The translations under genes and the position numbers were made by a program. 64,000 nucleotides of DNA. Origin: Anas platyrhynchos. Lineage: Eukaryota > Chordata > Aves > Anseriformes > Anatidae. Under the pieces are notes generated by a model that saw nothing but the letters and a program-made list of their open reading frames with translations, searched no databases and had not been told where the DNA came from. Where the stretch lies: positions 11,891,501 through 11,955,500 of the forward strand of contig NC_092604.1 in NCBI RefSeq assembly GCF_047663525.1, in the 5' to 3' direction. Position 1 is the stretch's first letter, and the number at the start of each line of letters is the position of its first letter. Shown here piece after piece: positions 1-64,000 of this stretch.

Positions 1-3000
1 TTGGGGACAAACATCCCCGAGCTCCTCCAGCTGCAGAGCGGAGGCGAGGAGAGCGCAGGAAGGCGCCCAGCCAGCCCCGCTCCCCTCACGTAAAATCGGA
101 TTAACGCAGCAGCAGGGGCTGCTCCAGCCCCCTGGCACACGTTGGGTTTTGCACAGGATGTGTCCATGCCTCGCAGCCACATTGCAGGCAAGAAACAGCA
201 AATTAATTGATTTTCTCCTAATTCTCCTTTCGCCAGCAGCTGGCAGCTGGACGGTGAGAAGCTGGCACAAAGGGGGGGTTGCTCCAGACCCCGCTCCCCA
301 TGGCGGGGGACGAAGGCTCCTGAGCAGCACCTGCCCGGCTCACAGAGGGAAGAGACAACCCCGAGGTGTTGTGCTGAAACTTTCCCTCTTCCCCCCAGGC
401 ACGTGAATTCACAAAACCCCTCTAATTGCTGAGAAAATACAGAAAATAATTTTTAAGGAAAACTAAACCCCACTCCAATTCTCACCTGAAAAAGGGTTGT
501 TTTCCAGACACCAAAAACTTAACAAAAAGTTGGCGGGCTCAGCTCACTGCAGGAGGGCCGGGCCCACTTTCTGCAGGGAGGATGGACAGGGGGACCCACA
601 GGGCACAGCACTGCTTCTGCAGGCTGTGTTTTAACAGGTTTTAATGGTTTTTAAACAGCCTGCTTTGAGTTCACCTGTTTATTTCCTCCGTATCAGCCTT
701 CCTGAGCATCGCTGCACCCCTCCTACCCATAACCCGACAAGCCCTGGCCGGGTAGCAGGGTGCTCAGCCCTGGCTCCCTGCAGTGCCAGCAGAGAGCAGA
801 GGCAGAGCAAAGAAAGGAACTTTGCTGCCGCAGACAGCTCTGTCATCTGCTCCTGGAGCTGCAGCCCCTCACAGAGGGCAGGGCTTTGGGAGGGGAAGAG
901 ACAGCGGCACGTTTATTATTAGAACAAAGGCAAGCGAGGAACCTCGCTTGTGTACAGGAGCGAGCAGGCACCCGCCTGCCCACGCCGCACCGCAGCTGCT
1001 CGGCACTGTCCTGCTCCAGCTGCACACCCGAGGCTGCGGCACCTCGAGGGAGCGTGGAGGCATTCGGGTCCCCTGCCTCACACAGGTAATTTGGGGATAA
1101 ATACCTACATTGTGCGTACAGTGCTTGAAGATGGAGGAGATGGGAGAAAGGCGCAGCTTTGCCGGGCGCACGTGGTGCGTGCGCTCAGCTCGCTCAGGTC
1201 TCTTCCCCCCCAGCCAGTTCCCAGCGCATCCTCTGCCATTTTGCAGCTTTCTGGGAGGTATTTTGGTAAACGATGGGTATTGCAAGTTCACTTCTGGTTG
1301 TGAATTTCCCATCATTGCCAAGCAAAGAGTCCCTGCCTCGACCAGGGGGACCTGGATGACCCCAGGGCACCAGCACCGCACTCAGATTCAGGCTGCTCAG
1401 TTATCACCTGCCAGGCTCGGAGGCATCTCGACGTCAGGAGCTAAGGAAACTCCCAGCCTGGACAGGGCTGTCCTCCTGGGGAGGGGACGGGGCAAGGCAG
1501 AGGGAATAAAGCAAACCACGCGAGGTAACCACTGGGGAAGGCTTCCCAAAGCGCCGTGCATGCTCTGAGACAGGAGATGCACCACGGTTCTTACCATACT
1601 GACAGTGAGAAACCAATCCACAAAAATAGCCCGATGTGAGAAGGACAGATGGGAGGAGACGAAAAAGGAAAGCAAAGAGGGGGAGAAAGAGTGAGAAAGA
1701 GGAAGGGAGAAGCGAGCGGAGCAGGCACGCGTCTGGCCACCAACACGTGCGGGATGGGACGGAGCAGCCCCGGGGGATCCGTGGCTCACAGCGTGCTCAG
1801 AGCCCGGGGGCTGGGATGGGGACTGAATTACGAGCCACTTGCAGAAGGTGCCCAGCATCTGCTGGCACTGCCAGCCCTGACCTTGCAGAAATGCTTGGCT
1901 CGCCTGTGTGCCAAGCCCACTGGGCAAAGCAGCCCTGAGAGGCAGAGGCGGCTCTTAATGCACGTCTCCCTGCCTTCCTTGATGCGCTGAGTGGTTCCCT
2001 GTGGCCCTGCTGAGCCCTAGGGAGGCGGTGCTGCACCCCAGCTCCACGGGTCCCTGCTTGCTGCAGCCCTGTGCCACCTGCAGTGGGGCTGGCAGTGGGG
2101 ACAGCTTGTGCCACCCGCAGGGATGCTCCCCTGGTGAGGCTCAGGGTCTGTCCTGGTTGCTCGCACCACACCGAGGAGCTCAGCCTCCTCCTCCACAGCA
2201 ATGCTCTGCCCCAACGCCCCGCCAGGACCTGACGGGGGACAAGGGACCAAAAATAAACAGGGCAAAAACCCAAGCGCACGTTTCGAGCGTGGGCGTCCTT
2301 AGGCTTGGCACTGCATCCACATCTCGGTGCCTATATAGGGCACGGAGCCCTGCAGGAGGAGCAGGAATGAGGAACCCAGCAGGACCTGCAGGGACGGGGA
2401 GCACAAACACAGACTGAAACATGTCCAAACCCTGCAGGACGGAGCCGGGAGCTCAGCCCTGGGCAGGACATGAGGACTTGGGGACCAAGCAGGGATGGCG
2501 AGCACCACCACGGAGCATCTCTGGGGTGAGGGCAGGAACCAGGCAGCCCCAAACCCACCTGGCTTGAGCCAGCAACAGTCGCAGGCTGTGTTTACGATTT
2601 CTCTGCTCGGCACGACTGCTGGCAGCTCCCTGTGCCACCAGCTGGGACCCGGGGCTGCTGCCTCTCCACCAGGACCAACAGCGTGCTCACAGCCCGGTGA
2701 TGCTCGGGATCTAAGGTATCGGGCACCTCACCCGTTTCTGCTGGAGCCCATTCAGTGCCACGCCGCTGGGGTGGCAGAGCAATCACCTGCCCCGTGGAGG
2801 AAGGAGATGCTCAAGCAAAACACACAAACACACACACCAGCTCCTTACAACAACAGTCTCCAAGGTGGAGAGGGGGGCCCACAACAAGCCCCTCCAGCCC
2901 CTATGCTGGGCACATCCCAGCCCCTTATCGTGCTTTGCCATGCACAACCCCCAGCAGAGCATCCCAGCGGTGCACAGGAGAACAACCCAAGCATGGAGAG

Positions 3001-4463
3001 GTGCTGGGGGATCCCCAGGATGCTGGACACGAGGCAGACCCCAGATGGAGAACACCCCCCGTGCGCTCACTGTGCCGGGGCAGGCTGCGGAGATGCCCCA
3101 TGCTCAGCCCTGTGGGACATCCCCACCACTCCCATTTAGGGCAAATCCCTCCCAGATTCCCAGGCAAAACCCTAGGGAGCCAGCCAGGCTCTTTTTTCAG
3201 GTCGCCTCCGTGACAGCTCGCAGCAGCACAGCCCGCAGCACTCCGGTTTTCTGCGCACCCAGTGCTGCGGGGGCACATCTCAGCGCCGCCCGCACCGCCT
3301 GGCACCGCCGGTCCCAGCTCCCAGAGGAGCAGGGCAGGAGCTGTGCCCAGCACAGATGCAAAAACACTCTGCTGAGCACACCATCTGGGTGCCTCCTGCC
3401 CCAGCACTGCTCTGTTTTTGGTAGAAGGTTCTGAGAAGTGGGGCTCAGCCCTGGTAGCGGAGAGCTGGGGCTGGCGGGGGGCAGATTTTTGCCATGGCAA
3501 AGGCAGTGCTCAAACAACCAGACATAGGCAGACACACAGACACACAGACCCGCCAGCACAGCCCCCTGAGAGCTCCTTTCTGGGGGCCAAATCCAAAAGA
3601 GCACCAGCAGATGAACCAAGGAGGGACCATGGAGGAGGGCAAGCCCCGGGCAGGACCCTCCATCCCCCCTGCAGCCAGCCCTTCTCCCCAGAATCGCCTC
3701 ACCTGAAGCTGGTGCACAAACAACACAGGCTTTTATTAAAGCAAAGCCAAAAGAAATTTGGAAAAAATATCGCTTTTGGCTCCTTGCCCTCCCCCAGGGG
3801 GGTTCAGCCTGGCAACACACAAGCTGCAGGTGGAACTTGCACCCGGTGCTTGTTCCCGAGACCTGCCATGGAGACCATCGCCGAGCAACCCGGCTGTTAA
3901 ATGGGGAGGTTTTCATGGTCCCAGCAGCCCGACCGAGCCCTTCCACAGCTCTGCTCGTGTCTGGGCATCAGGCGACAAACACACACCCAGCACGAGCTGT
4001 TTGTCAACGCCTGGCAGCCCCCCGGGAGACCACGCATCGATTGCTCAGGAATTACATTTTCAAACCCGTCTGGGAAGTTTTCTCGCTCTGCATCCAAGAA
4101 GCCTTGGTTAAACTCCCCCACCAGCGTGCTGCTATTCCTCGCCGGGCTGCTGCTCAGTTCCCTGTACCATGGCTGAAGCGAAGCCCCACTTCTCGGTGCC
4201 AAAAATACCACAACCGCCAGACGAGGAGAGGCTGGGGGCGGTGGGACCGCGGAGCCTGCAGAGGAGAGGTGAGGGAAGGAGCTAATTGCTGCCTTCAGCT
4301 CCCCGGCGGGGCGAGAGGCAGCCAGACTCCTCTCCGCGTGCGGAAAGGACGGGAGGGAGCAGTCTCGAGACGCAGCAAGGGAAATTCTGACTAGATATAA
4401 AGAAAAAAATATTCGCCCGCGGAGTGATTAAGCACTGCGATGGGCAGGCAGGGAGGCTGAGAA

Positions 4464-4590
4464 AGCTCCATCCTGGGAGGGTTCCAAAACTCGGCTGGAT
4501 CGGTCCTGAGCAACCTGATCCAACCTCAGCCTTCATCCCCTGGCAGCGGGCTGGGGCGCAGAGCTCCTGCCACCCCTTCCAACCTGAACT
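4464..4590 (+). mobile_element. CR1 LINE 3'-end fragment, degenerate
   Basis: The order of motifs matches the 3' end of avian CR1 elements: a CCATCCTGGGAGGGTTCCAAA segment, CGGCTGGATCGGTCCTGAGC, AACCTGATCCAACC, then CCCCTGGCAG and finally CCCTTCCAACCTGAACT. It is heavily diverged and 5' truncated, as most CR1 copies are. It lies antisense within a KCNT1 intron. Confidence 0.6.
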
Positions 4591-4943
4591 AGTTCTCATT
4601 TTCTTCCCCAAATCTTAGCATCTTCATTCGGTTTCAAACAACAGCACCTCGTGGTTCAGGACTCCTGCAGCGTGCTCCTGCAATGCTCAGGGCACTCGGA
4701 GAGCTCGCCCTGGGGCACACCAAAGCTCTGTGGAGCTCCGTGCCCAACCTCTGCACCATCCAGGACAGCAGGACCACTGCCAGCCCCTGGCCCTCCCAGC
4801 TTTTTGGGCAGATCTTCAAACCCGGAGCCGTTACGGGTGTGTTTACAGTCCCTTAAGAATATCAGTTTGCCCCAGGATGCATAGTGGCCAGAATTTCCCC
4901 TACTTCCCAGCAGAGCTGCATAAACAGGACACAATTATCTTGT

Positions 4944-4969
4944 AAAAAAAAAAAAAAAAAAAAAAAAAA
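4944..4969 (+). repeat. Poly(A) tract, 26 bp
   Basis: Uninterrupted A run on the plus strand, within the KCNT1 intron. No adjoining retrogene or target-site duplication was recognised. Confidence 0.95.
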
Positions 4970-7022
4970 GTCCACACGTCCGGTGATACAGAGAGATCAA
5001 CAGCCCACAGAATGAGATCCGAGCACGGAGATTTACAGATCCTCACGCCTGCCAGCAGCTGCCTCCCAGAGACAGAGCCCTCAGCCTGCAGCACCGCTGC
5101 TGCGCTCTACGGAGAGCACAGCGGAGAATTTGGCTTCCCTGTGATTTTGTCCCACCCTCTCCAAGTCCCCCCCAGCACCAGCCCCATCTCATTTGGGAAT
5201 GAAGCCACTTCTCCCAGAGCTGCCTGGCCAGCCCCAGCCCGCTCGCACTGGTCCCCCCGGGCCAGCCCCGTGCGCCCTTTGGTGGCCTCACCGTGCGCAA
5301 TGTGCGGGGCCATGGAGCTCTCTGCTCCCCGATCCCTTCCCAAATCCTTTTCTCTTGTTGTGACTGAGAACCCCTAAAAGCTTTGAGGCACTGCAGCGAC
5401 TAAGAGACAGAGCAAGAGGCAAATAAAGTAGGTGAGAATAAAATTCCCTGGCTTCAGCTGTCTGGAAAGCTGCTCTGCATCCCCGGGAACATCCTGTAAC
5501 TCACATCTTCTCCCACCACCACCGTGCAATTTCACCCCCAACTCCCAGCAACAATTCCTGCTAACTCGGTAACGCTGCTTCTGTCTGGCTTCGGAGGAGA
5601 CGAAGCGTCTCAGACGTATTCATAATTTCAGAAGCAATCTTCTTCCCTTTGTTGCCTGCATACGCAGTGCCATACGAGTGCACAAACCTCGCTCATAACA
5701 GCCAACTTGATTACCAAGGAGCAGCGCTGGAGAGCTCAGCAGTCAAGGAATTTGGGCTCAGCCGGCTGCCAGAGGAGCACAGAAGTGTTGCCATCAACTT
5801 CTAAACCTCTTGCCAGGACTGTCCCCAGCACCACCAGCTCCTTGCAACAGGACTGCAGCAAAACCCGTGACTTCCAGGGAAACCCAGGGACCTGGGGTCA
5901 ACGCTGGGTCTTTATGGAGCCCTGGGCAGGAATCCCTATGTTTAACTGCAGCTGATTAACAGGGGTTGGGATGATTTCGTACAAGTCCCCCAGCTGCAGG
6001 AATGAGCCTTGTCCCAGCCCTGCCACATCTGGGTTTGAGAGGCCTGGCACGGTGCTGAGGGGCACATCGCAGCGCCTGCAGGGGTGCCGGGAGCGCATGG
6101 TGCCAGCAGCACGGCTCTGAGCCGGGTGGGTGAGCTGTCTGTGCCATTTGGAAGGAAGGCACAAAACCAGCGAAGGCACCCCTGGGAGCACAGACGGAGA
6201 TTGCCTGTCGAAGCACGATGACACCCCCCAAAATCAGGGACGTGGTTCCCGTGTACCCGCACGACACCCGGCTGCAGCCTCCCTTACAATCGCAGCTTTT
6301 GGACGCGCCAGCCTCAGCCTCACCAAGTCAGGAGGCAACAAGCCCACCCAAAAAATCAGCGCCGGTGCCATCTGGAGAGCTGGCACATCGTGCCCAGGCA
6401 GAGCCCTGCACTCGGAGCACTGTGGGCACAGCAGGACTCTGCTTCCCAGGCCCAGTGCCAAAGCAGGCACCAGGCCCAGCGCGGCACCAGGGGGTCGGAC
6501 ACGCCGCCAACCCTGCCCGCGCCCCCTCTCCAGGGGCTGCACCTCCTAATCCTTGCTTGCTGCTACCTCTGCCAGCCCACCACGGGGCTCCAGGAGGATG
6601 CTGCAGCCCAGGCAGTTAATTCCTTCCAGCCTAACGCCAAGCAAGTAAAATCCACCGTGAGCAGGAGCCTCCCTACTGTGCTAATTTGCACTGGAAACCA
6701 GAGCTAGAAACAGCACCGAAATCACATCCTGGGGGATACACAGCACACAACCACAGGTGAGGTGATTTTTGCTGAGAGGGAAGAGAGCATGGATGGGCTG
6801 AAATGCTGGAGAGATGGGAAAAAAAATAAAAATTAAAAATTAAAATAAACAGAACGAGAACTGAATTGCTGATATATGCATCCTCGTTATAACGAGGGGA
6901 CCCAGCTTCTTCTGAAACACTGTGCAATGTACATCGTTTTTATCCTAAAAAACAGCACGTTTCTGCCTGTACATATCAGATGTGTGCTTGCAGAAAGAGG
7001 CTGCAGCATTTCCTACGGTAGC

Positions 7023-7040
7023 TTTTTTTTTTTTTTTTTT
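7023..7040 (+). repeat. Poly(T) tract, 18 bp
   Basis: Uninterrupted T run about 460 bp downstream of the exon 1B donor in transcript orientation, where it reads as poly(A). Confidence 0.95.
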
Positions 7041-7502
7041 CCCAGTTGTAAATAAATTATTCCTCGGAAGGGGGATCGAGCATCTTTTCTCCCAACTGCA
7101 AACATGGTGCTCCTGCACAGTGCGTGCTGTGCTGTAGGCAGTGTCAATAAGCTTCAGCCTTGTACCGCACAGGGAAGGTGCAGTACAAGTTAACAGTGTC
7201 AGGTAGCAGCCCTCCAGTCTTGGGGCTGCCATTCACACATGCTTGTGGCATATTAAAAAAAAACATGGAACACTTATAAAAAATGTAAAGGAACCGGCTT
7301 TCCTCTGCCCCAGCTCCCTATTTCATAATCCAACTTCAGAGCCCCTGTGGCTCTTTAACATCTCTCGCAGAAGGATTTCATCTGCCACCCCTCCAGCCCC
7401 CGGTGGCACTAATCCTTTTTTCCCCTTATTCAAAAAATAAACCCTGCTGCCTCCCCCCCCCAAAAAAAAACCCACCCACGCACCACTGCAGTCCTGCAAT
7501 AC

Positions 7503-7651
7503 CTTTGTCCGACATCGCTCCCCAGGGATCCCATCCTCCGAGCCGGTAACAAGGGGCTCACCCCGTGGCCATCCTCGGTGGTTGCCGGTGGGACGGTTTT
7601 CACGTGCGAGTTGCTCTCGGAAGGGGAATTCTTCAGCTTGGCTCTCGCCAT
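7503..7651 (-). CDS. KCNT1: KCNT1 exon 1B, coding part (Slack-B start)
   Basis: The 149 coding nt give 49 codons plus AG. The ATG at 7651-7649 sits in a strong context (A at -3, G at +4: CAGGATGG). The peptide runs from MARAKLKNSPSESNSHVK through HGVSPLLPARRMGSLG to SDVGQ and a split Arg. This matches the Slack-B N-terminus of KCNT1 from birds and mammals (MARAKL..., ...SPLLPAR..., ...GSDVGQR). The donor is AAAG|GTATTG. In known Slack-B the next small exon encodes LPVEDFSLDSSLSQ or similar; I could not find it between 1 and 7502, so it probably lies outside. Slack-B is the slowly activating isoform that associates with Slick in mammals (established knowledge). Confidence 0.93.
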
Positions 7652-8300
7652 CCTGCGAGCCTCGGCTGCTCCGAGACTCCCTCCTCTTTCCCCCCTGAAC
7701 TCTCCCGTACATCGCAATCCTCACCGCATTCAGTTCAGAGCCGGCGGCACGTACCATCTCCTTCCTCCTTCCCTCTCCCCACTCGCAGCAGCCCAGTGGA
7801 ACAATCCTGCCCTGGGCATTTATTTTGGTAGTGAGGGGAGTCCAGGCAAACTCCCCGGCCTTGCTGCTGCAACCAATTCGGTGCGAAAGGACCGGGGAAA
7901 CGCTCACAATGCAGAAAGCTCTGAAATGGCTTTGTTCGGAAAATAATGCAATTGCCTTGGCAGCCTCCTTTAAAAAACAGATGATTGCTTTACTCCTATC
8001 ACCACCAGCAGGGCAGGGGATGAGGGATTATTTTTTCCCCATCCCTGTTTTTTCAGTAGCGACACGAGGGGGAGGAAGCTATTTTATCTTATCCCTCTGT
8101 GTAAAGAGCAGGGTGGACGGGATGCCAGGGAACAGACGCAGTGTGCTTGGCTCGCAGACGCCAAGCAGCAGAGCAAAGGTTCCTCCTAAACGTACCCGCG
8201 GTGAGCTGAGAGGGGGGAACCCACTGCTGCGTCCCTCTGAGCAGGCAGTGGGCACCCCCTGCGCCCACCTGGAGGTGTTCAAGTAGACCCCAGCAGGGTG
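7652..8300 (-). promoter_or_regulatory. KCNT1: Inferred Slack-B promoter and 5'UTR of KCNT1
   Basis: Exon 1B begins with an initiator Met, so transcription must start upstream of it (coordinates above 7651) or an untranslated exon must splice in. No obvious acceptor abuts the ATG. The first few hundred bases are moderately GC-rich. A minus-strand AAAATAAATG segment near 7818-7828 is the only AT-rich core-like element I saw. The transcription start was not determined; this is position-based inference from the known alternative promoter use of KCNT1. Confidence 0.4.
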
Positions 8301-10295
8301 CTGTGCCAGGACAGCACGGCCTTCCCTCCCCAAAAGCCCCATTCCTCTAGACATCAAACAGAGCAGGGAAATCTTCATGGCCAGGGGAGCCCCAGGCAGG
8401 GGATAAATCCATCAGGTCCCCCCATGTGGGGCTGCATCTTGTCCTCTTTCTGGGGGTGCCACCAGCCCATAGCTGCTCTCGCTGTGGGAGCATCTTCCAG
8501 CCGGCCTCAGTAGTGCCAGAGCTCATGGGGTCAGTGCCATGGCACCATGGACAGAAGCACCCCAACACCGCCCATGGAGAGCCCCAAAACCACCCCACGG
8601 AGCATCCCAAAACCGTCCGGCCACCTCCTTCCTCTGCCATGCCAGGGGCCCATCGAGCCCAGGCTCTGCTGGCAGCTCCCCTCCCCGTTGTCAGTGCCTC
8701 GAGGGGCCTCGTCCCGGGACACGGAGGCAGTCCCAGGCTGGTGGGGAAGAGAAACCAGGTCCCTGCCTCCCGTTAACAAAACCCACATTTGCCTACTCGG
8801 CGAGTAATTTCTTAATGGGATTTCTCCGTAAGACGTGTTTTATTTCAGCGTTTTGAAATGTAAAATGGATAAAAAAACCGCAACCCATTTACTGATGTGC
8901 CAGCTTTCAGCACACATTTAATTTCTCCTTTTGCCTCAAAATGATTCATCAAATCAATGCGCCTGGGTCCTCACTGAGCCGTTCCTGCCTGCCTCGGGGC
9001 TTGCTTCAGCCCCCCAGCCCCTGTCCTGCCCCACACTGCGTCCTCTGCTTCGTGCCCTCCTGGGCAAGAAGGGCCAGGGGCTGGGGCTGGGGGACAACTC
9101 CTGTCCTACAGGCAATGACCTGTTGGTTCTGCTCTGCGTGGTGTCCCCAGCTCCAGAGGAATAAGACGTTCAGCATCGAGGTTTGATGGGAAAAGTGGCT
9201 TACGCTGAATTTCTAACCCCGGCGCTAATGTTATCAAGCAGCGGCACTGGGGATAAAGAGGTATTATTAGGGAAAGGCTTGGGGAATTTAAGCAGAAAAC
9301 TGAAGCCCTCCTGTCACACTCTTGTTGTACAGGAGGTGACAAAAAGCATGCAGCCAAGCCCCTTGAGAAACTCAGCTCCTGCCTGTGGGAGCCTCTACCT
9401 GAAGACACCTCTTCCATTAAGCACTTAGCGCGAGCCAAGACACAAAAAACAGGAGAGAAAGGAGAGATCCAAGGCAGGGTCACAAGAAACAGGACACAGG
9501 GCTGCTGTTCTGACCGGCTTCTTCCCTTCTGAGGCAGGAAAGAGACCACCCAAAACTGAGGAAACCTCCTGGAGGCTGCCAGGTCCTCCAGAGAGGGTCA
9601 GGGCTGTGCGCTGTTCTTCAGGCTGCAGCACACGAAGCTGCTGGCAAGGGGAAAAAAGCAAAGAAGCACTCGGCTGCCAGGTCGCTGGTGGAGCACGATG
9701 CTGTCTGTAAGAGGGGAAGGGCTCGCACTGAGTGCTGCAGCTCGGAAAGCGAAGGTCTGTTACTCAGCAAAAGATGGTGAAGACTAATTGCAGGTCCCCT
9801 GTGCTGCTGATGCCAGTTTATGGCTGATGGATGCTTACCCAGAATTCGGGCAAAGCAACAGCCAAAAGGCAGCACTCAATATATAACGAGCGGCGTCCAG
9901 AATGCCCGTTCTTGCTGGGAAGTTGCATGTTCCTAGAAAGAGCAGTGGCTGTAAGACGTAGCCCAAAGCACACGGTGCGAGAAGGCAAAGGACACCCCCA
10001 AGCACGGGACCACGGGGAAGGGAAGCCACCAAAACACAGCCCCAGCAACTTCACGGGCCGAACCAGAATTCCCCTGGCCCAGAAATATTTGCCCGGCTAA
10101 ACGAGTGCCAAATACCTGGCTGCAAGCCAGGAAGCCAGCGTTTCGTTTTCGTTTGAGAACCCATTACAGACTGCTGAGCTCTCATTCCAGGGCCTGCATT
10201 ATGCAGAGCCCACTGCTGTGCCAGGGTCTAGGGAAATGGCTCGGAATTGCTCAGCAGCAGTTGCAGTCATAATAATATTTCTTAAGATAGGATTT

Positions 10296-10314
10296 AAAAA
10301 AAAAAAAAAAAAAA
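10296..10314 (+). repeat. Poly(A) tract, 19 bp
   Basis: Uninterrupted A run in the KCNT1 intron, followed by GCAGCAGATT. Confidence 0.9.
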
Positions 10315-13300
10315 GCAGCAGATTTTTCCTTAGTCTTAATTGAATCCACAGCAACTGTCTCATTAGATATTTCCCTTTTATCTAGGTAGCTTTCAGTCCC
10401 AACTGCCAAAACTCCTTTTACGCACCGATTCAACGTATTAATAATAAAGCATGATCTAGCTTATTGTAAGAAGCTGATGAAATGAGAAGGTGGTTCTTTT
10501 TTTTCTTTTTTTTTTTTTCTTCTGGCAAATAAACCCGTTATGCTGAGACAGAACCCCAAAGTGTTAGCGTGACAGCCTTCTGTAAGAAAAGCCAATTTAA
10601 TACCTTTAAAAACCTTGAGAATTTGCCCTGAAAGGCAGAGACTCCACGCAGGAAGACTTCAGAAAACCACACGAGGTAACTCGCTCGTGTAGGGGTGCAC
10701 ATTTTGCTACAAAACCCCCGTGCTCAGCATTGCAGCACCGCACCGGAGAGACGCCAGCACCCATCACCCCATGCAAGGGGCTGCTGTGCCAGCAGGACTA
10801 CAGGGAAATGAAGACTCATTAAGGTTCGTTATGGGATCATTAGCAAACCCCCAAGTTCTGGGGAGCTCTGGGAGCTGCCCCAGGACCGCCCCTGCTGGCC
10901 CAGGCTGCCCAGCTCTGCACCGGGCCACATCCTGCCCCCTCGCAGTGCAGCCGTCACCGCTTCGTGCCACAACCCCGAGGAAAAGCAAGGCCCCACACAA
11001 TTTTAACCACCACCACATCTTCAGCAGATGCAGCGCTACCTAAATTTCAAGGGCCCTGCAAGTTTAACAGCACGACATTAGCATTTTGGTAAACTTCAGA
11101 GCACCGCTAATACCTGATAAACGTTACAGATTTCCCCAGCCAAGCCATTTGCTGAAGTGTTTTTCAAGAAGCGAACCCGGGCCGGATCCGCCCGTTAGTC
11201 ACCGGGGAATGCCCTACATTTCCACAATGCATTTTGCAAACAGCATTTCAAAACCTGCCAATGCCTCAAGGTTGCCAAGGTTAGTGCACAGCCCTCAAAG
11301 CCAGCGGCTCCACGAGGCTCCTGCAGCCAGCCTGGCGTGGAGAGGCACAAAGAAGAGCTGCTAAAACACCGGCACAGGCACCTCTCTCCAACTGAGCTGG
11401 CTGCAAATGTCAGTATTTTTCAGGAGATTTAAAGATTTTTTTTTTATTTACCTTTTTTTTTTTTTCCTCTTTTCCAAAGGGAAATTAAAATTGCAGAAGA
11501 CTGAGGTTTGGCTTCCTCGCTAGAATATCTTTTTCCTCTGACATTCATTTCAGTTAAAACAACAAATTTGTCAAAAAGAAAAAAAAAATAAAATGTGTTG
11601 ATGCTCCCTTTTCTTTCTCTGCGTGGGACGCATCCCTTCCATCTCCGTGGGGTGCCAGCGCTTCTCATCCTCCCAGCGCCGCGCTGCGGGCAGCGAGCCC
11701 AGAGGCTCCCCGGGGGCACCCGAGCTGCTCACCACGTGCAGCGCTGGCCCAAGAAATTCTTTTCCAACCAAGCCAGATCCTCCTGCCCATCTTTTTGACC
11801 ATCCAACAGCAGGTGGAGTTGTGGTTAATGACAGGGCTGAAGCCAAAGAGCCTCGGTTCCTTTTACAGTTGAGAATATGGTATCGATACATTGATTGCTC
11901 CAGAATTGCAGAGAGATTAAAATATGCAGGAGATGCTTGGGAATCTTCCCTGAACGGCGAGGATGAGCTTGTCTATTGATAACCAGGCTTAGAAAATAAA
12001 GCCTATATTGATCCTGGATCGACCTGAAAACCTCTCTCCACCTTCCATCAGTGAGGTGAGGAAGCCCGCCCGGCACACCATGGAGCAGGAGCCCAGCACC
12101 CAGCTGCTGTGGGGAACCAGCAGGTCCTTCTGGGCGAGGAGCACACCACGAGCACTGGGTTCAGGAGAGAAACAACCCAACCCTCTCTGCAGGGGCTGGG
12201 GGAAAGGCAGGGGACGGCTGGAGGCTCTGAGCCAGCACCCAGGGATGCCAAAGGGGTGCTGGGGACGAGGCCACCACGGCACTTGGCAATTCAATGCACC
12301 TGGGACATGGTTTGCAGCTAAGCACGTGTGAAGCCCCACACCTAGCACACGGCAGCTCCCAATCCTCCCTCTCTTCCCGAGCAGCAGATTGCCAGAGGTT
12401 CTGGGGGGGTTTCCCAGGACTTTGCCTTTCTTTGCAGTGACCCCGTGTCTTGGCAGCCTCATAAAGAGATCCAGCAATGGGCTGCGCGCAGCAGGAGAAA
12501 GCATTTCAATGACTCTCCCCCCGTGCTCGCTGCGCACAGAGGCATTATTATTCTCCATTTGCATTACTGTCACACCGAGAGGCCCCAGCCAAAACAAGCC
12601 TCGGCTCTCCTGGGTTCGGCACAAGCACATAGCAGCGAGCCAGGCCCCTGCAAGCCTGAACTCTGACCAGGGCTGGGGTGGGATTCAGGGCAGGACAGAG
12701 AAGTGGAAAAAAAAAAAAAAAAAAACCTTCCCAGGAGCTTGCTCAGAGATTTTGGCCTCTTTGAGCCCTCCAGCTAAGAAGCCAGCAATTATTTCAGTGT
12801 CACTGCTCCCCACACGAGGACGTTCACTGCCAGGGACTTCAAGCTGGGCTTGGAGCAACCGGAGAGGCAAGGTGCAGGGCAGCAACGCTCACAGGGACTG
12901 GGGCAAAGCAGCTCTGCAGCATGTGCACACCAACCCCTAAAGCACAAGCAAGCAATCGGGGTGTGCCCGGTCTCGCCAGCTTCTCTCCACCAGCTTCTGG
13001 TCCCTCCAGGCACTGCCTTGGCAGGGTTAATTCCTGCGCACAACAGGACCCCGAGAAGTTCCCTGAGAAGCAGCTGGACGGATCTACACCACTGCGAGCT
13101 CTCCTTTGTATCCAGGACTCCTTCCTGACGTTTGTCTTTTTAAAAGCAACGCCATTCACATGAAAAGTTGATTACTTCCACTTGTTCTAATTATTCTCAC
13201 AAATAAAATCCAGCTATTCCCCCCTCTGCGAGTATGGGGGATAATGGCCCTTACCCTTCTCAGCAAAGCGTTTAAGTACCCAGCCTGAGAAGCTCTGTTC

Positions 13301-16300
13301 AGAGCGCTAAGTGTTATTATTAAACTGTCATTAGAAGCATTTCAGGAGAAGTTCATAAAACCGCAGGGATTTCGGGCGTCGCAGCAGCTGCCGGGAGGGC
13401 AGCTCAGCTCGGTGGGTACTGCCAAAAGCGCCAGCCGTGCGACAAGACCCTGCTGCCTTCAGCAGCCTCTGCTGGGGCACCTGCACCACGGACAGTGCCA
13501 GGATAAGCTGTAAGCCCCTTACCCGTGCTGTGCCAGGGGATCAGCCCCCGTTGGGACTGGGATTTGGTAAGGGGGGTACCCAAAAGAGCCCAACCAGAGA
13601 GCCCGGAGCAGCTGCGTGCCACCATCCACCACATCCCCTGGCAGTTGCCCGAGCCTTCGGTACCGCAGCAGACACCGGACACTCACAGGAGCACAGGAGA
13701 TTTGTGTGACTGTGCAGGATGCTCTTTTCTTGCTCGCTCTCCCCATTTAATCCTGGCAGAGCAACCAGCCGAGGCGACTGCAGAGCCCCAGGAGCAGCTT
13801 CAAGCAGGGGCTCTCCCCCTGGCGGGGTCTGCTCGGCGAAACTGGGAGACTTCTGGGATAAACTGGAGTGCTGCGGTTTCGGGGAATAACACTTCAAAAA
13901 TGGAGGGAAGCATCTTTAGCAGCAGCGAGAGGGCTGGAAATAGAAGGAAGCCTTTGAAGAGCCTGGCTGCTGGATATGGGTGGGAAAATTACGTACAGCA
14001 AGAAAACGCGCGCAGGGCTGGCAGGCAGGCTGCAAGCCCAGAGGGGGACGGCGTGGCTGATTGCAGAAGAGCCTTTGATTTCACTTCTCTTCCACATTAA
14101 CATTTCCAACGCTAACAAATGTCCACGGGTCCAACAGGGGAGAGCATCTCCTTTGGGTGCCCAGGGCTCCGGCAGCACCCAGCACCGTGCAGCCGGGCTC
14201 CGCGGCTCCGTGCCAGGGGCTGGGGGTCCCTGGTGCCTCTGGTTGTGGTGCCCGCAGAGCCAGGCCTTACGTAACAGCAGGGACGTGAGCGCCGCGTGTG
14301 CCGAATCCCAAAACTGTCATCGCAGCCTTTACAAAGCCATTTTTACCTCCCTAAGTGTGGCTCGTCAGCGACGAGCATGAAAGCTGCAAAACCAGCATGT
14401 TAACTCGGGACTGCTCGGCGGAGCCGTTCGGAGGAAGAAATAGAGCAGACGTGAAGAGATGCTGAATAAATATCCCCACCAAGTCGTGATGCCTCCGGCA
14501 CCGGGTTCGTGTTTCTTGGTGCATTTTACATGCTCAGGAGCGGAGCAATGAGGCCCTGGAGCCTGACAGGGCCTTGTGATCTCTTCCTAATTTTCTTGAC
14601 AAAGCTGATGCCAGGTTAAAACGGCCAGGGGAGAAGGGGCACGTATCTGTATACTCGTCACAGCTGCTGGAGTCAGTGAGGAAATTAAAAGCCCTGGGGT
14701 AAAATCTAAATATATATCTGCAAGCAAAGCATGAAAAACTCCCCGGCTAGTGCAGAGCAACCCGGCACGGCTGAGTTCCTTTTCCAGGAGAGCACGTAAC
14801 AAGGCTGCTGCCAACCTCTCAGGGTTTAATGGGAGCAGTGACGGAGCCAACACCATCGGGGCTGCACGGTGGTGCTCGTGGTGAGCGATCCCCGCATGGC
14901 ACGGGTGGCACGGCGGCTGTGGACCCGCTCCCCCTGCACTGCCTGCCATTAGCTGCAGCCCGTTGCCTGCCACCCTAACGAACTTTGCACTGTTGGTGTT
15001 TGTTACCCTGAGAATTCATGCGGTGCCTTTTCCCCGTGAAGCAGAGGATGCCTCGCAAACACTGCTCGGTGCAGCTGGCCATGCCCGCGGTGCAGCGGGG
15101 ACACAAATGTCCCTGTGGCCAGGGTGGGTGCATGGCGTGGGGTGGGCTTGCAGGACATGGAGCTCCTAACAGAGACTTTCAAAATGACAAAGTTGTTTCT
15201 AATTTGCAATTTTAAAGGACTCTGAGCTTTTTCTGCATGAGTTTTTTTTATTTCCCCCAGAAACTTTGTAATTAAACTATTAAAATTCTAATGAAACGAC
15301 CTTTAAACTGCAAAACAGTATTTACTGAGGAAATGGCTCCAAGGTTCTGCTTAAAATGCAGAGTTATAGCACCTAGAAGCCTTCCTTAAAGTTTTTTTTT
15401 TTTCTTTTTTAAAAGATGAATCTTCAAAGGAGAAACTTAGGCCCTAGGACTCTCCATCAGCTCTGCCAGCTGTGTCTCACGGTAATAAAAACTTCCTCTG
15501 TCCCCAGGGCTGCTGGATCATTTGACGTACCATTCGCCATATATTTCCAGTATCTGTCACTGCTCATTTTTCTAATACATTACATAAGATAGAGAAAACT
15601 GCAAGTCCCTACAAAAACAGACTCAGGATGCGCTGCAGAAATGAGGCATGAACTCTGTGGAGTTTCTGACAGCCTCACCGGGCTGTGTGGGAAGGACAAG
15701 AACAGGGTTTGTACCAGACCATTGACCTCCAAGTACATTTCTTATTTGAAATTCAGCGAGGAAGTTCTGCTTCCCACCAAACAGCGCGCTGTAGCTGAGC
15801 TCTGCCATGAGCCAGGCATCACTCAACGCCCAGGCAATGTGCAATGTCAGGGCTCGTGCTGTGCCCAGGTACCACTGGGGGCACAAACGGGATCTATTTA
15901 TTCACACCCACAGCCTAAAGAAGGGATCAGCACCAGGACACGCAAAGGAGAAGAAACATTCCCTGTGTGCTGCTTGGCCATAAGAACCATGTAAAAAGAT
16001 AAAAGTCTTGGCCTATTCTCATATCTCGTCTAAGGACACACGTCAATAAAAAGCAACAGACCCCAATTTTTTAAACAGTGTCTCCACAGAGAGCTGCAAG
16101 CTGTTATTTCTCAGCGTCCCTCCGCTTACACTCGTTCTCGCCAGGCAGAAGCTTTCAGGAAGAAAAGCTGTTTAATAAACAGACATCGACAACATACGTC
16201 TCTGATCTCGCAGTCTCATCATCTGGAAATGAGTCCATTAAAGCAAGTGAGAAACTCTCTGATCGTTAAGTTTGTTTAATGTGATCAAGATTAAATTATA

Positions 16301-19300
16301 CCATGAATTTGTTAATATCTGAACCAGCCAGTTCAGTTGTTCTCCCTTCTCTCCCTAAGACCTGGCAGTGAGAAACAGAGCAGCTTAGCGAGGAAAAAGG
16401 CTTCAGAAGGTGTCTTAATAGTTAAAACTCCTAAAAATTGCTCAAGGAAAGCAGCCACCAGGTCCCAAAGCCGATTTCCGCGCCCTCCCACGCTCACTAA
16501 TGCACCCGCCCAGCAGCAGCACCCGCTGTGCTCTCTTACATCATTAGAAGCGAACATGGGCACACCGAAAGCACCCGCGGTGCCGGCAAAGGGCATGGGA
16601 CTCATCCAAACATGCGTTTCATCTCATTCTACCCTCATTCCAAAGATTCCCCTGCAGCAGAGCCGAAGGGCCCTCCTTTGCCTCCTCCCTCCCCAAAAGC
16701 CCGGCGGGGCCGTGTTCCGCTCCGCTGGCTCCGGAGGACGGTCCCTGCGATCTCAGCCGCGCACAGAACCAGGCGGCAAAGCGATCCGTGGGGATGGGAG
16801 CAGCAGCATTCGGCAGGGCAAATCCTTGCGTGGCGTGGTGCCATTGGCTTCAGCGAAGTTACACGCTGAACACAATTTGTGCCTTCAATCCTAAGCTGGA
16901 ATGCCTGCCTGCAGCACAGCGCATCCCCAGCTCTGGAAAAAAAAATGAAAAAGCACATCAGAGGAGACGACGACACTTCCCTGTACAGCACAGAGGTGGA
17001 ACAGCCTCTCTGTGCAAAGGATCTCCCTGGATGCACCTAACCAACCCCATGGGGCACAGTGCAAATGCCAGGACGGATTTCTGCCTCATGCCAAAGCTGA
17101 GCACCAGCTCTGCAGCCCCAGCACGGGCAGCGTGAGCATCCCTTGGCAGCGTCCTGCTGCTGCAGCCTGCACACCCCAGCTCCACGCCTGTCATCCCTGC
17201 CACAAGCCATCGAATGGCCCTGGGCATCAAATCCAACCCGTTGGGTTCAGTTTTCTCAAGGATTTGATAGCTGGGCTTTGCTCTTTTTCTCAGCTTTTTG
17301 TTTTTCTGTTTTTATCTCACGCCATCGGGAAGCGCCTGTCCTTCACACATACGCAATGTGCTCTGCGCACATCCGTGAGCCGAAATCTTTGTACCACCAC
17401 TTTTGACCCTGGAAGGCAGCTCTGAACGTTTCATAGCCACAAAGCATTGCATCCGGCATTAAAATGCATTTACAAGCAAAGTTCCTAGTAAGAAAGAAAT
17501 ATCTCCCATTAGAGACCATAACAAGAGCAGGCCAGAAATTGTTTTTCCTCTCAATTTTAGCCCAATGGCTGCTGGCAATAAACCTCTCCATCAGCACCGG
17601 GCCGGTCTAAGTGCAGATGCTGTGGGAAGTCCGAGCGAAGTGACAATATTGAGCGTTAAAAGCACTTTGGAGAAAGACAAAGAGGAGCAATCGCTGGATG
17701 CCAGCTGTGGCCGAGGCTCATGAGACCTCACAGCTCTTTGTGCCACCGTCCCTCCACCACGCAGCACTCTTGGTGACCCAGCAGGCTGTCAGCCCTGCAG
17801 CAGAGCTTTCCAGCTCACAGAAACACCCGCACAACAGCTCCGTGACAGCAGCACGAGGCATCAGCCCAGCCCAGAGGGATTCTCCGAATCCTTTCTCTGC
17901 ACGGGGAAACCTCGCGGTGCCAATTTAGCGAACTGGAACCGAAGGCACGTGTGTAGGCAGTGACGAACCTGGGGATGAGAAGGTGCACAGCAGAGGCAAG
18001 CGGCCCCTTTCCCGCTTGCATGCCGGCGGGTGGGCGAGCACACTCATGCACGCCTGTGTGAGCGTGTCAGGAAGCGTATGTCACCGCGCCGGAGAGGCGG
18101 CGCTGCTCCGGATGACTGGAAAGACCAACTCAAAGTCATACGAAGTGGGAACTGAAGTGTCAGAGGAGGCCTCCACTCCCAACAGCGTGGGCGTAATTGC
18201 ATCAAGCTGTAATGAAGCGAGCCCGTCTTCAGAACCCAAGCCTGGGAACAGTGACTAAATAGCTTCACCGAATAAATGTCTTTCCAGGGACCAGCTGTAA
18301 CTTCTTGCTGAGAAATATGAGCACCTCCTAATACCCTTTCCTCTAGCCCTGAGCAAACAATGTGACTGTGCATTATAAATACCAAGCTAAATTAGTACAC
18401 TAGCACGCATTGCAATTATTTCAATTAAGCTCTCTTCTAATAACCAATTACTACCCGTTTTATTAAATTAGAAATTTTTCAAGCAATACTCCCATACGGA
18501 GCTATTAGCCCAGAGGCAATTACACACTTCACACTTTGACACGTGGACACTGGGTGGATGAGTTTCTTTCGGGCTGTGCAGCTCTCCCCTGCCCCGGTCC
18601 TGCAATCACACCCAGAGCCAGCCTGAAAAGTTTTAGACGGTGTAGAAAGCATTTTAGCTTTGAGAAAAATGTATTTAGCATCTGTCCACAGGAGAGCTTT
18701 CCGTTTAAGATTTTTGACACACACACCGAGTAGCATGCTGTGTGCAGCGAGAGGGCTAATTTCCAAATAAATAGCTCGTGGTGATTTATTACGGCGTTCA
18801 AAAGTACGACAGCACATCTTGGCCTGATGCTGATGTCCTAACAGCCAAAGATCTCGTGCCGAGAGCCTTCCTCGAAGGTGTGAGCTGCCGGCTGCCCCAC
18901 GGGAAGCCACAGAGCTCACGTTGGTGTCAGCCACCAGCGGCAGCGCCACCCGAGCCTCAGCTGCCTCCTGCACCAAGGACAGAGCTGGATGAAGCTGGGA
19001 GCAAGAAAAAACAAGGAGAGGAGCTGTCCCCATGGCGAGGGGCTGGTGCCTGGTGTGGCCACTGATATGCTGTGTCCTGCCTGCTGGAGCAGGGCTCCCA
19101 CGTGAAGCGCTCGCTCCACCAGTCCCAGGGGTGGAAAAACAGCGGCTTCTGGCAAAGGCCTCCCTTCCTCGTAAACATTGAGCTGTTTGATTTTTTTTAT
19201 TTATTTTTTTTGCTGCTTTATGACAGGATAGCACATTTCTCAGTGATGTCACTCCTGCCCACAGAATGGCAAGGTCTCAAGCTGACATTTGCTGAGCATC

Positions 19301-22300
19301 TTCACCACCTGCTCCCCAGAAACGCTCCTCTCCTCGACAGGGGGGACGTTCTCCTCGGCAGCTCCTGCCACCGGGGAGCTGCACCTTGTGCTTGGCAGCA
19401 GCAGCACAGAATCAAGAAGCCCTGCTCCCAAATCAACCCCTCCTGCATCGACCCGAGGTCAGGAACGGAGCGCAGCAAGGACTGATAAAAGCAATGACTT
19501 TTCTAACAGCCACCACCAGCGCCCGGGGACGGCCGTGAGCCACGCAGAACAGCCCTGCAACCAACCTACCCATGGCTCAGAAGGGAAACTCACAGCCCAG
19601 ACAGAAATCACTCCCTGCCTGAAGGTAGCTGCTACGTGCGCCAAGCAATAATCCTGCTCCTGCTCGAGCCTGCGTGGGTTGCAGGAGGCGCAGTCACTGA
19701 TCCAAGCACAGCCGCTGGAGCGCAGTCGCTCCCTGCGCGCCCCCGCGGATCCCTGCCCCAGGGCACCTCGAAGCCGGGGCCGTCGACGTGTGGCACCGCG
19801 GGTGACAGCCACACGTGGCAGCAGTGCCAGCAGAGCGTGGATGCACGCACGCAGGTGAAATCCTCACTCAAACAGCGTCTGCTTAAAAAAAATCCAACGC
19901 GACTGAATTCCCAGTGGCTTCAGTCTTTCTTTGAATTCCCAGGATCTTCAGTCGCAGAAGATGGGAGGGTTTAACCCAACCTAAAAATGATTTTTTTTAT
20001 TTTTTATTTTTTTTTAACTCCTACTATTGTGACAGGCAGCATCTTATCAGTGTTACAGGGACAGCACCGGGGCTCCCATCACAGCCATCTAGAACAAATA
20101 CCCAACACGTGAAGGAAAGCAGGAGGCGCAGGAGGAAGGGGGAGCACAAGCTCCACTTCCACGCTTAACTCCAAGAGCTTCAGCAACCACAGCCAGGACA
20201 ACACCAGCACCAGGCTCCCCCTGCATGCCACAGACAGCGAATTCAACCCCCTGCTGCCAGCTGTGTGCCAAGCCGCAGCCAGAAGCTAGAAGACAGATGA
20301 CTGAGGTGTTCCGGAGAGAATAACAAAATCAGAGTTTTACCAGGGGGCCCGGGGAGCTCGGTCCGACAGGAGCCGTGTTTGTGCTGTCCTCAAGAGGGCT
20401 CTGCCACGGTGTTATGGAAGAACAGCAGCAAAAGTCATTTGTGACACAGGAGCCCCCCTGCCACCCAAAGCAGCTTCCTCCCTTTTCTGCCTCGCTGAGT
20501 TGACAACCAGCTGCGTGCTCCCCCTCCCTCACCAGACTTAAATCTTTCACCCTTGAAGCAAATCACTTCTTTGGTACCTAGGCTCTCCGCTGACCCCATC
20601 CTCCTGCACCACTTCTCCTCCCTGCAGCCGTGCCCTGGCCTGGCCCTGAGCTCTCCGAGCCACGGCTCTTGCACACCACAGGCGCACACTTGCACACCCA
20701 CACAACGGCTGCAAAAAATAGGCAAGGAAAAGCAGCGTAAAACACCAGCTCTGTGTCCTGTTTGTCGGTGAAACCCCACGGCCCCAGGACACCTCCCAAA
20801 GCAGGCTGATGGAAGGGGAGCCGGGCGGTGTGCTCTGCCTTCCTGCAGGACACCAGCACTGACCGTGCACCACAGGCCCCACGGCAAGCCCGAGGGGGCA
20901 AAGTGACCCCGAGCTCCTGCAGCTCTTCCAGAAAGTTGCAGATGGCCCTTGCGGGGCACATCTGTCACCCACAATGAATGGTCTGAGGTAATCTTTAGAA
21001 CAGAAAATAATGCTTCAGGATGCTTGAAAGCTAACGTAACCGGTGCAGAGCATTGCTTGATCCTGTATCACAGGCTACCTGCTTGAAGGAGAGGTTTTCT
21101 GAGTCAGAGGCTTGGAGATCATGCCCTTTTTTTACTTTAATCCTCTAGTCAAGCCCTCAGGTTCACAACCTATCTGCCCTCCCAACACTTAAGCCCCATA
21201 TTTCAACTCTGTCACCACCAACTCCTTCATTATCGAGTATTTATCACCTAGAAACACCGAGGGGGTGATGCTGAAATGCACCCGGGGGACCTGCAGCCCG
21301 GGGAGCCTCCTCCCCCAGCTGTACAGGGGAGATGTGAGGACACGAAGCAAGGTGCTGGGACGGGGACACCGAGGTGCTGCCTCCCCAGGGACCGTCAGCC
21401 CCACAGGAGCAGTGTTCTCGTGCTGGCTGGGCTCTGATCAGCCCCCGGTGGTAACACAGGCAGCTTGTGCTCGCTGCAACAGCAGCTAAATGCTCCCAGA
21501 AATAAAGCAAGGAAGGTAATGACAGCACACGAAGCTCAACATCTTTTATACAAAGTGAGAGGCACCTGTATATCCTTAACTCCAAACCCTCTGACAGATG
21601 AGCAGGAATGTGAGATAAGTTATCTCCTACCGACGTAATCCAGCTGGTAACAAAACGATGCCAGAAGAAACCTCTGGATCCAGTGGCTCCTGGGCTGGTG
21701 CTGCTCAGCCTCAAATTGCTCAGCACAGCCAAGCCCTCCTGTGCCAAGTGCAGCCAGCACAGCTTCACAAGTACCTGGTGACACATTTGTACGGTGCCTG
21801 CACAACCCATTAACTCAGCCGCCAGGAACGAGGAACGTGAAGCATTTTCTTTGCACGTTAATACCCGTAGTTTTTGCTACAGATCCAAGCTGGTGCCAAC
21901 GGAGCAGAGGCAAATGCAGCATGGCAAGGAAATCTGCACTAGCTGCAGGGTTTCGGCAGGCAATGTGTTCACTTCCCTGTTGATAAGCAGAGCTGAAAAT
22001 AGTAGACTATAAAATTAACCCTGAGTGGAACGTCTTGGAAGGAGAGAGTTCAAACTGCGGTCCCTTATTTCTCTCTAAACCTGTGCGCTGCGCAAAATGA
22101 GGTTTCTGAGATGCTGCCTTACACGGGGATTTTCTGACCGATTTATTTAGGATCTGCTTGTGATTGTTTTACTGTGACCATGCAGAGGTCTGCGAGAGGG
22201 GCCGGGCTGGCTGCAGGAGGCCGTGGCTCCAGCACCCGTCTCCCCGAGCAGGCGGTGCAGAGGAAAAGGCACGAGCACCACCTTCAGAATGGCAGTGAAT

Positions 22301-25300
22301 TATTTCCCTCGGGAGCAAGGATGCAACTGTGACTTCAAGTGGTGGGAAAACACAGCAGAAAAAAAACGTAATGCATTCTCTGCAATTACAGCTAGAGCTG
22401 CCAAGCTGTTTCTCGTGCTGTCACTGCAGCAGATGTGACAGCCACGGTCTCGCTCTGACCTCCCAACCTCCCCAAAGCCGGCGCAGCCCTCCCGTTAATT
22501 CCTGCAGGCAGAGGGTTTGCTGTGATGACAAACAGCATCATTGCTTGGCCAGATCCATGGGCACAGACTCATATTCTTGATGCTTCCCTGGTGCAAAAGG
22601 GAGCCAGGTCCCACGTAGGTCTGTGCCGAGATCTTACACACAGCCAAGCTTCTTTCACTGGCTTCTGTGTGATTTCTGCTCTGTACCAGCATGCTCAAGT
22701 GGCTGCCAAGCCGTGCCCAGGAGCAGCAAGCAGAAAGTCGATTCTGCCCTAAAAACTCGTCAAAAGGAGCAAAAAATCCTCCTTTTGTCAGCGTGATTCT
22801 TTATCCTGCGGGGAGCCTGGTGATCCCCTGACTGCGTGCCCAGGTCCCTGCTCTTCCCCTCTGCTCCAGCACACAGTGGGAGCTGGGGGATGGATCCTTA
22901 GCCATGGTGACACTGCCCGCACCGTGCCACCCAGCCCAGCCCAACCGCCCCCAGGGCGCTCTGCTCCCCACGCTCCCAACAAATTGGACGGAAACCAAGC
23001 TGAAAGTAACTAAGCCGGAGAAAATACACCAGGGAGGGATGGAAATCGGAGCCCTTAGTGTTAAGTTGTGCTAAATAACTGAAAATCAATGTTGTGCTTC
23101 CCTTTCATCGCGGCCCAGCTGTACGCACTGCATCACCCCGGGGACACCTCCGCTCATTCCACCAGGCTGCTGTGTGCACTCGCTTTTATTGCCAGCAAGG
23201 GCCCGCTGCTGACAGGAAAAGCAATATCCCTGAAAAGAGTAATGACATTTTGTTTATAAAATAATAGATATAATTGTAAGAGAAGTGCTTTTCTTCTCTT
23301 CCTCTATTACTTTCATAACTTTACTAATATTCCTGCTGACGTCCAGGGGTTCTCGCCTTAAGATGAATACTCAGCGGCACATCAATAGGTACAAGGAAAC
23401 CTCGGTTCAAAAAAACCCTGAGCACCACATCAGTTAAGACACCCCATTAGTAACCATCATTATGGCCTTTCAGAACAACCGAAAAAGCAAACCGCAATTA
23501 AGAAAGACATATATCATAAAAAAAAACAATAATCTACGAACAGAGGGAAAGCCAGATCTGTTTTATAAAGCCGCCCCAGGCTCCCAACACACTCTGCCCT
23601 CCCACACAGCCCACCCGCAGCCGGGCTGAGGACCCCATGGCAATGCACTTCGGTGCAGGCACGATGGCACGTTGGCATTTTCTCTGGAAACAGCTTCAGC
23701 ACCCGCCCAGCCCTTTCTGGGAAGGCGCTAGGGGCTGGCTCGGGGAGGGGTGTTAGGGCCGCAGGCTGCCTGAGCTTCCAGGAGCCCGTACTTTCCCGAG
23801 CATCACCAGGCCAAGGCTTCCTGACAAAGCATTGACTCAGGAAAACAGCTTAATCCCATTAATACGGGTTTTGATTTTCCTTTGCCAGGTGGCAAAAGCA
23901 GAGAAGATGCAATTCAATCCGAGTGGTCACACAGGCACTTGCACATCTCGGTTTTGGATCCCAGCATCTTCCCCAGTTATTTATTACTCAATTTGGAGCA
24001 GGGCTCGGGCGTCACAAGTGAGACTGAGTCACCCCTGGTGAGATTCTGCACACAGGGCTGGTGGAAAATAGGGTCTTAACAGTGACTTATTGGTGGACCT
24101 GGCTACTAGGCAATAAATCTTTCTTTCTCAAGCAAGTGACCACATTTCTGGCAAATGGAGAGCCTCAGACAGCGGAGTTTTGTGTCAGAGAGGGGCAGCA
24201 GAGGTGGATCTCCTAAATCCAAGCACAAAGTGTTACCTCTTAGTACAGCCAGTACAGCCTGAGCTGACACTGCAGGCCAAAACCTAAAATATTGACCATT
24301 ACCTCACCATCACAGAAATAAATGTCTTTAGCTTTTGGACGCAAATGGAGATTTTTCAATTACGATCCACATCTGCCAAATAAAATGAGAGAAATTACCC
24401 ATTAAATCAAATGGCAATGAAGTGAGGATTCAGCTGCAGATATATTCAGGAAACCTGACAGAAAGACACCGAACTGGGCTCATTCTCATTAATGTAATGA
24501 TGCATCCGATGAGGATGTCACTTTGGGCATGTTAGCATGAAACTACAAGTATAATATCCTACAAGTCTGATATTTCAGCACTACTGCTTGCTTTTGCCAT
24601 GTATAATCCAACCTGCCACCTCTTAACAGAGGGAGAAGCTTTCAAAATCTAACTTGGAAGCAGAAATTTAAAAGAATTCGCCCTAGTTGCTAAAACCTTC
24701 TCTTTTCCTGGTTATGCAACATATGAAAAATCTTTGATTTGAAAAAGAGACGTTAAAAATTTTTATAGAGATGTCGCTGAATTCTTCTGCACGAGCAGCT
24801 CTTCCAAGCTTCCTCACCCATGAAAATGGTTCTTTGCTGATAATTAGTCTCAGAAAATGCACTTAATCAAAGTGATATCCATTAATTCTTGCTACTGTAA
24901 ATAGGACTGTGGCTTGTGATGATGACGATTTTCTGGAAAGTATTCAGACTATTTAAATTAGGCAACAATAAGTTCCTAATGGTGCTGCTCTGAGATAGTT
25001 TAATTTTATTTATGGGCTTTTTTTTTTTTTTTTTAAGCATGCCCCAACCCAGTTGTCAACACTGCCCAAGAAAAGAGAACACAAGAGATCAAAAACTGCC
25101 GTAGTCAGGGCAGCAAAGATCAAAGGGATGCCACAGCTTGCAGTATGAAACAATATTTATCAATTCAGCAGAAATGTGCTTTCTCAGCTGCCTTTAATCA
25201 GCAAACACCGGGATCACCTCGGAACAGAAGCCCTGGTGGGATCCTACCTTCAGCTCCTTCTCCCTTCCACCAGCAGCCCTTGGCCTTGCCCCTACACACA

Positions 25301-28227
25301 GAGGGTTTCCACAGCACAGAGGATTCCCATAATCCGAAGAGTTGTGTGCCAAGTGGGTGCAAGGGTAGCCAGGTAAAAGCAGGATTTGTTCCCCTGGTTC
25401 TTCACCTTCGTTTTGTTACAGGCCCGACACCGCAAGCTCTGCCTTTGCTGCTCTATTCCAGTGGCTCTGAATGACTTTCACGACAGCAAAACACGAGTGA
25501 GATAAGACACGCAGCACTGCCATCCCAGAGGAGAATCAATCTCTTTATCTTTGACATTGACAGAACCTTCCAAAACGAAAGGAAGAAACTTCTGAACTAG
25601 ACAGGGCTGGGAAAAGGCGAGTGAGGCAACTCCTGTGTTCCCAAAGAGAAGTCTCCCCAGAGAAAACACCTCCCAGTCCCCATTAGTCAGATTTCTGCCT
25701 CGAGACAGCAGTTTGTATCCTCTGGAAACGTAGAGCTGAATGGCAGTTAATCCTGTTTCTATAAACTAAATGACCTGCCTTGCAAAAATGCCAAGCGCAG
25801 CATTTAAATACAGCTGCACTGCATTTAAACACAGCCAAGCCCCAACTCTTCCAGATGCCTCACGGCAGCGAGCTCCAAACACAAATAAGACGACGTTGGA
25901 AGGAGCATTTCCATTTGGTAATTCTAGATTTGCTTGTCATTAGGCTTTTCACTCCCCATTGCACAAATCCACTTACCTCCCCCACTGCTCCTCTAGACGG
26001 TCTTTTCCTAGTTGTTTCCCGGCTGATTTATTAACATCCTCCACACAACGCTTAAAGTATTATTTTAATTTTCACGTCAATCGGTCTACCTGCCAAAGGA
26101 TAAACCTTACTTGGTTAGATTGACTATCTTCACCTTTCGTGGTCCAAAAATAGAAGTAAAATAGGCACCATGTTTTCCACCTGCCTATTCACTGATTAGT
26201 TCTTTCAGTTCTGTGGGTTGTCTGGACACGATCTCTCCTCCTGCCACACCACATCTCTCTAATTGCCCACTTGTTCCAGCAAGCTCTCATCAAGCTCCAG
26301 CAATCTCCTCAAGCTCCAGCATTACCTCATTCTTTTTACCTCGGATCAGGGTTGGTGTCTCCTCAGCATCCTCTCTGATGAGGATGGATTAATAAATATA
26401 CCACAGTCATCTCAGTGCTGTAGCAAAGCACTTCAAAGCACATCTCCGAGCTGCTCGGTATTTATAAGCACAGCATAGCCTAAAAGGCTGTCTGCTTTTC
26501 TTCTGCTGGCCTAAATCAGCTACTGATCCAGTTGGTTTGGAACAGATTAACCTAACAGTGACAGCTACTCTGGAGCCTTTGCTTCACCTCTAAGGCCCAG
26601 AACCACAATGGACTTGGACAGAAACGGAGGCTGAGCAGTGACACTGCCAAAAACCCTCAGCAGAGGCTCCCCAAACTCCCAGTGGGGTCAAGAAGCCCAC
26701 ATGCAAACAGCAGAGGTGTGCTCCTAGATTTGCACTCCCAAACACGTTGTGAAGTTGTTATTTTCTAAATGAAGGGAAAGCCAAACAGCTAAACATAACA
26801 GCCCACAAAGGTGGTGAAACAAAGACACCTTGAGAAACAAGGCTAATGAATTTGCCAAAATAACCCAGAGTATCTCCACAATAAAATTAAAGAGATTCTG
26901 AATTGGAAACATTGAAATCTAGATGAAAAGGAAAAGTAAGGGTAATGACAGTGAAACACTGAAGAAACACAATCTATAATTGCTATTTTCTGCACTTCTG
27001 TTCCATTAAAATACTTACATATGAAAACTACCGAAATGCTGAACTTCAAACTTATTCTAATGATCCGTATCATAACCATTCTGAAATTCAGATATTTTCT
27101 ACAGCAAGAATTTCCAAACAACCTGTCACTTGATACCAGAAGACTATATTAATGTTTAAATGCCTGCTAGGGAAATTTGGGCTTTAAAAACATAAGGATC
27201 ACAGACTCATTTTTGAGAAAGACCGATTTTTATGCAGCTATAAAAGTTAGAAATGCTTATCTAGAACATTTGTAAATCCCACATTCTCAAACCCAAATTC
27301 ATATATGTATTTTGTCTGACATTTATGCATGAACTAATCAGACTACCTTTTAATACAGACGCACAAAAGCTTTGTTTCAGGTCTACCAAATACACAGCAG
27401 CTACCCGAAAGCTAACTCAGCAGCAGTGGAAGAGGGATTTTCAACAGCTCTCCCTGGTCACATCGTGCAATCAGTTGATGGAAAAAGATGACAATCTTTT
27501 TGATTCCCCACTGGCAGTGTAGCTCCTTGAATTTTATCATATGAACAGACTTGAAAGGACAGTTATTCTTCTTGTTCTCCATGTAATTGCTCCTCTTATG
27601 GAATTCACTTGCCTCTCATGACATTCTTCCTCTCGCTTTAGCTCAGTCAACCCAGTAATAAGCCCCCGCCAGCCAGGAAGGAACAGCAGGCTTGGTGCTC
27701 AAGCCACAAAGCCCATTTCCCTAGACAGCCCAAGAAAGGGAGAGTTGTGCCACATCCACAGCAGCTCTTTCAAGTCAATCTGCTCCTATCGGCATTCCCT
27801 GCCGCAAAGACAGCCTCTGAGAACAGGCTGGCTGAGCTTTACTTCTGAAATAAACGTACGCGCTCATGCACACGGCTTAACGGGGAGTTTCCCCAGCCCC
27901 TCACCTCGCCATCTGTATGCTATCCACCTCCCGGAGAGCAACCCCTTTCATCCTCGCCATCCCTTATCAGGACTCCCAGGGACAGCAGACTGCTTGGCAG
28001 ACCCTCAAGTCTCCACATCCGCTTCCCCAGTACCCCCACAACTCCCAGTGCCCAACATACCCCCGCGCTCCCCATGCCCCCCACCCGAGCCGTGCCCACG
28101 CACACCGCAGCGCCAGCTTCCCGGGACGAGCCCGCAGGCCCACCCTCCTCCTCCTCCTCCTGCCCCCCAGCTCCCCCAAACCCACCCCAGCACCCCGATG
28201 TACCCAACGCCACCCGGCGCCCACCCC

Positions 28228-28300
28228 CAGCACCGCGGAGAGCCCCGCGCCCAGCACCGCGGAGAGCTCCGCACCCGGCGCGCTCAGCACCGCGGAGAGC
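28228..28300 (+). repeat. Short GC-rich repeat, three copies of a 16-mer
   Basis: CAGCACCGCGGAGAGC occurs perfectly three times, at 28228-28243, 28252-28267 and 28285-28300, with spacings of 24 and 33 bp. It lies in the intron just downstream (in transcript terms) of KCNT1 exon 2A. Confidence 0.9.
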
Positions 28301-28338
28301 TCTGCGGGGCCCGGGGGGCGACCCCTGGCCCCAGGATC

Positions 28339-28520
28339 GTGTGTCCCCACCCGGGTACCTGGGTCGTGTCCCCCCCAGTGGTATGTGACCCCCCCAGGTA
28401 TGTGTGTCCCCCCTCCGGGGTGCTCATGTCCCCCCCGGGTACGTGCGTCCCCCTTCGGGTACTCGTCCTCCACCCGGTACACGCGTCCTCTCCGGGTCCG
28501 TGTCCCCCCCCCCGGTCCGT
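28339..28520 (+). repeat. Minisatellite abutting the KCNT1 exon 2A donor
   Basis: About eight or nine imperfect units of roughly 18-25 bp share a GTGTCCCCCC core and a GGGTAC core. In transcript orientation this is a G-run-rich array (GGGGGGACAC, GTACCCGGGT) that begins about 20 nt inside the intron after exon 2A. The units differ by substitutions and small length changes, so the boundaries are approximate. Confidence 0.75.
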
Positions 28521-28537
28521 AGCCGAGCCCCCCGAAC

Positions 28538-28699
28538 CTGTCGTCGCTCTGGAAGGACTGATCGCCCAGCAGCAGGTCGCGGAAGCGGTAGCGGGGCGGC
28601 AGGGGCAGCACCTCGGACTCCAGCTCCGTCATCTTCAGGGCGGCGATGTCCAGGATCAGCCCGCTCCTGCGGCCCCCGCAGCCGCCGGGCGACGACAGC
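28538..28699 (-). CDS. KCNT1: KCNT1 exon 2A (Slack-A conserved leader)
   Basis: This internal exon is 162 nt long: one nt completes an Arg codon, then 53 codons, then AG. The acceptor reads CTCCCGCAG|GCTG. The peptide starts [13 protein letters not shown], passes through [16 protein letters not shown], and ends with [16 protein letters not shown] and QSFQSDD. This is the part shared with KCNT2 (Slick), whose own start Met aligns with the internal Met of KMTELESE (ATG at 28632-28630). The donor is ACAG|GTTCGG, weak at +3 to +6. The frame closes correctly into the shared exon, where the split AG gives Arg before the expected VQVEF sequence. The opposite strand carries a long proline-rich open frame that is only a GC-driven shadow. 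Confidence 0.92.
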
Positions 28700-29140
28700 C
28701 TGCGGGAGACGAGGGGGCAGCGGCGGTGAGATTGGGTTTGGGGTGGGGGGGGGGGGCTCCCTGCCCTGCCCTGCCCGGCCCTGCCCTGCCCGTCCCCCGT
28801 CCCCCCCCTCCCGGTACCTCCTCCCACCCCCCCGCAGCCCCGCACGCACCGCCCGTGCATTTACATTGCGGGGCCGGCGGCGGCGCCCCCCCGGCAGAGC
28901 GCCCCCCCCGGGGGCATGGGGGCGCCCGTGGGGCTCCGCCGGCTTCGGGAGTGGGGAGGGGGCAGAGCTCGGGCCTCCCCCCCCCCCACCCTGCTCGGCT
29001 CTGCTCGCTGCGCAGGGCAGCGCAAGGAGAGGAGCCCCTGGAAATGGCAAGGGGAAATAAAAGAGCTCGCAGGGGAGCTCTACAGCCGAGAGCCAAAGCC
29101 GGATCCTCCCCCTCCGCTCAACCCCCTCCCCACCACCCAA
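28700..29140 (-). promoter_or_regulatory. KCNT1: CpG-rich block upstream of KCNT1 exon 2A
   Basis: A strongly GC- and CpG-rich segment with homopolymeric G/C runs lies upstream (in transcript terms) of exon 2A, extending the GC-rich block around the exon. It could be only composition around a GC-rich exon, or a minor promoter. The internal Met of exon 2A, which aligns with the KCNT2 initiator, would then be usable. There is no direct evidence of transcription starting here. Confidence 0.35.
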
Positions 29141-29999
29141 GGAAAAAAAAAAAAAGTAAGGGTGGTGGAGAGACAAGGAGACGGCTCCCCGGCTGCTGTG
29201 CCGGGAGCAGAAGCACAACCTCCTCCCCAGCCTGCCGGCACTTAAATCATCCGGACAGTCCCGCTATTAAATGAGAAACCGCGAAGGCTGATGACTCAGT
29301 CATCTGTCCAGCCGCCAAGTGTCATGGCCGAGAGGATCTATCACCCGTCCCTCGGCGTGCTCACGCCTCTGATCAGAGGTGCGGGGGATCGCGGAGCCTG
29401 GGAGAGATCCAAAGCGGTGGTTCAGACAAAGAGGGCTTTGTACGGTCACCTACACGCAGCCTGTTCCTGCCACACGGCACAGAGGCGAAGCTCAGCCAGC
29501 TCCCAGACTGGCATTCGAGATGCTAAGGGCTCGTCTTGGCTCTCCTTTGTCAAACCACACTCACCAAACATGGGTACTGCACCGCTCCCCGTGTCATCTA
29601 GGGCTGCCAATTAGAGCTGATGGGAGTTAAGCTCATTTCACAAGGCAACAAAGCCATTGAATCCTGGAGAGCCAACGTGCAGGCACACAAAGCAAGATCC
29701 CTGGTCCCGAGCCTCTGGGTCCTGACTTCAATTTCAAATTAATCTGCACCATGAGAGTCACTCCAGTTTCACAGCCCTTTGTGGAAAGCAGGATGGAGGG
29801 GGAGAGCTCAAAGAGGAAATGTGGCACCTCTGCAGCAAGACAATTCTTTGCCCTCACACTTAAGCTTGAAGTGAGAGGTATGCAAACAGCTGAAAGGGTC
29901 CAACTCCTGCCAGGGGCACTTCCAAGGGGCTCACCCCAAGCCTCTCCAAGACTCACTCCTACCACCTTCCCTTGGCCTCCAGCACATAGCATACAGGGG

Positions 30000-30040
30000 A
30001 GAAAAAGAAAAAAAAAAAGAAAAAAGAAAAAGAAAAAAGC
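30000..30040 (+). repeat. A-rich low-complexity (GA5-11)n patch
   Basis: Runs of A interrupted by single G residues in the KCNT1 intron. Confidence 0.85.
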
Positions 30041-33000
30041 TTCAAATAGCTTGACAGTAGATTATCAACAAGCAGACATCTAACTTCTTGCTGCAGGCTG
30101 CAGAGATCTGAGGCTCCCCAGATCTTCTCCTACCTCTGACAACTCAGCCCCGTATGTAACTCCCCAGCTGACGAGGTTCCAAAGTGCTGAGCAGCTGCTG
30201 GTTGTAACTTTCTGGAAGAGCAACCAGCATGCAATATTTCTGCTGAACACAGCCCCAGAAGACAGTGCAGCTCGCTCCCAGCACTTCAGATGATTTTCAC
30301 TAGGTTTTTTGCTACTTAATTCTACACCCCCAGAGCTTTTCAGTTCCTTTTAGCTACCATATGCACACTGCAGCCGAGGCTCGGTGCTGAGTAATGCATC
30401 CGTGCAGGGCCTTGGGCTTCATGGAGGTTATTCTAAGATAAAAATTGATCCGAAACTTGGTCTATAAGAGAAATCAGACCAAATTCCTGTCAACTCAAAG
30501 AATCCCTCTGGATCAATTGATACAAGCACGGAAGTTAGCTGTCCATCTCTAGCTCACTCTGCAAAAGAGGATCTAACGCTAATCTAATCACAAAGCCACA
30601 ATTAAGTCTTTCCTCTTAGAGCCCAACCAAGGTTATGCCAAAAGCCTTCTTTCACCAGGGCACCCCCAGCAAAGCGCAGGTCCAGCTGAGACTTGTTGCT
30701 GTGAGGAACAGGACAGCAACCTAAACTTGCACTTTCAAGGAGAGGAAAAAAATAAATAAATAAGAAAAGTCATCATTATACTCGTATACTTTTATACTTA
30801 TTATCCTACATGCTTTAAAATGGAGAGCCAGGTGCTGACTCCAGCCGTGGGCAATTGTATTTGCATCTGAAGTGGATTGTTACACACAGCAATCGCCTTT
30901 GATTATTAGGTGCCTGCTTAAAGGAGCGAGCATGTTGCTTCCTTTCCCCGAGAAAAGGCACAAAGCTAAGGCTGCTCAGCTCTGGATGCACCGACTGCCA
31001 TGTGGAAAGGGCACCTTTACGCAGCGCTGCCATCACATCCTTCCTGGTGTGGGTAGGGTGAGGGTAGGCAGGGCTGCCGTGACCCTGCACCCACTGGAAG
31101 CTCAGGGCACCCTTATCTGTGCACGGCCATCCTCTTCAAATGTCAAGCCTTTGTTTGATTTTTTTCTCTAACATCACTCCTTTTAAACCAAATTAATCCA
31201 TCTCCTTTGGCCTCAGACCATGCATCAAATTCATGAAGCAAAGCAAATATTTGCCAATGTACTTTATTGCTTCTAAGAAATTGTAATAAAATCCAGCGAT
31301 ACAGTATCTTTGGAAACACAATTTCTGCTATGTATTTGCATCGGAGTTTGTTCTCACATCCACAGTAACACCTACATTTTGCATACATTCCTTTTTTATT
31401 CTCACGTATAGAATCATTCAGAATTTTTAAAGTTTGGCACATTTCTTTATTCTGGCTTCAGATGGAGGTTTGGTAAGACAAATATCACATGCACCTATTT
31501 GATAAAGACATCTTTCCTACACACTGACTTCAAGATGTGTTGCAAATCAACGTTTCATGAAAAAAAGTGCTACTGCAGTGCACCCAGATTTCCTTACATC
31601 GGTACAGAGAATTTGCAACCCTCCTCTCCGCCCAAACACTGGGATTCTGAGCTATAGAAATGCCACAGCAACACAGACAGTTCTTCCAAGCAATAGTGGT
31701 ATAAAATAAAAAATTCATGAACAAGCTTGCTTATTGCATAGTCTTCAAATACTACTGGAAAAAAAAAATAAAAAATCCCAAAGTGGTTTATAGCTAAATA
31801 CAGGACTGCAGCTTTATTTTTATCTTGCCTTTCCTTCCTTCCTCCAGAGCCACGTACAACTAAAAATGCACGCTGTAATCAGCATATGGAAACCTCAACA
31901 CTATTCCACTTCATCGCTACCACACCGTCTCTCCCCCAGCTTGGCCGGCTCCCCGCAGCAAGCAGCGCGCTGCGAGGGGGACACCCTCCTGCTCTGCGCC
32001 TTGGGAACACACAAGCTGGGATCAAGCTGAGCGTGATCCACCTGAAACCTCGCCGTCGCTCTCTTCTACCACTGAACTGCAGCCTGGCGCAGTCACAGGG
32101 CCATTTCAGCAACACAACTGCCCCTTGCAGCATGCTCCACCAGGTTGCAGAGCTGCACCAGCCTTGGTTTTCTTTGGTAAGCGTCCTCATGCATGGGCTT
32201 GTAACGACCTCTTTCCTTCTTCCCTTGCTTTATTTCCCCAGAGGGCATACAGGAAAGCTTTGCTGATGGCAGCATGGTCCCCAGAAACTGAAGGCACACG
32301 CAGGAGAGCAGCAAGAGCCCAGGCACCCACCTGCACCCAGCGTCAGCGCCTGCCCTGCAGAGCTCATCAGACACGGTTCTGGTCCTTATCACCCAGAGAC
32401 AGCCTTGCCTCAGAGGACACCCCACAGGCTGGTAGCTTGTTGCAGCACGTTTTAGGATTTTACCACTATTTTTGAGTGTATACGTCAATGATGAGGATGG
32501 ACACAACCCAAGTTCCTCTGATGCTTCCTTGCATGCTGCGCAGGACATGCTTGGCTGCCAGCCCGTGCCATCTCTCACCCTCGGAGCAGGAGCTCTCTGG
32601 GCCCTGAACTCCCTCTCCAGAAGGTGAGTCCCATCCCCTTCTCTTCCCCCACAGCAAGAAGAGTGAGGTCCCACAAGAGCATGTGGGTCTCCAAGCTCCT
32701 GGCCCACGCCCAGCCCTGATCCCATCAGCTGCTGCCTGCGAACAGAGCCCTGCAGGAAATTCTGCCCTTTCGTTTTCTATATTTATTAAAATATATATAA
32801 TCATCATTTATTTGCTTCTCCTCCCACAGCTCTTATGGTTACCGGGTTACAGTTGTCATTACCCCTTCTTTTCTTTTCTATTTTTTTTTTTTCCTTCTGA
32901 GTGACATCCCTGTGGGGTCTCCTAATGGCCGAGTGCGTGGGGAGCAGGCACAGCCTCCGGAGCTGGGCACGCGTGGGCACCGCTGTCTTGGCCAGGAGCT

Positions 33001-35653
33001 GAGTGCCCTTTGCAAGGGGCCACGCTGGGGAAGAGCACACACACGACATGTGGTTTTTCTCCCAAAAAAAACACATTTTAAACATCTATCTTCTAAGCAC
33101 AAGTCTCATAACCAAGAGGTAAGCGACTGCAACCAGAATGCCTCCCAGCCTTAAAAATAATCCACGAGGAACAAAAGTGCTGCAGGATGCACAAATGGAG
33201 CCTGCCCCAGCACAGCCTCGTGAAACACCACTCCAAAGGAGCATTCATTGAGGGCAACCCCACAGACCAAGCGTGGGGGCAGCAGTGATGAACTGGTGAG
33301 CTTGCAGTGCTACTCCACGACCACACATGAAAAAGAGCTCAAACAACAGGCACTGGGGACCCAGGCACTACAGCCCTCAGCTTGACACAGAGATAGGGAA
33401 TCAGGAGAAGGTGAGAGGGGATCTGTTTGCCTCAATAAGACCATTTTCTTCTTAAACATTTCTGTGTCTACAAGCAAACAGCTTCCACGTCATTTAATTT
33501 TTATCAGCTTCTTGTTGCTTGTAGGATGGTCACACTTCTTGACTCAAAAAGAGTTTTAAGTGCTCCAAAGGATACAAAGAGGCCCCTCATAATGCCCATG
33601 CCACTGTTCCAGCTGCTTTTGGCAGCCTTGTCCCAGGCCATGCTCAGTGGGTACGGCGGGTGCAAAACATCCCCACACACACATGCAAGATGTGAAGTGC
33701 TTGGTCCCCAAATTTAACTCCTGCATCCCCATTTGCATCTCCCTGAACAGCCACACCGTCCATGGCAGGGGCTGCAGTTGCTCAAAACTTCTACATAAAA
33801 CCGCTCAGACCTCTGACGAATCCATCTATTGCTTCGCTTTCAACAAGCGGAGGCAATTTAGCTCCACAGGCCTTGCAGAAAATTTAGCATTTTGTGTATT
33901 TCACTTTGAAAACTAACAGGAAGCGTGAGTCAGTGCACAACTCCGCAAGCGTTCTCCCCGCTGGCAATGCTATTTTCTAGAAGATAAAAGTATAAATTGT
34001 ACCTTCCAGGTCCAGAGTCATTTTTCTTATTAGACAACCCCGTATTAGCAATTCAGTGCCACATATCCCCGTTCCCTTCTGGCCTGATGCACACGTACAG
34101 TTTGTACCACAGGGTGAAACTCCCCGCAGCCGAAGCCCCGCCGAGGAGGTTTGTCACCCCCTTGTCCCATCGGGCACACCAGTGGCACAACCCGGCACCA
34201 AGCCCCCCTGGCCCAGCCCTTGCACCAGCAGCGATTGCTCCTGGCAGAGGTAAACACGTTGGGCTGATGCCCCAGGAGCCAAAATAATGTTGGGGGAAAG
34301 GAGGAGGGGAGCAGAGGCTGCGTGCCCTGGGCACAGATCAGCTCCCTCCTCTGCCAACCTGGCCTGGGGCTGCCACACCAATGGAGCGAGACCAAGGCAT
34401 AGAAACAGGTTCCAGATTGTGACATCCATCTAGTTACAGCTAACATCTGGGGGGATGAAGCCCCCCAGACACAAACGGCCTAGGCCAGGACAGTCCCAGC
34501 CCATGGCCACCCGTCCTCGCCGGCCCTTCCCGGCACCACAGCCACGGGCAGCCTGTGCGGGAAGGACAGACCCAAAACGCTCCCAGCCTGCGAGCTGAGG
34601 TCGCTAACCCTGCCGGGAAGCTGCTGACCCGGTGATCTCTGGGGCTATTTATGGATTTTGCCATTAGAGTGGATTTTCCCCTCGCACGCTGCTGCTGAAG
34701 AGCAGGATTCCCCGAGTTCAGCCCTTCCCAGCAAGGACTGGAGCCTTCGTCCTTATCACGATGTTGGGCCTGCAAGGTGGCCTGGCAGCACGTGCGAGTT
34801 CATCCAAAAGTAGAATCGCTCCCAGAGTTCAAGAAGCCAAGCAACAAGGACAGATGCTGCTGGGAGTAAGAAGCGATCCCTCCCTCACGATCCCATGCCA
34901 CGAGGCCCCTCGGTGTCACTGGGGGGATTTCTGAGGCCTGCACCCCGGGCTCCCTGAAATCACCAGGCCTTCAGTGACAGGGTGCTGCCACGGGCAGGGA
35001 CAACAGGCTCACAATTCACATCAAACCACAAAAAATTAAACCGAAACAGATTATTAAACTGAAAAGACAGCAATGCAGATATAATTCCTACCGACACCAC
35101 CACAAGCCCCCACACCTCAGCGGCTCCTCTGCTCACCTCCTTTAGCTGTCGCTTTTCTCAATGCGGCCACGCTCACTGCCCAGCCCCGGGGCAGCCCATC
35201 TGTCCACGAGCTGGAGATGCCACAAATAACCTCGCCCACAGGTCTCTGTCCCCCTTTTTCCAAGGTTTCAGGTCTTTTCGGACGCCCTGAAAACCCTTCT
35301 GGCTGCAGGCACGCTCCTGGCCCAGGCTCTGCAGCCTGAGTGCTCCTCGGCCACCCAGCCTCGCTGTGCTGTGTCCCTTCCCGTGTCACCCTTCCCATAT
35401 CACCCAGCAGCTGCCCCTGGGGACCCTGCTCCAGCTGCTGACACTGCGAGGAAGGCCAGAAGGCCGAGTGGGTCTCAGCTCTCCCATGCAAACACTTCTC
35501 ATCCCCCACAGACCCTACTGCTCCATCGCAGGCACCAGCACGCCCCTTTGCACGACACAGGCAGACCTCCTCCCTCCAGCCTGGGGTGCAGAAAAGCTTT
35601 CCTCCAGCCGAACTGAGCCTTGACATTCCTTTGCCCTCGTGCTGTTGCCCCAA

Positions 35654-35682
35654 TTTTTTATTTATTTATTTATTTATTTATT
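35654..35682 (+). repeat. (TTTA)n microsatellite
   Basis: About six to seven uninterrupted TTTA units, following a CCAATTTT lead. Confidence 0.92.
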
Positions 35683-36006
35683 AATTTTTCCTGGGGCTTC
35701 CCATCCCCACGCGGAGCTTACCTGGGACCGATTTCATCCACCCCACCTTGGGAGCCAGCCAAAAGCCTCATCTCTGTAGACGCCTGGCTGCAGGCAGGAG
35801 AAAGCTACCTGCTCCCGGCTGCCATCAGGATGAGGAAGGAGAGCCCATCCAGGCCGAGCTCGTTAATCCCCAGCATCGTTATTCCCAGGAACTGACGGCA
35901 CACCTGGTATCCCACAGCACAGGATCCTCTCGCTCACCCTTCTGCTCCCAGCTCTTACATGCCCTCCCAAATCTGCCAGTGCCCAACACTTTTCAGGCTC
36001 ATATTC

Positions 36007-36033
36007 AAAAAAAAAAAAAAAAAAAAAAAAAAA
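36007..36033 (+). repeat. Poly(A) tract, 27 bp
   Basis: Uninterrupted A run about 350 bp upstream of the LINE relic. It is on the wrong side to be that element's tail in plus orientation. Confidence 0.95.
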
Positions 36034-36369
36034 GGCTGCAAAATCAGGACACTGCTAATTCTTGCTAATGATCTGCTGGGAAAATCCTCCCCTCTGCTCT
36101 AAGCAGCCAGGAACAAAGCACAGAGAAGAAACTTCTCGGCACTCCAGACCCCTGCAGAACGCTCCCTTCTACTGAGAGCAGAAAATAATAGAGAGGCGTG
36201 GGAGGAGGAAGAGTCTCTGCACATTGCTCGGGGATACAAAGGCTTACAGGAATAAACCCCGAGAGGCAGGCTTGTCAACCTGCCTGCCAGACCAGGGCTG
36301 TGATGGGGCGAAGGGGGGGATATCTCCCGGATTAGGAGACGGGAAACAAACAGGAGGGCAACATGAAGC

Positions 36370-37090
36370 AAACGTTGTGTGGGGGGTCCCACAAGGCTCG
36401 CTGCTATTCCGCGAATTCAGAAGTGATGGCGAGGAATCCAAATTATCCAGCATGGCCAAGCCTGGACCTGACTGTGAAGAGCTGCAGGAGGATCTTACAG
36501 TACTGTGTGACCTGACGATAAAATAACAACGAAAATTAGCATCAGTAAATGCCAACTGATCCCAAATGCGGAGGAAGGGGGGTGACGTATTCCTGCACAG
36601 GCACTAAAAGGTCTGCAAATTAGCAGCCAGAAAAGACCAAAGTCACTGCAGAGAATGCCACGGAGTCAGCAGCTGCCTGTCAGTGGTGGTCGGAGAAGAG
36701 GAGCAGAACCCGAGCAGAGGCTGTTGGGCTGCAGGCAAACCCGCACTGAGCAGCGCACAGTTCTGGTTCCCCTCCTCAGAGATGATGTGGCACAGAGAAG
36801 GGCAACAGAGCTGACTACGGGGATGTAAAGCACTTTGTACAAGGAGAGACTAAATAGATCAGGAGGAGCCTTAAGCCTGGAAAGAGACGCGATGAAAGGG
36901 AGGTGAGATCAGACAGAGCGACCAAGGAGCACATCACTGGAGCTGCAGGAGCCCTGGGCAATTACAGGGCAGCAGGGCTCAAGCAGAAAGCAGCTCAAGC
37001 AGCGTGCTTTCACAGACCAACCTCTTCAGAGAAGCCACATCCTCTGGTGGAGGCAGAAAGTAATAGGTTTAAGAGGGACCAGGCAGGTCC
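36370..37090 (+). mobile_element. Ancient CR1/L3-like LINE relic (reverse transcriptase 3' part)
   Basis: Translated remnants include WGVPQGSLLF near 36380-36410, matching the GVPQGS-x-LGPLLF block of LINE reverse transcriptases. In the expected downstream order come a CTGCAGGAGGATCTTACAGT block (about 36481), a CATCAGTAAATGCCAACTGA block (about 36540), AGAAGGGCAACAGAGCTGAC (about 36797), GGAGAGACTAAATAGATCAG followed by CCTTAAGCCTGGAAAGAGACG (about 36842-36890), and AAAGTAATAGGTTTAAGAGG (about 37056). These are diverged counterparts of landmarks in CR1/L3-class elements. The frame is broken and parts are deleted, so it cannot encode a functional protein. Confidence 0.65.
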
Positions 37091-40000
37091 CCAGGGAGGT
37101 ATCCATCCCTGTGGCTCAGCACAGCCGTGGGACACGGTCCCAGCCCCAGCAGCACAACCAGAGGCTGTGCTGTGCCTGCCCCAAGTGCCTGCCACCAGCC
37201 ACAGGGCCAGAGGCACCTGGGTTCACCCTAGCACGGCCACTTGTCTGTTTTTATTCACAAGAAGAATGAATGAGCTGTTCCACAGTCCGGCACAGTTTGG
37301 CACGGACGCAAGAGAAATATTAACAAGGCTCCAAAACAAATTGAGAGCAGCACTTGGGAACCATGCGTGGAGGTCAGGAAGAGGTCTCCGTTGGAGAGCT
37401 GGGAGGATCCAAATAGATGCTGCACATATTTCTGCAGAGCACAAAAAGCCTTGAGCACAAGCAATGACCTACTTTGCTGCCCTCCAGCGAAGGGTGACAC
37501 AGCCATGCAAGACCCCAATGGCATTTTCTAATTAAATGCAATATCAAGGACATTTCTGAAACCCTTCTCCAATGATGGTCGGGTGCTGCAGGATGGTTTT
37601 AGCAGCACCACCTGCTGACAGACGTGCCCAGCCCTGGACTTCAGGCTCCTGCGTGCTGCCCCGTCCTAGGCAGCTGAGGAAAACAAGAGCAGAATTCCTT
37701 CTTATCTCTGCTAGATAAACACTGAAAATACGTGGTGTTTGGCCCTGGAGTTTTATGGCTCCCTATTGCAATTTCTCCTGGAACAGGGAGGCCAAGATCC
37801 CCACAGCCACAACCGTTGTTGCAATCCACGAGGTTGGCTTTTTGGAAGCTGATAAATGTCTAAGCTGGTAATCTAGCCTGGCAGAGCTGGTCATTAATTA
37901 GCTACAGAGTCTGGTTCAGTGCGAGCCCTGCCAAGGAAGCATCTTGCCTCTCATTTCCAGGAAGTGGAAAGAGAGCTGCAGGCTGCCTGCTACGGGCACC
38001 ACTCCTCCGCTGAACCGAGCCAGGTCACTCGACAGACCCAGCGTGGAGCAGAAAAAGCCACAGGAGAGCCATCCTGTGCCCGGAGGAGTGTGCACATTGA
38101 GCCCGAACCCAGTTTTAGTCGATGTCTTTCTGTTGCATTCACATCCCTCATGGACTCAGACCAGCCCTCGCATCGAGACGAAGCCCTGGAGAGCCAAGGA
38201 CAGCGGGCACCCGGCTGGCCTGGCCCCAGCAGAGGCTCTTGCCAGAGAGGCAGGCGATGCCTCCAGGCGGTGTTTGCTGCCGCTTTGTTTTTGCTTTCAG
38301 CCTGGCTGCAACTGCCAGGACAGCGAGCACGATGCTGGCTGCCAGCCCGGTGGGACTGGGGGCAGACCCCGCTGCAGCACAGCCCCCGTTGAGACCAAGC
38401 CCCCTCCACGAGCACGGAGCAGAAAGCGGCTGCCTCTCTCCACCCAGGACACCCAGGAGCCAGGGCAGCAGCAAGCAGAGAGGCACAGTGGATGCGTAAA
38501 GGACCGACACACTGCCCCATAACGGGGGCAGCCACCACAGCCCCTGAGAAACCTTTGGAGCGAACAAACCCAGCAGTGAAGTGCACCCCATGGTGCAGGG
38601 ACTGGTCCCACGGTGCAACACCAGTGACACAAATGTCCCCCCCCATCTGCAGCTCTCCATCCCCCAGCTTCAGCCTCTCCAGGGCTCGCACCGGTGACAC
38701 CGTGCCCTGCGGATCCCGTTGGGATCGGATCCCAAGGCCGTGGCGAGGTGCCCAGCCGGCACGGGATGAGCAGCACACAGACAGCACTCCTGGAGGAGGC
38801 TGCAAAACCAACCACGAGAAAAGCCACGTACGTCTGAGGCACGGCCGCGATGCTCCTAAACGGCTTCTCCAGGTACCACCGCACGTGTCTTCTCCGTTCG
38901 CCTTTTTCTTCTGAAACAAGCCATGGTGACGGGAGGCAGCGGGTGGAAAAGCCGCGTCTGCTCTTGCACGTCTGCTTCGCTCGCAGGCCCCCTCGCTTGT
39001 GCAGGGTATTTTCGCGTGAGCCCTTCCATATGGCCTCTCATCCATCACTGCTCCTTGCCAGAGTGCCCTTACATGGGCAAGGCGGAGGAAGCAGAGCTTC
39101 TGGCCAGGGGGAAATCCTGTATTCCCCTAAGTGACAGCCTAGCTCCTTGTACAAACATTTACCCATGTTTCCCATGAGGTAGGAAAGTAAAATTTAGGCT
39201 ATGTGTACCCTAAGTGCCAGAAATGTGTATTTGTTCTCCAAACAGTCCTTTAAGTGCTTTTATGGTTAACCCCTTGCTTTCCGACAGCTTCCAGGACCAT
39301 TGTCCCCTTCCAACTAGGACCAGCAGAGAGCACACGGACACTTACACCCACACCTGCACACTCCGGTGACCGAGCAGATGGAGTTCCTCTCCACCAGCTC
39401 CCAAGTCACCCCTAGATTTGCAGAGCAAGAGGACAACAGAGGCGTCAACCCATTTTAATGGGGCCAGCCCAGCTGACATCCCCTTGAACACGAACGTTAG
39501 GCAGAAGGCACATTTAACGTCCTACACATCTTCGCCTCTCAGCTCTACCCGGCTCTCACATCACATCCCTCGCACACACCTCTGGTGCCGGGTCCGCTCG
39601 TCTGCCACCACCCCACAGCCACACAGAGCGGGGCCAGGAACCCATAAAGGGGTCCTAGAGTGTAGCCTCAGCTGTTCAGAGGAGAAGCCCCAGGAGGCGA
39701 GGAGGAAGGTCTCGCTCCGGCACAGGCGAGCACCCAGCGCAGCGATGCGCACCCCCAGCCCCAGGGGGAAGCCAAGCAGCAGAGCAGCCAGCGGGCCCCC
39801 AGACCACCCAGCGGGCGGGATGGTGCTCGTTGCTCCAGCACGTTTCTCTTTGCACTGTTTACAGGGAATGTTTCTTTCTCCTTCAGCACTGAAAGGCTAC
39901 GTTAGAGATCCGGACTGCACCGAGCCTGGGAAACGGGCAGCTGCAGGAAACTGCCGAGTCCTGCGGGCTCAAGGCAGCTCGTTTGGTACCTCTGGAAGGG

Positions 40001-41382
40001 CAGCAAAGGGCTGTGCCCAGCAAGAAGGCGAGAGGAGCCGCGGAAAGCAATGGCATTTCAACCTCTTCAGAGCCAGAGGGGGTTAGAAACACATGGAGCC
40101 GCGTAATCATAATTAAAAACCCGAGCTCTTCTCTTCAGCTTGAAAAAGGCAGAGGGGAGGACCTTTGGACGAGGATTTTGTTGTGTTAGATGAGGATAAA
40201 TTCCACCGAGCAGTATTGCAGAACAAGTAGAAAGGAGCAAACAGCTCTGCTGGCTGAGCTCGTGGCTGTCCCAGGTCGTTGGCCACCAGCAGCCGCCTCC
40301 CCTGACTGCTCTCTGCGCACCCACGGACACCTTCGGGAACCTCATCGAGCACATCACGTCTGCAAACACACTGAGTACAGGTGCAAAATGAAGAAACAGG
40401 TTTAGCTGAAGGTACCACGGCCCCGTGGCTGTCCCGGCACACCCAATGCCCCCAGCAGACAGACAGACGGACGTCCAAGCGGCGCTTTGGGGAGTTGGGT
40501 GGTCCCGGTCCTGAGGCTCTGCAGTGCCTGGGCTGCATCGGACACCTCTGCAGAGAGGACGGCAGGGGGAGAAGTGATGGGGGGCTCACCCCCAGCAACT
40601 CAAGGACTTTACTGATTACCCAGCCAGCAGCAATGTTCTGAAGTTAGAGAGTTCACTGACTACCCTGCTCCGTCTGTTTCTGTCTTGTCCTTCAGGAATA
40701 AAAGATGGTCTGCCCCAATCAGAGGGAGATGTCAACATAAAAACAAAACAAACAAACAAAAAAACAACACCAGAGTCGTCCAGCCCTGGGCACAAACCCA
40801 GCCAAGGTCCTTGTCTGCCAAGAGCAAACCGATGCACACACTTGATTTGCTCGGGGAAGCTGACATTGGCTGAGTGTGACAGCCAGAAGAGCCACACCAG
40901 TAAATGCAATCAGACTGATGAGAATATAACGGAGTTATCGGGAAAAGCTGGGAGACTTCAGCAACAAGCACACGTCCCCTTGTAAGACGAGTGTCTGCCC
41001 CTGCCCAGGAACAAGACAGGCTCCTCCAGGGCACACTGGGGGGCCCTGCACCCCGTAACTTGGCCAAGGACCACACGGGGCCAGAGCATGGCCAGGATGC
41101 GACCCTTCTGCAGGCATCGACCCGGGCTCAGTTCAGGGCTTAGCCGAGGCAGCTCCCCCAAATCTGTGCCCAGCCTGCACACCTTGGGGCCCCTCCATGC
41201 AGGGCAGCAGTGACGGGGGGCTCCAGGCCTCCCACTGCCCCCTTCCTGGTGCGACAGCACCCAGAGGGGGGATGTGGGGTGGGGGGGTAGGGGCTGAAGG
41301 TGTCCCACACAAACTTTCATGGGATCACAGTGGGGAGAGGGCCTGCCAGAGCCCTGAGGGGTCACGGCGGTGCCCCCTTCTC

Positions 41383-41580
41383 TTTCCCTTCACCTTTTCC
41401 TTCCCTTCTCCCTTCCCTTTTTCTACCCCTTCCTTTCCCCTTCCCCTTATTCCTTCCGCTCTCCGATCTCTTTCTCTTCCCCTTCCTTTTTCCTTCCTCT
41501 TCCCCTTCATCTTCCCTTTCTCTTCCCATTTCCCTTCCCTTTCTCTTTCCTTTTTCCTTCCCCTTCCCCTGTCCCATCCC
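41383..41580 (+). repeat. ~200-bp polypyrimidine (polypurine on minus) tract
   Basis: The plus strand is almost purely C/T, made of CCTTCC, TTCCCC and CTCTTTCC words, with only a few A/G interruptions. In KCNT1 transcript orientation it is a purine-rich tract starting about 40 nt after the exon 1A donor. Such tracts can form triplex (H-DNA) structures and usually vary in length between individuals. Confidence 0.93.
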
Positions 41581-41619
41581 ATCCCCATCCCCTCCCGACC
41601 CCGCCGCCCCCGGCCCCAC

Positions 41620-41756
41620 CTGTGGGCGCTGCCATCGTCGTAGAGGAAGGTGCTGTTGGTGTAGCACTCGGAGCACCCCGCAGCCCCTCCGGCCGCCCTC
41701 CCCTCGGCCGGCCGGTAGCTGCCGGGCAGGCTCCGCTCCTCGCCCGCGAGCGGCAT
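41620..41756 (-). CDS. KCNT1: KCNT1 exon 1A, coding part (Slack-A start)
   Basis: The 137 coding nt give 45 codons plus AG. The ATG is at 41756-41754. The peptide begins MPLAGEERSL and ends SECYTNSTFLYDDGSAH, then the phase-2 AG that makes Arg with exon 2A. Mammalian Slack-A also begins with MPL and carries a YTNxTFxxDDG motif here, which supports this start. The middle is low-complexity Ala/Gly and looks poorly conserved. The donor reads CACAG|GTGGGG. The open frame upstream has only GTG and no in-frame ATG close by, so MPL is the natural initiator. The exon sits in a CpG-rich block, as expected for a first exon. Confidence 0.88.
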
Positions 41757-41825
41757 GGGCGCAGCGGCTCGGAGCAGGGCATGGGCGCCCCGCGCTGCCC
41801 ACGGCACGGCCGCAGGCACCGGCGC

Positions 41826-41873
41826 GCTCCCGGTGCCGCTCCCGGTGCCGCTCCCGGTGCCGCTCCCGGTGCC
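41826..41873 (+). repeat. 12-bp tandem repeat, four perfect copies
   Basis: GCTCCCGGTGCC is repeated four times without error, followed by a partial fifth copy. It lies 70-117 bp upstream of the Slack-A ATG, so it is probably in the 5'UTR or core promoter. Confidence 0.97.
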
Positions 41874-41981
41874 CGCCGCCCATCACGGCGAGCCCCGGCG
41901 CCGCCGCAGCCCGCGGGAGCTCCGCATCTCGGGGCCCGGGGGCTGCGGGGCCGGGAGGGATGGATGGAGGGAGGGAGGGAG

Positions 41982-42009
41982 AAAAAAAAAAAAAAAAAAA
42001 AAAAAAAAA
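41982..42009 (+). repeat. Poly(A) tract, 28 bp, within CpG-rich DNA
   Basis: Uninterrupted A run preceded by a (GGGA)n stretch (41954-41981) inside the KCNT1 promoter area; in transcript sense it is poly(T). Confidence 0.97.
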
Positions 42010-42480
42010 GGAGGAGGCGGCCGGGGGGTGGGAGCGGCTCGGAGGGGGCTTGTTTGAAGCGTGGGGGCTCGGCTCGGCACGGATCGGTTTGGCACTGCTC
42101 TGCTCGGCACGGATCAGCTCGGTTCTGCTTGGCACGGCTGCACCGCGCCGCCACCTGCCGGCCGCGCCCGGGGGGTGTTTGGGGGCTGCGTGTTGTTTTT
42201 TTTTTTATGGTTCGTTGTCTTTTTTATTTTTTTGGCCCCGAGAGCCGCGTCAATATTTGTGCTGCGCGCTGGAAGCACGCGGCCGGCCCCGGCCCGCTGT
42301 GAGCCGCCGGGCACTGATCTCCCCGGGGGGGCACCGCTGCAATAACACGGAGCCGCCCCCGGGTCGAGAAGGGCTTGGAAACGAGCCGGGAGCCACAGGG
42401 AAAGGGTTAAAGGGAGCCCGGAGAGCCTTCTGTCCCTTGGGTGCTCGGTCCTGTGTGACTCTGTGCCACGCGTGATGCGG

Positions 42481-45400
42481 TGCCACGCACCGTGCCATGG
42501 CCCAGCCAGCCCCCGTGGGCAGGGGAGCAGCTCTGCCCCAGCCCAGGCACACTCAGCAGTGTTGGTTTCTTGCTTTATTCCTCTCCCAGGGCCCGTGATG
42601 TAATGCAGTTGGGGTGCTTGCTGTGGGACCAACCTGTGGAGGTGACCAGGTGCCCAAAACCAAGCATCGTTTATTCCAAAATAAACCCTCGCAAAGAAAA
42701 ACTCCTTCTCTCTCTCCATGCTCCTCTTCCCGCACTCACCCCAAATGCCAACAGCCAGATAGATCAGACCCAGGGGAGGGTGACACCAGCCAGGAACACG
42801 CCGTGCCCCGAGGGGTGGCAGCCACCAGCTGGTGATGTGGCAGCACTCGGAGCCCCCTCGCTGCAGCCCCCAGCTCCAGGTGAGCCCGCTCAGATGCTTC
42901 GGGGTTTACGCATCTCGCCAGGCCCGGAGACTTTGTTTCTCTTGCAGCGTGCCTTCCTCCTCCTCTCGCTCCATATGGGCTCTCCTACACTAGGAGGCAT
43001 TTGAGAGAAAAGCAATTAATGTTGCCTGTGCGATCCTTCCATGTGATGCTTCCCGGCCCATCATGCTTTTAAGAAGGAAAGTTATTCTTCATTCACTAAT
43101 TGCCTCGCATTATCGGGTGCAAAATGTTAACGTGCAGCTCTGCGAGCAGAGGGGGCGGGTGGCACAGCGGCGTATTGACATGCGAGGTGATAACACAGGT
43201 GTGGAGGAGGAATTATTTAAAACGTTACGGTGGGGGTGGGGGTTGTAAGGGAAAAGAAGTGAAAAAAAATGAACGAGAAAGAGCCAGAAGAGGAAACCCA
43301 TCCCCACCTGAGTGCTGCAGCCCAAGCAGCAAGGCAGGTCCAGAGCCACGTCTGCAAGGAGCTGTGTCCATGAGTGGAGGCCACGTGCTGCAGGGACACC
43401 ACTGCCACCACCGCCTGTCCCTGGGGGGCACCTGGCTGCTTGGGGTGCCCCCAGCCCCAGCACTGCCCCCAGCACCGCCGCTCCGGGCTCCTCGTGTTGA
43501 GGGGGTGCAAGGGGAGCCTCTGGAACAAATCATTTCTCAGCCTGGAATTAAAGGAATAAAACCAAAATACTGTCCCCATTGTTTCCAAATCGGGAGTTTA
43601 AAGGAAGAAAACCCTCCTGGGAGCTCATACGGTCAGCACCAAGCACCCACCTGCACAGGCTGAAGGGAGAAGGGGAAAGAAGGACTTCGTGCTGCCAGCC
43701 TGAGCCAAGGCAGAGGCAGCAGCCTGGGTGCTGAGCACAGGATGTCCGGACGAGATGTGGGCAGTGGGGACAGCCAGGCTGGTGGTGGGAGTGGAAGAGG
43801 ACATCCTGCCCTGGCCTGAAGCTGTCTGTGAGCTCCAGGAGTCACATCTTGGCAGTGCCTGGGCACACAGAGGAAGCAAACAGCTAGCAGGAAGCTCTCC
43901 TTGCTCAGGCACGGATTGCTTTCAGCTCTAAGGTTGCCCCACTTTGCCTGGACGTTTTAATTACAGTTGGCACAACGAACGGCAGCCGTCCCAACAAACG
44001 GGCACCAGCTGCCCCCAACCCATGCTCCTGGGCTTGGGGATGTTGTGGCCACTGCGTGGAAACCCCAGCCCGGTGGGCACAGGGACCCCTTTGCTCTCCG
44101 TGTGGGCTGGAGCTCACTGAGCTGAACCCTGAGGGCATCCCACAGCCTCGGGAGCCTGCTTTCCCCATATTTTCTCCCCTGAAGCCACACTGCCACAGAG
44201 CACCTCTTCCTTTGCGTTGTGGAAAGGCTCACTGAGCGCTCCTGCTCCTCCCTGCAGCCTTTCCCCCGCCGCTGGGCAGCGTTTGTTTTTGGCTCTCCGC
44301 TCCCCAGCTCTCAGCAGTGCCACGCAGATGCTGCCCTTCCCCTCCACCAGCACTTCTCTGAGGTTAATGGCAGTAAGATTCCCTTCTCTTTGGAAACGCG
44401 TTCAGCTCCCAGCTCGCAATGCCCCAGGATCAAGCTTGCACCTTCCCAGCAGCCGTGGGTAACGCCACCACTGCTCATTAAAGGCCCCTCCACAGCATCC
44501 CCTCCCCAAAGCACAGGGGGGCACAGGGGGGCACAGCCCCCCGGTCTGGCTGCCCAGGGAGGGGCCCGGCTCTGGCGCTTTGTGTCTGGAGGAGCAATAA
44601 ATAAATCTGTGGGAGGCGGCGGCGGGGATGAGTCAGAGGCACGAAGGAGAGAAAGTCATTTTCTGAAGAATGAATTAACCAAGTCCGGCATGCCTCGGTG
44701 CTCCGGAGCCAAATAAATATCTTGTCAGAGGGTGCCCTGATGTGCCCAAACTCCCTGATAACCCCCACGCGGAGGGCACTTGGCCACGGCTGGGGGGCTG
44801 CAGCTCCATCCCCATCCCTGGGGCACCCCCATTTCCACACAGCAGGCACCATCCAGCACCACGCAGGCACTGCAGGATACAGAGAGGAAGCACTGGGGCA
44901 TGGCCTGAGCCCCAGGAGCCTGCATTCAGCCCCCTCACTTTGCATTTTTGGGTATGGCACACGTGGAATGAAGGAAGACCCCGTCGCTGCCAGCACCGCT
45001 GCAGCTGCAGAGCACCCGCGCAGACACGGACCACGCAGCCCAGCTTGTTCCTCACTGCAAACGCTGTCAGAGCGTGGGCCGAACCCAGCCAAAGCCAAGC
45101 TTCATTCAAGGCTCCAAATGTTTCAGATGTTTCACATCTCATGCAAATTTCACATGAAACCTGGATTCGCCAGGGATGAATTCAGCTCGTCTCTAACTTC
45201 AGGGAATGGAAGGGGAAGGTGGAACTGGCGTGGTGTGCTGTGAAAATCGGCAACAAATGGAAAACTTCTGGCCTACAGCAAAATAGGTGACTTTTCTGAC
45301 AAGTTGACATCTTGGCAGAAAGACAACCAGCGCAGCCAAGGGGCTGGGAGCCCTGCAGCCCCCAGCTCGACATTTTTCATAAGCTAATGCTCTCTCGATC

Positions 45401-48400
45401 CAGCTTACATTTAGCTCCGTATTTCTGATGCCGACTGTAGCACTTAGAGAATGCACAGAGGGTTTTGAGCTGTCTTTATCAAAGAATATAGTGGTAGCTG
45501 GCTGTCAAAGCTGTCATTAAACTCGAAAAGTAATAATCAAACATACACATACAAAAAGATGGAGCTCTGTAATTCCAAGACTGATGTATGCAAAGAAAGA
45601 ATGAATGCTAGGAACTTGGCTATAAAACATGTTTTTAATGCAGACAACTGAGCCATTGCATAGGAAAAAAGACACCCTCATTTGTACGCCAGGAGTGGCC
45701 GATCTATTTGTCTAATTTGTCAGCACTCTGGTTTGTTGTTTTAAGTTTTCTGCCTCCATTTAACACCCTAAGGAACATTAAATATCAAAAAACAAATGAA
45801 ATGCACGCTAAGAGTATTTCTATAAACCTTCTCTTCCATCACCTCCCAAGCTTCATGGAGAATTTAGGGTAAAGCATTGCTTGCAGGATCTGAATCATAT
45901 CTTTAAGCAAAAACATTGCTATTAGGTGACTAAGACCAAAACAATTGTCTTCTGTTATTTATTGCAACTGATGCTGTTATTAGAAACCAGACATGTCCCT
46001 TTCCAGCCCCTTGCGCTATCTGCTCTGCGTGCACTGGTGAAACACAGCAAAGGACACAAAAATCTGGCTGGGCACCAGCTCAGGGGAATGGTCCCAGCAA
46101 GGGGAACGTGTCCTGCCACGGGTGCCCCAAACTGCTGTCTCTGGGGGCTCAGCACCACCCAAGGCTGCATCCTTCTCTCTCCTTGCCACAAACACACACG
46201 CTCCCAGCTCCTTTTTGCATTACGCATGGAAGCTTTGTATTTTTCCCCCTTTATTCTATTAATTTTAGCCCAAGAGGAACCGGTGCCACCTGCAGCCCAC
46301 AGGACGTTAACCTGGGTGCCAGAAAGCAGAGGGAAACCCTGGCACAGCAGCAAGCAGAGGACAGGCTCAGGCTCAGGCGGCTCCTGGCAGCCCCTCCAGG
46401 CACAGACATCCTTGTCCCCTCTCCCCAGCACCCTGCACCAGAGCAGAGGGAAGACGGGGCAGAAACTTCTGGTTCTCTGTGAAAATTGTGGAAGGAGGGT
46501 GAGAAGAGCAGCCTGCCTACACATGGCTCACACACACAGGATCTGGCATGCCTCTGGAGCCAGATCAGCCAAGCGGAGGGCTTAAAGCCTGCCTGTATGA
46601 ATCAAATTGGTTTTGGGGAAGGTTTTGGGTGGATGGCAGGTGGGATGAAGGCTCTGCAGGGAAGGGCAGCACATGGCACAGAGTGACTACATGAGGACAT
46701 GTGATAGATAGAGCCTGGGTTCTCATATTTGAACAAATGTGTGTCTGAAATCGAGTTTTCATTGATTTTCCCCAAAAAAATCTCTGTCTGCCCTCCCTCG
46801 CCTGCACCATCACTCGAGAACTGTGCGTCATCCAAAGCCTTCGCATGCTCAAGAAGCAGACTCAGGCAGAGAAGCAGCGAAATGGGCTTTGCTCCCCCTT
46901 CCCAAATGTTCGAGCACCAGGAGGGAAGCCAGGAGACTCAGAAAGGCGTTTCAGGAATCTGTGGGCACGGCTGCTCCCTGCAGCACGTCACACCGGGCGC
47001 CCTGCAGTGGGACAAGGGATGGGCACACGCTGGGCTCTGACCTCCCGTATCTCAGGAGTTCAGAGTCCTGTCCTCTCAAACATCAAACCCAAATCCCAGC
47101 CACACGTTGCTCTAAATGCTTGCCATTCAGATAGGTCAAGTTGTCTACAGTGCTGTCAGTGCATCCCTGCTACTGTTATGAGGTTCCCTTGGATATAAAA
47201 TAAGGAAAATGTGAAAATCTCTTACAAGAAACAAGCTACAACCCCGTGCCTCAAGAAAACCCATTTTTCTGGTCATTTCCCTAATTTACACCCACAAGAT
47301 TTCCTAGGGTTTAAGAGAAGATGCAGGAACAAAACATTTTACCCAGACCAACCTGAGCTCAGTCCCTGCAGGGATCCTGAACTTCCTCTTCTTCTGCAAG
47401 CTCATGAATCTCACAGGGAGCAAGGTTTTCCCTGAACATGTTTGACTTCAGCAACTTGGAAAGCAAGATAGGCTGATAAAGAAACCGCCGTGTATTAAAA
47501 CACCATATGTTACTTTTGCCCAAACCCTGAGTTTCTAAAGACGTGTTGATTTTTCCCCAGCAAACCCTGCAGAGCTGACAGCTCTCGTGGCACCCAGACC
47601 GGTTATGGGACCCCCCAGAGCTCACCGCTGGTCCTCAGACCTCTCCCAGTGTGACCCCACCAGGCTCTGTGGATAAAATTTATCAGCTGAACCTCATGGA
47701 ACAGCTTTGGTTGGATAATGTAAATACATGTCTATTTTGTATGCATATATTTTGTATGCACATGAGTACGTGACTATGTGAAATTACTGCTGCTACCACA
47801 AAGCCATGCAAAAGCAATGACTTCAGATGTACTGCAAGCATCACGCTGCGTGAAATTGCAACAGGGCTGATACACATGTGGGTCTCATTGTTATTTTAGA
47901 AACGCACAATTGGGAAGGCCAATATTTTTCATGGCAGTGGTTTCAAATACTAGTATTATTTACTTATTAAACAGTTTAGCTGGAGACAGAGCATCTTCAA
48001 AGGAGGATTTTTTTTTTCTCAGAATGTGTATCTGGGGCTACAGTGCTATATTATTATACATGAAAAATATTTCCTTATTAGCTTTTTATTTCAGAGAACA
48101 CATTTAACTGACACTTCCCCTGCTGACAGCTTGCCAAGCTTCAAAGCACAACTTCTCAGAGGACTGCAGTGATTTCGAGGCTCGTCCAGACAAAGCTGTA
48201 GCCCAGCTGACACACAGCCTACATGAAAGGAGGTTTCCCAGTTTTTGGAGATCCTAAAGCTCTGGTTGGGGCACATGTGCTGTGTTTGGACTGTTCTTCA
48301 GAAGGGGACGGTGCAACTCCCTGCTATGGCTGCATCAGCTGCCCAAGAAGACGAGATTTTCCTTGCCCACAAAGAGAAAATTTTGCTGCCAGGAGTAGTT

Positions 48401-49850
48401 GGAGGGGTGTGGGGGAAACCTTTGGTCACCTAAGCGAGAAGTCCAAACTCTTCTCCCTCTCCTAGGGACACTCACCTGGTGCTGGCTCCCCCAGGGATGT
48501 TTTAGTGATGGTGTGAAGGTCGGAGCAGCACACCCTGGGTCTCACAAAGCCCATAGCCGCAGACAACCACAGCAGCAGCACACCCTCCTTGCACTCCTTC
48601 AACCTGGGATTCACAAACTGAAACACACCCTTGCCTGTGCAAAATCTCTTTAAAATTAAAAAATAATGATCTTTCCACTCCAGAAAGAGGCTGCCACCTG
48701 CCTGCTCCCCCCCAGCCCTCCCCACGCAGCTGCTGGGGACCCTCCCGCCCCGTGCACCCCCTTGGTGCTCTGCAGGCGTTAGGCCTCGCGGAGCTGCTGC
48801 CAAAATCAGCTCCCCCCGCTGACACCTCCGTCCTGTTTGTGGTGTCTTTGGCACCTCCCACACCAGCACTTCCAGTCCCCCGCCGCTCCCCAGCCCAGTA
48901 AGCCCCAGTGAAGGCCGTGGCTGAGCCAACGTCAACACGCAGAGGCTGCGGCACGGCCTAGGCCGCCACCCGAGGTCCCTCTGGGGGCGGTCATTGCAGC
49001 TCTGTACCGGGACGTGCAGCCAAAACCAGAGCACAAATACCTTTAGTCAGGGCAGAATATGGGTGGGCAGAGAGCAAAGGAAAAGACAACACAGTCATCT
49101 TGCTAGGGTTCACACTCCCACTCTGGTAAATGGGTGCTGGAGGAGGCAGGAGGGTGGGGGACACCAAAACATCCCCAGTCTCCAAGCCATGGGCCCCCAA
49201 GACGCATCCCCAGCTGCACACCATCAGCTCCTCGTGCACAGCTCCTGCTTCATGCCTTGCTCCATGAGACCCACTGAAAACAGCCAGCATCAAATGATGC
49301 CCTGCTTTTCCCTGACTCCCGAGAACCCCAGCACAGGGAAAATCCCTTTCCCCCACCCCTCCCAGACTGCCCCCAGGACACTGCAGAGCCTGGCCCAGCA
49401 GCACCCAAACCCCAAAGTGCCCAGGGCATCCCCTATGTCCACAGGGAGCCCTTCCAGCCCTGCACGGTCACCCCACCACCAACAGGGTGCTCCCAGCTCC
49501 AGGATAGACCGACCTCATCCTACAGCAGCTTTTGTGTGCCAAATCTCTGCCTGGGGAGGGGCAGAGCACCCAGCACGGGGGTGAGGAACCAACAGGAACA
49601 CAGCCCAGCTGTGAAAAACAAAAACCCAGGCAAACAGCAACCAACTGCCAGACCTAACGCAGCTCAACGCAGCCAAGGGACTTGTTTTTACCAAGGTTGC
49701 CCCAGCAGTGGCTTCAGTTTGTTACTCCTCAGACTTTACCGCAAGCCCCACTTAAAGGCTGGGAGTTAATAAAGGCAACAGCTCGGGCTTCGCTTGCTTT
49801 GTGCTTCATGCAGCTGCAACACGATCGCCCCCAGGATCATCTTTCCTCCC
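42481..49850. other. Intergenic spacer between KCNT1 and B3GALT9
   Basis: About 7.4 kb with no recognised gene, RNA or intact mobile element. FBXW2 and MEGF9, neighbours of B3GALT9 in mammals, are not seen here. An AT-rich island at about 45460-45930 stands out from the GC-rich surroundings and may be a conserved non-coding element. Short open frames are scattered on both strands and none resembles a known protein. Confidence 0.6.
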
Positions 49851-49991
49851 CGCAGGCAGGCGAGGTGGAAGCCGCCGTGTGCGGGTTCGGGCGGTAACTC
49901 AATCCTGCAGCCCCAGATACGCCCTGCTGCCGAGGAGAAGCTGCCTCCGAGGGGAACGCGGAGCCCACCACACGCAGGGCTCCCCACGGCC

Positions 49992-49997
49992 ATGCAG
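49992..49997 (+). CDS. B3GALT9: B3GALT9 coding exon 1 (Met-Gln only)
   Basis: ATGCAG is followed directly by a near-consensus donor, GTGAGT. Joined to the 50781 exon it gives MQLTLCRLRTHQWCF, the N-terminus I recall for mammalian B3GALT9 proteins. The large exon's frame has no ATG between its acceptor and Met-25, and upstream of the acceptor that frame opens only with GTG. A spliced two-codon start exon is therefore the best explanation. Confidence 0.85.
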
Positions 49998-50780
49998 GTG
50001 AGTGCTGGGGCTTGGGCACAGCCTCGCTGCAAGGCATCTACTGGGTGTCTGCTTTGGGCTCCCTCCTCTCCATGAGGTTGGGCTCGCAGCTGCTGTTTGT
50101 GTTAGGGGAAGGGGAGCAGCAAAAACACAGTCTTGTGCCTATGTGGCTGTGCATGATGGCACCAGGCTGAGCTGGAGCCTGGCAACGCAGGGGTCTCAGC
50201 AAAATCCCTCCTTGGGGTTGGTGAGAGGGGGCTCAGCTGAACCAGCAGCACCCAAGGAGCAGGAGGGTCGGGGTCGGTGTTGGGCAGAGATGGGCTCAGT
50301 CCTGCTCCATCACTACGGGGCCACAGCTTCCCCTTTCCCCTCCTTCCCCTTTCCCCTCTTGCCCTGCCAGGTCTCACAAGGTGCTGTCAGACCAAGCACC
50401 AAGGCTCTCCTCTGAGGATGTATACTGTCCTTACAGGTCCTCACTAGGAGCTCAGGCCCTCAGTAACAGGCTAAAACCACCCAGAAAGCATTAGAGCAGT
50501 CAGTTACTCCTCGGTATTTCCCCAGGTGGATGTGCAGGGATGAGCCATTTAAGCTACAGCATGTTAATGTTCTCAGCTTGAGATCTCACTGCACCACATT
50601 TAGGGCTGGTTGGGTTTTTAGGAGGTAAAAAGCCTTACACTTAGTACGTGTACAAATCTAAATGTCACGGTTCCATTTTGCCTCAATGTACTATAAAATG
50701 TATTCTAACGGTGTTATAAAATAAAAGCCTTTCCAGGCTAGTAGCAAGAGCATTCAGTGCCTGTGTCTTTTCTTCCCCAG
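49998..50780 (+). other. B3GALT9: B3GALT9 intron
   Basis: GT (49998) to AG (50780), 783 bp, with a pyrimidine tract CTTTTCTTCCCCAG at the 3' end. No other feature was recognised in it. Confidence 0.85.
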
Positions 50781-51887
50781 CTGACTCTCTGCAGGCTCCG
50801 GACTCACCAGTGGTGCTTCATTCTGTTTAACGTCTTGCTTTTCCACATGCTGCTTTTCGGAGCAGATTTACTGGAGGAATACTTCCTGCGGTCATTACCT
50901 CTCTCTTACACTGATGCAAAGACTCTCGAAATCAGGGAGAAAGCCAGGAAGCTGGATATGGACCCTCTGAAGGCCAATCTCTCCAAGTCTTACACCATCA
51001 GCAGCACAGCAGCATGCTCAGACCAAGAAATATTTTTGCTGGTTCTCGTCTGCAGCAGCCCAGAAAACAGGACAAGGCGCAACGTGATCAGGCAGACATG
51101 GGGCAACGTGACAGACACCAGAGGTTACGCTGTCCTTACTTTGTTTGCTTTAGGAAAGCCGGCTTCAGTAGCAGCCCAGCTGGAGATCGATGAAGAGTCT
51201 CAAAAGCACAGAGACATTATTGAAGGCAGCTTCATCGATTCGCCCGAAGCACAGACGCAGAAGATGTTGATGATTGTGGAGTGGACAGTAACTTTCTGCC
51301 CTCATGCGAGGTATATTCTTAAAACAGACGAAGAAATGTTTGTCGGTATTCCAAGTCTGGCTGGATACCTGCTCAGCTTAACACAGCTAGAGGATGTCTA
51401 CACCGGGAGGGTCATTCATCAAAGAGTGCCTGACAGAGCGCCTCAAAGCCCTGGCTCTGTTCCCATCCATCGATACTCAGAGGAGTTTTACCCAGATTAC
51501 TGCGACGGGAGAGCATTTGTCATGTCCCAGGACGTCGTTCGGAAGGTGTACGTGGCTGCCAAGGAGGTGCCGGTTTCACTGCCCCCTGATATCTTTGTCG
51601 GCATCTGCGCTAAGAAAGCTGGCATCACTCCCATTCACAGCTCTCGCTTCTCTGGGGAAAAGCACATCAGCTACAATCGATGCTGCTATAAATTCATTTT
51701 TACCTCTTCCAATGTGAAAGAGGATGAGTTATTTAAAGACTGGAAGGAAACAAACGATGGGGAAGATTGCTCGCTACTGGAAACATACTACAGCCTGGTG
51801 TCCTGCAAGGTTTTGACCTATATTGATAAATTCAAACAGTTTAACTTGGATAGAATAAAAAATGAGGCTCTTCATTTCGCTGATTAA
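50781..51887 (+). CDS. B3GALT9: B3GALT9 main coding exon (residues 3-370)
   Basis: The mature frame is 370 residues and predicts a type II Golgi glycosyltransferase of family GT31. It has a short cytosolic tail, a hydrophobic anchor at about residues 13-33 (WCFILFNVLLFHMLLFG), a stem, then the catalytic domain. Visible GT31 motifs are RRNVIRQTWGNV (about 101-112), LFALG (about 123-127), RYILKTDEEMFVG (about 179-191, the DxD position, here D-E-E), YPDYCDGRAFVMS, and PPDIFVGICAKKAGI in place of the usual EDV(F/Y)xG. N-glycosylation sequons are at N68, N98 and N111. Family members transfer galactose or GlcNAc in beta-1,3 linkage; the acceptor of B3GALT9 is not established. The altered DxD and EDVxxG motifs raise doubt about activity. 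The stop is TAA at 51885-51887. Confidence 0.93.
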   Translation: MTLCRLRTHQWCFILFNVLLFHMLLFGADLLEEYFLRSLPLSYTDAKTLEIREKARKLDMDPLKANLSKSYTISSTAACSDQEIFLLVLVCSSPENRTRRNVIRQTWGNVTDTRGYAVLTLFALGKPASVAAQLEIDEESQKHRDIIEGSFIDSPEAQTQKMLMIVEWTVTFCPHARYILKTDEEMFVGIPSLAGYLLSLTQLEDVYTGRVIHQRVPDRAPQSPGSVPIHRYSEEFYPDYCDGRAFVMSQDVVRKVYVAAKEVPVSLPPDIFVGICAKKAGITPIHSSRFSGEKHISYNRCCYKFIFTSSNVKEDELFKDWKETNDGEDCSLLETYYSLVSCKVLTYIDKFKQFNLDRIKNEALHFAD

Positions 51888-52105
51888 AATTTAACTTTTG
51901 TGAAGGAGGCCTGCATTTTCTTCCACCAGCCACTTTCCCCTGTACATAGTCAGTAATAATTTCCTCTTCAAGCTAGCTTTTTTCTCTTCAACAGCAAATG
52001 AGTTCTCCAATGCCGTAGTGTTACAGTAGCAGAAGTGTTTGTATTCTACTTACACCTGTACATACCAGTGCATGCATGTAAATAAAGAGTATTCCAAGAA
52101 ATGTG
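51888..52105 (+). other. B3GALT9: B3GALT9 3'UTR with poly(A) signal
   Basis: Short 3'UTR. AATAAA at 52081-52086 is followed about 20-40 nt later by GT-rich TGTGGTCTGCAGTGTG, the usual cleavage-site architecture. Cleavage is expected near 52100-52110. Confidence 0.75.
52081..52086 (+). terminator. B3GALT9: AATAAA polyadenylation signal of B3GALT9
   Basis: First canonical hexamer after the stop codon, with a GT-rich downstream element. Confidence 0.8.
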
Positions 52106-53500
52106 GTCTGCAGTGTGTTTTCCATATATTTGAAGGTCTCTACTTGAACCCACAACTCTTCCTGTATTTTGATCAGATTCAAGCGAGTTAAGCATCGCCT
52201 GTTTCCACAGCATTTTGCAACAAAAGGGAATTTCTTCACCCAAGATAAGGGAGCTATTTCTGAACAGCCCATTTTGCAGTACCAGTGACACCGCAGAACA
52301 TCTTAGAGAGGCAACAGACTGAATTGTCATGGGAATTGCTAAGGTAAACAGCCTGGGGAGGTTCCGGACAAGAAATCTGACTTACCTGTGAAACAATGCT
52401 GTACTTGTCACACCCAGCATCAGAAAGACACTGACACAACCATCTCCATGCCATGAAGTTGTGCTGGAGAATGGGGTCAGCCATGAAGTCAGAACAAATT
52501 CACCAGTGGGCTGCTGACACCAAGCTCATTAAAAATGTAAAAACTCCCTAAATTAGGAACAAGTCAGAGAGCACAACCCCACCCATGCCTGCATCCTCCA
52601 GATTAACTCTTCCATAGCAGCTCCTTCAGAAGCCAAAAGATTAGCTGGACAGATGTGCTAGAATTGTGACAGACACACACAGAAAGAGGCACACACTTAC
52701 CTTTGAGGATCCCATCTGCTCTTTCTGGTGTGACGGAAAGAATCAGAGGTGGGCCCCAAAACTCCACAGTTCTTAAGTATCAAGTTATGCTGCTTGTTAA
52801 CCGGGGTCAACTGATTAGTGGATTTTTTGTTGTTGGTGGTGGTTTTTTGCTTGATTTTAAATCAAATTCACCCAGTTTACCACATTACCTCCATTCTCAT
52901 TCTCCGTCATTCCATTTCTGCTTTTGCCTTAATTATCCCCCCCATCGTGTTACGCAGAGGGGCATGCAATTGAGTTTTCCTTTGTGTACAAAATACACCA
53001 CTGACACCACGTAAACCATATGGCTATGGATGGAATGTATTCACATATAATGAATACACGTGGATAACAAGGGGTAAGAGTCTGAACTCAACAAAAAGTG
53101 CACGTGCATCCATAAAAATCCCCTTGTTTGGCACCTTTGTGTATTTTAAAATATTTTATTTGGCACATGTACCATGCAAAACAGATGTTAAAGACTTGGC
53201 ACATAGTAGCTTTTGTAAGCAACTACTGAGAACACGCACAGAAGAGACTCATGAACTGCAGAAAAGGCTTATATTGGTTTCTTTTGCTGAGATTTTAGCA
53301 TACAGCTCATACAGAGCTACCTGCACACAAAGCCACCCCAAAATAACCAAGCTGAACTGCCCAGTAAAAGTGCAAACCAAGGATTTCTATATCCTTTCCA
53401 TTTCCTTTTTAGCACTTCCATGTTTTTCTGGATGCTGAGATTCATTGAATTTCTCTGCTCCCTTAGTTCACAAACGAGACACTGCATACTGCCGTTTCCA
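52106..53500. other. Intergenic region between convergent B3GALT9 and PSMD5
   Basis: About 1.4 kb with no recognised gene. A TGCTGACACCAAGCT segment near 52510 is faintly reminiscent of CR1 but too short to call. The region may partly be PSMD5 3'UTR if distal poly(A) sites are used. Confidence 0.5.
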
Positions 53501-53510
53501 CTAGCAGATG

Positions 53511-55059
53511 TTTATTATGCACATTTAGAATGAAAGTGTGAGCAGCGGTATAACGTTGGATGACAACTTTTTGTACATATTAGGTCACAAGCAACAAAGC
53601 AGATCACCTGCATTCAGATAGTTTATTAAACATCAACAGATTTTCTCCAACTACCCTGCTTCTCTGAGCCCACTTCAATTCCTTGCCAGCAATTTTTTTG
53701 TGGGCCATGCTATCACCTCTGCGGCATCCCGAAGCTACTACAAGCAATAAAGGGGTCACTGCATGACTAAATCATCCCATTTCACTTGGCAGAGCAGGGA
53801 CACAGGGCAAGTACTTCCCATAGAGGCATACCCGACTTAACACACTAGTAAAGCAAGCCCCAAAGTAGTGAATTCATGTTTTATTATGCTCCCCGCAACT
53901 TATCCCCAGATTTGTGTCTTACATTCTCAGCAAAAACAATATAAACCTTTTGTATAAAGTACATTGTGGTCTTTGTTTACAGACCAGCAAAGTGACCAGT
54001 GGTCCAGCTAGTCCTGTACCTCACCCACGTGCTAGCTGAGCATCTTCAGAGAAGACAAAGCCTCACGAGGTACTACATTTATAGCTTCCTAATTCAGTTC
54101 ATGCCTTTAAACACGAAAGCTTTAATGTTCTTACCCATTTGATTCCAACTCAGGTAAATAAAATTGGTATTTTTTTTTTTTATATAACACTTAAATTAAA
54201 AAATCATCTTTGATAAAAAAGTGTAAACTGTTTAAGATTTGGTTCTGAAGTAGATTTGTAGCTCATGCTCCTTTGGCAGCTCAGTTTACTTGCTGAAAAG
54301 TGACAGCTAATGACACAAAGCTCCCAATTTGGTTTTATACACTAGAGTTTGCTTTCACTTGTTTTTAAAAGGGCTAAGTGTTTTTTTTTTGTTTGTTTTT
54401 TGTAATCCTCAGTATAAAATGTAAACAATATTTAGGACTTATTCAAACAAGACTTAAATCCAGCAAGTTGATGAGAGAAGAGAAGCCAGTTTGTACTCCC
54501 TCATGTGGACAGAATATTACTAGCTTTTTCTTACCACCTGAGCTTCTGGCAGACCTAAATCTAGCTAAAGTGTTTTCTATGCAAGGACCAACTTCAGCAG
54601 ATAGAAAAAAGTAATAATAAAATTTTTTAAAAAGAGAAACCATGGCAGCATTGGAGGTTACAAACCTCAAGGTTTTTTGGCTTTTTTTTTTTTTTTAATT
54701 CAACTGTGATCTACTGAGAAAACATGATAGGAACTCCAAACCCAATAACAGTTTTTAAGTAAACACTGATAATTTCTGCAAAATAAAACAGCCAGCAGTT
54801 GATAGAATGCTTACCTTGTTTACTTGTCTCAGGACAGTACCCAGAGAATTTCTGCCATGAGATTCTGTGGAAAATTACACTGTGCCCTACAGGTTTTGAT
54901 TTGCTCTCATGACTCATTTCAAACAGAGTCAAAGTGCTTCGTGTTCCTTTAAAGAGACAATCTAAGATGACTCCCGTGTGGAGAGCCTTTACACCTTACA
55001 TCTTAACATCGATTTCAGTAACATGGTTTGTAAGAAGGGGAACCAAGACATCAGTGATA
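53511..55059 (-). other. PSMD5: PSMD5 3'UTR with candidate poly(A) signals
   Basis: From the TAA at 55060 the minus strand runs into AT-rich sequence without further coding potential. Candidate AATAAA signals on the minus strand are at 53880-53885, 53622-53627 and 53511-53516, with a further one at 53155-53160. Which site is used cannot be decided by reading; a 1.2-1.6 kb 3'UTR is inferred. Confidence 0.55.
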
Positions 55060-55317
55060 TTATTCTGCTCCTTCCACAGCTGTAGTAGAAACTGCCTTAG
55101 CATAATAGGGGCCTTCACGCAAGTAAGCCCTAAGCCTCAAGTAATTCTGATTTCCAAAGATTTCCGCAATTGTTTTGGAGTTTACAAGGGCCTTAACCAG
55201 TTCATACTTGGCATCCTTCGAAGCTTTATCAGGTTCCACAGATCTGTCTACGACGTATTCCACAAACCCTGGACTGTTCAGCATCAACTTCTGCGCCCAT
55301 GGTTGATTTGCAATAGC
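55060..55317 (-). CDS. PSMD5: PSMD5 coding exon 10 (terminal)
   Basis: Residues 420-504 and TAA, from [18 protein letters not shown] to STTAVEGAE. Acceptor GCATATAG|GCTA. The C-terminus is nearly identical to the mammalian protein. Confidence 0.96.
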
Positions 55318-58300
55318 CTATATGCAAAGACAAAAAGAGGGGGAAGAACACCTCATTTTAGAAAACACCCAAAAACCTGTTACACAGAAGGCTGTTAAGA
55401 TAAAAGTCAAAGAACAGAAAAAATATGAAGTGGGATATTCATTCTACACTGTAATTCTGCAACCACCATACACGCAGCAGTATTTATCACTGGAAACCAA
55501 GCACAGTGCAGTGCTTCTCTTTAATGTTTTAAGTAAATTATCAAAGCAGTGACCTACAGTACAGCACTTATTAAAGTTTATAAGAAAATAAGCACTGCAC
55601 ACATGACCCATTATTTAAATGGTGAATGCAAATGACATTATTTCTGGCTGCTTCAGGATTTCAAAAAGACCAAACAAAACACAACAAACAAACAAAAAAA
55701 TACACAACACGTGACCGCCACTGAAAAATGCGAGGCTGAGTACAATACAATTCACTACCTGATCTTTAAAAGCAAAGAAACTTACAGTAAATACTCTTAA
55801 AGCCCCACAGTGGAGATCAGGGAACGGCTGAGTACTGATACTCCTGAAGAGTTCCAGTGGCTGGCTAGACAAGGATGTGAACCATGATTCAGTCATTCTT
55901 AGAAGGTCTTCTGTCTGCTGCTCCGGCTACATACATCAGAAAAATGTACAGAAAAGGAAGAATTTGGTTAGGATTATAAACAAACTCTGTTTTGAGTACA
56001 TGCTCAAAAGTTTAAAAACTTACTTAAAACAAACCACCAGCAAATAAACTGAAATACTTTGTTTTCAACATATTTTCATGAATGAAGAAATAGCTATCTA
56101 CATTTCATTTAGCTTGGATGACAGAATTAAATTAATTGATTTTAATACATGAGAGAAGTGCTGTGCTGGAGTACAGTAATGTAAGATACAAACTGCTCAC
56201 TTAGAGCTGCATTATTAAAGCTAGGTCACTGAATCTAAAGAACAGTCAGAGCAGTCTGCCTTTAAAGCACGAGAATATTAAGCTATTTACTCTCATTACT
56301 TTGCTAACAATGTCTTGACCTCAAGTTTTATAAATATATTTCATAACACGTGGTCTCTTACAAACTCAAACTTTAGGCAAACAAACAAACCAGGGAACTT
56401 GAAGACAGTGAAGTTAGTGACTCACAGTATTAGAAAGCTGCCACTACTACCTAAGCTAAATGTTGCAGAAAGCTTTCACACGGTTAACGATATGCACAAT
56501 TATTTCATTCTTACAGATTTTAAAAACAAAAAACAAACAAAAACATACAGGCAAGTAAAGAAGAGATGAAATGGCATCCAAACATCGAAGTCGTAGCTCT
56601 GTAGGGGCATTCTTTGCCTGGTGCCCTATTTTGTTTAACAAATTTTGAAATCTGCTTCCTTTGGGGAAAAGAAAAAATAAACAAAAGAGTTCTAAGTAAT
56701 TCAGATATACTTTAGAAAAAAGTACATTATATCAGTCACTTTATACTACATTAACTGGTAGAAAGAGTATATAAAGGTTGTACATAAAACCTGAGAAAGG
56801 ATTGCTTTTGACCCACTACAATAAAAAGAATAAAGATTCTCTTTACTTCATACAGACCTACAGTAGATGAATACAAAGCTTTACGGTCATTCTCTAGAAT
56901 ATCCAAAGACTGTCAGAAAGGAAGTTATTTGTCACAGATAATTGAGTCATCTTGGGAAGTACACACCCTAGTATATTTGTGATTAAGATATTTCCAATCT
57001 CATTCTACAAATCTGCAATAGTTATATGCTCACACATTTTCACTTAAAAGTTTTTCACTTTGGACAATCAGAAAAACCAAACAACAAAAAAATTATCACC
57101 TGCTTTGAATCCTCTGAACCGTTTTATATTAAGAAAATAAATGCAGCCTGTAAGGAATGTGCCATTACATTTCTAACCCTGTGAAAAGGCCATTCCAAAA
57201 GTAGAAACAAAGGAAGCTAAAATTACAAGACTGCTGATGATTCATATGATGCACTTCACTGGAAAGGAGTAACTTGAATCGCACTTGTGATACCAGAATT
57301 CTCCCTGCTACGCATGAAGACTGCCATGCCTGGCAAGACCATCAGAAGACATCTTATCTGCTACACCACAGCTATTCGAAGAGACCCCCTTGATTATTAG
57401 ACAAATGTTTTTCAGTTCTTTTCTCACCATTACACCATTATCAGCTTGCTCTTGTATGATACACTGAGACTATTTTGTTAAAAAAATAAAAAAATCATAC
57501 TAACTAGTTTTCTGTAAAACCTGTTTGCCTTCTACAGTCGATCCCAGGATTCCCAATGTGTCCACAGCCACTCCAATCATGGTTGGATCGTGACTTTCTG
57601 CCATTTCAAAGACTTTTTCCATAAAGATAGGGTATCGTTCACAGATCTGCTGTGGGCTATCTACAACCGCCAGATTCCCAAAAAATTTAACGAAACCTGA
57701 TAGAACAAGAGAAAACAAAAGTATTCAGAGTGGAGTAACAACGTAAGAATGTCAAAATTAACTATATATGAACATAAGACTTATTCACTTATAACTGTAT
57801 TTAATTGTTAACTGATTCACTATTAAATGCTATTAACACTGTGAAAGGAACTAAGAACAAGCCAAAAGAAGCTTAAGACTACAAAAGACAGCATCACAAC
57901 TTGGACACAGTGTTTGCACAGTCCAGGTGAGTACAGTTTTTCTATGACAAGATGTATTCATCTTTTAAAAGCTACTTAATTCATGATGCAACTTCTGTCT
58001 TCTTAAAAAACCTCTACAAGAAGACAAACCTCAAACCTCTGGTACAGTCCCTCCAGATCTTACCTTTGCTACCCACTCTAAATGAATGATTCATGTATTA
58101 GACTGTCCTTCAGCACGCTGTGCATGCCCAACATGTGTTCTACTACTCAAACATTCATGAGCCTCCAGAACAGGCTTGGTAGTCCTCCCCATTTAACATA
58201 CTAATGAATACAAGCAATAACCAATGGAAATAAGAAATGCATGATGTAACCTGGTAAGTAGAAGCTTGAGAAAGGATCAGACTCTGCACCGATGATGATG

Positions 58301-61300
58301 TTTGAAATTTTATCAATAACTCCTTGTTGAGCAAGGTACTGACGTCCATGCGGAGTATGGGCCAGCGAGGTCACCATCTCTATGCACGTAGCTCTGAAAC
58401 AGACAAAAAATTCGTTTGACCTCCTTCAGACAGATTTTTGAAGTACAGAGAGATCAAGAAAGCATACAAAGTTTTTCTACCCTTACAAAAAAACAACCAA
58501 CCAAAGAACAAAAACAAAACCACAGCTGTGAAATACTCATCCAAGCTCTCTCTGCTTTCTGATGATATATGTAAAGACAGACAACTTTCCAGGAGTATTT
58601 ACATTGCAACCCAACATTACAACTACCACAGCATATCAAGGAAATTTCATCCTGGTTCTCAAATTTAAAGGGTTTAATGAGAAACGAACACAACTGTGTC
58701 TAAAGAATTATTTAAAATAAGACCAAACGTCACTGTTTAGCAATTAGGGAAATCTCAAACTCGCTGTAACATACCTGACCAGTACATCATCTCCAGTCAG
58801 CTCTCCAATTAAGTCCGATATCAATCCACTGTTTGCACAGTAACTGAGCGAGTCTGCTGACACCGAAGAAATCTCAACAATTAACTAAATAAAAACACCG
58901 GGGGAAAAAAGGCTGGTTTATAAAAACATTGTAATGGTAACAATTCACAATAACGACCAAATACATCTTATAACACAAATTATTTAAATACTAAATTATG
59001 AAAACATGAAATTCTTTATTTATCTAAATGTTTGTCTGAAACAGGCTCATACAGCATTCCAAGTTGACATTTGATTCTATTCAAACTGTCTTCAAGGCAT
59101 CGTCACTGCTATGTTCATTAAGCTCTAGAACAGCTGAACTGTATTATTTCTCTTTTGTCACACATATCTAGATCAACATGCTTAGTATCTTGTCTCTTCC
59201 CCCTTCTGAGCTTTCAACAGCTCTTTACCTCCAGTGGTAATGAGATCACAGATGGTATTTTACCCTCACTTTCAGAGAGGCAAGCATTTAATTGCATCGC
59301 TAGTCATTCTGTGTCGCCCCTCCGATGTTCTAAGCACTACAAGTTACAAAATAAAAGATGTAAACAGTTCTTCACACCCTCCTACCATAAACTGAGAAAG
59401 AGAAGTTCTGACATTACTTGAGGACCAACAGTGCAGTACCCTTCCTGCTCCCTTCTAGTCTCGACAAAGCATAGACATGAAGAAAACTGTGTGAAGCAGT
59501 TAAAAAGTGATGAATGCTAAGTTAAAAGCATGTTGCGAAAGCCAGACTAATTCAGAACCACAGTCAAAGAGAACTTTTTTGAATGACAACTTCATTCAAA
59601 AGGACAATGTTGATCTCGTTCCTACCTCATACACTCTGTATCGAACAACATCATTCGTTGCCATAACATTTTTCAAGTCGCTCAACAAACTGCTCACAAA
59701 TAAAGCCTCTAAGCCCTCTTGTGTCTGCGCTATTCTTGAGAGAGATTTGATGGCCTGTAAACAAAAACAGTAGCTTACTACAAGAATAACACAAAGGGAA
59801 GAAAATCCAGAACGATCAGACAGTTTCAGTGTTCTTTTGAAGATACTAAATCATGTTAAACATCTACAATTTTAGTTTTCATTCACTTTTCCATTAAAGT
59901 TTTCGTATTGCTGACAAGGGCTAGTTATGGTAACTGTGATACAAGCCTCTGGCATCAGATGCAGACCTGTAAGTTCATCTTTGCATCAACAGCTACTGGA
60001 AGATAACAGGATTGAGTAAAGTTTTTTAAATCACATTTAAGAAACTCCTGGGCTTAAGCCACCTACATGATTACAACATCATCTTTCAAGCCACATGATC
60101 TCTCCTTTTAAAGGAGAGCAAAGGCTGCTATCTCAATAACAGTAGAAAAAGCATCCTATGCCATGTCTACATTTATTTGTAAAGGAAGAAAAAAAAAGAA
60201 AGCAATGCTTACCTCTTTAGCCACTGCTATTTTCTCTCCACCGATGCAATTTATTATTTGCCGTAACAGCTCAGGACTGTTGAGAATTTCTCTAACAGCA
60301 TCCGAATTTTCAACAATCCTCCCAATCTAAGGGCAATATTAAGCAACGATGTTGAATTATACCAAAACAAAGTTTTTCCACACAGACATGCCAGCACTAG
60401 AATAGCTACCCGGTCAGATGGAATCACCATTTTTGGAAACACCCAGAACTCAGCTGGACAACACCCTGAGCAGCCTGCTGTAAGCTGAGGGCTGGACCTG
60501 AAACCACCAGAGCTCCATCCCAAAGCACACCATTACACACTTCTGTTCTTTCAACACAACACAACAAATATGAACTCAGTTAAGCCTTTTCCTCCCTTCC
60601 TCCCCAGTGTTTTCTGATGCTGTTCCAAGCATCCTGAATATTAAAACGTTGCTACATTTAGTTCTTACAGCACCTGCTGTCAGCGCTGGCTTAGAATGCA
60701 TACCCCAGAATACATGACAGCCCACAACAAACAGAAGATTCAGTTACAAGTTACTTCTGTCAAGACACAGCTTCAAATATTATGTTTAATAGATATACCA
60801 TGAAGCATTATATACTGACATAACGCACAGTAACTATCCAAAACCATGTATAAGAGCACAAGCCCCCAGATAATACACGATGTAGTGTTTTAGTCACAAT
60901 TTAGGCCACAAAACACCAGTAACAGATTGGGACAAACCTAGCCTGGCCCACCACGCAGCTCTGCAACACCCTGGAGCAAAACCTGTACCTGAGATATGGT
61001 GAGAATTTTCACAGAGTCGTCGGGGTGGAAAAGCCCTTTCTGCAGCTCTTCTTTCAGGTTCTGGATCACGTAGAGCGGGTCCAGGGCCTGCAGGAGCCTC
61101 TCCAGGATGGAAACACACGTAGAAACCTGCTCCCTGGGCGGGACAGAGAGAGCCACGGGGCCTTCAGCACCACCTCCTCGTCCGTGCCACCGCGGAGGGG
61201 GACAGGGAAGGGGACAGAGGACATGAAAGAGGCGCTGAGGGAGCAGGGGAAGGGGGACAGGGGAGGCAGCAGGGCACGACAGCAACAGGCCTGGGCCGGG

Positions 61301-61481
61301 CCGCTCACCGGTCGTTGACGCTGAGGAGGCCGAAGAGCGCTCCCAGGTGGTCGTCGCTGAGGCGGGCACGCAGGGCGGCGGGCGGCACGGCCTGCAGGGC
61401 CAAACGGAGGGCTCGCAGCTCCTCCAGAGGCGCCCCCCGCCTCGCCGCCCGCTCCAGCAGCTCCGCCACCGCCTCCGCCAT
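55060..61481 (-). CDS. PSMD5: PSMD5 (26S proteasome non-ATPase subunit 5, S5b), complete, 10 exons
   Basis: PSMD5 is a cytosolic/nuclear chaperone that binds the ATPase PSMC2 (Rpt1) and helps assemble the PSMC2-PSMC1-PSMD2 module of the 19S base. It leaves before the proteasome is complete. The coding exons are 61309-61481, 60989-61133, 60213-60326, 59626-59754, 58775-58884, 58251-58393, 57505-57696, 56549-56658, 55786-55926 and 55060-55317. They join in frame to 504 residues plus TAA, the same length as human PSMD5. All introns are GT-AG. The protein is an all-helical ARM/HEAT-type solenoid with no catalytic site. Landmark segments are [51 protein letters not shown] and the C-terminus STTAVEGAE. 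The start [20 protein letters not shown] aligns with the human start, and its ATG lies within a YY1-like motif. The gene appears intact. Confidence 0.97.
55786..55926 (-). CDS. PSMD5: PSMD5 coding exon 9
   Basis: Residues 373-419, from [18 protein letters not shown] to HCGALRVFT. Acceptor ATGTAG|CCGG, donor TTACT|GTAAGT. Confidence 0.95.
56549..56658 (-). CDS. PSMD5: PSMD5 coding exon 8
   Basis: Residues 336-372, from [18 protein letters not shown] to [11 protein letters not shown]. Acceptor CCCCAAAG|GAAG, donor TGCCT|GTATGT with T as the last exonic base. Confidence 0.94.
57505..57696 (-). CDS. PSMD5: PSMD5 coding exon 7
   Basis: Residues 272-335 plus one nt, from [17 protein letters not shown] to [12 protein letters not shown]. 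Acceptor CTATCAG|GTTT, donor AACTA|GTTAGT. The last exonic base is A, not G, so this donor is off consensus, but the frame is correct. Confidence 0.94.
58251..58393 (-). CDS. PSMD5: PSMD5 coding exon 6
   Basis: Residues 224-271 plus one nt of Gly-272, from [20 protein letters not shown] to DPFSSFYLP. Acceptor TTTCAG|AGCT, donor ACCAG|GTTACA, which is weak after +2. Confidence 0.94.
58775..58884 (-). CDS. PSMD5: PSMD5 coding exon 5
   Basis: Residues 188-223 plus a split Arg-224, from [19 protein letters not shown] to [10 protein letters not shown]. Acceptor ATTTAG|TTAA, donor GTCAG|GTATGT. Confidence 0.95.
59626..59754 (-). CDS. PSMD5: PSMD5 coding exon 4
   Basis: Residues 145-187, from [19 protein letters not shown] to [10 protein letters not shown]. 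Acceptor TTACAG|GCCA, donor ATGAG|GTAGGA. Confidence 0.95.
60213..60326 (-). CDS. PSMD5: PSMD5 coding exon 3
   Basis: Residues 107-144, from [17 protein letters not shown] to [10 protein letters not shown]. Acceptor CCTTAG|ATTG, donor AAGAG|GTAAGC. Phase 0 at both ends. Confidence 0.95.
60428..60522 (+). mobile_element. CR1 LINE 3'-end fragment in PSMD5 intron 2
   Basis: The segments CAGCTGGACAACACCCTGAG, CAGCCTGCTGTAAGCTGAGG, GCTGGACCTGAAACCACCAG and AGCTCCATCC follow the order of the avian CR1 3' consensus (ctggacaaggccctgagcaa, cctgctctagttgaccctg, ttggactagatgatctccag, aggtcccttcc). It is antisense to PSMD5, truncated and diverged. Confidence 0.65.
60989..61133 (-). CDS. PSMD5: PSMD5 coding exon 2
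   Basis: Residues 58-106, with segments [19 protein letters not shown] and [13 protein letters not shown]. Acceptor CGCCCAG|GGAG, donor CTCAG|GTACAG. Intron 1 is only 175 bp. Confidence 0.95.
61309..61481 (-). CDS. PSMD5: PSMD5 coding exon 1
   Basis: Residues 1-57 plus two nt of Arg-58, from [16 protein letters not shown] to [10 protein letters not shown]. The donor is ACCG|GTGAGC. GC-rich first exon in the CpG-island promoter. Confidence 0.95.
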
Positions 61482-61640
61482 CTTGGCCGCGCCGCCCCGG
61501 GGCCCGCCACAGCCGCAGCCACCTCCCCTGGCAACCGCGCGCGCCGTTGCTAAGGGCTTCTCTCGCGTCCGCCACCGCCGGAAACAAAATGGCGGCCGCC
61601 ACCCGCCCCGCGGCCATTGGGCGGCTGCGCTGGGGGCGTT
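61460..61640. promoter_or_regulatory. PSMD5: PSMD5 CpG-island promoter with YY1-, ETS- and CCAAT-type motifs
   Basis: A CpG-dense block covers and precedes the PSMD5 start. On the minus strand the start codon lies in CCAAGATGGCGG, the YY1-type element common at housekeeping starts. On the plus strand there is an ETS-type CCGGAA (61578-61583), a second YY1-like AAAATGGCGGC (61586-61596) and an inverted CCAAT box, CCATTGG (61614-61620). There is no TATA box. The arrangement suits a ubiquitously expressed, possibly bidirectional, promoter. The transcription start is inferred, not seen. Confidence 0.65.
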
Positions 61641-61850
61641 GCTAGGAGACGGCCCGGCCCCGGGTGTGGGGGGCTCGGTGCTGCCGGGGGGTAGGGCTGG
61701 GACCCCCCCTCGGGGGGCTGAGGAGGAGAGTAGGCACCCCCCGGGGGGACAGGGGGTAATGTACGGGGGGTAGATGGCAGCCCCCCCCCCCCGCTGGTGG
61801 GAGTGGTGTTCAAGTGGTGTCAGGTCGGGGTAAGGTTCCCGGCTTTCTGT

Positions 61851-61902
61851 CAGTTTCATGCCCACAGGATGCAAAAGCGCCGAGAGTGTTAAGTCTCAAA
61901 AA

Positions 61903-61933
<31 letters not shown>

Positions 61934-62092
61934 ACAAAGTAAGTTTGAGGGAAAACAAAATAAAATGCCAAAACAGTTTCATGCCCAAAGGATGCAAAGC
62001 GCCGAGAATGTTAAGTCTCAAAAATAAATAAATAAACAAATAAACAAACAAACAAACAAAATAAGTTTGAGGGAAAACAAAACAAAACCCCA
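61851..62092 (+). repeat. 123-bp tandem duplication with AAAT microsatellite core
   Basis: CAGTTTCATGCCC starts at 61851 and again at 61974. Each copy continues through GGATGCAAA..GCGCCGAGA, GTTAAGTCTCAAAAATAAAT and an (AAAT)n run, then AAGTTTGAGGGAAAACAAAA. The copies differ by a few substitutions, by microsatellite length, and by AAAT-to-AAAC changes in copy 2. Confidence 0.93.
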
Positions 62093-62290
62093 AAAGCCAA
62101 ACCCCCCCAAAAAACATTAAGCAAAACCCAAAGCAACCAACCCAAAAAGCAACCCCCCCCCAAAAAAAAAAAAAAACAAACAAACAAACAAAAAAAAAAA
62201 CATAAAGCAAAACCCAAAGCCAATAACCCCCCAAAAAACCCACAACCCCAAACCCCAAGCAAACACCGCCAGAATCACAAAAACCCCCCG
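62093..62290 (+). repeat. A/C-rich low-complexity tract
   Basis: The plus strand is almost free of G and T, with runs such as AAACCCC, CAAACAAACAAA and CCCCCCCAAAAAA. It directly continues the duplicated block and separates the PSMD5 promoter from the candidate rightward exon. Confidence 0.85.
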
Positions 62291-62393
62291 GGGGCCGGCA
62301 GGATGAAGGCAAGGGGGGGTGTGTGGGGGGGTGGCCGCTCCGTGCCCCAGCCCCGCCGGGCAGCAGCCGCCCGCCGGCCGCGGAGGAGGAGCC

Positions 62394-62501
62394 ATGGCCG
62401 GGCTCCCCCCCTCCGGGCAGCGGCCTCGGGCCGGGCAGAGCAGGTGGAGGAGGCTCGGCGGGGCCGCGGCTCCCTCCCGGCCGGGCCGATGGAGGCTCTG
62501 A
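62394..62501 (+). CDS. Upstream ORF in the candidate exon (35 codons)
   Basis: An ATG (62394-62396) opens a 35-codon arginine-rich frame beginning MAGLPPSGQRPRAGQ, and its TGA overlaps the ATG of the 62489 frame by 13 nt in another register. If this region is transcribed, it would act as an overlapping uORF that limits initiation at 62489. It does not resemble a known protein. Confidence 0.25.
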   Translation: MAGLPPSGQRPRAGQSRWRRLGGAAAPSRPGRWRL

Positions 62502-62566
62502 GCCAGCGCTGCCCCCTGCCCGCCGCCCAGGGCTGCCCCCGGCCGGGCCGCGGCACGGTGCTGCTG
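62489..62566 (+). CDS. Candidate first coding exon of an unidentified plus-strand gene
   Basis: ATG followed by 26 codons, starting MEALSQRCPLPAAQG and ending GRGTVLL, runs exactly in phase 0 into a strong donor, CTGCTG|GTAAGTGGG. It lies in a second CpG-rich block about 1 kb from the PSMD5 start and points away from it. In human, the transcript divergent from PSMD5 is CUTALP (PSMD5-AS1), a CutA-like pseudogene. A functional CutA-like gene could begin here, but the 26 residues alone do not show it. No downstream exon was found before 64000. It could also be a non-coding exon. Confidence 0.4.
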
Positions 62567-64000
62567 GTAAGTGGGAGCCCGGGCGGGGAGCGGGGGCAGC
62601 CGGGGGGGGGCAGTCGGAGCCCGGGGGTGCACGAAGGGGAAGGGGCGAAGGCGTTGTCTCAAAGAGAATTTTTGGGGTTGTTTCCACCCGTGCTGAGGGG
62701 GTCTGGAGGTTGCCACCAGCTGCGGTGTTGTTTGGGGCGGGTTTGGTTTGGTTTTTCTTTTTTTCTTTTTTTTTTTTTTGTACAGTGTCTCGTCCAAGCT
62801 AGAGGCGTTTAGGGAAAGCCCTAACCTGGTGATTTTGGTCCCCGGAGCTGTTTGTGGTTCGCTAAAGCCAAAACAAATAAATCTTGCAAAAATCTTCGTC
62901 TCTGTAAACTCGGCTGTCATTGTGCCAATCAGTGCTTTTCAGTGACATACAATCGCACGGTGGATTTGTCAGCTTTGTTCGCTTTAACCTCTTGGCAGTC
63001 ATGAGTATATCTGGTTTAATCAGGTGGGAATCCTGAAGTTTCCATCCTTCACTTTTGCACCATCCCTTGGCAAATACAACTATTCCGAGAAAAGAATCAA
63101 ATAGTGCTGTAATCTTTCTTTTCAGAAAACAAATAACAACAAAACACCAACAAACAAAAAACCAAGCGGGTGCTCACTGTTATACTTCTATTCAATGCAA
63201 ATGTTCAAGGGGATTTCCTCGTCACATGCACACACATCTTTCCAAGAAGATTACTGATTGCCATGCTGAACGGGTCAGATTTTTTTCCTAAGCAGAGAAC
63301 ATGATTACATCCTAATCTGGAAAAGTAGATACACCAGCATATCTCTGTCTGGCTTGTAACTCTCTGAGTGGGTTCTGGGATTTGTTGCGCAGTACTTGTA
63401 AAATGGCTTAGTGGAAAAAAAGAACACAAAAGAAGCTCTAAAAATTATTATGAGAAACCTTGTGATAATAAAGAGTATTGCCTCAAATGGATTGAAAAAG
63501 AGGAGACAACTAATAAAGAGCATCGGTCATTTTACAAACAGAAAAGACTTCCTGTCTTTGCGGTGACAAGAGAGATATTTTTTTTAATTCAATCTTGAAA
63601 GAAAAAAAAATCTCTGACATTAGCCCTGTAATGCAAGTTTTTTCAGAGGGTGGAAATAAGGGGAAGAAAAAAAAAAAGTGTCTTCTTAGTCTGATCAAAA
63701 CCTTTTCATGATTGTCGTTGACTAAGGGCCAGATGCTGTTTATTTAAAAAACAAGACAAGAGACAAAGAGAAGAGCAGCTGTGCAGCGACAGCGAGTGCT
63801 GCAACCCAGCGCGCAGGCACCCATCCTTTTGCTGTTACTCAGCACACCAAATTAACCTTGCTATTTCAGCAACGTCCCGGCCAAGATAATTTATGTATTA
63901 CATCTCTGTGTGACCGTGTCTGTGGCATGTGAGTAGAAAGAGCAGCCAAGGGGCTTGCCAGGAATGGGATGTGATGTACAGCAAAACAACTTGTTGCCCC
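62567..64000 (+). other. Downstream flank, probable intron of the candidate gene
   Basis: GC-rich for the first 150 bp, then AT-rich with a T run (62759-62779), a CAAA-rich patch (63126-63160) and A-rich stretches. No exon with convincing splice sites and coding character was recognised. Confidence 0.5.

What the first reader, a model, noticed from the sequence alone, without database searches (positions are those of the whole stretch)
7503..41756. Both alternative N-termini of KCNT1 (Slack-A and Slack-B) are preserved, about 34 kb apart
Exons 1A+2A and exon 1B encode different cytoplasmic N-termini, and 2A and 1B both end in AG at phase 2 so either can join the shared channel exons. In mammals these isoforms come from separate promoters and differ in activation kinetics and partner choice. 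Seeing both in a bird-like genome suggests the dual-promoter design predates the bird-mammal split. Annotation pipelines could easily miss 1A, which is tiny and lies in GC-rich sequence.
Basis: partly seen in the sequence, partly recalled or inferred. Interest (0 to 1): 0.7.

Follow-up and report, generated by a model that had tools for sequence, protein, structure and literature searches.

The report
Two alternative KCNT1 start modules, bird
This bird-like stretch carries the known alternative beginnings of a brain potassium-channel gene, KCNT1; the exons are real and conserved, one is nearly identical to the published chicken channel, and the design is ordinary rather than new.

Summary
The three exons are real, on the minus strand, with the stated boundaries. 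Exon 1B (7651-7503) matches chicken KCNT1 (PDB 5u70) residues 1-49 at 47 of 49. Exons 1A+2A match the N-terminus of the KCNT1 in PDB 8hir (E 5e-17); the 2A core matches at 26 of 31. Randomised windows support 2A and 1B overwhelmingly; 1A is weaker and rests on one block (8 of 11), start codon, position and phase. Three details change. (1) 1B probably does not join the shared exon directly: chicken KCNT1 has 15 more residues (50-64), not found in the window; reading frames imply a separate B-only exon of about 42 nt beyond position 1. (2) A review says the Slack-A N-terminus is smaller than Slack-B's. That fits a start at the Met inside 2A (32 residues before the shared Val; Slack-B 64), not at 1A (100). 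(3) Separate bird promoters are untested; the two CpG-richest stretches lie over 2A and 1A, suggesting up to three starts. The chicken B form was known and the other end resembles the paralogue Slick, so conservation is expected. Low novelty.

The parts
41620..41756 (-). KCNT1 exon 1A, coding part (46 codons incl. the split one): start of the long N-terminus; GT donor at 41619-41618
   Evidence: in-frame stop 129 nt upstream
28538..28699 (-). KCNT1 exon 2A: N-terminal segment ...[31 protein letters not shown](R)
   Evidence: 26 of 31 residues identical to 8hir 54-84
28630..28632 (-). Met codon inside exon 2A, candidate start of the short (literature Slack-A-like) N-terminus, 32 residues before the shared Val; A at -3
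   Evidence: the size argument uses
7503..7651 (-). KCNT1 exon 1B, coding part: Slack-B N-terminus MARAKLKNSPSES...GSDVGQ(R)
   Evidence: 47 of 49 residues identical to chicken 5u70 1-49; in-frame stop 72 nt upstream
41351..42550 (.). CpG-rich stretch over exon 1A (108 CpG, o/e 0.80): candidate promoter
27826..29600 (.). Largest CpG-rich stretch of the window, over exon 2A (136 CpG, o/e 0.68): candidate further promoter
7351..7950 (.). Weak CpG-rich stretch over exon 1B (31 CpG, o/e 0.68); not distinctive against the other such stretches of the window

Best explanation
This is the 5' end of a bird-like KCNT1 (Slack, Slo2.2) gene with two alternative N-terminal modules in front of shared exons that lie beyond position 1. 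Module A is 1A+2A. Module B is 1B plus an unseen exon '2B' of about 42 nt. Transcription starting upstream of 1A (and perhaps at 2A) gives Slick-like N-termini; transcription starting upstream of 1B gives the Slack-B N-terminus. The cytoplasmic N-terminus chosen would set gating speed and whether the subunit co-assembles with Slick, as in rat. Shown here: exons, frames, splice signals, homology. Inferred: promoters, joins, 2B, function in birds.
For: 1B matches 5u70 1-49 at E 8.7e-24; 1A+2A match 8hir at E 5.1e-17 over residues 29-99 of 99; 8hir starts MPLPDGAR and runs DDR-VQVEFY; 5u70 runs GQ-RPHAEDFSMDSSFSQ-VQVEFY. All three exons end in phase 2 at GT donors. Randomised-window controls. The two CpG-richest stretches lie over 2A and 1A. 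Rat precedent: N-terminal isoforms driven by independent promoters, different kinetics, Slack-B-specific pairing with Slick (review PMC3850776, passages). For 2B as a separate exon: 2A ends in AG at phase 2, so the first shared base completes Arg; in the B form the same base must complete Gln64, so the bases before it are CA, not an AG acceptor (inference).
Against: No RNA, no 5'-end data and no shared exon in the window. Exon 1A alone finds no solved-structure relative (0 matches at E up to 10); its whole-length match to human 1A (18 identical of 42 aligned columns) was reached by 1 of 60 randomised windows. Its ATG has a weak context (C at -3) and lies behind three upstream ATGs if transcripts start upstream of 41927. 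2A and 1B donors match only 6 of 9 consensus positions. The 1B CpG stretch is unremarkable. No sequence outside the window and the PDB was available for comparison.
Confidence: 0.9

Rival explanations
1. Three start points rather than two: the large CpG island at exon 2A is itself a promoter, and translation from the Met in 2A gives the short, Slick-like Slack-A, while 1A gives the separate long form seen in 8hir.
For: Largest CpG-rich stretch of the window lies over 2A (1775 bp, 136 CpG); the 2A Met has A at -3 while the 1A Met has C at -3; 32 residues before the shared Val fits 'Slack-A smaller than Slack-B'; five rat N-terminal transcripts are reported.
Against: GC-rich coding exons in GC-rich surroundings can look like islands; exon 2A has a good acceptor (17 of 22 pyrimidines), so it is at least also an internal exon; leaky scanning on 1A transcripts could make the short form without a third promoter.
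Confidence: 0.35
2. Only the B form is used in birds and 1A (not 2A) is a decaying or chance open stretch.
For: 1A diverges strongly from human outside one block; no PDB match on its own; upstream ATGs. The known chicken protein is the B form.
Against: Start codon, YTN.TF..DDG block, GT donor and phase all line up with the human N-terminus, on the correct strand and upstream of 2A.
Confidence: 0.07
3. 1B joins the shared exon directly, and the 15 extra chicken residues come from a 5' extension of the shared exon.
For: Phases would allow a direct join.
Against: Chicken 5u70 has residues 50-64 in between; a contiguous extension would put CA, not AG, directly before the base used by the A form (inference).
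Confidence: 0.08

Closest known systems
Chicken Slo2.2/KCNT1 (PDB 5u70, 5u76)
   Same: Exon 1B encodes its residues 1-49 at 47 of 49 identity
   Different: Two substitutions (residues 28-29); its residues 51-115, which were searched for, are not encoded in this window
KCNT1 of PDB 8hir and 5 further entries (human, by recall)
   Same: 1A+2A encode the same kind of N-terminus: Met-Pro-Leu start, YTN.TF..DDG block, and ...[19 protein letters not shown]... core
   Different: The part before the YTN block is about 10 residues longer here, Gly/Ala-rich; the human 1A/2A exon boundary was not seen in any call (I cut at residue 37)
Rat Slack-A / Slack-B isoforms (Brown et al. 2008, not held; known here through passages of review PMC3850776)
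   Same: Two alternative cytoplasmic N-termini, one of them Slick-like
   Different: Rat has promoter and expression evidence and five transcripts; the reported Slack-A N-terminus is smaller than Slack-B's, unlike a 1A-initiated protein

Membership tests
KCNT1 gene | N-terminal coding exons specific to KCNT1 isoforms | tested here: met
KCNT1 gene | Pore, RCK domains and shared S1 region | not testable with these tools
   first shared residues not in window; own-genome search not answered
Slack-B isoform | MARAK... N-terminus | tested here: met
   47 of 49 to 5u70
Slack-B isoform | Further B-only residues (50-64) before the shared region | tested here: inconclusive
   not found in the window; the gene continues beyond position 1, which could not be read
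Slack-A isoform (as in review PMC3850776) | Slick-like N-terminus, smaller than Slack-B's | tested here: inconclusive
   size fits only if translation starts at the 2A Met, 28632; resemblance to Slick is from the papers, no Slick sequence was compared
Long KCNT1 N-terminus (8hir) | 1A+2A encoded N-terminus | tested here: met
   E 5.1e-17; 1A portion weaker
Dual-promoter KCNT1 | Independent transcription starts for the A and B modules | not testable with these tools
   only CpG content and start-codon context examined

The most novel reading that the evidence does not exclude
Bird KCNT1 has three separate start regions (1A, 2A and 1B), giving three N-termini of about 100, 32 and 64 residues before the shared channel, so that neurons can choose among a long, a minimal Slick-like and a Slack-B end; the long form would be subject to upstream-ATG control.
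Probability: 0.25. Interest if true: 0.4.

Novelty: new member of a known kind. Interest (0 to 1): 0.2.

Why it matters
It places both KCNT1 N-terminal modules in a bird-like genome at base resolution, gives coordinates for isoform-specific probes in bird brain, and indicates that the exon choice behind fast or slow sodium-activated potassium currents is at least as old as the bird-mammal ancestor. That age is what would be expected, since the chicken B form was known and the other end is reported to resemble the paralogue Slick.

Tried and rejected
Looked for the first shared residues (5u70 65-115) and for chicken residues 51-64 in six frames of the window: best scores were at random level (39, reached by 34 of 60 randomised windows; 28, reached by 52 of 60). 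A scan of every minus-strand position from 7503 down to 46, with or without a splice signal, matched at most 5 of the 13 residues 51-63. The recalled mammalian counterpart of that segment also found nothing (best 23 of 67). So neither is taken to be in the window; the window holds no N. Rfam scan of the window: 0 matches at gathering score. Pfam scan of the two N-termini: 1A+2A 0 families; 1B one sub-threshold match taken as chance, E 0.048, 14 bits against a cut-off of 27. An own-genome search with exon 1B, meant to reach the sequence beyond position 1, did not complete. The primary papers on the isoforms, PMC2652154 and PMC3688047, are not held, so I relied on passages of a review. Structure prediction, fold search and the bacterial, viral, phage and plasmid collections were not used: they hold no vertebrate genomes, and the N-termini are short.

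Full report
OBSERVATION. Exon 1A codes from the ATG at 41756 to 41620 and ends in AG at phase 2 at CAG|GTGGGG. Exon 2A runs 28699-28538, opens after CTCCCGCAG, keeps phase 2 and ends at CAG|GTTCGG. Exon 1B codes from the ATG at 7651 to 7503 and ends at phase 2 at AAG|GTATTG. Each start has an in-frame stop upstream in the genomic sequence: 129 nt for the 1A ATG, 231 nt for the 2A Met (there the stop lies in the intron), 72 nt for the 1B ATG.

IDENTITY. The 1B peptide matches KCNT1 in PDB 5u70 over residues 1-49 at E 8.7e-24, 47 of 49 identical, and no other distinct PDB sequence at E up to 1. That 5U70 is the chicken channel was seen in passages of PMC12682947. The joined 1A+2A peptide matches KCNT1 in 8hir at E 5.1e-17, best stretch 29-99 of 99, and no other distinct PDB sequence at E up to 1. 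That 8hir is the human protein is recalled; only mentions published human KCNT1 structures. The core from the Met in 2A is 26 of 31 identical to 8hir 54-84.

CHANCE. Controls are randomised windows, first-order Markov per 1 kb, searched in six frames like the real one. Human 2A scores 174 (maximum 46 in 60) and chicken 1B 239 (maximum 61 in 60). Human 1A scores 56, reached by 1 of 60 (maximum 58). Exon 1A alone finds nothing in the PDB at E up to 10. Its final block, YTNSTFLYDDG against YTNRTFEFDDG, 8 of 11, scores 46 against a maximum of 29 in 72, but I picked that block after seeing the alignment. Position, strand, Met-Pro-Leu start, donor and phase add to the case for 1A, which remains the weakest of the three.

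In 5u70 the end of 1B (Q49) is followed by RPHAEDFSMDSSFSQ and only then VQVEFYVNENTF. In the A-type protein 8hir, DDR is followed at once by VQVEFY. Neither the B segment nor the first shared residues were found in the window. Because 2A ends in AG at phase 2, the first base of the shared exon must complete Arg; in the B form the same base must complete Gln64. The two bases before it in B transcripts are therefore CA, which cannot be the AG acceptor used by 2A. The B segment should be a separate exon of 1+39+2 = 42 nt beyond position 1. This is inference from the two proteins and the window's exon phases; it assumes the GT-AG rule and that this species has the chicken segment.

CORRECTION 2: WHICH FORM IS SLACK-A. 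[quoted passage not shown] PMC5319697 (passages) also says the Slack-A end resembles Slick's. Here a start at 1A would give 100 residues before the shared Val, a start at the Met in 2A 32, and the chicken B form has 64. Only the 2A Met start is smaller than Slack-B. The 1A+2A product is therefore best called the long, 8hir-type N-terminus. I take 'smaller' to mean residue count; the primary papers were not held. PMC10942592 names its NM_020822.3 clone Slack-B (passage); which N-terminus that record has was not checked.

PROMOTERS. The scan found 19 CpG-rich stretches, 10 of them 500 bp or longer. The two with most CpGs lie over 2A (27826-29600, 136 CpG) and 1A (41351-42550, 108 CpG); the next has 67. 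The stretch over 1B (7351-7950, 31 CpG) is ordinary for this window. This suggests, but does not show, starts at 1A and 2A. The 1A ATG has C at -3. If transcripts start upstream of 41927, three ATGs precede it; the frames opened at 41883 and 41782 overlap the 1A start, the one at 41927 closes before it. The 2A Met has A at -3, and 1B has A at -3 and G at +4. Translation from the 2A Met by leaky scanning or from an own promoter is thus plausible.

CONTEXT. An open reading frame with a Galactosyl_T domain lies on the plus strand at 50745-51887, and two pieces of a proteasome 26S subunit family lie on the minus strand within 60938-61895 (one piece at 38.1 bits above the Pfam cut-off of 23, the other at 18.4 below it). 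I recall these as B3GALT9 and PSMD5; no call names them so. KCNT1 lies at or close to the boundary of rearranged chromosome fragments according to passages of PMC5571153.

PRIOR KNOWLEDGE. A table row of PMC3711925 (passage) lists KCNT1 with a zebra finch gene, marked complete, and what I take to be a chicken gene identifier. The chicken B-form protein is a solved structure. In eight literature searches (one search listed 30 of 186 papers, one search listed 10 of 11, the others all they found) no listed title or abstract start, and no passage I saw in the eight papers opened, describes the A module in birds. Many journals are not held and gene-annotation databases were not available, so this is no claim that it is undescribed or unannotated.

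VERDICT. Real exons, an ordinary and expected case of conserved alternative N-termini, with two corrections to the model and one open question (two or three starts).

Noticed in passing
50745-51887 (+): Open reading frame of 380 codons (stop to stop) with a Galactosyl_T domain (E 5e-36), probably B3GALT9 (name recalled), upstream of KCNT1 on the other strand.
   Followed up: partly
60938-61895 (-): Two pieces matching Pfam Proteasom_PSMB (38.1 bits, above the cut-off of 23; 18.4 bits, below it), probably 5' exons of PSMD5 (name recalled), overlapping a CpG-rich stretch at 61101-61825.
   Followed up: partly
41374-41570: About 200 bp of pyrimidine-rich repeats on the plus strand, beginning about 50 bp inside the intron after exon 1A; could hinder sequencing or annotation of 1A.
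   Followed up: no
41825-41873: Perfect 12-bp tandem repeat, 4.1 copies, 69 bases or more upstream of the 1A start codon; it is read as HRER repeats in the upstream frame opened at 41883.
   Followed up: no
61851-62095: Two 122-bp tandem copies, 91% matches, upstream of the PSMD5-like pieces.
   Followed up: no
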